Source: Tetradesmus obliquus (taxonomy: Eukaryota > Chlorophyta > Chlorophyceae > Sphaeropleales > Scenedesmaceae). From it: a stretch of DNA of 64,000 nt. Below the pieces are notes generated by a model. The model worked only from the letters and a program-made list of their open reading frames with translations, had not been told where the DNA came from and did no database searches. Shown here one piece after another: positions 1 through 64,000 of this stretch. Every line of letters starts with the position of its first letter. The first letter of the stretch is position 1. The stretch spans positions 4,960,001-5,024,000 of the forward strand of contig CP126198.1 of assembly GCA_030272155.1 (NCBI GenBank). The letters run 5' to 3'. Both the position numbers and the translations under genes were made by a program.

Positions 1-468
1 TTGGAAGCGTTGGCTGTGTCCAGTGTGTGGCGGGTGAGGTGGCTTGAGCAGGCCAGGGAGCACAAGCGAGCATTGCTGCTGCTGCTGCTGCTGCTGGTGA
101 TGTTGGTGCAAGCTGCACTGCCCATCATGCTGTTGCTGCTGCGGTGCAGCAGTGCGGCGCAGCAGCTGGTGTCCTTGGAAACTTACTTCTGCATCTCTCC
201 CATGCTGGATCACTGGATGCTGCTGCTGTGCTGCTGCTGATGCTTCAGCAGCTGCTGTAACAGCTGGTTGCAGCTGGGGCCCAGCCGCTGGAGGAGCTGG
301 TGCAGCTGCTAGTGCTGCTGCTGCAGCTTTGTTGAGGTGCCAGAGCTGCTCCTGCAAGCCGGAACGGGCTTCGCGCTCCTTTTTGAGCTCCTGACAAACG
401 AAGTTCACAAGCAACAGATGGTGCCAGGTCAGGTGTGGCAGGTCCAAGGATTGAAATGTGCTGTTCAT
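1..468 (-). CDS. Partial Gln/Ala-rich protein, open at left edge
   Basis: The minus strand from an ATG at 468 down to base 1 is open for 156 codons without a stop. The first part contains a charged heptad-like stretch (ELKKEREARSGLQEQLWHLN), followed by Ala/Pro-rich and then His/Gln-rich sequence, so a short coiled coil leading into a low-complexity region is likely. The true exon may begin at the charged stretch, because a TTTGTCAG acceptor-like sequence lies directly before it near 395; in that case the ATG at 468 is not the start. A GTAAGT donor-like sequence occurs near 190. No family is recognised. The gene is divergent to the LRR gene starting at 1124. Coding status rests only on the open frame and composition. 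Confidence 0.42.
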   Translation of the reverse strand, partial: MNSTFQSLDLPHLTWHHLLLVNFVCQELKKEREARSGLQEQLWHLNKAAAAALAAAPAPPAAGPQLQPAVTAAAEASAAAQQQHPVIQHGRDAEVSFQGHQLLRRTAAPQQQQHDGQCSLHQHHQQQQQQQQCSLVLPGLLKPPHPPHTGHSQRFQ

Positions 469-1123
469 AGTGGCCAGAGGGTCAGGCTGAAGGGGCAGGC
501 ACAGGCAGCACACAGCATAGATGCCTTCCGCATTCAACCAACATGTGAGATCAACATTCCGTGACCCTTTACCTGGTACAGCAAGTCTACTAGATCAGCT
601 TGGTTGGTGGTGTGTAGCTGTGGGCTCTGCTGCATCAACTACATCTGCTGCTGCATGCTGGCTGGGGCCTGCCCTTAAGGGCCTTCATCACAGAGAGTTT
701 GAGGCAACGCTTTGGTCTGTCTACTGGACAGAGCCGTTGGCACAGGCAGGCAAAGCAAGGCAAAGCAAAGTTGGTCAGGCAAGGAGGCGGAAAGTATGCT
801 TCAAGGCAGCCAAGGTTCCAGCCAGCACAACATACTTGAACAGAAACTTGAATTGCATGGAGCTGAACGACGATGGATAGGCTTGTTAATCGCTGCCCGT
901 GACGGAAAGGGCTTTGCCACGTTGGTGACACCGTCGAGGGAACCTTCAAGCCCATCCTCCACGTTTTTCGTAATGACAGCTGCACTAGTTTCTTATCGTT
1001 TGTATTTCAGCATGTTTGTGTTGTTGCAAGGGCAGCATACGACCATGGCGTTCCTCGTGTAGCTCCACGTTGCGGTCCTGCTGAACGATTGCTGCTCCAC
1101 GCCTTTTGAACAGAACCTGAGCG
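469..1123. other. Intergenic region between divergent genes
   Basis: No supported coding sequence was seen. The stretch separates the minus-strand fragment from the plus-strand LRR gene, so it should hold both promoters, but I recognise no specific promoter element. Short ORFs here overlap on both strands and have no recognisable composition. Confidence 0.5.
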
Positions 1124-4100
1124 ATGTCCAGCATCACCGTGCTGCCTGCAGCAGCTCTGCAAGTGATTCTGGGGCACCTCTGCTCTGGCCCCAACAACAG
1201 CAGCACTGATGTAGCAAACGCACGGCTTGTCTGCAAACGGTGGGCAGACATATCGTGTGCTGCAGTCAACGCTGTCACTCCTAAGTCAGCAGCAGCGCTG
1301 GTCAACACTGTTGGCAAGTTCAAGGCACTGACGTATGTGGACCTGAGGTGCGCATCAACTGCTGGTCCTGCTGGTGCCGTGCTTGTCTTCATAGTTGCAT
1401 CTGCAGTCTGCAAGCAAAGCACTTACATCCTGCCACCGCGCACTATCGGTAACAACTGCAGTAACGTGTGATTGGGCGATAACCTAACCACTTCAGCACA
1501 CTCCGCACCTGTTACTGCACCCTTCCTGCTGGCGCTGCTTGCTTTTGTAACTACCTGCCATCACTCACACCTCTTGCACAAAACCTGGTACAAAATCTGC
1601 GCAGGTACATGCGCAGCATAGATGAGCCAGCAGCAGCCAGCCTGAGCAAGCTTCAAGGCCTGCACAGCCTAAGCCTCCCCAGCAGGTGTGCATCTGCACC
1701 TAGCCAGCCTAGTGCCTGCACAGATGCTGCCACATGTATTGTTTGGTGCCATGTATGCAGTAAGCACAGGGAAGTGCACGCCAGCAAGCAGCAACTACCA
1801 GCATGCCTTGGTGCAGCTTGTGCTGCTTCTGTTTTGCCATAACAGCAAAAGCATCATGTCATTATCCGTGCTTTCTCTCACCATGCTGACTTCACCTTGC
1901 CACCCGCTGCTGCAAACTCTTCTGCAACCCCACCACCTTCCCCCTGCAGCCCCTGCTGGGACAAGCTGCTGCTGCGTGGCGCTGTCCTGCAAGCAATAGC
2001 AACCTCCTGCGGGGCCCTGACTCGCCTGGACATCAGCACAGCCACTGATGACCTCGCGCAGCAGCTGCACCCGCTGCAGCAGCTGCGAGCGCTGTCCTTA
2101 TCCGGCCGCATCACTGACAGCGGCTTGGCGCAGCTCTCATCGCTGTCCCGGCTGCAGCAGCTCTCCCTCAGCTGCTGCGATGCCATCAGCGATACGGGGC
2201 TTGATGTCCTCACCGCACTGCCAGCGCTGCATGCGCTGTCTTTACAAAGCTGCCTGCAGCTGGGAGATGCAGCGCTGTCCCTGCTCGGGCAGATGACTCA
2301 GCTGACAGCGCTCTCACTCTCCCACAGCTGCGAGGATGCAAGCAGCGCAGGGCTGCTGAGCTTGTGCAGTTTGAAGCAGCTGCGGGTGCTGAACCTGAGT
2401 GCTGCTTCGGAGGGTGCAGCGCCTGGCGCGCTGGCGCGGCTTCTGGCAGCGCTGCCACAGGTGGGAGCAGCTGCTGCGGCCGTATGTGTCCTTGGTGGTT
2501 GCGCAGCGTCTTCGGGTTGAAACTGTGTGTGTGTTGTCGGGACGGGCTGCTGGCAGCGCTGCCGCAGGTGGGAGCAGCTGCTGCGGCTGTTGTGGTGTTG
2601 CATGGGATGCAGGCGCTTGTGCAGCCTCCTTGTTTTGTTGTGGAGCATGTGGTTGCACAACACGTGTAACAGGGAACAGTATTGCATCTGGCCTCAATTA
2701 CTACTGCTTAGGCTGTAGCTGCACGGCATCGCTGAGCAAGCCACCTTGACAGCAGCAATATGCAGCACAAGTTGCTGCACAACCTTCCTGCGCGGCCATG
2801 GCTTCACCCTCGCTTGCCATGTCTTGTGCTGGGGCCAGCATCTCACTTACCCTGCTCTGCATCCTCTGACACCTGTTTCTCATGTTGATTGCTTGCAGCT
2901 GACGGCGCTGGATGTGAGCTACTGCGAGCACGTGAATGCAGCAGTGCTGCGGGCCATAGCAGGGCTGCAGGACTTGCGGCTGCTGGGGCTCAGCGGCGCC
3001 AGCCCTGGCTCGCTGCACAGCCTGCGCTGCTTGAGGGCGCTCAGCAAGCTGCAGCAGCTGCAGATGCGCTGGTGAGGAGGCGCAGGGATGGATTTGTGTG
3101 CCATGCCAATGGAATGGCTTGCATGCTGGCGTCAAAAACGGGCCGCGGGGCGAGGCAGCTTTGTAGCCTTGCTGTTGGGTGGTGTGCTTGCAAATGGCAG
3201 CACTGCAAGCAGGCCTGCAGTTCCACTTGCTTTGTGGGCTGACTTGCAGCCTGCAACGTTGCTGCTGTGCAGGATCGGTCAACTCAAGGACAGCCATGTC
3301 AGCTTCCTGCCGCACCTGGTGTCGCTGACAGCATTGGACATCAGCTACTGCCGCAGCCTGATGATCTCTGCCTTGCGCCAATGTTGCTTTGCAGGATCGG
3401 TCAACTCAAGGACAGCCATGTCGCCTTCCTGCCGCACCTGGTGTCGCTGACAGCGCTGGACATAAGCAACTGCCGCAGCCTGAGGTTCTCTTCCTTGCAC
3501 CAATGTTCTTGCTGTGCAGGATCGGTCAACTTAAGGACAGCCATGTCGGCTTTCTGCCACACCTGGTGTCGCTGACAGCGCTGGACATCAGCTACTGCCG
3601 CAGCCTGAGCGGCAGCGGCCTGCAGCAGCTGCAGTGGCTGCCGCAGCTGCGGTCCCTCAACATGATGGCGGTTGGCAGCGATGATCTGAGCTGCCTGCGG
3701 GCGCTGCAGCAGCTGACAGGACTCACAGTGAGTGTGCTGTAGTTTTCAAAATTCTACGAACAGCATCTTACAGCTGTGGTGGTATGCAGCGTGCCCGAGG
3801 TGCTGCTGTTGGTGTGTTGAGCAGCAGCGTGTTTCTCCCTGCCATACCAGGCGGCTTAGACTGCGTGGCTGTGCCGTGCTGCTTCAACTGCGGCATGTGT
3901 GCATCTGGAAGCTGCACGACACGTCATTGCAAGCACGGTTGCTGTCTCACAGCGCCAGACTTCTATCAGACCGTGCGCGGTGCCGGTCACATGTAGCGGC
4001 TTTTCAAAAGCGCAACTGCTGCATGCTGACTTCTTCATGCACCGCACCATTGCACGCCTGTTGATGTGCGACTTGTGTGTCCCGCAGGTGTCGCTGCTGC

Positions 4101-4696
4101 CGCACTCCAGCAAGTCCTGGCAGGACATTGCGGGCCTCACGCAGCTGCAGGCGCTGGCGCTGCGGCGCTGCACCATCACAGCTGCCGGCAGGCGCGCTGC
4201 CAGCAGCAGCAGCAGCGCAACCAGCAGCGCAACAACTAGCGCTGAAGACCCGCAGGAAGCTAGCAGCAGCACTGGCACTAGTCATGCAGTGGCAGAAGCA
4301 GCACTATATGCAAGGTGCCTTGCTGCTCTGCAGCAGCTCACTGCACTCGACTGCAGCGGCAGCAGTGTGGACGCTGCTGCTGTTGCCACGCTGCAGCAGC
4401 TGCCATCCCTGCAGCATGTATGCCTCGCTCGCTGCCAGGGCATCAGTAATGCAGTGCTGGGCTCTTTGATTGGCTGTAGCAAGCTTGCAAAGCTTGACCT
4501 GCGGCTACGTGGCTCGGGCTGTAGCTGGAGCTGCAAGGGCCTGCTGCCGCTGCTACAGCAGCAGCCGGGGCTGTCTGCTGTGTATGTGAGTGAGGTGCCT
4601 GTGGGGCTGCCGCAGAGTGAGGAGGGCCGGGTGATTGCGTGCTCAAGTGAGCAGGTACCGATGCTGGTGGCAAGGGATGTGGGGCTGCAGGTGTGA
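1124..4696 (+). CDS. F-box-like/leucine-rich-repeat protein (LRR1)
   Basis: Predicted exons are 1124-1347, 1605-1685, 1950-2460, 2899-3071, 3520-3727 and 4088-4696. Phases agree and the sum is 1,806 nt (601 aa). The N-terminus (about residues 1-50) is F-box-like: LPAAALQVILGHL followed by ARLVCKRW. After it come Cys-type LRRs of the form LxxLxLxxCxxIxDxGLxxL, for example LQQLSLSCCDAISDTGLDVL in exon 3, continuing to the C-terminus with a Ser/Thr-rich insert near 4200-4280. F-box/LRR proteins usually act as substrate receptors of SCF ubiquitin ligases. That role is family knowledge here, and the F-box match is weak. Exon 5 is preceded by two diverged copies of its own 5' part (3273, 3395). All three acceptors give the same phase, but only the third copy leads to a good donor (GTGAGT at 3728). 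Confidence 0.8.
2443..2598 (+). repeat. Duplicated exon 3 end and donor of LRR1
   Basis: About 40 bp around the exon 3 donor (2443-2482) is repeated 107 bp downstream (2550-2589). Both copies carry the last codons (LLAALPQ) followed by GTGGGAGCAG, so two candidate 5' splice sites exist. Confidence 0.7.
3273..3640 (+). repeat. Three tandem copies of an LRR exon start with acceptor
   Basis: The block starting GATCGGTCAACTC and encoding IGQLKDSHV-FLPHLVSLTALDIS occurs at 3273, 3395 and 3520, at spacings of 122 and 125 bp. Each copy is preceded by a pyrimidine-rich TGCAG or TTGCAG acceptor. Only the third runs on into the rest of the LRR exon. The spacings are not multiples of three, so reading through from copy 1 breaks the frame. 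Confidence 0.85.
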
Positions 4697-7244
4697 CTTT
4701 TGAATGATTTTTTGTGACAGGAGTGGTGGGCTGGCGTGGGTGGTGCTCCATTTGGGGCAGTGATTGTTGTTTATGCGGCAACACAACATTGTACTTGCAA
4801 TTGTGCTTCAGGAGTTGCAGCAGCACATGCGTGGCGGGCCGGTGCTGTGATAGGATGGGCACCAGGTCAAGGATCGCACACTCATGCACTGGAAGATGGC
4901 GTGTGGTTTGTGCTGAGGGCATGGTGTCAGAGCGAGAGGGGGTTGCAGAAGCAGGACAGCATTTGGCTGCTGTGTGCGGGCCAGATGCTGCACGAAGCAT
5001 TTGTACTATAGCATGTACACTGCGTGGTTTCTGGGATATCTAGCATGTATACTAAGATGGGGTTGAGTCTGCCGTGATATTCATGCATGGCTGCTTGTAC
5101 TTCAAACTTTTGTTTACTAAGGCGGCGGCTTCGTGCCAGGCTGCTATGAATGACACGATGCTACAAGCAGCTTGCAGTGCCACCAGCTTTGTACCAGTAC
5201 TGTGGCGTTTGACTTTGACCTGTGTTTGCTGCTGATCTGCCGTGTACATCAGTTGCATTGTCACATTCATCCATGTTGGATAGGGTTTGCTTGGACCCTT
5301 TCTGCTGTGCTGCAGCTTTGGGCTGTTGGTGGCAGATGGTGGTGCCCCTACATTGGCCAAGCGTTGCCACTGCAGGCTGCTTGCAAGCCTTGCAGGGATG
5401 CTGCCAATAGTCAGGTTTTTCAGTTGTGGCGGGCCTCATGGCACAGCGTCAGAGCTGTCTGTATAGTTGAAAAGTTGCGCAAAACGCGCCTAGGGGCAAG
5501 GCGCTCCCTAGCTGGTTTTAAAAGAGGTGCGCAATGTAAACTCCTGCTGGTTACAACTCATGGGTATGCATGGGGCTGTGGAGACTGCTCAACAGTCCGT
5601 GAGGGTTGTATGCCATACTGCTTGTATATGGTCAGAACATTGACTCGACACACAGTAGCACCTCAACAGACTGGAGGCCCAACCTCGCTACAGCAAGCAG
5701 CTGCAAGCTGTCAAAGTCTGTACGTTGCTGCAGCGCAAGGCTCAACAGCATCAACGTGCAGCTGCTGGCACTGCCACTGCAGTGCAGCAGTGCGCTGTAG
5801 CCACACCACACCTGAGTCACGTTTGACTGATGCACATGCAACCACCCTCGACATCAAAGGTGCTGTATATGACAGCTTTCTTATGTCACCTTGTGCAGCA
5901 CTGTCAGAATGGACCTGTTTGGCATGCTGCATCAGAAACTCCCGCATGTGAACATAGTGGTGCTGTCAAAGCAAACAGAATGATTGCTTCATGGATGGAA
6001 TCTTGGCACATGCAGCAGGTCACACAGCCTGCTTCTGTTGACAATACGTGCAGCACAGTCGCTGGCATAGCCCTCTCACAGCTCAAACAATCTTCGCAAT
6101 GTCCCACATCCTCACCACACACAATCAACAGGATGCAACATATACGTTGTCTCTGAAGTTGCACAAATTGCGTGCTTCGCACCCAGGTAAGGCATCATGC
6201 ACTTTAGTGAAGTCTGTGCTGCGCTTCAACACACAAACTGCTGCATTCCATGCATCAACCCTGCCACCATGACAGGTAAGCGTATGCGCCCAAGGTGCCC
6301 CCAATTGGCCTTGCAAGGTATGACACTCTGGCAGGCCATGTGCCTCTAGCCGTACAGGCGTCAAATGTTCTGCCAGCCGCACACCCCAACCCGTCGTTTC
6401 CTAACCCCTAACCCCTGCAACACAAGAACAAGCGAATGAATGGATGAAATGCTCCCGCTGCACCATCAAGCAAGCAATTCTGGCGCGGTTCATGCAGCAC
6501 TCTCCTGATAGCTTGACTTTGAGCGAAGTGCGGCTGTACACAGCTGTCTTGCTGGCCGTGTGCAGCCTGTATACCAGCTGCTACACAATGTGATGAAAGA
6601 GCTGCCATTGGCGAGAGGCCAAGCGTTGTAGGATCCTACTCAGCTGCAACACATGCACACAGAGATTCAACAAGGGCCGCTTTTGCCGTATCACACCTGC
6701 AGCTTACTGCAGTGCATCAGCACTCCACATCATGCAGCCTGCCCTCACAAGAGCGAGCCTTGCTCAAACATGGCAGCAACACATCAGAACCACAGGCGCA
6801 CCCCACACATCCATCAATGCCTGATCTCAAACAAAAGGCACACCTGCTACACTAACAATGCCAAACTATGAGGCACCCCTGCTGTCATCAATCAGCCACA
6901 CTGGCGGCCCTGCAACAACCACACACTTACTGCTCATCAGAAGCACAAAATCAACTGTAAGCGCCCTGAAGGCGCCTTGCGACATCAAGTCCAGCCACTT
7001 TCTCTGCAGAATGCTATACTATGCTATGCTATGCGGGCGAGGAGTGCAGTTCAGAGCACTCCCAGCTATCTCCAAGCCTGCCTGACATGGCACGACTGAT
7101 GAGTACGAGCATGGGCCAGCAAACCTGCGCATAAAGATCAATACACATGCGTGGGTGACCAGTGAACAGGCACAGCTGCTTTCTCGCCTGTTCAATTCAA
7201 CAGCACCAGCACTTGCTCACCAGCAGCCGCGGCAACAGCTCAGC
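4697..7244. other. Gene-poor region between convergent LRR1 and kinesin
   Basis: No ORF here has recognisable domain content or a convincing splice structure. Scattered overlapping short ORFs on both strands look like chance. A small ATGCT/ATACT microsatellite sits near 7010-7035. The 3' ends of the two flanking convergent genes must lie here, but I could not assign poly(A) signals. Confidence 0.45.
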
Positions 7245-10200
7245 TCAACTTGCAGCTTCAGCCACAGCATTGCTAGCTGCTGCCATCAGGCTCGCATTGC
7301 TGCGGATGGTCAGCGCTGCCAGCTGCAGTGCGGGGGCACACGACAGGCACTGCTGGCAGGCAGCAGCAGACGCAGATGCCAGCGCATCTGCTGCCACGGC
7401 ACTGCAGGGCGCCCACATCTTCTGCAGCAGCGCAGTGCGCCTGGCTGCTGTGCTGCCGCCGTCCGTCACGCTCCACTGCTGAGCCAGCTTCTCAAAGTCC
7501 CTGCAGGTGGAGATGAGCAATCAGCAATGCAGACAAAGTCAAGGCTCAGCATCATCGCAAAGAAACATTACTTTCCAGGGGCGCAGCTGACCCAATTAAA
7601 GATACAGCGTGATTAGATGCTCATGAGCAGGCCTGCACCACCCACCACCACAAACACATGACACACGCCTCGGCATTTTCTTGCGGGCCCCACTTACGTG
7701 GCTGAAATGGCGGCCAGGCCAGCCTCCAGCATCTCCGCCTCCTCAGCAGCAATCATCACAGGCACTACACCATGCACACTTTTGATAAACTTGACACCTT
7801 GACTACATCAAGCCTGCTCACGTGGCAGACATCGCAGCAAGTCCAGCCTCCAGCATCTCCGCCTCCTCAACAGCATTCACAACAGGCACTACGCCCCTGC
7901 ACGATACCATCAATCTGCCACCTTATTTCAAGCAAGCCTACTCACGTGGCTGACATGGCGGCCAGGCCAGCCTCCAGCATCTCCGCCTCCTCAGCAGCAA
8001 TCATCATAGGCACTACACCACATGCACGTTACATAACCTGGCACCTTACTTAAACCAAGCCTACTCACGTGGCTGACATGGCCGCAAGGCCAGCCTCCAG
8101 CATCTCTGCCTCCTCAGCCAGAATCGACAGCTGACTCAGCGCTGCAGCAGGCGTGTCCTCCTGCAGCTGGTGCAGGCACGCCAGCAGCGCAACATGCGCC
8201 TGGCACTGCGCCCGGTCAGCCCAGGGCGCTGAGTCAGCGCTGGCGCCGTGGCCCAGCACGAAGGCGGCGCGGTAGGTGCGCGGCATGGCCAGCGCGTGCC
8301 AGCTCATCAGGATCTACAGACAGGACAAGTTAAGCGGCAACAGGAGAGGACGGCATCTTCAGACGTTGATCAAGATGCCTGCGAAGTTGCACCATTTCTT
8401 GTAAAGATACCCCAACGTAGTGCTCCACTAGGCAGGCCATACACCACAGCCACAGCATTTAGGCTCGAGAGACAACTGGGTACTGCAAATTCTGGCTAGC
8501 GGCCAATGCTGAGCTTCACCTGGGCATGCAGCTCAGCCAGCGGCGTGTCATCACCCATCAGCGGCACCTTGCTGGAAGAGCTCTGCCTGCTGAGCTGCGT
8601 GCCAGGAGACCCCAGCTCGCCACTGCCAGCATTAACAGCAGCAGCTGCAGCAGCAGCAGCGCTTCCAGCTGCTGGCTGCGTGTCAGTAGCCGGATTCTTA
8701 GCAGCAGCGCCAGCGGCTGCAGCCGGGGCAGTTGCAGCAGCTGCAGCAGCTGCTGCTGCTGCCCGTGCTGCCTCCAGCTCCTCTGCCAGCTCATCAATGC
8801 GCTCCTGCAGAGAGCCAACCTGCAGGCAGGCAAGACAAAATTCAAGGCCAGTGTTTGAAAAGCACCAGTGCATGGGTCAGCTACAGCCAGCACTGCAGGG
8901 GTTATGCGCATGCGGCCAGCTTCAAGCATACTCTGCATGGAGACAAACCGTAAGAGCAACAGACAAATTGTATCCCAAGCTGCACTTTGGTGTGTGTTGA
9001 TCGTACACCAATTGCACATTTGCATGCAACATATCGCCTGGTCTGCATGCGAGGCCGCCCTGCACTAGCCCTCACCTGCTGCCGCGACTCGTCCAGGTCC
9101 CGCTTCAGTGTGGCTGAGGATGCCGCAGCAGCAGCCAGCTGTGAGTCCCGCGACTTGACAATGCCGCGCAGCTGCTGCACCTCGTCCTTCAGCTGCAGGC
9201 GTCAGCAATGCAGCACGCAAATGGGCAGGCAGGCGCATGCCAGCAAGTCAGCAATCAATCACGCGTCCAGTGTTGGGTTGATGAAAGCAGACTTTGCATG
9301 GACACAGTCCTTCCTGCGTGGCAGCCTCTTAACACCAATGCTCTGCTTGCAGGTGCAGCTGCTGAACTTCTGCTGTGCTGCGCCTCACCTTCTGCATGAG
9401 AGCCATCAGAGGCTTCAGCGAGTCACACTTGCGGCACTTGGCTGCCACGTCAGCAGCAGCAGCAGCGCCGCCAGCATCCAGCCGACCAGCAAGTATCTTC
9501 CCGCCGCCACCCTCGCTGCCGCTGCTGCAGCCGCCGCTGCTGCCGCAGCTCAAAATAGTGCTGAGCCCACTGCCCTCCTTAGCAGACACATCTCGCTTCA
9601 GCGAGGATGGCCTGCCGCTAGCAGCAGCAGCGTGCGCCTCATCCAAGGGGAACACCATGCCGCGTGCAGCTGCCGCAGCTGCTGTGACCGACATGATAGG
9701 CCCAGCAGCAGCAGTAGCGCTGGCAGCAGCCTTGCGCAGTAGCGGGATGATGCCTTGGATCTTCTCCAGTGCATCTTCCAGCTGCAGGGGGCCCTTGGCT
9801 GCCCCTCCCAGCATGCTGCTGCCAGCCCTGGTCATCAGCCCGCTGCTCATGTCAAAGCGAGTGCTGATCGTCTGGATCATGTGGCTGCTGATGTCTGGAT
9901 AGGCGGCAGCAGGCTTGGCAGTAGCACTGACGCTGAGCTGCGACAGGTGCGAGGCAGCAGCTGCAAGGTTCTGCTGCATGCCTTGCGGCTGGCTGCTGCT
10001 GCCGTCCATGCTGCCATTGGTGCTGCCGTTATTACTAGCCGCTGCAATTGTCAGCATTGTCGTGCCCGTGTGTGTGAGTGGTGCGGCAGTCTGCGCCAGC
10101 ACCTGCCGCAGGCACTCCTCAATGGCGATCAGCGTTCCAATGCAGCTCTGCAGCTGCGTGGACTGCTGCGCTGCCGCGGTGTGCAGCTGCACCATCTCCT

Positions 10201-13200
10201 GCGCCTGCTGGCTGGACGCTGACGTGTTCAGCAGGATGCTCTGGTTGGCAGACTGGATGAGGCTGCTCCTGCGCAGCGTGTCGCTCTGCAGGCTGCGGTA
10301 GCGCGCCTGCAGCTGTGTCAGCTGCTGCACCAGCGCCAGCGCCTCTTGCCTGTGAGCGTGTGAAGGGCATGAGGGTTCAGCGCAGCAGGTCAATGCACGC
10401 GCGCAGCAGCAGGAGCAGCAGCAGCAGGACCAGCAGCCCATGGAGGGCGCTGCGAGCCGTCAGTACAGGGCAGGGCAGCAGCTGCAGCAGGGACGCATTG
10501 CTATCATGAAACATTGCACGCCACAGGGCCACAGCATGAAGACGACTCAGCCGCTGCTTCTGTTCACCATCAAACAAAGCTGGGACTCACCGGTACGTCA
10601 GGCTCTCCTGCTGCGCTGCCTGCAGTGCAACCTCCACTCCCTCCAGGTGGCCCTTCCAGCGCTCAAACTCCTCCTCGCGCGCAGCTGCCAGCGCCTGCAG
10701 CGCAGCAGCAGGAGCAGGAGCAATACACAGCAGCAACAGCACACTGAGATGTGACATCTCTGCACACTTACACACGTTTCTGTGCAGCAGCTGGCTGGCA
10801 GCCGTCAGTATGCGCTGTGCATGCAAACTCCCAGGTGCATTGCTTGGGGACCTGAGTGACAGCAAAACAACATTGCACATAAATATCCAAACTTCAAACA
10901 GCAGCGCCTGCGCACCTGGATGCCCTCGGCCAGCTCCCGCAGCTTCTGCTTGCTGGCCAGGCCCTCGCCCTCCGCCGCCTCCAGCTGCCGCTGCAGCGCC
11001 GCCTGCTGCTCGCGCAGCCCCTTTACCTCCGCCTTTTTCTGCTGCAGCGCCGTCACCAGCTGCTTGATGATGTGGTCGCGCAGCGCCATGGCAGCCTCAG
11101 CAGCAGCAACCTGCGGATGTAACAGTTACATATCAGCCAGGAACCGGTCTCAAGCTGCGCTCGTCAAGCCGGACTCTTGCCAGCCACTATGTGGTGGCAG
11201 CTGCTACTGCATACTCAGCACCTCCACCCTCCTTCCTTATGGGCACCCTGCAGCATACGTAAGCCATCGTGCTATATGCACAAATTCAACCACAGGATTA
11301 GCATCAATCCTCACCTGTGTGCTGATGTTGTTGGCTGCCTCCATGCTTGCAGCGCAGGAGCCTCCGCCAGAGCTGCCAGCCCTGAAAGACCCAGTTACCA
11401 CCTGGCTCATGCCCCCAAAGCTGCCAGTGCTGCGGCCCACACCTCCGTCGCTCGCACGGGCCATGATCATGCTGCTCACCCCGCCGTGGCTGCTGTGGAA
11501 CGTCGCCCAGCGGGACAGCATCCCTGCGCCAGGCGCCGTGCTGCACCCAGCTGCACTGCTGGCCCTACCGCCGCCGCCGCCACTGCTGCTGCTGCTGTTG
11601 TTCTTTGCTGCGCCTGGCAGCAGTAGCAGGCCAGTGGAGCGCAGGCTGGTGCTGCCTGCGAGCCCTGGGCTGGTGAGGCTGCTGCTTTCTGCAACAGGCG
11701 GGAGCTTCTCCATGCTGGACGACCTGGCATGAAAAAACTTCCACAGCAGCGATCCATGGCCAGCAGTGGACCTGTGATGACCTGGCGGCAGTATCAGCTC
11801 TGGTGCTGAGGGGTGCGTCAGCACACCGCGCGACGCTGCTGCTGTTGGGGAAGGCACTGTGCTGCCATCCAAACTAGAGCTGGCTTGTGTACCTGCTGCT
11901 GCTGCTGCTGCAGCGCGTGCTGCTGACGAGGAGCCACCAGCTGACAAGCGCAAGCGGTGCACCCATTTGGTTTTGCTTCGTGGGCTGGTGCTGCCGCCTG
12001 AGCCGCCACTCTCAGACGCTGCTGCCGCCTCCGCTGCAGCCGCTGCCTCTGCCATCATGCTACTGCTGCTGCTGCTGCAGCTGTCCCATGCGGCACTCTG
12101 CAGCTTCGGCTGCTGCCCAGCAACCACTGCAACACCAGCAGGATCAAGTGATGGCCCATCCTGGTGCTGCGCCAGCAGCGCCTTCAGCGTCTCAACCTCT
12201 GCTTGCAGCTGTGCGATCAGTGCTGAGCTGTCAGATGAGCCAGGGCTGGGCACAAGCTTCAGCACGTTGCGCTGCGGACTACACACCACGCGAGCCGCTC
12301 GAGCAGCAAACTCTAGTGTGGCGCGTGTCTGCTCCAGGTGCCACTCCGGCAGCGGCGTGATGCATGCCAGCAGCGCAGTTGCTGCATTTCCGCCTAAGCT
12401 GTCCTCCAGCAGCCGAGTCAGCTTAGAGTCCCGATAGGGGATGTGTGTGTTGCGCCTGCCCTCCGAGCGCTCTGCCAGTGCTGTCACTACATTGCCGAGG
12501 CACAGCAGCGACTTGTTGATGTTCAGCGCTTCCCGCAAGCGCAGCGGCGTGTCTGCGCTGCCAGACTTGTCGATGCGCTCACTGCCAGCAAGGTCAACCA
12601 GGTTTAGCTGCAGCACAATACGGCACAAGCATGGCAGGCATTGATTGGTGAACTACAACAAACAGCACGCATCCATGGCTGTTGCTGCACGCAGGCCAGG
12701 CAAGCAGCACAACTACTGCCAATTGGGGCGACTGGAGAGCCCCGCGCAGCATGTCTGCTGCATGTTTTTACTGTGTCTGCCTTCCCCGCAGTTGGTGTTT
12801 GGCTAGTCAACCACCACCCTTAACCAGCCCTGCTCACCAGGGAAAACGAGACACTAGCTGGCCCGCTGCCAGCTCCAGCAGCAGGCTTCACCCCATCACT
12901 GGGCTCCACTCCGCCCAAGCTGCTGCTGAGCTGCAGGGTCTCCACCCTGATGCGCAGGATCAGGTGGCCTCTGCTGCTGCGTGCATTTGCTCGTGTCTCG
13001 CCCACTGAGCGACTGGATTTGGCTGCCTCCACGATAGCTGCAGCCTCCGAGTGAGTGGTGCAGGGCTGTATGAGCAGAGGTAGCGCAACAGGCAGAACGG
13101 CGTGCAGCAGAATGCGGCGGCAGCTGCTGTCAGTAGCTGTCTGGGGCATGTGCATCAAATAGATATGCCACCACTACTGCTGCGGCAATCAATTGAAAAG

Positions 13201-14640
13201 TATCCTTGTGCCGTGTACAGTCACTTGTCCTCGGTGCATGGCAACAATGCTGCTGTGTGCCAGCCACTGACAGGAGCCTGGGTCGGCTGCTCAGAGCACT
13301 GCTGTGTGTGCTAGTGTCCTGCAAGCCAACTGCAAGTGCGCAATGAGTTTCTGCAAGCACAGCACGCTGCGCTCACCCGCTCATCAGCGCCCTCCAGCAC
13401 CACCCCAGAAGCAGCGCCAGGCCCTGGCCCTGCACCCATGCGCAGCTGCAGGTTCTCCCTGCCGCTCAGCAAGCAGCGCAGCACCTCATTGTACAGCTCG
13501 ACTGCACTGACTGTGATGCTGATCTCGCAGTTGCTGTCATCGCGTGCTGCTGCTGCGTATAGCTGCTGCAGCACCAGATGCGTGAAGGCATCCATGGTGT
13601 GTGTTTTCCCGGCGCCTGTCTGGCCATACACAAATATAGTTCCTGCAAGCAGCATAAGCAGACGGCAGAGCGTCGTCATTTAAACGCAGCCGCAGCAGGC
13701 AGGCAAGGCCTTCGGGCAAGCAGGGGGGCTACTTCTGCAACAGCTTGCTTGACCTCAATCAGACAGCGAGCAACCATTGCTGCAGTAACATTGCTGCGCA
13801 TGTCTGTTGCCCTCAATCCGTGTTGTAGCTTCGCCACTGTTGCTGCTGCTGCTTCTGCTGCTGGTTCCACTCTCACCATTGCAGCCGCCCAGCACTGAGT
13901 CCACAATGTCTCTGCAACCAGAGCCATTGTACACCTGCTCATTGCCAGCATCAGGCCCGTACACGTTGGCTGCAGGACAGGCACACAGGCGTTCAAGTGA
14001 GACTTGTAATGCTGTGTGGCTGTTCATAGATGGTCACTGAGCTTGGGCTGGACACCATGTTGAGCAAAATGAGCAGAAGCTACATATGGCAGTGTCAACG
14101 TGATTAATGGTGTTTGCAGCAGCAACCGTGGTACAGGCAGAGCTCCTGCTGGCAATCCTGCAAGCTCACCAAATGGGTAGGACTGGAAGTCCCCCAACTG
14201 CTGCATGGCCATGGACCGCCATACTGCTTGGGCTGCCTCAGAGGCTGCTGCATTTGGCGTGCCAGGCCGTTTTGTAGGTGTGCCAGGGCGCTTGCCTGGG
14301 CCAGTGTCCCTGCAAATGTTGAGGAACCCAGAAAAAGGGACTTTCTTGGTACCGGGAAGTTGTTCAGTGCTGCAACTAGAAGCTAGTCAGCAAGAGCGGA
14401 CTGAGCTGCAGCTGTACTTGCAGGAACTGATGGGGCATGTTGCCAGGCGCACCTTGCTCCACCGCCAGTCCCTTTGTTGCCAGCATTGAATGTGCTCAAT
14501 CCAGGCTTGGCGTACAAGCGCACTTCACCCTGCCCTGCCTGCACCAAGCTGGGCCCGGGGTACGTTTCCTTCTCTTTATCTGAGCATGGTCGGATACGGA
14601 TGCTTGTGCGTATCGTCGTCTCAGCTGCTTTTTTGTTCAT
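7245..14640 (-). CDS. Kinesin motor protein with C-terminal coiled coil
   Basis: This is a microtubule motor with an N-terminal ATPase domain. Predicted exons in gene order include 14453-14640 ([10 protein letters not shown], strand beta1), 13877-13970 ([13 protein letters not shown]), 13377-13642 (P-loop [13 protein letters not shown], then [13 protein letters not shown]), about 12838-13040 (switch [12 protein letters not shown]), 11315-12607 (switch [11 protein letters not shown], then [17 protein letters not shown] and [19 protein letters not shown]), followed by coiled-coil exons from 11110, 10700, 10352, 9195, 8819 and 8313, and a last exon near 7245-7502 beginning [10 protein letters not shown]. 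One exon between 14453 and 13970 is probably missing from my model (candidate near 14160-14240). Switch I reads SSRGH where most kinesins have SSRSH. The tail has Ser/Ala/Gly-rich spacers. I cannot assign the subfamily. An echo array follows the exon ending at 8068. Confidence 0.88.
7690..8120 (-). repeat. Four copies of a kinesin exon end plus donor
   Basis: On the minus strand, the exon 3' end encoding [16 protein letters not shown] and its GTGAGTAGGC donor at 8067 recur at about 7944, 7820 and 7696, spaced 123, 124 and 124 bp. The copies differ by scattered substitutions. One changes the donor context to GTAAGTG. They lie within the intron before the last exon and offer alternative 5' splice sites. 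Confidence 0.85.
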
Positions 14641-15786
14641 GATGTCTGCGCTGCTGCTACTGTGAGCAGCAGCAGCCGCCTGCCACCAGTCAGTGGGCAG
14701 CTGCAGGCCTCATGGGCACAGCAGCTGCCGTTGCAGCTCGCTCCAGCTCGTCGCTTGCAGCTGAGATGAGCTTTCTGCTGCTGGGCAGGTCCCCAGCTCC
14801 AGCAGGCAGCTGACAGCTCTTTGTGCTGCTGTAACGCCTAAGAGACAATAGAAGCTCTAATGATACATTCAGAAATCTATGGAAGACCAGAATCACTGCT
14901 CGACGCGTTTGCGATGAGAGCCCGCGCAAGGTATGGTACTGCCTGTACTCGTGACTTGGGTGGATGTTCACGATAAGAAAGATTTCTATACAATTGTAAT
15001 TTCAACAGCAGCATCATCTCTCATGAGCTGCTACGTGTGTCCGATACTGTGCTGCAGGGCCGGTTGGGTGTTGCTCGTATAACCATTGGAAGGGAAATGT
15101 CCAAGAGTGAATGAAAGTAGTAGTGTCGCTTGTCAACATCGCTAAACAATCAGCCGGCCCACGGTCACCCCTAGACAGTGTCACAAAAAGCCCTTGTGGG
15201 TACCCTGTGTTGTAAGCACCAGCAGTGCTGAGCACTTGCTCTCAGGAGACCATCACAGATGTGCTTCTTTGCTTCTGTTGAACTTTGAGTGCCAAAGCAC
15301 AGCTGCAGCTCAAACTCATATTATATGCATGTTTGCTTGAAGCTTCATCTGCCGTTGCTAGTTATCCGGGGCCACTTCGTTCACAGAAGTTCAAGCAAAA
15401 GTCAAGCGTATGCACTTGATCTAGTTTGCTCCTGGCTGACAACTGCAGTGGTGAGTGGGAGGCAGCAGCAAGTACTGTGAGCAGCATGAACTTGCCTTGC
15501 ATGCAAACTGCATCGTTTGCATGGTGCAAGAACTTCGAATCAAGCCATTGTTCTGTACAGACGGTCGGTAAAGCAATGCATGCCGACACATGCTCCTTAT
15601 CGCTGGGACTGTGCTTTGACCGCTGCTGCAGGGTGCAGGTGCAGCAGCTTGCTCTGCCCTTTGGGCAGTACATATTTGCAGCTTGCTTCCACTTGAACGG
15701 CGCAGTGCTGCCTTTTGTAACAGCAGCTTTTGGTGGCAGGCTGCAGCAGCGACGCGCAGCAGTATCACCGGGTTCAGCACGGTGCT

Positions 15787-15819
<33 letters not shown>

Positions 15820-15822
15820 CAG
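14641..15822. other. Divergent intergenic region, kinesin / small membrane protein
   Basis: This stretch separates the kinesin start (minus) from the small membrane protein (plus) and should contain both promoters. A 93-codon minus-strand ORF (14690-14971) ends 50 bp before the kinesin ATG. It has no recognisable domain and may be an upstream ORF in the kinesin leader or chance. A CAG run lies at 15784-15820, directly before the next start codon. Confidence 0.45.
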
Positions 15823-16107
15823 ATGCCCAAGCAGGTGGTGCTGCCAGAGGGCCTCAGCTCTCCCCACAATCAGCAGCACTCCAAGGACCCATGGCACCAG
15901 TTTGAAGGTCTTGTCTTTGCCCTCATAGTAATACACATGGCAGCCTTTGCCTTCTGGTGCTACCTACTGTACAAGAGCAAAGCCAAGCGTGCAGAGGGCT
16001 CTGGCAGCGGCAGCAGCAGAGGCAAGTCAGCAGCAGGGCAGGGCGATTGGAAGAGCCCAAAAGAGATCCTAAAGGCGTACCAGAAAGCCCAGTTAGGAAA
16101 GTCGTGA
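15823..16107 (+). CDS. Small single-pass membrane protein
   Basis: The ORF from the ATG at 15823 encodes 94 residues. An N-terminal hydrophilic part (MPKQVVLPEGLSSPHN) is followed by DPWHQFEG, then one hydrophobic segment (about residues 30-50, LVFALIVIHMAAFAFWCYLL). A basic stop-transfer stretch (YKSKAKR) and a Lys/Ser-rich tail follow. The topology is probably N-out/C-in, since positive charges flank the C-terminal side. A further in-frame ATG at 15730 would add only a CAG-encoded Ala run, so I prefer 15823; the upstream region may also be an intron ending in the CAG tract. I cannot assign a family. The DPW motif next to the membrane segment resembles small organelle or ER membrane proteins, but that is impression only. 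Confidence 0.62.
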   Translation: MPKQVVLPEGLSSPHNQQHSKDPWHQFEGLVFALIVIHMAAFAFWCYLLYKSKAKRAEGSGSGSSRGKSAAGQGDWKSPKEILKAYQKAQLGKS

Positions 16108-17856
16108 GAGCAGCTGTTGTTGCAGCAGCTGTTACTATGGGCCATGTGCGACAGCAGACGACAGCGCCAGTCGAGTGCTGCAATTGCAGTCCACGCTGGC
16201 GTTGAAGAGCGCAGTAGCTATGCACAAGACCTGTGTACATTACATTAACTGCTGGCGCAGCAGCTGGCCGGCATGCAGCAGGGAGCTAGCACCCCAGAGG
16301 ACGCCAGCACGCAAGTTTGCATCAACAACATCACCAGCACATGTCAGTGCCTGCCTCGCAAGCTTCCCTTTCAGCACATGCTGGCGGGGGTAGCAGTGTC
16401 CAGCAGGTACATATCAGTTGCAGTGCTGCACTGTGCATTGAACACAGTGGTAGGACAGCCAGGGGCTGGTGTGATAGCATTGTGTGCTATTAAGGTTCTA
16501 CTCCAAACCACGCCGGTGAAGGCACCAGCACAGCCGCAAGCGTTCTTCCTGCATGCAGTATCGTGTGTTGGTGCAACCTGGCCGTGTGGTTTGCCCATAT
16601 GGCGCTCACATGTGCACGTGGGTGCACACGCAGCATTGATGATAGCTGGCCATACCAGGAATTGCCTGCATGCCATTCCGAATGCCTTGGCAAGGCCCAC
16701 CAGGGAGATGCCCATACATGCGCTGCTGTGTTGCGGCACCTGCTAGTGGCATCATGTTTGTAAGCACACACACCAAATGGTGGTGCACTTGTCAGCGCAC
16801 ATGTGTGCGCATGGCTTGCAGGGCTAGTGATGAAGCCCGAGCATGTGTCACTGTTACTGCAGCTGCGTCACCTGGTGCACTTCTGGCATTGCCGGTGCGA
16901 GGGCAAAACTGCTGCATGCTTGCACTGCAGGTTCAACCTTGCAGCAGGTTCTGTACACCAACAGCCAGTGCTGATTGGCCAGGACTGCTTGGCAGTGTTC
17001 TGCATAGCATGCCTTGCAAGGGATCATGCCGATGACTCATTTGAAATGTACTGGATGGGCTCACGGCTTTGTCCGCCATGGTGCTGCCCCGTCTGCCATG
17101 CCAGCTTGGCAGTACCTCTGTAGATCTACTTCTAGAAGTTAGCAGCTTTGCATGAATAGCTTTTCATGGAGCTATTCAAGCACAGCATATGATCCTGTTG
17201 ACGCGGAAGACTGCATTTGGATGAAATTGAATGGTTACCAGCCTCAAAGTTCAACAGCTGCGACGCCTGTACAGGCACAATGCATGCGATGTACACTTTC
17301 AGGTGGCAAGTCTGACAAGTGAAACAAGAAAACCACTGTTCTTTGCAAGGAAGCAATGATGATCTACTTCAAACAATCATGACATGGCAAAGAGTCCTGC
17401 AAAGCCATGCACCACTGTGCGTCATAGGCACAGTACAATGCAGCAACAAAGCTCAGCACACATCAGCATGACAATGCAGCAAAATTCACAGCATCTGTCA
17501 ATCTGTCACGTTCAGTCAGCCAATATCAAGTTCCCCCAAGCCCCAGCCACCCCACCCTCCCACGTTTCCTGCAAACATACAGTACACCTCTACCTACAAG
17601 GACTGCCCTGCATAGGCGCACGCCTTGTGCAGGCACGCATGAACAATCCTGCAGCTGTGCCTACCCCAGTGGCCTGCCTGAACAATCTACATGCAACACA
17701 GCGCCCCTCCAATAGCACAACCAGCAGCTGCGCCACCTGCACACAATGCAGATGCCAGCACACCATGCAATGATGCCGTGCCTTTCCATCAAAAACTACC
17801 TCCTCCAACGCCGCTGCTCCTCCGCCTGCACCCCCTCACATTTTTCCTGGTGCCCC
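16108..17856. other. Mostly unassigned region with one Cys-rich ORF
   Basis: Apart from the Cys-rich ORF at 16862-17123, I see no supportable gene. Several ORFs of 60-157 codons overlap on both strands without domain content. The end of eIF5 (minus) lies at 17857. Confidence 0.4.
16862..17123 (+). CDS. Cys-rich putative zinc-finger exon, truncated
   Basis: From an acceptor-like TTACTGCAG at 16853-16861 the frame reads HFWHCRCEGKTAACLHC, then FCIACLARD, then WCCPVCHASL and a stop at 17121-17123. The spacing of Cys pairs, with FCxxCL followed by WxCPxC, resembles the 4CXXC_R1 zinc finger of CDCA7-like proteins. The family's later Cys cluster is missing and nothing convincing lies upstream. It may be a terminal exon, a degenerate remnant, or chance. 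No start codon is assigned. Confidence 0.25.
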
Positions 17857-20800
17857 TCACTCTTCGTCCTCGTCATCACTCTCTGCCTCCTGCAGCCAAT
17901 CCACCACTGCTGCCACAGCCTTGCGCACAGCAGCAGCATCAGCAGCTGGCACCTCCAGCAGCTTGGCTGCATCGCTGCGGCCGTGCCAGGCCAGGATGAT
18001 GTCCTCCTCTGCCAGGTCAGCGTCATACAGCGCCTTGAGCGCCAGCACAGCCTCCGGCATCTTGGCGGGGTTGCCCACCTGAAATACAACAAAGTAACAT
18101 GACCAAAGTGATGATGAGTGGAAGAAGAGCACGAGGTGATGTCCTCCTCTGCCAGGTCAGCGACATACAGCGCCTTGCGCGCCAGCGCAGCCTCCGGCAT
18201 CTTGGCGAGGTGCCCACCAGGAGATACATGAAATGACAGTGAGGGAAAGCACAGCACATGATGATGTCATCCTGTCAGTGTCAGCCACGCCAACGCTGCG
18301 CCCCAGCCGCACCACTGGTGCCAGCATAGTCAAAGCAGAACACGTCATCGCGCGCCACGTGCGGCTGCTGCTGCTGCTGCACACAACCAGTAACCAGAAA
18401 TAACACGAAAAACCTCCACTCACCGCCAGCAGCCACTCCAGCGCCACCAGCTGCGCCAGCTGCCCAGGCGCATCATGCGCCAGCTGCCCCAGCAGCTCCG
18501 CAGCCACGCCAATGCTCGGCGCCAGCTTGGCCCCACCAGCAGCAGCAGCCGCAGCCCCGTTGCCGTTGCTCGCTGCATCCCCGTTCTCGCGCGGGCTGTC
18601 GCTCCCATCCTCTGCCTCCGCATCTGCTGCTGCTGCTGCTGCATCCCTGCCGGCAGTGAACAGCGCCGCATACAGCGCCCGCGCCTTGTTTGCCACGCCG
18701 CCCTCAACTGTGAGCTTCTTTGCCAGCCCGCCTGCTGCCACTTTGGAGATAGCCGCACGGCCGCCGCTGCCGGCTGCCCAGTCCCAGCCTGCCTCTGCCA
18801 GCAGCGCCCGCAGCGCTGACTCAGCGCCTGCTGGCTCCAGCTTCTCGCCGGCCTCCAGCGCTGCGCGCAGCGCGGCTGCCTCCTCTGCACGCTTCTTGGC
18901 CTCCTCCTCCGCCTGCGGTTTGAACAAATCAAACAGTTGAAACGTCAGATTGGAACCAACAGCCAGACATAGGTCAGCTGCCTCCTCTGCACGCTTCTTG
19001 GCCTCCTCCTCGGCCTGCAGTTTGCACCCAACAGTTGACACGTCAGATCAGAACAAATAGCCAGACACAGGTCAGCTGCCTCCTCTGCACGCTTCTTGCC
19101 CTCCTCTTTGGCCCGCGGTTTGCACGCAACAGTTGAAACGTCAAATTAGAACAAATTGCCCTCCTCCTTGGCCCGCGGTTTGCACGCAACAGTCAAATTA
19201 GAACAAATAGCCAGACACAGGTCAGCTGCCTGCTCTGCACGCTTCTTGGCCTCCTCCTCAGCCTGCGGTTTGCACCATCAAGAAATACGCATAGGTCAAT
19301 GGCCACAGCTAGGCACAAGCCGAGCAACACGTGGGTGAAAGGCAGCACGCCTGCCCGTGCATCCTGGCTTGGCATCGTCACTACAGCATGCAGTGCGTGA
19401 AGCCAGCTGCTACTGCATGCAACAAGGGAGTGTATTATGTTCAATAAACACATGCATACTGTGCCTGCATGACAGCCCACTGGAAGCATCAGGAGACTTG
19501 TACGGGGGTCTCCTGGTCCAGCACTACTTGCAGGTGCGCAACTGTGCAAGCACTGCATGCATCTGTCCTTTACAGGGATCACATGTGCACGCACCTTCTT
19601 CTTGGCCTCTGCCTTGGCCTTCTTCTTTGCCTCTGCCCGCTCAGCCTCAATGTTGCCCTGGGTCACCATGGCAGCAGTGGCTTGCGTCAGCTGCTCCGCA
19701 GCGCGCGCAGCCACAGCAGCAGCGCTGGTGTCCGTCATCCACACCACCTGCAGCAGCAGTAGCAGCAGCGGCAGCAAGGGGTCAGGTCAACTGAGCATGA
19801 TATCAACGAGCAAAAAACTGTTGGACATTGTTCACACGTCGAGCACTTGCTGCTGCTGCCGTCTACGCTGCTGCTTCTGCTTGGTGCTGCAGCTGCCGCT
19901 GGCCTCACTGCTGCTGCCACGATGCCCCACAACCACATCAGCCCCCTTTGTCCTGCTGTGAAGCTGATTGCCATGCTCCAGGCTGCCCTGCTGCTGCTGC
20001 TGGTGCTCGATGTCGCTGCTGCTCCTTTCGCTGCTCCTATCGCTCCAGTCATCTGCTGCTGCTGCCGCTGCTACGCATATCGCTGCTCCTGTCGCTGCTG
20101 CTGCTGCTACTGCTGCTGCGCACCTCATCGTCGCTCTCCTCCGCCTCCTCCTCCTCTGCTGAGCCGCCCTCCGCGCCCTCCGCTGCATCGCCGTTCTCGG
20201 CCTCCTCACCCTCGCCCTTCTTCTTCTTCTTGTCCCTGAAACAGGTGAAAACAGAACGAAAGAAGCAGCAGTGACAGCAGCTCAGGAGTGTCAGCGGAGT
20301 ACGTATTGATGCTGTGGCACGCATGCCATGTCGGTTGCCATGCATGCAGAGCCTGCCAAAGGCGTGCCACAGCTGCCCCAACGTAGCTAGCCAGCCGCTA
20401 CAGGTCATGCACAAGCAAACTGCACTGCTAATGCTGCTGTGAAAAGCGCCAATCGTCCGCTTATGCAATGCAAAATTGCTGCTACCACTGTGCGCGCATT
20501 CAGGCGGACTGCCCTGTTCCATTGCTTATCTGCTGCTGATCTGCTGCAACCGACTACTGCAGCCAGCTGCACTGCATCAGCAGCGGGCACGCTGCACCAA
20601 GCTGCAGCATTTCGCTGCATCACACATCTGCCCCGCCTGACCTGCGGCTGCTGCTGCTGCCAGCCAGCCGCACGGCTCAGTTCTTGTCCTTCTTCTTGTC
20701 CTGCCACCTGCACTGCATCAGCCCCTAGCCCACTGCACCAAGCTGCACCGCCAGTCGCAGCTGCACTGCAACTACTCACTTCTTGTCCTTCTTCTTGTCC

Positions 20801-22118
20801 TTGTCCTTGCTCTTCTCCTTCTTCTCCTTCTTCTCCTTCTCGCGCGCTGCTGACTCGTGCGCGTCGCGCATGCGGTCCTCCTCCGCCTTCTTCAGGCTGC
20901 AGGAAAGCAACAGCAGGAAAGAAACAAAAGCAACAGCAGCAGAAGCAGCAGCAAGCATACATGAGATGTGCAAGCATATATATCGCCATCGGCATCTGCT
21001 ATGTAAAGCAGCAACAGCAACAACAACTACGCATGTGGAATGCAAGCATACGAAAAAGCTGGGAGCGAATGCAGCTGCAGTGCTATCCTTGCATGCAGGC
21101 CATACCATCTCAGCTGCTGGAACTGCTTGCCACCAGCGCCAGCTGCATGCACACCAGCCCACGCACACTGCAGAGGACAGCTAGACCCCACGCGAGCACT
21201 GATCAGTGCATGCACATGCACATGCACAACACCACTGCTGCTGCTGCTGCTGTCACGCACCGGCGCTCCTCCTTGGAGAGCTTGTTTTCTGGCGGGTTCT
21301 TGAGGATGAAGGTGTTGACCTTGTGGCGCATGTCCACGTTGCTCACGTAGCCGCAGGCCTTGCACTTGAGGTAAATGTACTCCTTTTTGATCTTCATCAT
21401 GGTCTCCGGGTTGCCGCAGCTGTAGCACTGCACATACGTCTTGATGAAGGCCTCCAGCAGCTCGCTGAGCTTCTTGTTGTCATGCGCGCCGTTGACAATG
21501 GAGGTGCCCGTGCCCTTGTCGAAGTTGGTCTGGGCTCCGAGCTCGCAGCCGTAGAACTTGAGGATGTCTGCAGGAGGACATGAGAAGGGAGGTAAGAGGG
21601 GGCAGCAGGCAGGACAGCAGGGCAGCATGTCAACGAGGCAGTAGCCACTGAAGGGCGCCAGATCGCGTGAGCGACAAAAAATGGTGTTTGCATGCGTTTG
21701 GTGCAGCAAGTTTTGATGCTGATGCATGCGATGGCGAGCTTGATGAGGCCCAGAACGTGACAAGCAACGCTGGCAAAGCCTTGCTCACACTCAGGAGGGC
21801 GCTCCAGCGCCTTGGCGATGTCCACGTTGTTGACAACGTTTGTCTTGATGCCATTGCCTCTGCCCTCGATCTGCAGGTGCGGCGAGCACGAAGGTGTTCA
21901 CTCCCTGCCTGTGCTGGTGGGCTGCTACGCAGGCAGGCATCACAGCTGCTGAAACACCATGTGCATGGCTTCCACAACGCTGCATAGGCCCTTGCAACAA
22001 AATTCACAGCCTATCCGCTGGTGCATGGTCGAGCTGCCTGGCTCACCTTGGCAATCAACTTGGGCATTTTGTAGCGGTAGAACGCATCGCCAGCGTTCTC
22101 GCCTCCGATGTTCTGCAT
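17857..22118 (-). CDS. eIF5: Translation initiation factor eIF5
   Basis: eIF5 is the GTPase-activating protein for eIF2 in the 43S/48S initiation complex. Predicted exons are 22047-22118, 21789-21870, 21261-21567, 20780-20896, 20124-20235, 19595-19747, 18424-18912 and 17857-18078, giving 1,554 nt and 517 aa. The N-terminus reads MQNIGGENAGDAFYRYKMPK; the arginine at position 15 matches the GAP arginine finger. Exon 3 has the zinc ribbon (CYSC ... CKAC) and GCELGAQT. A Lys/Glu-rich linker (KKKKKGEGEE, exons 4-5) precedes VVWMTDTS and a C-terminal W2 (HEAT-like) domain ending in the aromatic/acidic box DWLQEAESDDEDEE. The protein is longer than typical plant eIF5 because of the linker. The introns before exons 7 and 8 carry arrays of partial exon copies. 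Confidence 0.94.
17998..18290 (-). repeat. Echoes of the last eIF5 exon
   Basis: The 5' part of the terminal exon (minus strand, encoding KMPEAVLALKALYDADLAEEDI) recurs 138 bp upstream at about 18136-18215 as PEAALARKALYVADLAEEDI. A third, more decayed piece lies near 18259-18290. The second copy has an acceptor-like region but leads only into intron sequence. Confidence 0.75.
18875..19280 (-). repeat. Array of copies of the eIF5 exon 7 start
   Basis: The beginning of exon 7 (AEEEAKKRAEEAA) with its acceptor recurs upstream at about 19018, 19095-19120, 19165 and 19260 on the minus strand. The nearest copy is 108 bp (36 codons) away and in the same open frame, so an mRNA using the upstream acceptor would encode a second AEEEAKKRAEEA block and remain in frame. 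Confidence 0.75.
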
Positions 22119-24470
22119 GGTTGGTGTTGTTTTCTGAAAAGAACTCCAACAGAGCTGAAGGGCTGCGAGCTTGTCCTGGCTGGTGTGCTGGCCAGCTCTG
22201 CACTCAGACTGGACTGCTGCAGTGGTGGCTTGCGTAGCTTTGGTATGTGTCCGTCTGACACGCCTTCAGCAGAGTCATGCAAGAGAACGGGCATAACCAG
22301 AGAGCACTTCAAACCGGCTGGTTGTGTGTGAGCAGTAGCACAGACAAGCAGGAGCGCGTGTCAAAAGATATCGTGTGCGGTAGCGCATTGCAGTGCGTGC
22401 TGAGCGGAAGTGCTCATAGCATAGCATGTGACGGGCATGTTACAGCAGGTGTGTCATTGACAGTAAGCCTGCCGATTCTCTGCAGCAAGCCTGCCCGGCG
22501 AGTGTCGCCTTTCAACTTCGTAGTGATGCTTGCTCCATAAGGCTGGCAGGTGCCTGCTTGCTATAGCCTCTGGCGCAGCATTCATGGTCTGAAGCAGGCT
22601 CATGCACCTGCACTGCAGGCATGTGACATGCATGATGGGTGGTGCAACAGGCTACCCAGGCTGAACAGGCTGCTGAGTAGTGGTAGGTAACACGATCATT
22701 CGTTGGACTGGACGATAGTTACATGTACGCATCGGTCTTGCAGAGCAAAGCACCCTGCCCATCATGATGATGGGATGCAGTGTCCAATGTTCGACACTCC
22801 TTCATTATCTAGCTCTATGAGAAGCAACGACAGTATACAGCCATAAGATTCCGATTTCAACGCATTTGGCGCTGCAGGGAAGGCGGCTACGCTGGCATAG
22901 CCAGTGTGGAACCTTGCTCCCAGAGGTTGCAACCTCAGTTGTCTTGAGGGTTCAACCCCAAGATTGCCAGCATGCTGAGCTGAGCTCAGCTCGAGCTGCT
23001 TGTTGCTGCCTGGCTACCAGGCGTCTGCGGCTGCAAGGACGGCATGAACACACCAATACAATTCCTCTGCACGTATGTATAAATGGGATGCAAGCACAGC
23101 TGCAATCATGCCGGCGCCTACTTCAGTCGCTTACCTGCACAACGCGAACTCTCTGTCAACAGCAGGACCCGTTGCGTCTCCAAAATATATGACTGCTTCA
23201 CTTTCCCCAGCCGTGTGCCTGAGTCCCGACTGCCAGTCAGTGTCACAGTGTGACAGGCCTACTGAGGCAATCACTGCTGAGGCAGGCATGCTGACTGAGG
23301 CCCTCACTTGCAGCGATTGCCTGGCCCCGTTCGCGTCACCTCAGCGTGAAACGCGCCAGCAACGGAGCACACCAGCGCCGCGCAGTGGCGGTCACTGAGA
23401 GATGACTTCACAGGCCGGCTCGCACACGCAATTCACCGCAGTATCTGGCTTTTTGCCATGCCACTGCAATCCTCACCCAGCTCATCACCAGCAGGCCAGC
23501 CTGTTGAGGGGCGCTCACCCCTGCCTGCGGCAACATCCATACTTTGAATATGCAGACGTATCTTGCACGTGAGCTGTACAGGCCACATGCAACCAAAACC
23601 ACGGCCTGCCACCCGTCTGCTGCTGTATAGATCTCATGCCTTGACGAGCAGCCCAGCTCCCCACACAGACTTGACACTTGCAGCAATGCTGACAGAGATT
23701 ACTCTGGACTTAAGTCAGTTCAGAGTTCAAGCTTGAAGTCAAGAGTGAGTGACCTGAACATTGTTCAGCTGCTGGGCTTACGAGCTGCTGTAGCAGAGTG
23801 AGTGAAGTCTGACCGTGTGCTGCTTGTCGCTGTTGTTGAACATGTGCATGGCTGCCTGCAGGCCTAAAATTATGATCAGGATTGGCTGAGCCACCATGGC
23901 TCAGCGACTGAGGACCTCAGCCATCCTTTGAAGAGTGTCCGGATACTCTACAATCACTGAATGTTCACCAGCAGACGTTGCAGGATAAATGAGACACCGC
24001 GGGCATAGCCCGTGTGGGGCTAGAACAGAAACGGCTGCAACATTGCTGCACAAAGGCAGGTGACAGTTGCCGCCGCTCCTGCTGCAGCTGTCACTGCATG
24101 CATCGACCAAACAGACAGTTCTGCAAACGAAAGGCAATCTGCTGCAAGGGTGGCGAACCCTGCAGCTGCTCGTGTACTGATGCTGCAGCAGTGCTGCAAC
24201 TGCCGGCACAATTCAAACGAGCTGTCACAAACAGTCAAGTATTCTGCTCTCCGTTCTGCAGATGTTTCACAAAGCAATCGTATGTTAAATATGCTGCCGT
24301 TATGCATAGTTGTTGGACACATTATGTGCGGGTGGTCGAACCGTGAGCAAGGCCACCCCGACAGTCATATCACCGTGTTGAACACGAGCAATGTGGATTA
24401 CAGTGTATGATGAATACCGTGGTGATGGTCTTGGTCACATACTGCAGCGGCTGGTGCGAAATCAACAATA
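22119..24470. other. Gene-poor divergent intergenic region
   Basis: This stretch lies between eIF5 (minus) and the coiled-coil gene (plus). No ORF has domain content or credible exon structure. It should contain both promoters. I checked a GGTTCAACC motif near 22948 for a tRNA and found no matching acceptor stem. Confidence 0.45.
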
Positions 24471-27400
24471 ATGCTGGTCAGCAGCAAGGCAGCAGTAGAC
24501 CTGCAGGACCTACCCTTGTCAGTACTAGGCCAACAACGATCAGCGCAGGCGAAACATGCAGGAAATACACCTGCTACTCAACAGCAGCAACAGCCATGCC
24601 GGTCTCAGCTGAGCAGCAGTGAGGTGGTGGCTTTTGAAGCTGGACAGAAGCAGGGTGTGCCAGATGCAATGCAGCAGGGCATGCAGCAGCTTGATGCCAG
24701 CAGGCCTGTGCTGCAAGCCAACATGGTCACACCTGTGAGCACACACAGCGTTAGCAGACTAGCAACAGCAGAGCAGTATGGCTTCAACTCTCAGCATGGG
24801 CAGCAACCCCCTGGCTACTCCCCGATGCAGGTTCAGCCAGAGCTGCACCACCACCAGCAGCAATCGCCATATGCAGCAGCTGGCGGGCATTACAGGCCTC
24901 ATAATGACAGTAGCATCCTGGCAGTGCAGCAGCAACAGTACATGCAGCAGTCACCAGGGTATCAGATGCATGGCAGCCAGGGCGGCCAGCAGCAGCAGCA
25001 GCTGCCAGCTGCAATGCAGCCCCTGCAAGCACAACATCTGGGCTATGCTGTCAATGCCTGGCCAGCAGCAGTATCTGCAGGTGGTGCACCCCCGCCCTCT
25101 GCTGCTACTTCTGCTGGAGGCGCTTACCATGTGCAGCAGCAGCAGCCAGCAGGCACACCGCAGCACCAGCAGCAGCAGGGCTGGTACCAGCTGTCTCCTG
25201 CAAGCGCCTGCTCAATGCCTAGCCCACAGCACCTGGCAGCCCTGCCTCAGCAGCTGCACGCCACACACAGCACAGCAGGCAGCATCAGCATGCAGTCAAC
25301 AGGCAGCTGCAGCGGCCTGGGCCTGCAGCATGTTCTGAAAAAGTACAGGAGGGCGAAAGCCTTACTGCAGGCACACCTGCATGAGACGCAGCGCCTGAAA
25401 GCAGTAGCTGCAGGAGAAGCGCAGAGGGCTGCAGCAGCAGCGCAGCAGGCTGTAGCGCTGGAGGCGCAGCTCGCAGCCAGCACAGCAGCAGTAGCAGAGG
25501 CGACGGTGGCGCAGCAGCGGCTGCAGCAGCAGGTGCGGGCGGTGGTGGTCACGCTGCAGCACATCATGCACGCGCTGTTGTGCAATGGTGCTATGTCTTG
25601 ATAGAAACATTTGAGCTAGGAGACCTGGCTGATGCACAATACTGCGTATTCCTGCAACGCCCGAGTCCGTATATGCATGGTACCACCAGCCCAGTGCCCA
25701 GAGCATGCAGCTGTGACACTGCTCCCGGTTGACTTGTCATGTTTATGTCTGCAAACCCTACATGCTGCCTCATCGATCTTGATGGCTTGCTGCTGCCTGC
25801 TGCTGCTGCTGCTTGCTGCTGTCTTGCAGCTGGATGACCTGCGGGCTGGCAGTGACACGTCCGACAACAGCAGAAGCAAGGTCAAGCAGGACCAGCTCTC
25901 AAAGCTGGTAGGCAGCAGTAGCATATTCTGCTGGACTAGCCGCGCTGCCCACTGCTAGTGCATGTTACTGCTACAGCATGTACAGCACCATGCACAGGTT
26001 TTGCTACATTCAAGGAGCTGTGCTGCTGGTAACTGACAGTTGATTCAAACAAGCAAGAGCAGCATGCCTCTAATGTAAGTGTCGTGCTCCGCTGCCTGAC
26101 TGGGCCTCCCTTGCTGCATTGCAGAACCAGCAGGTGCACGAGCTGCTGCAGCAGAACCTGCAGCTACAGCTGCAGTCAGACCTGAGCAGCAAGCAGCTGG
26201 CGCTGCAGCAGCAGCTGTCTGCGGAGCTCACTGCACAGCTAGGAGCAGCTGAGGCACAGCTGCAGCATGCGCAGCAGGCACAGAAGAACCTTCTAGAGGA
26301 GCTGCAGCTGCAGCAGCTGGAGCTAGATCAGGAAAGGAGCCTCCTGCAAGTCCAATCACAGCAGGCAGCAGCGCGGCAGGATAGTAGCAAGACAGCTGAT
26401 GCTGGATGCCAGTGTGATGATGGTGATGCTGAGGAGCAGCAGCAGGCACAGTCGCTGCAGGAGCAGCTGCAGCAGCAGCACGAGCAACTCCAGCAGCAAC
26501 AGGACGAGCTGCTGCAGCAGCAGAGCCAGCTGCTGCAACAGCAGGAGCAGCTGCAGCGGCAACAAGAGCAGCTGCTGCAGCAGCAAGCGCAGCTCCAGCA
26601 GCAACAGCAGCAGCTGCTGCAGCTGCAGGACCAGCTGCTGGTGGCTGAGCTGGCTGCTGCTGACAAAGACAAGCATGTGCGGGAGCTCACCCTGCACTGG
26701 CAGGAAGCTACGCAGCAAGTTGAGGAGCTGCAGCAACAGGTAAGATAAGTGCACCGTACATCGCTCATAGCCCAGCAGCTGCCTTGCAACTGGAGAAGTC
26801 AACCGTGGGATGGTTAGGCAATGCCAGCCACTTCTACACGCATCTGCCTGTCTGTGCCCTTGCATGTCTCCACAATATCCTTGCTTGTTATAGTTTTGCC
26901 TGCTATATCGTCACTGTGTGCCCCTGACTGGCCATGTCACACTCACCCTGTGCCCTGTCGTGTTGTCATCCTGCCCTGCAGCTGCGGCAGCAGGACCAGC
27001 ACCACCAGCGGCTGATGCGTGCCAGTGGCAGCTCCCAAGCCACCAGGCATGCAGCTCTGCTGACAAAGCTGCAAACGCAGCTGCAGGAGGCGGCAGCAGC
27101 AGTGCAGCAGGTTGACGCGGCAGCCTCTGCAAGAGCTGCTGCTGAGGGTCATGCCCAGGATGCCCTGGACTGTATGACAGCTGCGTTGGAGGCTGCGACA
27201 CAACAGCAGCAGCTGGAGAGGCAGCAGCATGAGCACCGGGAGCAGCAGCTGCTGCAGCAGCTGCAGCATGCAGAGGACCTGCAGCGGCAGGAGCAGCAGC
27301 AGCTGCAGGAGCAGCAGGAGCAGCTTGCAGAGCTGTGCACACAGGTAGGACAGGTTGCCAGCCATATACTATCGCAATTTGCATCTGTGCCTGCAGGCTG

Positions 27401-30400
27401 TCAGTTGACACAGCTGAGAGTTTGTCGGATGCAAGTCCTCTTTGTTCCTTCTTTTGGTATCACTTGTCAACTGCACCTTCAAGCTGTGTGCCCAGAAGCA
27501 CGCTCACAACTACTGCTTGCTGCCCTGCAGCTGATGGACGCACAAGCCGCTGCAGCATCCGCCACCAAGCTGCAGCAGCAGATGCAAGCCTGCCACCAAG
27601 CAGCGCTGCAGGCAGCGCAGCAGGAGCTTGATGAGCAGCAGGAGGCACTGAAGCTGCAGCTGGAGCAGCAGCAGCTGGCACACAGACGCGAGCTGCGGTC
27701 ACTGCAGCAGAAGCTTGCCAACATGGAGGCACGCATGGAGGTGCAGCACAAGGTAGGCCGATGCAAGGGTCGTGATTTGATCATCCAGCAGAGTCTGATG
27801 CTGTAATTTACGTATGCTGTGCATTATAAATGCAGGCCATGATTCCTGCAGTTGCAGTGATCGAATAGTGTGTCATTTATGTGCATTTTCACGCCCTGGC
27901 TCTGCAAGCATGCCAGCTGGTCACACTCAGGCTCTGCTCGCATGTGCACCTGCCATCCTGCTGTGCTGCTGCAACACAGGCTTACGATGCAGATGCGGAT
28001 GCGCAGCAGCAGCTGCACCTCGCAGCCCTGGAGCGCCAGCAAGCCGCCGCTGCTGATGAGTTGCAACAGCGGCTGGCAGCGCAGGCAGAGGCGCACCGCG
28101 CGGCGATGGCGTCTCGCAAGCAGACGTACGACCGAGAGCTACAGCAGATCCAGCAGCAGCTGGCGGACATGCAGCAGCTATTTGACGCTGGTATGAAGGA
28201 GCAGCGGCAGGCGCTCCATGCGCAGCTGGCAGCTCGGGAAAAGGAGCACCTTACGCAGCTGACAGCGCGGCTCGATGAGCAAGAGCAGCTGCATTCTGAG
28301 GAGCTTTCTGCGCTGCAAGCAGCGCTGAACACACAGCTGGAGATGCAGAAGGCTGCGCATGCAGCGGAGCTGGCAGCAGCACGCCAGGAGCACTTCCAAG
28401 AGCTCGAGCAGCAGCAGCAAGCGCTGGTCGCAGAGATGCAGGAGCAGCTGTCTCAGCAGCAGCAAATGCATGCAGCAGTGCTGGAGCAGCAGCGATTGGC
28501 TAGCTTGCTAGATGAAGAAGGAGAGGAGGGCAGTGGGGCAGAGGCAGCAGCAGCTGCTCATGCCGAGCAGCGGCAGCAGGTAGCAGACCTGCAGCAGCAG
28601 CTGGCGGCAGCACAAGCGGCGCTAGAAGAGCAGCAGAAGGAGGCGGTAGCCCTCAAGGTGCGTGCTGTTGTGTTTTGTGAACATGTTTTAGTAATCTGAA
28701 AGAGAGAGACTGTGTGATTTCTGCATCTTTCTGCCAAGCAGTGCAGGGAGGGCTAGGATAATGCCAATTATGTAGCAAGCTCTCTTTTGCCTGCCATGCT
28801 GCACTGGCCAATCCATCAGATCTCTTGCTGCATCTCTGTCTGTGCTCACAGGCCCTCACGTCAGACCTGCAGCAGCAAGCAGCAGCAGCAGATGCTGCGC
28901 GTGCAGCTGCTGAGCAGCAGCTGCTGCAGTCAGCAGCTGCAGCAGCAGCTGCGGCACTGCAGGAACCAGCAGCTGGAGCTGGCCGGGTTGCTGCTGCTGC
29001 TGCTGCAGCTGCACAGCAGCAGAAACAGCAGCTGTTTGAAGTGCTGGCTCCTGCTCTGGCAAGCCTGAAGCACCAAGTGCTGCTGTCGGATGCAAAGGCA
29101 CGGCTGCTGGAGCCACTCGCACATAAGAAGCAGCAGCAAGTGCAGCAGCTACAGCAGCAGCTGGAAGGCATGCAGCAGCAGCTAGCAGATGCACATGCGC
29201 AGCAGCAGGCGGCTGCAGAGCAGCAGCACGCACTAGTGGGGCAGGTTGAGCAGCTGCAGCGGCAGCAGCGGCAGGATCAGCAGCACTTGCAGCAGCTGCA
29301 GCAACAGCTAACAGAGGCTCAGCAAGACGCACAGGCCGCGAAAGCTGCTGCCGCTACTGCAGCAGATCGCCAGCAGCAGGAGCTGCAACAACAGCAACAG
29401 CAACATGAGGCAGCCGTTGCAGAGCAGCAGCAGGCAGCAGCAGCAGCGCGAACCTCAGCATTGCAGCACCAGCAGCAGGTGCAGGAGCTGCAGCTGCACC
29501 TGCAGCAGCTGCAGCATGAGCTTCAGGAAGCAGCAGCAGCAGCATCCGCCAAAGAAACAGCTGCAGTTGGAGCCCATCAGCAGCTGCAGCAAGCAACTCA
29601 GCAATGTGAGCAGCTGCAGCAGGAGCTTGATGATGTGCATTTGCAGCGCGACACGTTGCATGCTGCCAAGGCGCAAGCAGAGATGCAGCTAGCTGTAAAA
29701 GCAGCGCAGCTCGAGCAGATCAAACTAGAGCTGCAGGAGCAAAGCAAGCAGCTGGCGGACGCCGAGGCTGCTGCTGCTGCAGCTGCAGCAGCTGCAGAGC
29801 AGGAGCAGCAGGCAGCAGCTGAGCAGCGGCAGCGAGCAGATGAGGCGACGCAGCAGCAGCTGGCTGCAGCCTGCCAGCGAGCAGAACATTCACAGGCAGC
29901 TGCAGCAGCAGCTGAGGCTGTGCAGCTGCAGCTGACTCAGCAGCAGCAAGACCTGCAGCAGCAGCTGCAGCAGGCGCTCCATGAGAAGGCCGCTGCATCT
30001 GCGCAAGCTGCGGAGAGCCTGCAGCAGCTGCAGGCATTGCAGCAGGAGGTACAGCAGCTGCAGGAGGCCATGCATGCTCTGTCTGAGGAGTATCAGTGGC
30101 AGCAGGAGGTGCAGGAGCTGCAGGTTGACGTGCAGCGGCTGTCTATTGAGCAGATGCAGAAGAAGGTGGCAGCAGCTGTTGATGCTGGCGCTGCTGCCAG
30201 CCATTTGCCGGCTGCAACAGCACCAGCAGCAGCAGCAGGATCAGACCTGCAGTTAACACAGCAGCAGCAGCAGCAGCAGCAGCAGCCAATGGGGCCGCCA
30301 CAGCCACTGCAGAGCATCCAGTCTCCTGCTCAGGCATCCACACCAGGGCAGGCAGAACCCTTTCAGCTAACCCCTGATAAAACACAGATGTTGCCAGCGC

Positions 30401-32171
30401 TGCAGCAGCAGCAGCAGGGTGCTGCGATGCTGTGCTCGCCTGAGGGCATCGTACAGGTGGCGGCTGCACTGCAGCAGGCTTCAGAAGGGTACCTGCGTGC
30501 GTCACTGGTGGCTGCCGCAGCTACTGCATCTGTGGCATCTTCGCCCCTGCATGACACCCAGCCCTGGCAGCAGCAGCAGCAAGGTGATGACGCGCTGCTG
30601 CCGTCTCATGAAGAACTGCCAGCTAGCAGCCTGCATACTAGTGCAGTGCAGCAGCAGCAGCAGCAGCTGCTGCTGCTGCCACAACAGCAGTGGCCCGGGG
30701 CTGCTGCTGCTGCTGCTGGCTTGAGGAGCAGCTTGGACCGCTGGCCGCCACAGCAGCAGCAGCAGCTGCTGCACTGGGACAGCAGCAGCCAAGCAGCAGC
30801 ACACCCTGGCAGCCGCAGCTGCAGCTCCATGCACTTCCTACAGCGCCGCGGGGACGGACTTCGTGCCTCTCTCCCTACTGCGGCTGCTGGTGCTGGCTCT
30901 GTTGCTGAAGAATATGCAATGCAGCAGCAGCAGCGGGCTGGGGCGAGGCGCCGGCTGGACATGGGTGCAGCAGGGAGCAGCAGCTCCTGGCAGGTGAGGC
31001 CACAGCTGCGTAGGCCACAGCACAATGCAATGACATTGCGTACGGTTACAGCTGCTGACGCCAATGCCGATTGCTTCTTAAAAGCCAACTTCATAATGCC
31101 TGTCACCTGCTGTCATTTTTGCCACCTACAGGAGCAGCAGCAGCAGCAGCCTGATGATGACGTTACACTGCTCAAGCAGCAGATGGCTGAGCTGCAAGTA
31201 CAGCTGCAACACGTACAGCAGCAGCAGCAGTTGCCAGCACGTCCCCTGCCACAACAGCCGGGCATGCAGGCGGCAGCAGTGCAGGCTGATGTGCATACCT
31301 CGAGCCCTGCTGATTCAACTGCTGTCCTCAGCAATGCAGCAGGCACGGTAGCAGCAGGGGTGCCTGGTGATAGTGCAGCAGACGCCGGTAGAAGCTTATT
31401 TGCAGCAGTAGTTGAGCCGAGTGCAGCTGCAACAGCGCTGTCAGGCAATCAGCAGGCTTTGCGCCACCAGCAGCAGCTGCTTGATGTTCAGCAGCAGCCC
31501 AGCAGCTCAGCTGGCGCTGAGCCTGAGCAGGCTGCTGCCGATGCATATGACGATGTTACAGCAACTAGGAGCCAGCAGCCTGATGAGGCAACCCATGCAG
31601 CAGCAGCAGCAGCAGATGAAGGTCCAGCGCCAGGGCCACCAAGTGCAGAGCCCAGCTACGCCAGCAGCATTGCTAGTAGAGCTTCCTCTGCGCAGGTGCC
31701 TCCTGCAGTCGCTGAGCTGCTGGCCAAGCTGCAAGAGCAGTACCAGCGCTGCCAGCAGGTGGAGCAGCAGCTGCTGGAGCACCAGCAAAGCTTGAAGCAG
31801 CGCAGCCGCAACGACAAGCAGCAGCGCAGCAACAAGCTGGCAGCTAGTCCCACAGAGCCACAGCAGCAGCAGCAGCGGCAGCAGCAGCGCGACCAGCAGC
31901 AGCAGCATGACGCTGCAATGTCAGCTAGCAGAGGCAGCGCCAGCAGCAGCTGCGACACAGATGTGGCAGCTGCGAGCAGGGAGCACCATGACCAGGAGCC
32001 TGCATCACCTGTAGGCCGCACTGCTGCTGCTGCTGCTGCGCCGCTGAGTCCTTTTGCCAGTGGCCTGCTGCAGCAGTACCAACTGGCAGTGCAACAGGCG
32101 CTAGGTGAGGTTGGCAGGCTACAGAAGCTGCTGCTGAGCAGCGGCGGCGCTGCAGGTGAAGACTGCACACT

Positions 32172-32215
<44 letters not shown>

Positions 32216-34149
32216 GAAAGCAGGGGCGCAAGGCGGCTGGCCGCAGTGCTGGTAGCAGCCCCAGCTTTGGCAGCAGCTCAAGCTTAGAGACTCAATCTAT
32301 TGTTGCACAAGCAGCAGCTGATTTTGATACTGATGCTGCGCCAGCAGTTGATCAAGCAGCTGCTGCACTCAGCCCTGTGCAGCAGCAGCAGGCGCGTGGT
32401 GTGCCAGACAGCAGCAGCGAGCAGGATCAGTTGCACAGCTGTGTGCTGTCGCCCATGGCAGGCCCCAAGCGCAGTGCTAGCCCTGAGATATGGTCCACTC
32501 CTGTCAAAGCAGCATCCCAGCAGCAGCAGCAGCAGCAGCAGCAATGGCAGCAGCTGGAGCTGCCGCAGCCTTGTGCAGACGGCCCTCAAGCAGTGTGGAA
32601 ACACGATGTGGCCAGCCAGCTGACGGTGCTGCAGCAGCAGCTGCTGGAGACGCAGCAGCTGCTGCAGCAGATAGGCGCAGCGACAGCAGGTCTGAGCAGG
32701 AGCTTGCAGCTTCACAGCAGCAGCCCAGCAGCAGCTGCTGCAGGGCAGCAGCAGGATAAGCAGGCCACCACTGGTAGTACACAGGATGCGCAAGCTGTTG
32801 TGAAAGATGGGACTGCAGCTGCAGCTGCAGCTGCTGTGGCTGATCTGAACCTCAGCTACTCCTGGGAGGAGCTGCCAGCAAACAGCAGAAGCTACTGCAG
32901 GCCAGAGCCTGCTGTAACGATTCCTGGCAGCCCTACTGGCAACCGCGCTGCTGCTGCTGCTGCTGGTGCAGGCCTGGATGCAGCAGCAGCAGCAGTACCT
33001 CCAGCAGGTGATGAAGCGCTGCGGCTGTCAGCAGCAGGTCTTGCTGGCATGTTTGCGCAGGGCCGCATGGCTCACTTCAATCCCTTGTTTGCCACCAGCA
33101 GCGCTCCCCCCAGTGCCAATGCTTCGGCAGCAAGCAGCCCTTGCTGGGACATCTTGAAGCGGCAGCAGCAGCAGCAAGAGCAACAGCAGGAGCTACAGCA
33201 CCAGCAGGAACGTCAGCAGCAGCAGCAGCAGCAGGTAGGTGCAGAGGAGCTGCAGGCACAGCTGACCCCATTAGCACAGCAGCAGCAACAGCAGCAGCAG
33301 CAGCAGCAGCTGGATGTTGTAGTGCAGCTGGCGTGGACTTCAGCACCTCAGCCTGTGGATACTGAGGGACAGCAGCTACAAGCCCCTGAAGAACAGGATG
33401 CAGGTGCAGATGCGCCACAGCAGCAGCAATTGCAGGCGTGGCAGCAGCAGCAGGATACAGCGATCAATGATGGGCATGCTCAGCATTCTCTATTAGAGGA
33501 TATTCTGCACGATGAGCAGCAGCAGCAGGATCAGCTGTCGGAGCAGCAGCCGCCTTCACCCGAGATCACCAAAAGTCCTGGCATAACCAGCACAGCAATG
33601 CCGCTGCACGATGACACACAGGGGCCTCAGCAGCAGCAGCGAGGTAGCAGCAGCAGCCCTGTAAGCAGCATGCTCTCGCGCTTGCAGAAACAGCAACAGC
33701 AGCAGCACCACCAGGATGTTTGCTCGCCATCTGTCACGTGGCGCTCTACTGCTAGCAGCAGCAGCCTCGCAAATGGCATCAGCAGCAGGAGGCAGCCCAC
33801 CACAGCAGCAGCGGCTGCCGGCAGCCCACCAGCTGCTGTGAGGGGCTATGCAGCACGGCACGGACTGCTCAGGAACTCTGCCAAACACGTGCCTAACGGC
33901 AGCAGCAGTGTTGCAGCCGCCGTAGACAGCAGCAGGCAACGCACTGAGCGGAGTAGTGTTGCTGCTGGTGCAGCTGCAAGTCGTAGTGCCAGCTTGCGAG
34001 CAAGCATTGCCAGTGCCCCTGCTGGTACTGTGGAAGGCACCTGGCTAGGCAGTACAAGTCACTCAAGGCCCACCAGTGGCAGCAGTACAAGTTCCAGGCT
34101 GCGTACCTCCCTGCTGGCTGGGACAGGGGCAGTGCAGCTGGCCGCACCC

Positions 34150-34181
<32 letters not shown>

Positions 34182-35940
34182 TGGTGGTGGTGGTGGTGGG
34201 AGGCCAGTGCGTGCAGGCAGCAAGCAGCTGCAGGGGCCGGAAGGAGAGTCTCCTGATGCTGCTGATTCTGCAACGCTGCAGTGGCTGCTGCAGCACGAGC
34301 AGCATGGTGCGGCCAGCAACGAAGCAGCAGCAATGCAGTCGCACGGCGGTGGCAGAAGCCTGCCAGCAGCAGCTGCTGCAGGCAGCTCAGGCAGGTGCAA
34401 CAGTGGCAGCGGCGGCAGCGGCAGCATCTTATGGCAGCAGCGGGGAGTGCATAGCAGCTCCAGCAGCAGCCACAGGCACGCACAGCAGCAGGTGAGGCAG
34501 AGCACTGGGCAGCATCATGCAAGGCGGCAGCAGCAGCAGCAGTCAGCAGTGAACCGAAGCTTGCCGGAGCTGCCAGCAGCTGGCAATGCACAGCGGCGCA
34601 GTGTGTCTGGGCAGCAGCAGCAGCAGCGCAACAGCAGTGTGCGACACAGCGGCAGCAGCAACAGCAGCCTGCTAAGATCAGCTGCTGCTGCTGCTGCTCG
34701 CAAAGCTGAAGTGACACCGGGCGCTGGACTCGGAGTGTGGACAAAAAGCCTGCGGTCCTCTGGCAGCAGCAGCAGCATGCAGACCAACGCCAAGCCCTCA
34801 GCAGCAGCAGCAGCAGCAGCGAGGCTCCAGGGCAGTCCTGGTGGAGTAGCTAGGCGAGCAGCGTTAGGAGCTGCTGCAGCAGCAGCAGCAGCTGGCAGCA
34901 AGCCTGGGAGCAGCAGTGTGCCGGCTGCTGCGGCTGGAGCTGGGTTGCGTGCGCGCACCAGCCACAGCATCAACCCCAATGCAAAGGGCACAGCTGCCGG
35001 TGGCACCTCTGGTGGTGCCAACAAACACTGTGCTGCTGCTGCTAATTCTGGTCTTGGTGGCGGCTTGAGGCGCAGCCATCTTGCTGGCACAGCTGCTGTC
35101 ACTGCTGCTGCTGCCAAGGTCAGCAGCAGCCCTGCAAGGGGTGGCACCACAGCAGCACGGCTGGCTGACGCTGCCGCAGCGATTCAGCAATCAGTGGCGG
35201 CAGCTGCAGCTGCAGCTGCAGCTGAGGCTGACATTGCATCAGGCGGCCAGTATGTGCAGCTTGGTGCAGGTTCGGGGTTCAGGGCTTTGCAGCAGCAGCA
35301 GCACCAGCAGCAGTCTCGCTATGGCACCACGACCACCAGCAGTAGCAGCAGCTTCTTGCATGCCAGGGGAAGCCATGACGTCCCTACAGCAGCAGCAGCA
35401 GCGGGGGTTACTGGAGGTAACAGCCCGCTGCGGGCCAGCAGCAGCGCATTGGCATCGCTGCTGCTTGAGCAGCAGGAGCGGCTGCAGCAGCGGGGTGGGC
35501 GCTGGCTGCATAGCACCACACCTGCAGCTGCATCACCACCAGCAGCAGCAGCAGCAGCAGCAGCGATGCGCTTTGAAGCAGCAGCAGCAAGTGACCCAGG
35601 GGATGTGTCTGACGGCTACGGTGATGTTGGCAGCAGCCTGTTCTCTCGTGCTTTACCCTTGCGTAGCATCATGGGCGTTGCCGGTGCCGGCAGCAGCAGC
35701 TTGCACTTGAGCAGCCGCAGCTTGCATGGTGGTCTGCAGCGGCAGCAGTATCAGGCTGGGGCTGTCGAGTCTGATGGTTTAAGTGAAAGTGGTAGCGAGG
35801 GTGGTGGTGGTGGTGCTGCTGCTGCTGGTGGGTCGTCCTGGGCTGGTCCTGGCCCTCTGCTGAGTGGCAGTGCGCGGCAGGCAGCGCTGCAGCAGCTGCG
35901 GCAGTACCAGAATGCCTGGAAGTGGAGCAGGGGCAGCTGA
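24471..35940 (+). CDS. Giant Gln-rich coiled-coil protein
   Basis: Predicted exons are 24471-25532, 25830-25907, 26125-26739, 26982-27344, 27531-27752, 27980-28657, 28852-30993 and 31132-35940. Every junction is phase 0 and the product is 3,322 aa. Residues 1-260 are low-complexity Gln/Pro/Tyr/His-rich. From about 290 (VLKKYRRAKALLQAHL) to about 1650 the sequence is an almost unbroken coiled coil of Gln/Glu/Leu/Ala heptads. The C-terminal half is Ser/Ala/Gln-rich and probably disordered, with shorter heptad patches near 31165-31260, 31700-31830 and 32600-32700, and a basic Ser/Arg-rich region near 33700-35500. No catalytic domain is seen. Long coiled coils of this kind are often scaffolds (basal body, flagellar, Golgi tether), but nothing here decides that. 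CAG runs make the length prone to variation. Confidence 0.78.
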
Positions 35941-36975
35941 GGGGCAGCTGGATGGATGTTTCTGTTCCTGCAAATGCAAGTGCATGGTTGTTGTTTCAAT
36001 GTGTGTCTGAGATGCTGCACGGCAAAACAGAGGGGATATGGTGTAGGGTTTTTGTAGCATGGCTGTTGATGGCCCAGCATTTGAGCAAGATGCTTCCAGC
36101 AAGAACAATGAGATCTTTGAGAGCTGTAGGTTGATGAAGAATGCCAGTGGTGGCTGGCTTTGTGTGTGAGGACACATTTTGATGTGACAATACGCCGCAG
36201 CTGCCCTGCAGGGCTGTGGGTGGGTGTGGTTTGAACATGTCTGTGCAGACGTTTGGCATCCAGTGGTGTGCTGAGGGTCCCAGGCGTCTGGAAGGTAACC
36301 GGACCAGCGTGTTGAATCTACGTCTGCATGATGCAAGCGGTGCCTAGCTGTTGCTGCATACACCTGTACTGCAGGTCCTGTAGCACACCAAAACAATCAT
36401 CTTATCAGCTGACTGCTAAACGCACCTGATCCGGTGCCACCACGGACGGTCCGCTGATTGTGCTAACGTGGCACAGAGCTGCATCTGAATCTCTGAACAC
36501 TGGAGGGCGATGTGCAGGTGATCAGACAGCAGGGGCTGGCAACCATTGCCTTTCTTGGGACAGGCTTGCTCTGGCAGCCTCAGGGGAACTGGTGTCCCAT
36601 GCATGATGCCACCTGGTGCAAACTATACACAGCACACATTGCAGAATGGGTAATATGAGCGTCAACATTTAACGACTTGCTCTGCTCGTGACGCTGGGCT
36701 GCAACATCAGATCTGCACACAATTTGAATGCTTGTGACACAAGTGTGTACCTTGTCATAGTGTGAGGTGAACTGCTGCATTTGCCCTCTGTCGCCTTATG
36801 CCTCGTGCATGCACTGTTGATCTGCAACGAAACTGTTTAAATAGTATTCTAGCAACGAAACGGTCTGATCAATGCCTTCAGATCCAAACCGTTCTTGGGT
36901 TCGCGTGCATTGTACTTTTTCGCCGTGACTTTCCCTGATAAGAAGCGCTCCGTCGATCTATTATACGTAAAAAGT
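35941..36975. other. Intergenic region
   Basis: The stretch lies between the coiled-coil gene and LRR2, both on the plus strand. No supported coding sequence was seen. An in-frame ATG at 36895 could extend LRR2 by 27 residues. Confidence 0.5.
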
Positions 36976-39900
36976 ATGGAGGAATCCTGTTCCAACGGCC
37001 TTGACATGCTAGACGAAGACTTCATGGGCGAACTGCTGCCCTTGCTGTCAACAGAAGACATCAAGAGCGGTCGGCTGTGCTGCAAGGGATGGCATCGCTC
37101 CATACAGCACCGGATCCGCGTGTTGAGCCCTATGTCTATCGCAGATGCAGCACCAACGTGCCCCTTGAGCAGCTTGGATGTCCTGCAAGTGCACCTGCTG
37201 CAACTGCCGCCCAGCCTCCACAGCAGCCAAGCTACAGACGCAGCAGTAGATTCAAAAGCATTGACAGTAGCAGATACAGCAGTAGCAGGCACCACTCAGG
37301 CCTTCACTAGCCTGGCTCCACTACGTGGCTTGTCAGCAGCAGGACTGCAGGGCATGGCACATGCCTCAGTGGTCAACTTTGCAGGACAGCACTTGCCTTA
37401 TGATGTGCTCAAGCTGCTGAGTCAACATATGACGCGTTTGAAATCCCTGCAGCTTGACCACTGCAAGCTGCCAGCGCCTGCGCTGCTGCATGCAACTGGC
37501 CTCACCACCCTGCAGTCGCTCAGCCTTGCAGGAGTCCAGCTGCAGGGCGGACTGCACAAGCACATAAAGGAAGCAGCGCAATCAGCAGCTGCTGCAGCAT
37601 CAAGCACTGCCAGCATCGTGCGCGCAGCAGCTGCAGCAGCAGACTATGTAGAACAGGCGGGTCCATCAAGGCAGCAGGCTGCTGTTGCAGGAAAGGGTCA
37701 AACTTGGTCAAACATGTTTGCTCCCTGGGCGACAGAGCAGCAGATGCAGGAGGCATTCAGCTGGCAGCCGCAGCCCGCGCCATCTTCGCTGCTTGGTTGG
37801 AGCAGCGGCAAGTTTGCGGTGCTGTCAGCAGCGGATTGTGCGCTGCTGCTGGATGCTGTGCTGCTGCCGCAGCTGCAGCGCCTCAACCTGGACATACCTG
37901 CAAGGCCTCTGGTGAGGACCGACAGCAGTTACTTTGAATTGAGGGGAGGGGACGCATGTGACCGCTGGTTTGTGCTGGTGTGGTTTGCAGGATCGCAGGT
38001 GTGCGCTTCAAATCAGGCAAACCGCAACAGCATGAATATGTGCAGTGCACAGTAGCAGATCTACACACCACATACACCACCAAATCAACTCGCACAGCCA
38101 TGCTTTCACCTGCGCCAACATACTACGTAGTACGTTTGGCTCAAGTTGTTGTTTGGCTGCTTGCAGGACTTGCCGGCGCTGGTGCCGCTGGCAGGTCTGC
38201 CGCAGGGCCTGCAACTACGTAACACTATTGAACCAGCTCGCACCCCCACGCCTGTGTTGCTTTGACATACTTTCCTGCTTGCTTGCAGGATTTGCCGGCG
38301 CCGGTGCCGTTGGCAGGCCTGCCGCAGGGCCTGCAACTAAGCAACACCATCAATCAGCTCACACCCTCATGCCTGTGCCTGCCGCGACATACTTTCCTGA
38401 CTGCTTGCAGGACTTGCCAGCACCAGTGCCGCTGGCAGGGCTGCCGCAGGGCCTGCCGCTGCTGCAGCAGGCCTCCAAGCTGACAGCGCTGCGCCAGCTG
38501 GGCAGCTTGAGCTGCCTGAGGCAGCCGCTGCACTGGGAGGACTGGCAGGCGCTATGCAGCATCAGCACCAGATTTACGGTGGGTGCTGGTTGGCAGTTGT
38601 GGTGCGAGTTAGGCGTTAGGTTGGTGCTTGATGCTGCTGCTGCTGCTGCTGCCTGTCTACAGCTGTGTTGGGTAACAGCTGGGTTGTTGCGCTGCGCCAG
38701 CTGGGCAGCTTGAGCTGCCTGAGGCAGCCGCTGCATTGGCAGGACTGGCAGGCGCTGTGCAGCATCAGCAGCAGGCTCACGGTGAGTGCTGGCTGGCAGT
38801 GTGCTCTTGCTCAGTGCTGCTGTTGCTGCTTGTTGTTTCATACACAGCGTTGTCTTTTTGCTGCAGCTGACATTAGGCAGCCTGTCTGTGAGGCGCAGGG
38901 CACCGCAAGTGCAACGTTCTAGGCACCTACCTAGTAGTAGCCAACGTGATTGCTGCATGCGGCTGCTTGTGCACTTGCAGGAGCTTCACCTGAGCTGGAA
39001 CTGCAGCAGCGAGGGTTTTGACTCGGATGCTTTTGCGCAGCTGGGCAGCAGCTTCAGCCGGCTGCAGGTCCTCAGCCTGGACATCACTGCACTGAATTAC
39101 TACAGTCAACTCGATGAGCTTGTTACTTTGACCGGGCTGGCTGGCGGGTTGAAGGTGCTGCGGCTGTCGTTTGACCGGCCTCAGCACAGCCTGCTGCTAA
39201 GCCTGACGCAATGCAGCAAGGTGGGTTTGGCTGCAGCTCATTTCACTGCATGTACAGCATAGAATGATTACGTATGCACTGCAATAACACAGTAACAAAA
39301 TAACATAGTTCACGGGTGCAGTGTGGCAGCTGCTGTGTTGTGAAATGCTGCCATGATTGAGATGGTCCAGCCAAGCTGCTTTGTGCGCCTGGCAGGCGTT
39401 GCATGTTGCGGAGGGCCTGCTTGCTGCTGAAACTGCTTAGGGCTGCCCGAACAGAGCTGATGTGCGCTGAACTGCATAAGTCTGCTACATATATTGCGTG
39501 ACTCCAGGCTGTAACCCTGCTGCTGCTGCTGCTGCTTCTGCAGGTGACTGAGCTAGAGCTGCTTGGCCCTGTTGCTGATGAGCTGCTGGTACAGGTGGGT
39601 GGCTAGTTGCATACTTTTTCTCATATGTTATATTCACCTGTTTGTGCGTTAATAGCATGTTTCGTTACTTCGTGCATCCCTTGCTGCAGCTGCCTCTGCC
39701 ACATGGTGGCGGCGGCTGTCCGATATGCATGGCGCTCAAGCATCAAGCTGCTGCTGCTGCTGCTGCATTGCTGCTGCTGCTGCAGGTGGTGCGCAGCATG
39801 CCGCTGCTGAAGCGGCTGTCACTGGGCTCGGCACGCTCCTACAGGGCACACGACGTGAGCAGCAACAGCAGCAGCAGCATTGTTGCTAAGCTATGTATGT

Positions 39901-40711
39901 AGAATGAAGCACAGTGCAGCGACTGCACCAGCTGCCACCAATTGTCTAGTGTGCCGCTGCTCCTCAGCGCATTGCCCTCCCTGCGGTGTCCTGGATTTGA
40001 ACCGAAATGAAAACACTTCTACCACTGCACCCCGCAGCTGCTTCAACAACAGCGATGCTGCTGCTGCTGCTGCAGCAAGCGCTGCGCAAGCCCGGGGACT
40101 ACCTGCTGTCCCAGCTGGACCTGTGCTGCCCACAGCTGCGGCTGCTGCACATGCCAGGCCTTGTCATTGACGGCAGAGGCATAAAGCCGGCTGCAGGGGC
40201 GCTGCCGCGCAGCGCCGGCGCTGCTGCTGCTGCTGCTGCTGCTGCTGATGGTATTGATGGAGATGAAGTTCATTGTGAAGGAGTGTTGGGTGCTAGAGGA
40301 GGGCTGAGGAGCTTGCAAAGCGTGGAGCTGTGTGCGGCGCAGCTGATGCGGTCGACGGTGAGCACATTGTGTGCAGCACTGTTCAGTAAGGTTGGAGCAG
40401 CGCTTTGCGCCTGGGCGCAAGCATCCTGCTGACAGCTGCAACAAGAACAGCGGCGCAGCTGATGCGGTGGACGGTGAGCAAGCCATGTGCAGCAGCGCGT
40501 TGTGCCTTGGACAGTCTTGGTAACCTGTGAACTGTGTTGACATGACAGCACATGACATGAGGACGTCGCCAGCTATGTTCAACTCAGTAGGCATGAGGTG
40601 CGGCTTATCTCTATGGCTGCAGCTGCATAGAATCGCGATGCAGCAGCTGTACAGCTCAAGACCTTGCCTCATGTAGTAGGGTGTGTAACTTCTGCTGTTG
40701 CTGCTGTGCCT

Positions 40712-40744
<33 letters not shown>

Positions 40745-42775
40745 AGCTGCCACACTTATCCTACTTGAGCAGCCTGCGCAGCATCGTGCTGCATGGCATG
40801 CCGCTCCGGGAGTTCCCACACGTGTGCAGGTGAGCATCTCCATTGCTGTAGTTTGACCATAGTTTGAGCATAGTTTGACCGGGGTTTGACTGGGGTTTGA
40901 CCAGACCAGGGTGCATGGCGGCCATGGTATGAGCGCTTTCATGCACTGCTCTGTCTGTAGTCCGCTGCTCACGGCGAACCTATCTACTTCTGATGCATCA
41001 GCCTGCTCTGTATCTGTGTGGGTGCCGACTGTCACACCTGCTGCTTCTGCTGCTGCTGCTGCTGCTGGGGTGCACCCGTGCTGCCGCTTCTGTATTTGAA
41101 TCGTGCAGGCTCAACTGCTTGGCGCCGCTGTCATCGCTGCAGCACCTAACCAGTCTGCGCGTGCTCCCCAACCCATCAGAGCAGGCCCATTTTGTGAACC
41201 TGCCTGCACATGTGCCTGGCGCAGCAGCAGCAGCAGCTGGGCAGCCGCCGCATCTGCCAGCAGCGCATTTGCAGCAGCTGCTGCAGCAGCTGCAGCAGGG
41301 CGGAGTGCAGCAGCTGGCGCAGCAGATGGGGCTGCAGCAGCAGCCTCAGGGCATGCAGCAGGGCATACAGCAGGTTGCGCAGCAGATGATGCAGCAGATG
41401 GGGCTGATGCAGCAGCCTCAGGGCCTGCAGCAGCCGCAGGGCCCGCAGCAGCCGCAGGGTTTGCAGCAGGGCATGCAGCAGATCGCTCAGCAGGTGGGGC
41501 AGATGCAGGCTGCGCAGCAGCAGGGGCATCCGCTGCAGCAGGTGCTGCAGCATTTGCAGGCGCTGCTGCAAGCGGGTGCAGCAGGCGTTGGTGGCGGGGG
41601 TGGGGCAGGCAATGCAGCAGTTCCAGCAGCAGCAGCAGCAGACGGAGACGAAGCAGAAGCAGCAGAGGATGCAGCAATGGCTGATGCAGATGCAGAGTCT
41701 GATGAGGATTATGAAGTGGGTGGCGATGAGTCAGCGTCAGACACAGATGACAGTGTTAGTGACAATGTGAGTGACGAGGACTTTGAAATGGATGAAGATG
41801 GCGAGGAAGAGGAGGAAGAGGAGCAGCAGCAGCAGCAGCAGCAGCAGGTTGGAGGTGCCTTGCAAGGGCCCCTGGCAGCAGTGATGGGCATGCTGAACCA
41901 GCAGCAGCAGCAGGGCCAGCAGCAGCAGCCGCCGCCGCTGCAGCCGTGGATGCAGCGGCTGTCATTTGAACCGCATTTGCACTTCCTGAAAGGGCTTCCG
42001 GGCTTAGGTGGGTGCCTTGTGCAACAGGGGCATGTGTTACGTGCCGTTGCTAGCGTACCTAGTGTTTTTGGCCTTGCACCTTGCAGTGTGTTCGCGCTTC
42101 ACAACCTTGCTTAGGCAGCCGTCAATCTTGGTTCAGCAAGCATGCCTCTACTGACTGATGCATGCGGCGGCTAGGTAGCACATTCTTCGCGTCAACAGCA
42201 TGTACCTTCTGCTGTCCCTGAACACCACCCTGGAACGTGCCGCCTTGTCTACGTCATTCCAATGCTGCCTATCCCTGCTGCCGCTGCTGCTGCGGCTGCT
42301 TCTGCTGTTCCCACCCCCAGTGGAGCTGGAGCTGGGCTGCCTGCAGACCAACGGCTCCTGCCTGCTGCACCTGCACAGCCTGCCTCAGCTGGCCAGCCTC
42401 ACCCTAGGGGGCAATATAACGTTAAATAACAACTCCTGGGGCTTCATAAGCCAGCTGCACCTGCCGGGTGTTACGCAGCTGTCACTAACAGGCTGCAGGT
42501 TTGTGACAGAGCTGTCATCGTCAGCAGTAGCAGGTGCAGCAGCAGCGCGCAGCAGTGGTGAGGCCACCACACCAGCAACAGCAGCGGGCGCCAGCAGCAG
42601 TGCGGCAGCAGCAGCAGCAGCCAGCAGCAAGTCGGCAGCAGCAGCAGCATCCAGCAGCAGTGCGGCAGCAGCAGCAGCAGCAGCGGGTGCCAGCAGCAGT
42701 GCGGCGGCAGCAGCAGCAGCAGCCTCCAGCAGCAAGTCGGCAGCAGCAGCAGCAGCAGACACTGCAGCAGCCGCA

Positions 42776-42810
<35 letters not shown>

Positions 42811-43423
42811 GGATCGGCTGGCAGTTGCGCTGGGCCCTGCCTTTCCCAGCTGCAGAAGCTTGGAGCTAGGCAGCTGCCTCAGCTTGAGCTGCAGTGGGCT
42901 GCAGCTGCTGCTGCTGGGCCTGCCGCAGCTGCGGGTTGTACGGCTGCTTGAAGTGGATCAATCGAAGCTTGCTGCTGCTGCTGCTGATGTGGACGGTGGC
43001 GGCAGCAGCAGCAGCGGCAGGGGTGCTGTTGCTGGCGTGGTGCGGACGGTTATGCAGCGGATGCGGGGGGCGCGGCCCCGCGGTGGTCCACAGCAGCAGC
43101 AGCAGCAGCAGCAGCAAGAAAGTTTGGCCACTGGACAGCCTTGCTCCTCACAAGCAGCAGCAGCAGCAGCAGTGGAGTGTGTGCTGCAGCCTGGCATGCA
43201 GCTGCAGTACCTAGAGCTTGTAGAGGGCCGGGAGCCCGGTGCTGCTGTGCCTCAAAGTGCATTGTTATCTGCACGGCAGCAGGCCAGCAGCAGCAGGAGC
43301 GGGCTGGGGCTGCCTGCCCTGGCTGATGTGGTGGGGGCGTGGCAGGGGCTGCCGGGGCACCTGCGGGGCAGGGCGGCGGTGTTTGTGAACAGCCAAGGGA
43401 GCCTGGTGCCGCTGGTGCCGTGA
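36976..43423 (+). CDS. Large leucine-rich-repeat protein with F-box-like start (LRR2)
   Basis: Predicted exons are 36976-37911, 38411-38578, 38867-38887 (a 21-nt micro-exon), 38981-39220, 39544-39594, 39786-39854, 40076-40357, 40747-40829, 41109-42007 and 42321-43423. Phases agree and the sum is 3,852 nt (1,283 aa). The N-terminus contains LLPLLSTEDIKSGRLCCKGW, F-box-like and similar in layout to LRR1. LRR motifs follow (SLQLDHCKLPAPALL, LHLSWNCSSEGFDSDAF, LKRLSLGSAR, LTSLRVLPN). Exon 9 inserts a Met/Gln/Gly-rich repeat (MQQG, QQPQG), an acidic tract (DEDYEVGGDES to EEEEEEE) and poly-Gln. Exon 10 resumes LRRs split by a long Ala/Ser tract. The role is unknown; a ubiquitin-ligase receptor or scaffold is possible. 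Echo arrays flank exon 2 and the stop codon. The start could instead be 36895. Confidence 0.75.
38090..38470 (+). repeat. Three copies of LRR2 exon 2 start with acceptor
   Basis: The block beginning GA(C/T)TTGCCGGCGC or its variant, encoding DLPA-VPLAGLPQGL, with TTGCAG acceptor and part of the upstream intron, occurs at 38167, 38289 and 38411. The spacing is exactly 122 bp twice. Only the third copy continues into the rest of exon 2. Confidence 0.85.
38485..38790 (+). repeat. Duplicated end of LRR2 exon 2 with donor
   Basis: The block encoding LRQLGSLSCLRQPLHW-DWQALCSIS ends in a donor at 38579 and recurs about 204 bp downstream, ending at another donor (GTGAGTGC) near 38781. The second copy has no clear acceptor of its own. 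Confidence 0.8.
39983..40035 (-). pseudogene. tRNA-like sequence lacking an anticodon arm
   Basis: On the minus strand 53 nt start GCGGGGT and end ACACCGC, which pair at 6 of 7 acceptor-stem positions. A D-arm-like GCAGTGGTAGAAGTG and a canonical T-loop (GGTTCAAATCC) lie between, but there is no room for an anticodon stem-loop and the T-stem is weak. It sits in an LRR2 intron just before the 40076 exon, on the opposite strand. It could be a decayed tRNA, the head of a tRNA-derived SINE, or chance. Confidence 0.3.
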
Positions 43424-44140
43424 TGTTTGCGCTGCGGATTGTTTGGTACAGAATGTTTGATGAAACCGGTTGGTGAGTCCTGCCGCAGCACCTGCGGGGC
43501 AGCGGGCGGTGGTGTTTGTGAACAGCCAGGGGAGCCTGGTGCCGTTGGTGCCGTGATGTGTGTGTGCTGCACTTTGAGTTTGTTGGCTGCAGAAAGCTTT
43601 CATTCGATGCCCACGGTTGATCCTGGTGCCGCAACATGCACTGGGTTTCTTGCGGCAGGGGTAATCAGCAGCAGCAGCAGCAGCAGGAGTGGGCTGGGGC
43701 TGCCTGCGCTGGCAGATGTGCTGGGGGCGTGGCAGGGGCTGCCGGGGCACCTGCGGGGCAGGGCGGCGGTGTTTGTGAACAGCCAAGGGAGCCTGGTGCC
43801 GCTGGTGCCGTGATGTTTGCGCTGCGGATTGTTTGGTACAGAATGTTTGATGAAATCGTTTGGTGGGTCCTGCCGGGGCACCTGCGGTGCAGCATGCGGC
43901 GGTGTTTGTGAGCAGCCAGGGAAGCCTGGTGCCGCTGGTGCCGTGATGTTTGCACATGCGCTGTGGCTTGTAGGGTATAAAGGGTTAAAAAGGCATTGGT
44001 TAGTCCTGATGCGGCTGACATGCACTGGCTGACTTTTGAAAGGCTGAGCCAAACACATGTGGTTGGTTCAGTGGCCGGCGGTGTTTGTGGCCATGTGACA
44101 GCCAGCAAGGGGAGCCTGGTGCCGCTGATGCCGTGATGTT
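43286..44140 (+). repeat. Tandem copies of the LRR2 C-terminal coding end
   Basis: The last coding block (GLPGHLRGRAAVFVNSQGSL, then VPLVP and TGA) recurs downstream of the real stop at 43423. A near-identical long copy ends at 43813 (388-390 bp later); shorter decayed copies end at about 43556, 43947 and 44133. The copies share downstream non-coding sequence, so the repeat unit spans the stop codon. Confidence 0.85.
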
Positions 44141-44843
44141 TGCGCTGCGCTGGGCTGTTGACAGAATCTTGTGTCTTTTCGGAGTCGTGGGTTGTGGGGT
44201 TTTAGGAGTGCTGCAGGGGGTTTGGGCGGCCCTGGGAGTGCTGCTGCAAACGCGTGGCCTGATGTACTTTGTAACAGACTGTAAGTGCTAGAGCTTGTGA
44301 CTTTAAGTGACTTTAAGTGCTGGAGCTTGTTACGGCTATCTATTGCGTAGATGCTGCATGTTTCAGTCTTCAGTGTGTGCAAGTTTCCTTGCAGTCGACA
44401 TGCCCTGTGATAGGTCAGCGTCATCTCAATTGCTTGAGAGTTCGCGGCTGGCCTGCACTGCAGCGTAGCGTACTGAAACATACAAACGATGTTCTTGTGT
44501 ACACTCTTGTTACTGACTTTCAAAGAAAACAGAGTTCACTCGCTGGGGGTGTCACCAGCCTCTGCTGCGTCACAGGGCCCTGTGCCCAAACCCCGTCGTT
44601 TCCGGATACGCTTGGCACCTCAGCTCGCGGTGAAAGTGACGCGAATGTGTCTGCGTTGAACTTTGTGCTGTTGCGTGAGCGTTGCACGGCAATACGCTGC
44701 TCACCTTGCCAGTTTCTAGCCCGCTTCTCCCTGCTGTGTTCAGCGGCAGTGCTCGCCGATCGTACGCAGGAACAGAAATCTGAATGTTGAAAGGTCAATA
44801 CAACAAATTTCTTGTCTAGTTTTGAGAGCTTGAAGCAAAGGCT
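44141..44843. other. Intergenic region
   Basis: No supported gene was seen between the last LRR2 echo and the metalloprotease start. Two ORFs overlapping on opposite strands (44317-44790 and 44520-44798) lack domain content. Confidence 0.45.
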
Positions 44844-45009
44844 ATGTCTGGTGAGGTGCAGGCATCAGCTTCTGCTTTGGTCGCATCTCCTCAAGTGACT
44901 GATGTCAACAAAGTGTGGAGCTTTGCCTACAACACAGTGTTGAATACAGCATCTCTTATTGAGTTACAGTGGTGGAAAAGTCTGATCACACGGCTCTTGT
45001 TGCTCACAC

Positions 45010-45069
<60 letters not shown>

Positions 45070-46426
45070 CCACGGCCGCTTACCTTCACAGGCACTGGAA
45101 GAAGATTCTCGCCCTAGCAGCCGCTGGCCTGCTGCTGTTCTCTGTGGGCATAATCGCTGGTTTTCAAATCCGCAGGCAGAGCAGCACTACAGCCAGCTCC
45201 GCACTTGCCACACCCAGCAGCAGCAGCAGCAGTAGCAGTGCTCCGGGGCGCGTGCGTGGTGCTGCGCTGCTGACAAACGGCCAGGTGCTGCAACAGCTGC
45301 CACCCCCGGGGAGTGATGAAGCAAGGCAGCTGCTGGCACAGCCGGACACACCAGGTGAGAAATGCAACACAGCTGGTGTGTCCCACACCACCGAGGAAGG
45401 CAGGCATGGTAGCATGAGTTGCTGATGCTCGCACAACTGCAGCTACGCTGAAGCCGGACGTGAGATGCTCCTGTGTGCCTTCCTGCAAACAAGCTGGGCA
45501 GCAGCAGAAGTGCTGAGAAGTGCTGCGAAGCCTTCTGGACAGTATCAGGAGCTCATGGTGTTTCCAGGGGCTGCATGTAGGCTGTGCAAGAAGGTTTAAT
45601 GCAACTGACATTTGCCACGGCTACACAGCAGTACGTACACCAGTACTGTCCAACTTTGCTGCTTGTCTGTCCTTCACACCCACCACGACCTGCTTAAAAC
45701 TCTCTTGTGCAGCCAACATCAAGGCAATCTACACGTATGACGAGGATGCTGCACTGATCACAGAACGGCTCTCAGCCACTTTCCTGCAGCAGCTGCAGCA
45801 GCAGCTGGCAACCAGCAGCAGCAACCCCCAGCTGCTCCAACTCGACATTCAGCCATTTGTGCGTGTTGCAAGGGATGTATTGAGCTATCTGCGGTACAGC
45901 AACAGCCAGGCTCTGCTGCCACTGCTTCGGCAGTACAGCAGCAGCGGTACGCTGGATGTGTCAGAGATAGATCCAGATGTACTGCAGGGGGAGGTGTTAC
46001 AAATGTTGAATGTAACAAGGCTTGGGGAGTGGTACCGAGCAGCAGCGCAGTATGATGTGGCAGGGAGCCGTACAGTACCGCCGCCGACGATGGCAGCAGC
46101 AGCAGCAGGAAGTCAAGAAAATGGGCAGGTGAGGAAGCACCACACGTGTGTGACATGTTATTCGGCCTGTTACAAAATGATTCAAAGGATATGGCCGGGG
46201 GCAGCAGCTGCTGGGGAGGCAGAATGCTCAGCAGTATGTGCATTTACACGTGTACACTCTTTCCATGCAGGTTGATGCTGCAATCAGATACTTGTGCAGC
46301 AAGTAAGGGAGAAACCACCTTGCTCACCATCTTTCATGTACCTGTGTGACCATTTGCTGCTGCGCAGCCGGCAAGCGACACGTCAGCAGCAGCAGCAAGC
46401 GGCAGGCACCTGCTGCTGAGCAGTCC

Positions 46427-46466
<40 letters not shown>

Positions 46467-49400
46467 GTGCGGCACCAGCCCCGCCACATCAGGCGCCTCC
46501 ACAGGGCAGCCTCAATACCATACATCCCAGACTACCCCCAACCAGCAGCAGCAGCAGCAGCAACACAAGATGCTGCCATCCCCACTGCAAGCCCCGAGAT
46601 GAGCTTGCAGGAAATGCTCTGTGCCATAAAACCCTACAGCCCCACTGGCTTGCAGGGCATGCGGCTGCCTGCAGGAAACAGCAGCAGCAGCAGCAGCAGT
46701 GGGGCGATCAGCTGCCAGCCGCCTGAGCTTGGCCTTTTTCAGCATGGCAGTGTGGTGTTCCGGCCTATAGTGGTACCAATCGTGTTCCACGGTGAGTTTC
46801 AGCAAGTACACTCGCTATCGTGACGACTATGCTGCTGCCGTTGCTACGTTTTTGATTGCTTCGCCCCATTGTTGTGCCTATTGTGTTCCATGGTGAGCTG
46901 TAGGAAGGAACTCGTTGCGGCTGATCTACTGCCGCCACTGCTCCCATGTTGTGTTCTGTGGAGAGTCACCAAGAAACAACACAGGCGGTTTTGCGGCTGC
47001 ACCTGCTGCTGGTCCCTCTCTGCAGCGCCTCTGTTGTATATTTGGCATTCGAACCTGTCTTCTGCCGTGCTGCTGCTCCGCTGTTCGTCCTGCCGTGCAG
47101 CGCTTCAGCGCTAGCAACGTGCTGCAGCCGCCACGGTGGCAGCAGTGTTGTGGCTGTATCTCCGCTCTCTCTGTCTCTGCAGTGCGGTGTGAGCCTGTTT
47201 CAAAGTGTGACATGTGTATCAACCAGCCTGTTTCAAAGTGTGACATGTGTGTCGACCAGCTGCTGGCTGCTGTGCTGTCTGCCCTGCAGTGCAGCGTTTC
47301 AACGCCAGCAACGTGCTGCAGCCGCCAGTGTGGCAGCCTGAGAAGGCAGCGCAGCGCCTGGTGGACGTAACTAATCGATTTTTCAAGGACAGCGGCATAC
47401 AGTGAGTGCAATTGGCTGCCCTCTCTGCTGCTGAGTCTTGCAGTGCTGCGTTTGTCTAGCTATTCACAAGCTGCTCAAGCGGAACTCTCCGCTTGCATTG
47501 AAGAAGAGCATGCAAAGCATCAGCCTGTAAGGACCAGTCTGCGGACAGGTTGATGTATCATGTTTGACCACGTTTGTATCATGCGCCTGGTGGACGTCAC
47601 CAACCGCTTCTTCAAAGACAGTGGCATACAGTGAGTGATCAGCACGCATCAGCGTGTCACCCGTCATGGTGTTGTTATAACTTACGCAACTGACATGCAG
47701 CTGCAGCTGCAACAACTGCACCAATCGCTTTTTCAAAGACAGTGGCATACAGTAAGCACCAGCAGCCCGCCCTGCTTTCTAGTCAAGCGTCAGTGTGTTT
47801 GTGTTTGTTCTCTGCAATTTGCTCGAAGTGTGACCAGTGCAGGAGGCACATCAGTGACAGCTGCACACACTTGCCGGCACTTCGCAACGCATCAGCGCGT
47901 CACCACAACCAGCTTTTGGCCGTGTTGGCTGACCATCACATTCACAGAACATGCTGCTGCCACTGCCACATCTGTGCAGGTTCAAATTGCAGGAGGTGCG
48001 TCATAACGTCACAAAGTACGACTACCTCCTACTCGCCACCCAAGAGGACTGGCACCTCTGCAGTGCCAACATAAAAGAACAAACAGCAGGCTTCCCGTGC
48101 CTCACATCCACCTCGCAATTCCCAGCTGTCGCGGCCCTCGCTTCAAAAAATGTTATTAACGTGTTTGTCAGCGGCTCGAGTGACCCGACAGCTGGGTTCT
48201 GCGATCCCGGGTCGGGAGGGTCCATCTGCAGGCGGCTGTACCTAGGGTATAGCCGGGCGCTGGGGCCGTGGTTTAGCGAGCCGTCTGAAACCTGGAAGGA
48301 GGGCAAGACAGAGGAGAATTGGGTGTTCATCACGTGGGATCTCTTCAACCCTTCTGGAAAGAACAGCGAGCGGTTTTGGGACGGCGGCGCTGCTGCTCTG
48401 GCACACGAGATCGGACACTACTTGGGTAAGTTAGTGGGGTCCTGTGAAGCTGGTTGTAAGTCTGTTGCTGAGCAAGAGGATGGTGTGATGCCGTGCTGCA
48501 TTTTTCTGAGCCTACTTCAACTGTAAACAAGCAAGTGGTTGTCAGCGACCCAGGCAGCGGTACGTAAGGAGCCTTAGACGAACGTGCAGTCCTTAACAAG
48601 GATGACTAGTTTCGGCTTTTGACAGCCTCATCAGATCCTGCGTAGACCACATGCGTGTAAGGCTAGATGTAAGTGCTCACGAACGAGCAGTACAGCTGAC
48701 AATGACACTGACAGTGCCAGCTGTACGTGTACTGCCTCTGGCAGTGAAAGTACGATGCTGCCATGTGATGTTATCATGCATGGCAAGCAGCATGCAAGCA
48801 TGGTAAATGCAAGCATATGCAAGGCACTTAAACTTCAGTGCCGCGCGCGAATCAGGCGCGATGCAATGGATTTGTAAACAAGCAAGTGGTTGTCAGCGAC
48901 CCAGGCAGCAGTACGTAAGGAGCCTTAGACGAACGTGAAGTCCTTAACAAGGATGACTAGTTTTGGCTTTTGACAGCCTCATCAGATCCTGCGTAGACCA
49001 CATTCGTGCAAGGCTAAGTATAGGTGCTCACGAACGAGCAGTACAGCTGACAATGACACTGACAGTGCCAGCTGCACATGTACTGCCTCTGGCAGTGAAA
49101 GTACGATGCTGCCATGTGATGTGATCATGCATGGCAAGCAGCATGCAAGCATGGTAAATGCAAGCATATGCAAGGCACTTAAACCTCAGTGCCGCGCGCA
49201 AATCAGGCGTGATGCAATGGATTTGTTTTTGGTGTAGGCAACTACAACACGTGCTGCAGGGCCCCCAAATATCCGTGGCACCTCTGGGTGATGTTTGTAC
49301 TGCGCATACACGCGGTTCAGCACCACACCAATACGTGCTGTCATCTCAAACTGCCCATTAGGCAAGACAAGCACTGGGGCATCACCTCTACGCTGCTGGC

Positions 49401-51178
49401 GTCTGCCTGGCGGGCGGCTGAGCAGTGCAGTGCGGCATGAATGATCCACAGCAGCAAACCAGCTTTGCAGCTGTCGTGCTGGGTAACCTCTGTCCAACAG
49501 CCTGTTCATGAACAGAGTTTTCATGCGTTGAAAGTCACCAGGCAGTGTATTAGTAACAGCATAACGCTGCAGTTCTGCCTTGATGAAACCCTTGTACATG
49601 CCTGGCCTGTGAAATGAGTGCCAGGGAATATGCATGTACTGGTTGTGGGGTTTTTGGTATGTGGTAACTGTAATACCCACTGAGGGACCAGCAGAGTCCA
49701 TGCACTTGCTGATAGTGATGTCCATATAATCTATGCTGGTCTGGCTGACCTGCCAAGTCAGCCGTATGTTGGGCAGTGTGCTGTTGAGTGCTTGCAGGAA
49801 CAGCAAAAGGCTGGCATAATCCTGCTCCCACACAAAAAAGCCATCATCTATAAAGTGTTGATAGAATGCAGGCCAGTAGGCACTCTGCTGCTGTACCACA
49901 GCTTCTAGCTTGGCAGCAATGTAAATGTTGCTGTATGGAGGAGCAACAGGGGTGCCCATGACGGTACCCTGCACCTGCCTGTAGTAACTGCCACCAAACT
50001 GGCAGTAACCATGCTTCATCACAAAGGTCAGCAGGTCATGAACCATGCTGCCATGCGCTGTGGATTTTGCTACAGCTACTGCATCGCGGCAGGCTGCAAC
50101 AGCCTCAGCATTGTTAATGCTGGAGTACATTGATTCCACGTCAAAAGTAACGAGGTGTGCATCTCTACTGCAGGTGCTGCTCCCTAACAGCTGCACTAGT
50201 GTTTTTGTGTCTGGCAGCACTTGTGGATACTGCTCAAAACACACCTTGTTCAACACTTCTGCTAGGTAAACAGAAGTGGCGTTGGTGACCCAGCTGTGGC
50301 AAGCAGCAATGGGCCTGCCCTTCGGCAGATGCAAGAATTCATGGCTGATCGCTGGAAGCTTATGCACCTTGGGCAGCAGGTAGAAGAATGGCACAACTGG
50401 CTGCTCATCAGGGGATGCTTGTGCTTCAAAGTAATTATAAACTTGCCCTGGCAGTAACGGCTGCCATTTTTTGGCTAGCTGTAAAGCCTGCTGCTGCAGC
50501 TGGCGATGAGGCCAGGTATGGCTGCAGCAGGGACACTAGGATAAGTGGCTGGATCGCTCAGCTGGCGATTGCATTCAGCTACATACCATGCTGCATCTAA
50601 TATGCAAAGCCCCATGTTTTTGTCAGAGGGTTTGACGATTATGCTGGGGTCATTTTGCAAGTCAAATAGAGCACGACGCATGGCAAACGTCATGTTGTCA
50701 CTCATGGGTTGTGCACGCATGAGGACTGATTGTGCATCATAACATGCATGCAGTGCTGCCTCGGCAGCAGCAATGAAACTCATGACTGGCTGCGGCACTT
50801 CACGTGGCACAAACAATGGTTTGGGTACATGGTACTTCATGTTGTAAGCAGAAGCCCCAGCCGAACCAAAGTGCGATCGCAGCTTAACACTCCGAGCAAC
50901 CTGCTCATCTGACTGGCAATGATTGCTCTGGTATTACTCACACCAGGGGTGGGGATGAACTTATGGCCCAAGTTGAGGGTGTGTAGAGCAGCAGGGGCCA
51001 GCGGCTTGCTGCTTAGGTTGAATACACCCTTCTATGGTAGTACTGGCGGCCCTGGCCGCGGTCGCCGTTGCTGCCGGTACGCCTGTAGTTTGCGCTGCCG
51101 CTTGTGCGCCCTGGACGGGCGCCTGGGCCGTTTTTTGGGCGCTGCTGGCTGGGCTGGCGGTTTGGGCGGCGGGCATTG

Positions 51179-51273
<95 letters not shown>

Positions 51274-53318
51274 AGGGGCAGCAGCAGCAGGTGGCACATC
51301 TGTCATTTGTAAACAAGCAAGTGGTTGTCAGCGACCCAGGCAGCGGTACGTAAGGAGCCTTAGACGAACGTGAAGTCCTTAACAAGGATGACTAGTTTCG
51401 GCTTTTGACAGCCTCATCAGATCCTGCGTAGACCACATGCGTGTAAGGCTAGATGTAAGTGCTCACGAACGAGCAGTACAGCTGACAATGATAAGTTAGT
51501 GGGCTCCTTACGTACCGCTGCCTGGGTCGCTGACAACCACTTGCTTGTTTACAATTGTTTGGGGGCCCTGCAGCACGTGTTGTAGTTGCCTACACAAAAA
51601 ACAAATCCATTGCATCGCGCCTGATTCGCGCGCGGCACTGAAGTTTAAGTGCCTTGCATATGCTTGCTTTTATAATGCTTGCATGCTGCTTGCCATGCAT
51701 GATCACATCACATGGCAGCATCGTACTTTCACTGCCAGAGGCAGTACATGTACAGCTGGCACTGTCAGTGTCATTGTCAGCTGTACTGCTCGTTCGTGAG
51801 CACTTACATTTAGCCTTACACACATGTGGTCTACGCAGGATCTGATGAGGCTGTCAAAAGCCGAAACTAGTCATCCTTGTTAAGGACGTCACGTTCGTCT
51901 AAGGCTCCTTACGTACCGCTGCCTGGGTCGCTGACAACCACTTGCTTGTTTACAATTGGCTGTCAAAAGCCGAAACTAGTCATCCTTGTTAAGGACTTCA
52001 CGTTCGTCTAAGGCTCCTTTCGTACCGCTGCCTGGGTCGCTGACAACCATTTGCTTGTTTAAAATAGTTATATATATAACTTAGTTTGTGTGTGCACGGC
52101 GTATCATTACGGAGATATGCTTCCTGCATGCGGCACATCTGTCATCCAAAGTTTTCTGCTGCACTGCAGTCTGAGACCAGTTGAAAGTGTGCTTTCAAAT
52201 GCCTGCACGCCTGCTGCACACAGTGGCCTGCCATCCATCACAACATGCAGCGCCTGCCACACACCGCAACATCTGCCTCACTGCTGCCTGTCCGTTTGCT
52301 GGCGTGGATTATGGTGTGAAAGCTGGTTTGAATTATGTCATTTCTGTCATCTTTGCAGGCCTGATGCTCACGCACGATCGCGAGGGGACCATGCCCTGCG
52401 ACGGCCACGGCCGTGCAAAAGCCGACACAGCACCACAGCGCCTGTCAAGCCGCCATGCTGCCTGCTGCTGTCCTCCCCTGTGCCTGCGGCGTGCAATGCT
52501 GCTTACAAGCAAGCTGTGCCGCTGCCACCCCACTCAACCATCTTCCCACGAGCGTTGCTGACTGCTGCCGCGCTTGTGCTGCCCCTGCTCTCTTTCTTCC
52601 TCCTTTGCTTGTTGTGCTGCTTTCCGCATGCCTGATGCACGCGCACGAGGGCGCCACGCGGCTGCTGCCATTTGAAATGATGTTTCAAATTCTGGTTTGA
52701 ATTCTGTCATGTCCCGCAGGCCTGATGCACACGCACGAGGGCGCCACGCCCGGCGACGGCCTCTCAAAAGACGCAGTCCCCGAGAACCTGCCATGCTGCC
52801 TGCTGCTGTGTCCTTTCCTAGGTCTGCAGGCTTGCTGCTTACATGCTGGCTGTCCCACAACCACCCCACCCCACCACGTCATCAGCAACAGTGCTCCCCT
52901 CTCTTTGCTGCCCCTGCTCTCTTTCTTCCCTTCTGTACTGTCAATTCTGTCATGTCCCGCAGGCCTGATGCACACGCACGAGGGCGCCACGCCCTGCGAT
53001 GGCGACGGCCTCTCGAAAGCCGACGCAGTCCCCGACACGCCCGTAAACCTCGAAACCAATGCCTTCGCGGAGCAAGCCGGCCTGCTGCCAAAGCTTACGG
53101 GATGGTGTTCCGATTTTCGAATCGGAAAGAAGCCGCAGCCCTCGGAGCTACTGCCTTACAATAGCTGCAAGGTGCCTGGGCGGGTGGATAACATCTGGAA
53201 TGTTATGTCGTACTCGCCGGACGCATGCTGCATGATGATCACGCCGAATCAGATTGCGCGGCTGCAGTGGGCGGTGGCCAGCTTTCGGCCGCAGCTGGTG
53301 GCGGCTTACAGTGTGTAG
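44844..53318 (+). CDS. Membrane-anchored M43 (pappalysin-like) zinc metalloprotease
   Basis: Predicted exons are 44844-45354, 45713-46128, 46368-46791, 47290-47401, 47980-48425 and 52963-53318. Phases agree; 2,265 nt and 754 aa. Near residues 50-110 there is a poly-Leu run followed by a hydrophobic segment (ILALAAAGLLLFSVGIIAGF), suggesting a type II anchor. A low-complexity stalk leads into the catalytic domain (VDVTNRFFKDSGIQ onward). The zinc site HEIGHYLG-LMH is split by the last intron (phase 1 inside the Gly codon), and the Met-turn region NVMSYSPDACC with ITPNQIARL follows, as in peptidase family M43. The glutamate and all three histidines are present, so activity is likely. The last intron is 4.5 kb because of a retroelement insertion. 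Several exon edges are duplicated nearby. Confidence 0.87.
45008..45066 (+). repeat. CTG trinucleotide run encoding poly-Leu
   Basis: About 19 CTG units lie in the protease first exon and, in the frame used, encode a poly-leucine stretch just before the predicted membrane anchor. The tract could instead be the pyrimidine-rich end of an intron (acceptor GCCAG at about 45070), which would change the N-terminus. Confidence 0.7.
47088..47757 (+). repeat. Partial copies of protease exon 4 on both sides
   Basis: The 5' half of exon 4 has a diverged copy about 200 bp upstream (47088-47146). Its 3' half with donor (RFFKDSGIQ then GTGAGT) recurs at about 47586-47632 and 47719-47755. The two downstream donors are 121 bp apart; the first lies 229 bp from the used donor at 47402. 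Confidence 0.8.
48522..48872 (-). repeat. Terminal repeat A of the Penelope-like element
   Basis: This 351-bp unit begins (plus strand) TGTAAACAAGCAAGTGG. It is about 95% identical by eye to repeat B, which directly follows. It contains an intact-looking hammerhead core on the minus strand. Confidence 0.85.
48599..48639 (-). ncRNA. Hammerhead ribozyme, type I, copy A
   Basis: Minus strand: AGGAT (stem I), CTGATGA, GGCT-GTCAAA-AGCC (stem II and loop), GAA, AC-TA-GT (two-pair stem III), C17 and ATCCT (stem I return). All core positions match the hammerhead consensus. The predicted cleavage lies after GTC, between 48604 and 48603. The very short stem III matches hammerheads reported in Penelope-like elements, which often work as dimers. 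Confidence 0.85.
48873..49228 (-). repeat. Terminal repeat B, overlapping the RT stop
   Basis: This is the second direct copy. Its right end contains the last RT codons and the stop at 49186. The hammerhead core carries a G-to-A change at the catalytic G12. Confidence 0.85.
48950..48990 (-). ncRNA. Hammerhead ribozyme copy B, G12A, probably dead
   Basis: Same architecture as copy A, but the GAA after stem II is AAA (plus strand TTTTGG instead of TTTCGG). G12 is the general base of hammerhead cleavage, so activity should be lost or very low. Confidence 0.8.
49186..51306 (-). pseudogene. Penelope-like reverse transcriptase, frameshifted
   Basis: The ATG at 51306 follows the upstream repeat. 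The first segment has a poly-Gln run from 31 CAG units and an Arg/Gly/Gln-rich basic part. The reading frame then changes near 51020 (to NLSSKPLAPAALHTLNLGHK), again near 50900 (to QSDEQVARSVKLRSHFG), and again near 50510, before the long intact stretch 50394-49186 holding the catalytic core. Aspartates of motifs A and C are present. The protein ends KNKSIASRLICARH and stop, without a GIY-YIG endonuclease; the same stop follows the matching sequence in the inverted copy at 51642. The gene is therefore a broken copy of an apparently endonuclease-less type. Confidence 0.8.
51181..51273. repeat. (CTG)31 trinucleotide run
   Basis: A perfect run of 31 CTG units (CAG on the minus strand, encoding poly-Gln in the retroelement ORF). 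It is the longest pure triplet run noticed in the window. Confidence 0.95.
51308..51490 (-). repeat. Terminal repeat C, truncated, upstream of the RT ORF
   Basis: About 183 bp in the same orientation as repeats A and B. Identity stops after GACAATGA at 51490, where TAAGTTAGTGGG begins. It includes an intact hammerhead core. Confidence 0.8.
51385..51425 (-). ncRNA. Hammerhead ribozyme, type I, copy C
   Basis: Core identical to copy A. It lies in the truncated repeat just upstream of the RT ORF, so it would cut element RNA near its 5' end, between 51390 and 51389. Confidence 0.83.
51502..51955 (+). mobile_element. Inverted, 5'-truncated second element copy
   Basis: In the opposite orientation to the main element: a short piece of repeat (51502-51553), then the last ~28 codons of the RT ORF (GGPAARVVVAYTKNKSIASR, stop at 51640-51642), then a full 3' repeat (to 51953) with a hammerhead core on the plus strand. 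This is the arrangement expected of a 5'-truncated insertion next to a repeat fragment. Confidence 0.78.
51837..51877 (+). ncRNA. Hammerhead ribozyme, type I, copy D (inverted)
   Basis: Plus-strand copy with intact CTGATGA, stem II, GAA and GTC. The predicted cleavage is after 51872. It lies in sense with the protease gene, so it would be present in that gene's pre-mRNA, inside the last intron. Confidence 0.83.
51956..52064 (+). repeat. Terminal repeat fragment E
   Basis: A 108-bp partial repeat in the inverted orientation, starting inside hammerhead stem II (GGCTGTCAAAAGCC), so the CTGATGA strand is missing. It ends CTTGTTTAAAA. An AT-rich TATATATATAAC stretch follows at 52069. Confidence 0.75.
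52359..53318 (+). repeat. Four copies of the protease last-exon start
   Basis: Copies of the block encoding GLM(H)THEGATPCDG begin at 52359, 52630, 52720 and 52963 (the functional one). Copies at 52359, 52720 and 52963 follow a CAG acceptor; that at 52630 does not. The first has Leu instead of the third zinc-binding His; the 52720 copy keeps it but loses the frame further on. Intervals of 361 and 243 bp between acceptor-bearing copies are near multiples of 121. Confidence 0.82.
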
Positions 53319-54402
53319 TTGCAAGCAAACCGTAACGGTTTGGTTGCAGTTGGCTGCAGTTTAATGGTGTGGCTGCAGTGTGTGACGGCTGCAGTGGGCG
53401 GTGGCCAGCTTCCGGCCGCAGCTGGTGGCGGCTGATCAAGTGTGCCAGCTACCCTCAGCGCTGGGGTGTGGCAAAGTGCCACCACTGCGATGTGGCAAAG
53501 TGCGGCAGCTCAGGTGCTGCGGCAGTGTGTGAAGGGTCTGGTGTGGCTGCAGTCTGTGACTGCTGTGGTGCGGCTGCAGTGGGCGGTGGCCAGCTTCCGG
53601 CCACAGTGGGTGGCAGCTTACAGGGTGCAGTAGCCAAGGGGTAGCACTAGGTGTGACAGCCACACAGTGCTGTGTGCAACAGCCACGTGCAGTTGCACGG
53701 CTGCAGTGGGCGGCGGCCAGCTTTTGGCGGCTGCTGGTGGCGGCTTATCGGGCGTGACAGCCATGCCATGCTGTGTGTAACAGACAAGCTGGCCCAGCTG
53801 CCGGGCAGATGCGTGGCTGCTGTGGGCTGTGGCCAGGTTCCGGCCGCCGCGGCCGCTGGTCGGCAACTTTCTTTATATGCTGGTGGCGGCGCACCAGGTG
53901 TAGTTTTGAATTGTCTACCAAGTCACCCGACTCAAGCAGCGGTTGCGGCAACCTTGGTCCTTGGTCCAACAAACCACAGCAGCACGTATACCTTTTAACC
54001 TGACCTGCAAATCGTACCTTTTAGTCTTCTTGCATGCGGTGATAAATCCTATCCTTTCAGATATGTGACATGCCGCGGTGGCACTGCCACCCAGCTGCTC
54101 AGGTTGCTGGCAGCAAGTGCCACTTGTGGGACAGTGACAGGGTTGTTTGCAAATGCCTAGCTGGTGACATTCGTACATCAAGCTGCTCGACTGATCGATC
54201 GTCTTTATAAGTAAGCAAAAAAGTGTTTGCGAAGTAGCAGCCTTTGCCACACCATGCCACGTCGATTGTTTCGACAGCAAGCTGCTTGCTCTGCACGATG
54301 CCACGACTGTGCAGCAGCAAAAACGTCGTGGTGAATACAGAAACACGTACTGTTCTTTTCTGTGCAGCACGCACTGCTGAAGGTAGAGCATGCATCGAAG
54401 CC
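53319..54402. other. Intergenic region with echoes of the protease 3' end
   Basis: The last coding block of the protease (RLQWAVASFRPQLVAAY, 53257-53309) has diverged copies at about 53388-53432, 53568-53620, 53697-53745 and 53815-53893, each with GGCTGCAGTGGGCGG-like sequence. The remainder to 54402 shows no supported gene and should contain the ABCG promoter. Confidence 0.75.
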
Positions 54403-56786
54403 ATGCCCTGTCATGCACTGCTGCTGCTGCTGCTGCTACTGCTGATGTGCCGCCGAGTTACATCGCAGCTAAATAGCAGCCAACCTGTAGACTCTCCCAA
54501 AACAGCCATTTTGAGCTCTCCAGGCAACCAGCTGCCGAGCAGCTGGGCTGCAAGCAGCAGCTGCCCTCCTGCAGGAGCGCTGCTGTCTGCTGAAGGATGC
54601 CCCTGCACCTGGCGCCCACCGCTGCCAGACCTACCACAGCAGCAGCAGCAGCAGCAGGCTCGCCGGTCAAACATAACTTTGACCGGACGCTGCCCAGCAG
54701 GGCTGCGCTGCAGCCCCTGCGCTGCTGCTGCGCTGCTGGCAGCAGGCTGGCTGCCGCAGGCTGGTTTGAAATTGAATTCAAATATGACGGCAGCAGCTGA
54801 CTGCCGTATGCTGGCTACGGAGGCCCAGGGGGTGTGCCTGCGCTGCCAGATAGGTGAGCCGGTGTTGGGTTTAAAGATTTAGGGTTGTTAAGCACTGCAA
54901 ATGGTTTGAAAGAGACCACGTGATTTGTCCACCAGTGCTGGGACCTGGCCTGCGGTTGTGTGCACCTGGTGCTGCTGTTGATAGAATACATCTTGGAACC
55001 ACAAGGATGGAGTAATGCTGAAAGACCGTTCAGTCTTTCAAATGTTCTGCTTTGCCACACTGCTGTGAGCTTGGATGGGAAATACATCTTATGTTTGCAG
55101 GAGAGTACTGTCCTGGAGGCAGCCAGGAAGAAAGCTACCCCAGCCTCCACAACTGCTCTGGTTCATCAGCAGCAGCAGCTGGCAGCAGCAGCAGCAGCAG
55201 GGCCACTGCAGCCTACCTGGGCATGGTGCCAGGGTTTGGGGACTGCAAGGGCTATAAACCCTGCCCTGAGGGCGCGCTGTGCCAAAACCCTGCCAAGCTC
55301 GCGGCGTGTGAGCCTGGGAAGTGGTGTGCTCAGGGCAGCTTCAGAAGCGAAGCCTGCAACATAACGGCAAGTGACAATGTTACTTGTTATGTTGATGTGA
55401 TTTTAAATTTGTTGGCCTGTTGTTATATGTTAATGTGTTTCTAGGACGCTGATTCCTGGCATACCAAGCTCGGGCACCAACCTCAGCGCAACTCAATGCT
55501 GCTGTGCCTGCTGCATTTTTCTTCGCTTGCAGAACCTGCTGCCCTGCAGCGCATTCTGGCTGGTGCTGCCAGACCAACTGCTGCTGCTGCTGCCGCTGCA
55601 GAACTTGCTGTCCTGGAACACGTTTCGGCTGGTGCGGCCCGACCCGCTCCTGCTGCTGCAGAGCCTGGCCATGTCTGGGCAGCCGCTAAGTTGCAACACC
55701 TGCCCAGCCCAGCAACAACCATTGCTCATTTCAGACAATGCTGCTGCTGCTGCTGCTGCCACAGAACTTGCTGTCCTGGAACACGTTCCGGCTGGTGCGG
55801 CCAGACCCGCTGCTGCTGCTGCAGAGCCTAGCCATGTCAGGTCAGCCCCTGGATGGCAATGCCTGCCCAGCCAACTCAACCACACCCCTGCAGGGCTGCG
55901 CGGCCGGATACTTTTGTGAGTCGCCCGGCAGGCGGCAGCTGTGCCCGGAGAACCACTACTGCCCCAGTGAGCGATAGGAGGATGCAAGCCTCTGCTGTTG
56001 TGAGACCTGTGGTTGTTGCAGATATGTTGCAACACACATGTACGCAGCTGCTGCGGAAAGTGTGCTGTGATTGCCGAGTTGGAAAGCTGATGTTTCTTTG
56101 CACTTCAAATGGGTTCGGCAGCCATGCGGCCGGCTTCTTCTGTAAATCGCCCGGCAGACGGCAGCTCTGCCCCGAAAACCACTACTGCCCCAGTGAGCGC
56201 GATATGGGAAATTGTCAAAATGTGTTAAGTGGCGGTGTTGCAGATGTGTTGTAGCAAGCATGTGCGCAGCCCTTGTAGACAAAGTGTGCTGCTGCTTCTG
56301 CCTGGGCAGCTGTTAGATGGCAATGCGGGGCCAACCAACTTCAGCGCACCTGCTGCTGCATTTCCACCTGCACGCATGCTCGCCTGCAACAGGCAGCAGC
56401 CAACAGCCGGCAACAGCCAGCAGCCCCCACGCATCAACCCTGCCACCCCAACACTGCTGCTGTTACTTTGCCTGCTACCCTGCTCATCATCATCATCATG
56501 TTACCCATCAAGCCATAGCACCAATGCCGCTACCCTGCTCAATTGCAGGCAACAGCCGCCAGCCGCTGCGCTGCCGCCCGCTGGGCAACTGCCAAGGCAG
56601 GGGCCTGGCAGCCCCAGGATGGACCTGGCAGGCCCTGCTGCTGATGCTGCTGCTGCTGGCGCTGGTGCTGGCACTGCTAGAATGGGTCCGAGTAGCTGGC
56701 AGGCGCAACATTGTCATCAGCAGCAATGAAGAGGAGGTCAATGAGCTGATTGTGGCAATCCAGCTGGTTCAAAAGGTACAGGAGCT

Positions 56787-56825
<39 letters not shown>

Positions 56826-57352
56826 AAGGGACAGTGGTTTGAAACGGCTAAGGATGCACTCGCACCGGCACCGCCTGGGGTCTAGGGTGTTCAGTGCGAT
56901 TGCAGCTGTTGCTGCTGCACGGCGATCGATATCGTCACCGGTTGCGTCAGCTGGTGCGCCGGGGCGCTGGGGGTCTTCTGACACGCCGCAAGGCAGTTTA
57001 AGCCGACGGCAGCACCAGCAGCAGCAGCAGCACGTCGGGCCAGTGGCTGAAGCAGTAGAGGAAGAAGGCAGCAGCAGCAGGGTTGGCAGCGGACCTGCAG
57101 GTGCTGCACATGTACCTACCGATACCGCAGCAGCAGCAGCAGCAGCAGCACAACCTGCTGTTGGATCAGGAGCGCCACAGCCGCCGGCAGCAGCAGCAGC
57201 AGCAGCAGCAGGGGCAGTTGATGCGGGATCTGCATCGTTGCCAGCCAATGCCGCACACACTGCGCCAGCAGCACCTGCTGCTGCTGCTGCTGCTGCTGCT
57301 GTGTCCGCACATCACAGCTTGGAGCAACAAGGTGACTTCCATTCACTCGACA

Positions 57353-57387
<35 letters not shown>

Positions 57388-57865
57388 CAGTACATGCAGT
57401 ACATGCAGTATGTGCAGGGTGATGGGTTTGACTACCAGGTCACACCTCGCCTCACTCTTGTGTACAGCAATGTGTGGGTGGGTGATGCACCCTGCAGCGG
57501 TATACTGTACAGCTGCAAAAGACAGCTGAAACAGGGGCTGCAGCGCAGCCTGCAGGGGGTTCGGCAGCTGCGCTGTGCTGCTAATAAGGCAGCTGGTGAC
57601 GCAGGGGATGGCGCTGATGCTGCTGCTGCTGCTGATAGGGACGGCATGGGTAACAGCAGCAGCAGGCGTGGTGGTGGTGGTAGTGCTGCTGCTGCTGCTG
57701 CTGCTTGTGCTGCTCCAGGAGATGCAGCAGTTGAGATGGATATGGTTTGTGCCAGCGACGCCAACTGCACAGCAGCAGCTGCAGATGCAGCAGGCAGTAG
57801 CAGCAGCGCAACAGATGCGATGGGCAGCGGCTGCAGTGGTGCCAACATAAACATCGCCAAAGCAG

Positions 57866-57906
<41 letters not shown>

Positions 57907-58910
57907 GGCGTTGGGGACAGTGCCTCCGCTAGCAACAGCAGCAGCAGGGGCAGCACATTACAGCGCATGCTGGAAAGCTTGGTGGGAGCTGGCGGCATGT
58001 ACTGTGAAGCTGACGATGAAGTTCTGGCTGAGGCGAGGGAGGCTGGTGTGAAGTTCATAGTGCCAGGTGAGCCAGGGAGGCTGGTGTGAAGCTGTCGATG
58101 AAGTTCTGGCTGAGGCGAGGGAGGCTGGTGTGAAGTTCATAGTGCCAGGTGAGCCAGGGAGGCTGGTGTGTCTTCACTAACTCATGGCCATGCCAGCATG
58201 CAGCTCATTCCAGTTCATGGTGTTTCAAGCAATTCCGGCCTGTCTTTATGACTGCTAATTATCTGCTGAAGCCTGCTGCTGCTGCTGCTGCCGCTTGTGC
58301 AGGTGTGTCTGGCCGCTTCGCCCACTCGCAGCTGCATGCCATCATGGGCCCCTCAGGCTGTGGCAAAACCACACTCTGCAAAGCCCTAGCAGGCAGGCTG
58401 CCCAGCAGCAGGGTTTTGGGCAGCATCAAAGTGCTGCGGTCAGAAGCAGAGGCCGACAGTCCGGCAGCAGCAGCAGCAGCAGCAGGTGCTGTTGCCGAGG
58501 ACGGCCTGCTGAGCATCAGCCGGCTGACAGGCTTTGTGCCGCAGTTTGACCTGCTGCATGAGAGCCTCACGGTGAGCGGACACAACGCAATAAACTGTAA
58601 CTCATGCTGTGACCAATTGTATAACATGTGACTCTGTTTTCAGTGATGTAAGACAGTTGATAATTGCATGTGTTTAACCTGCTACATGAAATCCTCACGT
58701 TGGGAAGATACTGTTTTGTTTGTTGTCATTGACATAACTCGCAGATGACTGACATATCTGTGACCTTATGCTGCATGAGAGGCTCCCACACAGCAAGCAT
58801 AACGGAGGCAACCTAAGCTTGTCAATGCACGTGCAGGCAAACCTTGAGATCACTGCGCATCTGCGCATAGGCAGATATCTGCTTCTGCTACAAGCCGCCA
58901 CCGTTGCTGA

Positions 58911-58951
<41 letters not shown>

Positions 58952-61640
58952 AGGTGCAGGAGAACCTGGAGATCGCTGCGCGCCTGCGGATGCCTATTGG
59001 GCGTGATGCTGCAGGGCGGCGGCTGGCTCGCTGGCGTGATGTGCAGGAAACTGTGGAAGTGGTCATGTCACTCATGGACCTGGTCACAGTGGGGCAGCAG
59101 GTGCGGCTTTGGATGCACATGCACAGCCTGCACATGCACAGCCTGAAGGCCTTCACCACCACCCCGCATGCAGATGCCTGTCCCTGCTTTGCGCGTGCAG
59201 GTGGTGGGCTCATCCGCATCCCTTAAGCTGTTTGAATGGCAGCGCAAGCGCACCGCTATAGGCGTGGAGCTGGTGGCCAAGCCCTGCCTGCTGCTGCCTG
59301 CCCTCATCTTTGCGCATGCTTGTGCTTGGCTTGTCAGCTGCTCATACGCTGTCCGGCTGCCAGAGCAAGCACGCCCACTGCAGCACCAAATTAAACACAA
59401 TCCGCATGAATTCCTCATATGGATGTAACTGCCTTGCTTTGCAGGTGGTGGGGTCATCAGCGTCCCGCAAGCTGTCCGGCGGCCAGCGCAAGCGCGCCGC
59501 GATTGGGGTTGAGCTGGTGGCCAAGCCCTGCCTGCTGCTGCTGGACGAGCCCACGTCTGGATTAGATGCTGCCGTGGCAGCCAAGGTGGTGGAGGCGCTG
59601 CAGCACAGCAGCGCGAGGGGCATGAACGTGCTTGCCGTGATGCACCAGCCGAGGTAAGTGGCAAGATCTGGCAGATACAGCAACAGTGCTTTGGGATGCA
59701 GGTTTTGGTTCTGGGGTTGAGTGATTGGCCTAGAGCTGGTGGCCAAGCCCTGCCTCCTGCTGCTGCTGCTGGACGAGCACACATCCGGGCTGAATGCTGC
59801 TGTGTCGAGTAAAGTGGTCGAGGCGCTGCAGCACAGCAGCGCGAGGGGCATGAACGTGCTTGCCGTGATGCACCAGCCGAGGTGGGCGGGGTTTAGGCAG
59901 CCAGGGTGGCAGGGTTTTGTGTGTGGGTTGGTTGGGGTTTAGGGCGTGTGGTGCAGGTTGCGGCGGCTGGGGTGGTGGAGGCGCTGCAGCACAGCTGTGT
60001 GAGGGGCATGAACGTGCTGGCCGTGATGCATCAGCCAAGATAAGTTGCAAGATCTGGCAGCCCGGCAGGCTTGCTGACAGACGGCAACACTGCTTTGGGA
60101 CGTAGGGTTGTGTGTTTTGTGTTTTGGTGTTGAGTGATTGGTGTTGAGCTGGTGGCCAAGCCCTGCCTGCTGCTGCTGCTGGACGAGCCCACATCAGGCC
60201 TGGATGCTGCTGTTGCAAGCAAGGTGGTGGAGGCGCTGCAGCACTCCAGTGCAAGGGGCATGAATGTGCTTGCCGTGATGCACCAACCCAGGTGCACGGG
60301 GTTTTCGCAGCCGTGGTGGCAGGGCTTTACATTACATTACATTACATTACATTACATGCTCCACTCAACGAGGAGTGGGCACCCCAGTCAGGAGCTGAAA
60401 ATTTGGGGTGGCTGAAAATCTGGGGTTCCAGGACTGGCAGCTGGGGTGGTGGAGGCATTGCAGCACAGCAGCGCAAGAGGCATGAATGTGCTTGCCGTGA
60501 TGCACCAACCCAGGTGACGGGGGTTAGGCAGCCGGGGTGGCAGGGTTTAGGGTGATTTGCGGTTCAAGGTGTCGGATGCAGGGTTTGGTGGGTGATGTGG
60601 TGGCGGCGCTGCTCTTAAAATTGTCACAAATACATATATACCAACACTGCTTGCTTTTCTGCAATCGCAGAGTATCCACATCCCGCATGTCCAACAGCTG
60701 CATGCAGCCAATGAATTCGCAACATTCAATTGCTCAACCTGTGTACTATAACGCTGTGTGCTGCGACTGCCTGAAGGGTGTCCATCTTCCGCTTGTCCAA
60801 CAGCTGCCTGCTGCCAGTGAACGGATTTGACCTGTCAAAGCCTTTGAATGCTCAGTTATAACACAGTGCTTACTGTTTCTTCTGTCTGCAGGGTGTCCAT
60901 CTTCCGCATGTTCAACAGCTGCCTGCTGCTGAGCAACAGCGGCCGTGTTGTTTATGACGGCCCGCAGCAGCTGGTGCTGGCATACATGGAGTCCCTGAGC
61001 TTTGCCTGCCCTGAGGGAGAGAATGTGGCCGACTTCCTCCTTGATGTGACGGCAGGTGAGACTGATTGTGGTGCTATGTTATAACAGACAAGGTAACTTG
61101 GCGTGACAGCAGCTGGTGCTGGCATACATAGAGTCTTCGGATTTCGCTTGCCCTGGGGGGGGGAGAATGTGGCTGACTTCCTGTTGGACGTGACGGCAGG
61201 TGAGAGACGTTTAGAGTGATGTCACGGCATGTGAGAGAGTGGAACGAGGGCAGCTGGTGCTGGCCTACATGGAGTCCCTGAGCTTTGCCTGCCCTGAGGG
61301 AGAGAATGTGGCCGACTTTCTTCTTGATATGAAGGCAGGTGAGACTGATTGTGGTATTTGAGGAAGGCGGCAAGGGAGAGAAAGTGTGGTGTATGCGCTG
61401 CGGCTGGCGTTGTTAACTGCAACCAGATTTTGATTACTGCTGCCATAATCCATGACAGCAACAAGTGTATCAGAGCACTGCCTGTGGATAGTAACCTCTA
61501 ACGTCAAAAGACATGCTCTGCATTGTGTTTGCAGGCACTGTCAGCTGCCGCGGCAACCCAGACTTTGTTCCCTCACTGCTGCCAGAGTGGTGGCAGAGCA
61601 CAGGCAGGGCCTGGGTGCAGCAGCAGCAGCAGCAGACACT

Positions 61641-61689
<49 letters not shown>

Positions 61690-63438
61690 CAAATGGAAGA
61701 GCATCATCCACAGCACCTTCAGCAACAGCCACCGCCATTGCTACTGGCACCGCAGCAGCAGCAGCAGCTGCCGCTGGCGACACAACTACAGCGTGTGCTG
61801 CTGCAGCAGCATCGCGGGAGCAATAACCTGGCAGCGCTGCAGCAGTCTGTTGGGTCAGCATCACTTTTGCCTGCTGCTGCTGGATCAGCGCCTGTGGTCC
61901 TGCCTGAATGGTGCGTGTCAAACAGTGCACAGCCCTGCTGGCTGTTAAAGTAATATGCTTCAAGCGTGAAAACTTTCATGCGGCACTTTGCAGGGCACGC
62001 ATGGGCCCGACAACACACTATATTCAGCTGAGCAGTCGAGTTTGGTTGCTCGGCAATGCACAAACTTGCAGCTTGCAAAACAGCACGTACACTGACGCTC
62101 TCCACTTCACTGCCCTTGCTGCTGTTAATCAAATTATGGTCAGACATTTGGTCAAACCTTTGGTCAAACATGTGTGTTGACTGCCACATGTGACATGTGC
62201 TGTTTCCTGCAGGACCTGGAAGCCTCGCCTGCTGGAAGGCTTGCAGCAGCGTTTTAGCAGCATGGCAAAAACCTGCGACGAGACAAGCGGCGGCAGCATT
62301 GACGGTTGCGCCAATGAGCACAACAGCAGCAGCAACAGCGAGCCAGTCAAGCAGCCTGTGCTGAGCTACAAGGCGTTCCGGAAGTTCTGGGAGACACGCA
62401 TGCTGCGCAAGCAGGAGGATGCACAGGTGGGCGGGGCGGATTTTATTTTTGCATCTGCCAGTTTTGTGTCAACATGTGAGCATTGAACGCATGCTTGTTA
62501 CAAAAAGGGGCCAACACCCACGTTTGTTGGCGATGGAACAAGTTGTTCCGGGTGGATAGTAAGTATGCATCCCAGCGTTTCTTCTGTGAGCGTACTTTCA
62601 AGCGAGTGGTGTGCTGCTGACTGCCCGCCTGCCCGCCTGCCTGCCCATTGCTGTTGAACTGCCGCAGAAGTATGCGGATGCAGTCACAAATCTCTGTGAG
62701 GCCTTCAAAATGCGCTGCCCCCAGGACACCATCACCCTGCATGACTTTTCAGAATTCGCAAAGCAGCACATGCTGGCAAGCGGCATAGTGCCAGCTGCCT
62801 CAGCAGCAGCAGCAGCAGCAGCAGCAGGGGTGCTGTCACGGGGTGGATCAGCTACAGCAGCACTGTTGGGGTCAGCAGCGCTGACATCAGCAGCCAACTC
62901 AACAGGCAGGACAGGTCAGCCAGTCGCCAGAGCGCCAGCAACAAGCTGGGCAGCATCTGGGGGTCCTGCAGCAGCAGTAGCAGCACTGTCAGGGCCAGCA
63001 GTGCTGACATCAGCCGCCAATTCAACAGGCAGTACAGTACAGCCATTTGCCAGAGCACTGACAGCAGCAGCTTGGACAGCTTCTTCTAGATCTAGCCGGC
63101 CTGCAGCAGCAGCAGCAGCAGAGGCAGCTGGGTTGATCCAAGCAGATGCAGCTCACGCAATGGAGGAGCAAAGCCACCAGACTTCCCTGGAAATGGGGCA
63201 GGAGCAGCTGCTGCAGGCGTTGCAGGCGTTGCATCAGCAGCAGCAGCAGCGGCAGCAGCAGCAGCAGCGGCAGCAGCAGCAGCAGTCGAATGCAGATCAG
63301 CAAGCTTCAGCTCACAGCAGTTCCCTCCTGATCTCTCCCTTTGCCACGCCCTCACCGGGTTATGACGATTATGATGGCACTGGCTGGAAGCCTGCTGACA
63401 TCCCGCACAACTACAGCCAAGCAGCATCACCTGCAACC

Positions 63439-63497
<59 letters not shown>

Positions 63498-64000
63498 GCC
63501 AGAGGCAGTACAGCCCTCGCTGCAGGAGGCAGCTGCCATCCCTGCAGCAGCATCCCCAATGCAGGCAGCAGGCTTGGCAGTGCTGTCAGATCCTTCTGCT
63601 CCTCGCACTGCCTCAGGCGGCAGCTACGCCCTTTCAGGGCAACCACAGATGCTGCTGCTGCCGCTGCATCTGCAGCGGACAGAGGCATCTGACCCTGCTG
63701 CGTGTACTGCCTCAGGTGGCAGCGCTGTACTGCCAGGCAGCACGCCATGGGCACGTGACAGGACATCTGACCCTGCTACGCGCACTGCCTCAGGTGGCAG
63801 TGGTGTACTGACAGGGCCGCCGCTGCCGTCACATATGATGATGGCAGGGCAGCAAGCTGACCCTGCTGTGCGTACTGCCTCAGGTGGCAGCGCTGTACTG
63901 CCAGGCAGCAGCCTCGTATCAGGGCCGCCGCTACCGTTACAATTGTTGATGACAGGGCCGCAGGCGCGGCTGCAGCACTTGGCGCTGTGCCGGCGCGCCG
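54403..64000 (+). CDS. ABCG-type transporter with Cys-rich N-terminal domain, partial
   Basis: A membrane transporter of the ABCG half-size family, most like the plant ABCG24/28 group that has a Cys-rich N-terminal extracellular region. Supported exons: 54403-54853 (signal peptide [14 protein letters not shown]), 55101 to about 55370 (YCPGGS, CPEGALC), about 55752-55970 (AAGYFCESPGRRQLCPENHY), a long exon ending 58065 with a membrane segment (LLLMLLLLALVLALLEWV), 58303-58571 (Walker A GPSGCGKTT, Q-loop FVPQFDLLHESLT), 58954-59100, 59445-59653 (signature LSGGQRKR, Walker B LLLLDEPTSGLD, H-loop VMHQPR), 60892-61055, 61535-61910, 62213-62426 and 62668 onward, open at the right edge. Phases agree from 58065 to the edge. 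The membrane domain lies beyond the window. Linkers contain poly-Gln and Ala runs. The gene holds many decayed exon copies. Confidence 0.88.
55533..56205 (+). repeat. Duplicated Cys-rich exon parts of the ABCG gene
   Basis: The block encoding NLLSWNTFRLVRPDPLLLLQ occurs at about 55590-55690 and 55758-55860. The block encoding SPGRRQLCPENHYCPSE occurs at about 55918-55972 and 56146-56200. Copies differ by scattered changes; the last is followed by a different 3' context. Which copies enter the mRNA is not clear. Confidence 0.75.
58010..58165 (+). repeat. Duplicated exon end before the nucleotide-binding domain
   Basis: The 3' end of the long ABCG exon (DEVLAEAREAGVKFIVPG and GTGAGCC donor) is repeated 80 bp downstream with nearly identical sequence, giving two donors (58066 and about 58149). 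Confidence 0.8.
58549..58992 (+). repeat. Echoes of the Q-loop exon end and next exon start
   Basis: The exon end encoding DLLHESLT (58549-58571) recurs in decayed form at about 58676 (127 bp later) and 58765. The start of the following exon (VQENLEIAARLRM, 58954) has a decayed copy with acceptor 123 bp earlier, at 58831 (encoding VQANLEITAHLRI). Confidence 0.75.
59202..60515 (+). repeat. Six copies of the ABC signature/Walker B/H-loop exon
   Basis: Full or partial copies begin at about 59202, 59445 (functional), 59732, 59973, 60140 and 60444. The first has lost the signature (KLFEWQRKR for KLSGGQRKR). The third has DEHTSGLN for DEPTSGLD. The fourth has lost its donor (GATAAG for GGTAAG). 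The fifth keeps an intact Walker B and H-loop with a donor but no signature. The sixth keeps only the H-loop end (VVEALQHSSARGMNVLAVMH). Confidence 0.85.
60327..60355. repeat. TTACA pentanucleotide microsatellite
   Basis: About five to six perfect TTACA units lie between echo copies in an ABCG intron. Confidence 0.9.
60671..61345 (+). repeat. Echoes of the exon after the H-loop
   Basis: The exon start encoding RVSIFRMFNSC (60892) has decayed copies at 60671 and 60777. The exon end encoding QLVLAYMESLSFACPEGENVADFLLD with GTGAGAC donor (60968-61060) recurs at 61110 and 61251, spaced 142 and 141 bp. The middle copy has a run of nine to ten G that shifts its frame. Confidence 0.85.
62850..63075 (+). 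repeat. In-frame repeat in the ABCG linker, period ~126 bp
   Basis: Two coding copies encode G-A-LTSAANSTG followed by QPVARA or QPFARA. They are spaced about 126 bp (42 codons), and both are in the open frame. Confidence 0.7.
63585..63925 (+). repeat. In-frame repeats encoding DPA-RTASGGSAVLPGS
   Basis: Four imperfect copies of a Ser/Gly/Thr-rich motif, spaced about 79-105 bp, lie in the open frame near the right edge. They are probably a disordered linker between the nucleotide-binding and membrane domains. Confidence 0.72.

Follow-up and report, generated by a model that had tools for sequence, protein, structure and literature searches.

Local copies of exon edges at splice junctions throughout the genome of Tetradesmus obliquus

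Exon edges accompanied by a local copy of themselves (an "echo") are a real and genome-wide phenomenon in Tetradesmus obliquus. About one in eight exon edges has its own decaying copy, usually with the splice site included, mostly at about 90–150 bases in the adjoining intron. We attribute these copies, with a probability of roughly 0.6, to frequent short local duplications that were retained at splice junctions because the extra copy is removed by splicing.

The analysis covered a stretch of 64,000 nucleotides (the window) and 24 loci of 10 kb from elsewhere in the T. obliquus genome (240 kb); a 25th locus consisted of N and was left out of all counts. Exon-intron boundaries were taken from our own gene-finder models, and low-complexity pairs were filtered out in the scans. 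Of 610 edges (two per predicted intron), 508 were retained: their exon measured 40 nt or more, their intron 120 nt or more, and the end of the locus left enough room. The loci contributed 398 of these edges and the window 110. An echo in the own intron was found at 67 of these 508 edges, compared to 0.17 per set in introns of other genes; the loci without the window gave 52 of 398. Searched against their reverse-complemented own intron, the edges yielded one echo at the same threshold. The duplications were direct and local (67 direct vs. 1 inverted), which is the form that small tandem duplications from break repair take. In 59 of 75 cases the best echo reached the junction within 2–3 nt, the duplicated segment spanning the exon-intron boundary of our gene models. 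Introns with an echo had a median length of 400.5 bp (n = 70) vs. 274 bp for those without (n = 207; p = 2e-6). An initial annotation of the window had proposed a genome-wide duplication process that produces extra splice sites near real ones, and the echo frequency and the longer introns bear this out. It had also suggested a new way of growing introns and alternative exons: the association of echoes with longer introns agrees with the former, while alternative exons did not emerge as a general outcome.

Tandem arrays were scored as clear at a score of at least 200 and compared to eight order-4 Markov shuffles. Of 46 such arrays in the 240 kb, 30 had a period of 90–160 bp; the shuffles gave a mean of 0.25. 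The periods formed a broad band of 90–150 bp with a mode at about 120–139 bp. A genome-wide preferred unit length was supported by an excess in this band, while the sharp period of 121–127 bp originally described was not. The lack of a period excess that the initial annotation had named as a refuting outcome was looked for and did not appear, an excess being present at 90–150 bp.

The arrays of the window are listed in Table 1. By motif search, the spacings previously counted by hand were exact for LRR1, kinesin and LRR2. For the M43 protease-like gene (named after the initial annotation), 361 (271 + 90) and 243 bp were recovered and 121 bp was not. The values given for the ABCG gene (127 and 123 bp) and eIF5 (108 and 138 bp) could not be reproduced, and those in Table 1 were found instead. 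The donor-side echoes of LRR1 (107 bp) and LRR2 (203 and 116 bp) were absent from the initial annotation. The M43 protease-like gene was absent from our gene-finder predictions.

Table 1. Copies of exon edges in the window (spacings in bp).
Feature	Position	Strand	Copies and spacing	Basis
LRR1 exon end and donor (exon end 2460)	2451..2582	+	echo 107 downstream; exon 1950-2460 predicted	motif spacing
LRR1 acceptor and exon start, three copies	3254..3609	+	edges 3273, 3395, 3520; 122/125	TRF (period 122), alignment
LRR1 functional edge (last copy)	3520	+	exon 3520-3727 predicted	gene model
Kinesin exon end and donor (functional, exon 8313-8069)	7689..8125	-	three intron echoes, 123/124/124	TRF, alignment, motif search
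eIF5 last exon, functional start (exon 17857-18078)	17997..18228	-	one intron echo 139-140 upstream	HSP (91%, offset 140)
eIF5 exon start and acceptor, five motif matches	18875..19276	-	90/60/98/102; one match with 8 mismatches in 27	
LRR2 acceptor and exon start, three copies	38154..38456	+	122/122; functional edge 38411; exon 38411-38578 predicted	TRF (period 122)
LRR2 donor side	38555..38796	+	copies 203 apart, second with 6 mismatches in 39	motif search
LRR2 donor side	40337..40480	+	echo 116 from functional donor 40357	motif search
M43 protease-like, four acceptor-side copies	52355..52992	+	271/90/243; starts 52355 (8 mismatches in 34), 52626, 52716, 52959	motif search, reading frames
ABCG donor side	55900..56291	+	echo at 226; functional donor 55966	HSP, motif search
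ABCG donor-spanning head-to-tail duplication	58003..58170	+	period 82, 98% identical	TRF
ABCG acceptor side	59171..59541	+	copies 244 apart	HSP, motif search
ABCG donor side	59501..60548	+	228/158/252/222	HSP, motif search
ABCG acceptor side	60667..60929	+	106/115; functional edge 60892	gene model, HSP, motif search
ABCG donor side	60965..61380	+	offsets 142 and 283 from functional donor 61055	TRF (period 141), HSPs

Dispersal of a transposable element carrying splice-like sequence is an extremely improbable source of the echoes. In a search of the genome (104.66 Mb), four junction arrays (LRR1, kinesin, LRR2 and eIF5, the last with bases 18875–19270) each matched their own place only, as did two of the 36 spacers described below, which were searched genome-wide for an origin elsewhere. 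Within the 304 kb compared, 38 of 45 array consensuses had no off-array match. Seven did have one, as such an element would predict; these included two repeat pairs (one in locus L025, one in the window between 48522–49226 and 51307–52065), and three further matches (L012, L013, L006) were taken for local or low-complexity, in the same locus or another. For the arrays tested, an element, dispersed repeat or introner with homologous copies at many loci was rejected; the single dispersed element named as a refuting outcome in the initial annotation did not appear.

Among pairs with an identity of at least 0.9 (n = 32), 25% filled the offset; the median ratio of copy to offset was 0.65, and many were not head-to-tail. 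In arrays with several echoes, the spacers were homologous in 12 of 23 and unrelated in 11 despite similar echoes (two of the 11 barely below threshold), as judged by a score-based null; an identity-based null was too high and gave 3 of 23 homologous. Plain slippage or unequal exchange does not account for the 11 arrays with unrelated spacers. A list of spaced pairs (identity of at least 0.85, copy below 0.93 of the offset, junction inside) comprised 36 of 66 pairs, with a short intron part (median 18.5 nt) and an exon part of 54.5 nt (median). A test for a constant combined length of copy and spacer gave p = 0.0016 untruncated and 0.09 with truncation; no such constancy is claimed.

In many pairs the exon edge was near-identical and the intron flanks were unrelated. 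This pattern could also be left by old tandem duplications in which gene conversion keeps the exon part similar while the intron parts drift past recognition, and the spacers indeed resembled the intron flank over the 36 pairs (z of 3.2 and 3.9, a figure that includes arrays with an intermediate copy). In the 24 pairs with an offset of at most 185 bp the resemblance was not significant (t of 1.35 and 1.62), being clear (z above 2) in 3 and 4 pairs, and the spacer as a decayed copy of the intron flank was rejected; nor was an excess found for the spacer as a copy of the exon side in the spaced pairs. In the 12 arrays whose spacers were homologous, identity among spacers (0.882) equaled that among echoes (0.888; p = 0.56), which indicates that there is no exon-specific maintenance in those arrays and makes gene conversion a rather improbable explanation. 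Since echoes diverged at the rate of spacers, they look like neutral debris.

Pairwise mismatches were strongly biased to the third codon position (56/61/226 at positions 1/2/3; 4.4/4.9/18.0%), and only 2 of 1202 echo codons were stops. Such figures might be expected if echoes served as alternative splice sites or cassette exons under selection. In the same direction, the kinesin copy at 7822–7896 formed a 75-nt in-phase open exon in our gene model, a 102-nt eIF5 unit was open in frame throughout, and echo donors were often still good (86% of 28 with a score of at least 4, vs. 52% of 29 acceptors). The third-position bias, however, stemmed largely from the functional copy, whose own unique changes, 4/2/27 by codon position, indicated constraint; those of the echoes (11/15/26 and 18/19/37) indicated much less, with a remaining third-position excess of about 2. 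Indels in the exon part of echoes broke the frame in 15 of 16 cases, and offsets were random modulo 3 (20/26/20). By median, the best acceptor of donor-side echoes (n = 28) was no better than at random intron positions (0.28 vs. 1.21; score above 5 in 18% vs. 11%), and by median the donor of acceptor-side echoes (n = 29) was no better than at control positions. Echoes as cassette exons with their own splice sites on both sides were rejected in general, with single exceptions possible (e.g., kinesin 7822–7896). In the annotated models of this genome, kinesin protein P0121 joins the functional copy straight to the next exon and eIF5 protein P0002 contains the array peptide once, the echoes being left out of both. 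General use of the echoes, and with it the alternative exons of the initial annotation, therefore appears very unlikely. Its statement that the splice signal survives while the coding part decays found weak support: the mismatch was 7.5% in the splice signal, between the values for the codon positions, and 12.3% in aligned intron, the latter biased low because alignments end where similarity ends.

The eIF5 last-exon peptide occurs three times in T. obliquus record P0001, a record with an additional echo, and once in P0002; the copy number thus differs between eIF5 records of one species. Some gene-model introns corresponded to one repeat unit (L012, L018), but those models hold zero-length exons, a gene-finder artefact.

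A rival reading holds that splice junctions themselves duplicate more often, through co-transcriptional nicking, R-loops, nucleosome edges or microhomology of splice motifs. Random 60-mers matched a neighboring copy in 84 of 1930 intergenic, 185 of 1946 intron and 104 of 1953 exon cases, so that the frequency at edges (52 of 398; 13.1%) was about three times that of intergenic sequence (4.4%). The inclusion of the splice site in most echoes and the short intron part of the spaced pairs would also fit junction targeting. Against it, duplication in place followed by splicing already demands a junction within the copied segment, intron 60-mers were matched little less often than edges (9.5%), and the enrichment of arrays at junctions was weak (20 observed vs. 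15.5 expected, p = 0.054; 18 vs. 15.7, p = 0.25 with stricter settings; 6 vs. 4.1, p = 0.19, in an ungapped pair search, which was too strict for CAG-rich sequence). Splice-motif density in arrays showed no significant excess in the 90–160 bp band, acceptor motifs being too common to inform. Echo frequency fell from 73/499 at 0–40 nt from the junction to 40/458 at 30–70 nt, 16/395 at 60–100 nt and 0–1.4% thereafter, as expected under the favored reading for units of about 125 bp that cross the junction. We consider junction targeting unlikely, and we likewise doubt its wider form, a splice-junction-linked engine tied to transcription or splicing that repeatedly copied exon edge and splice site about 125 bp into the intron, often with a newly made spacer, and was a main way introns grew. 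A pure sieve is nevertheless at odds with the same counts, as it predicts at least as many intergenic as junction duplications (84/1930 vs. 52/398 seen). Slower decay of half-constrained pairs and missed genes among "intergenic" arrays reduce this gap, at least in part. The intergenic class is impure because the gene finder misses genes, e.g., array L004:1160 is a mitochondrial carrier.

Under the favored reading of retention by splicing, the T. obliquus genome would undergo frequent local duplications, with an insert (copied segment plus any spacer) typically of 90–150 bp, that would originate from DNA breakage or replication error rather than from a mobile element. Within a coding exon, a duplication would mostly be purged by selection unless the frame was kept. 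One straddling a junction would be nearly invisible, since the copy that remained attached to the body of the exon would be spliced as before; the extra copy and its duplicate splice site would turn into intron and decay, and repeated rounds would generate arrays and longer introns. A likely form would be staggered-break repair in which both overhangs are filled in, often with a spacer between the copies. Purely exonic arrays in the 90–160 bp band numbered 0 of 30 (3.2 expected). The three exon-only arrays (periods 57, 72 and 78) were all multiples of 3, vs. 6/8/11 junction arrays for remainders 0/1/2; these small numbers suggest a frame rule for exonic arrays, with one exception (an exonic pair at offset 235 in L024). 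The echo nearest the exon was not seen to be the youngest (13 vs. 9, 4 ties).

One instance of this basic type of event has been published: in the potato RdRp gene, as described in PMC4974935, a tandem genomic duplication across an intron-exon boundary (intron 3′ end and start of the next exon, with splice signals, as here) created a new intron via a cryptic donor. In contrast, T. obliquus shows 67 of 508 edges, on donor and acceptor sides and in a 90–150 bp band, and as far as gene models show mostly lengthens existing introns. The AGGT model of intron gain (Rogers) similarly has tandem duplication yielding extra splice sites with an unchanged protein, but there a duplicated exonic AGGT provides a donor in one copy and an acceptor in the next, whereas an echo repeats one existing site. 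The account of Pol alpha-primase/CST in PMC8355091 describes how repairing breaks with complementary overhangs gives rise to small tandem duplications, and such end fill-in would yield short direct local copies in place; it speaks of short (<100 bp) insertions, unlike the long unrelated spacers and 120–139 bp mode found here. Introners, as presented in PMC9860276, share the large-scale change of eukaryotic intron content but are copied to many genes, while the four T. obliquus arrays tested were single-locus. In T. obliquus, echoes comprise one exon edge only. Tandem exon duplication likewise repeats exon sequence and splice sites, but there whole exons are repeated with both splice sites.

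Gene finders can mistake echoes for exons, as our own models did and record P0001 probably does. Few events have been observed that bear on the open questions of intron lengthening and the source of extra splice sites; the T. obliquus genome may hold thousands of duplication events at graded divergence, some near-identical. Simply scaling up the array count of the 240 kb would give about 13,000 arrays. According to PMC5966456, the mean intron of T. obliquus (462 bp) is the longest among the five algae that Table 1 of that paper lists, and its larger genome is ascribed there to non-coding DNA. Local junction duplication is a concrete candidate cause of the long introns and non-coding DNA of T. 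obliquus.

The window comes from the 5,918,163-bp contig 8 of a 104.66-Mb genome in 17 contigs; its arrays were checked with Tandem Repeats Finder and motif searches. Together these confirmed the spacings counted by eye in the initial annotation for LRR1 (122 and 125 bp), the kinesin gene (123, 124 and 124 bp) and LRR2 (122 and 122 bp). In the M43 protease-like gene, distances of 271, 90 and 243 bp were measured, in agreement with the counts of 361 and 243 bp and not with that of 121 bp. The spacings claimed for ABCG (127 and 123 bp) and eIF5 (108 and 138 bp) were not reproduced by motif search; the arrays of both genes are spaced differently. Additional echoes, that is, diverged copies of an exon edge in the adjoining intron, were also found (Table). 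One repeat present at two places in the window is apparently a transposon-like or satellite element, in contrast to the single-locus junction arrays.

Twenty-five 10-kb loci of the same genome (20 at fixed positions and five random; one, all N, was dropped, leaving 240 kb) contained 46 arrays at lax settings (score 200). Periods of 90–160 bp were found in 30 of these, whereas eight order-4 Markov shuffles gave 0.25 on average. The histogram was broad (4, 3, 6, 5, 9, 1 and 2 arrays per 10-bp bin from 90 to 159), and at a score of 130 there were also 15 arrays with periods of 30–69 bp, vs. approximately 2 in shuffles. One sampled locus, L025, held a satellite-like array in two blocks.

Gene models were obtained with a small self-trained gene finder over 304 kb (sample and window), giving 59 genes and 305 introns with the splice consensus CAG/GTGAG and TGCAG/G. 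The median intron length was 292 bp for the 161 introns flanked on both sides by well-scoring exons; in the relevant table of PMC5966456, mean intron length is 462 bp in T. obliquus UTEX393 vs. 230–302 bp in the four other algae. The gene finder overlooked the M43 gene as well as a gene for a mitochondrial carrier (Mito_carr in Pfam, E 7.3e-17) with three exon-start copies (NVIMCNIQTNPAIT, DVAKCNIQTDPAKY and DVVKCNIQTDPAKYKGISSGF), and it called echoes exons in the eIF5 and kinesin genes; its errors are passed on to every count based on gene models. The introns that it placed in the array copies of loci L008 and L012 are possibly new introns arisen via duplication, or artefacts. At locus L023, the sequence suggests a GC donor in three repeats; the gene, possibly Tat-SF1-like, gave a product without a match in a Pfam search.

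Exon edges were scanned using up to 60 nt of exon beside the junction as query and the adjoining intron as target (score at least 44). Echoes were detected at 67 of 508 edges, vs. 0.17 per set in the introns of other genes and a single edge when the edge's own intron was reverse-complemented. The signal dropped away within approximately 90 nt of the junction, and 79 of 116 steps between successive copies measured 80–159 bp, with the mode at 120–139 bp (35/116). Echo-bearing introns were longer than others, a longer intron also offering more room for an echo. Random 60-mers had a neighbouring copy in 4.4% of intergenic (n = 1930), 9.5% of intronic (n = 1946) and 5.3% of exonic cases (n = 1953), indicating that local duplication is general; edges were richest, at 13.1% of 398 in the sampled loci. 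Because intergenic DNA is poorer in copies than edges, a junction-targeted process is possible, although annotation impurities, and the slower decay of pairs in which one copy is constrained, push in the same direction as this intergenic deficit.

Predicted junctions lay inside 20 of the 30 arrays in the 90–160 bp band (15.5 expected, p = 0.054), with weaker excesses under two other array definitions (18 vs. 15.7 and 6 vs. 4.1). Purely exonic arrays were absent (0/30 vs. 3.2 expected, p = 0.03), while four were intronic (4.2 expected) and six intergenic (7.2 expected). The count of 20 may be low, since on an unblinded reading by eye four or more of the ten arrays classed as intronic or intergenic resembled junction arrays whose exons had been missed or misplaced. 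Under a stricter definition, the three exon-only arrays had frame-keeping periods of 57, 72 and 78 bp, whereas junction arrays did not keep frame; one exonic pair, in L024, was exceptional (offset 235). Overall, the pattern appears to reflect frequent local duplications, which selection filters via splicing.

The tandem arrangement initially described was incomplete: among 32 pairs with identity of at least 0.9, a quarter were head-to-tail. Commonly, an exon edge and the adjacent intron bases, from a few up to several tens, were followed by an unrelated stretch and then the edge again (12 examples), the stretch measuring 21–216 bp (median 58.5, 36 pairs). Spacers lacked recognisable kinship in 11 of 23 multi-echo arrays (echoes 0.871 identical), two of these falling just under threshold, and two spacers each occurred once in a genome-wide search. 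On inspection of base composition (16 and 20 pairs), spacers looked T-rich and flanks outside the echoes closer to normal intron flanks. On the simplest reading, the edge was duplicated in place and spacer DNA was inserted, much as when a staggered break is repaired by fill-in; later expansions would have copied the whole unit. In the remaining 12 arrays spacers were homologous, with identities (0.882 vs. 0.888 between echoes, p = 0.56) as would be seen for neutral debris of a single age.

Across 66 pairs, mismatches at codon positions 1, 2 and 3 numbered 56, 61 and 226 (approximately 1257 sites each), with 124/1007 in the aligned intron part and 20/265 in the splice signal. In three-copy comparisons (23 sets), the changes confined to the functional copy (4/2/27 by codon position), the best-scoring echo (11/15/26) and the next echo (18/19/37) indicated that the functional copy is constrained and the echoes changeable at every position. 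The residual third-position excess in echoes possibly reflects mutation bias, occasional use or the history that echoes share with the functional copy. Exon-part indels were not multiples of three in 15 of 16 cases, and two stops occurred in 1202 echo codons.

Table. Additional echoes and repeat features in the window and sampled loci.
Feature	Place	Coordinates	Spacing or unit	Remarks
Extra LRR1 echo	window, donor side		107 bp	
Extra LRR2 echoes	window, donors		203 and 116 bp	
Extra eIF5 echo	window, last exon		139–140 bp	
eIF5 unit	window	18916–19018	102 nt	open in frame, without stop
Two-place repeat	window	48522–49226; 51307–52065	351 and 109 bp	96–98% identity
Array	L008	5411–6015		intron predicted in each copy
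Array	L012	6553–7200		intron predicted in each copy
Array	L023	4606–4953		repeated exon end DVDEVAQHFARCGIIKLDDAGQPRIKLYR, then GCGAGT
Satellite-like array	L025	1–988; 2980–4444	312 bp	89–99% identity

No report of exon-edge echoes in Scenedesmaceae was present among the matches listed for open-access titles and abstracts; the closest case there was the potato RdRp duplication (PMC4974935). In the annotated kinesin of the same genome (P0121), the functional edge is joined straight to DFEKLAQQW and all three echoes are skipped. Two exon starts repeated in the L018 gene model are single in a GTPase record (P0124, 80% identical), whose name looks transcript-derived. The annotated eIF5 (P0002, hypothetical protein OEZ86_014627, Tetradesmus obliquus) contains the first-array and last-exon peptides once each, and the relatives P0003 and P0004 the latter once each. 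Another T. obliquus eIF5 record, P0001, has the last-exon peptide three times, in steps of 44 and 47 residues, probably through an intron read as exon; in the window, the functional copy is accompanied by a single decayed echo. These records suggest that copy number may vary within T. obliquus. At the open eIF5 unit, the upstream acceptor, if used, would add 34 residues to the protein.
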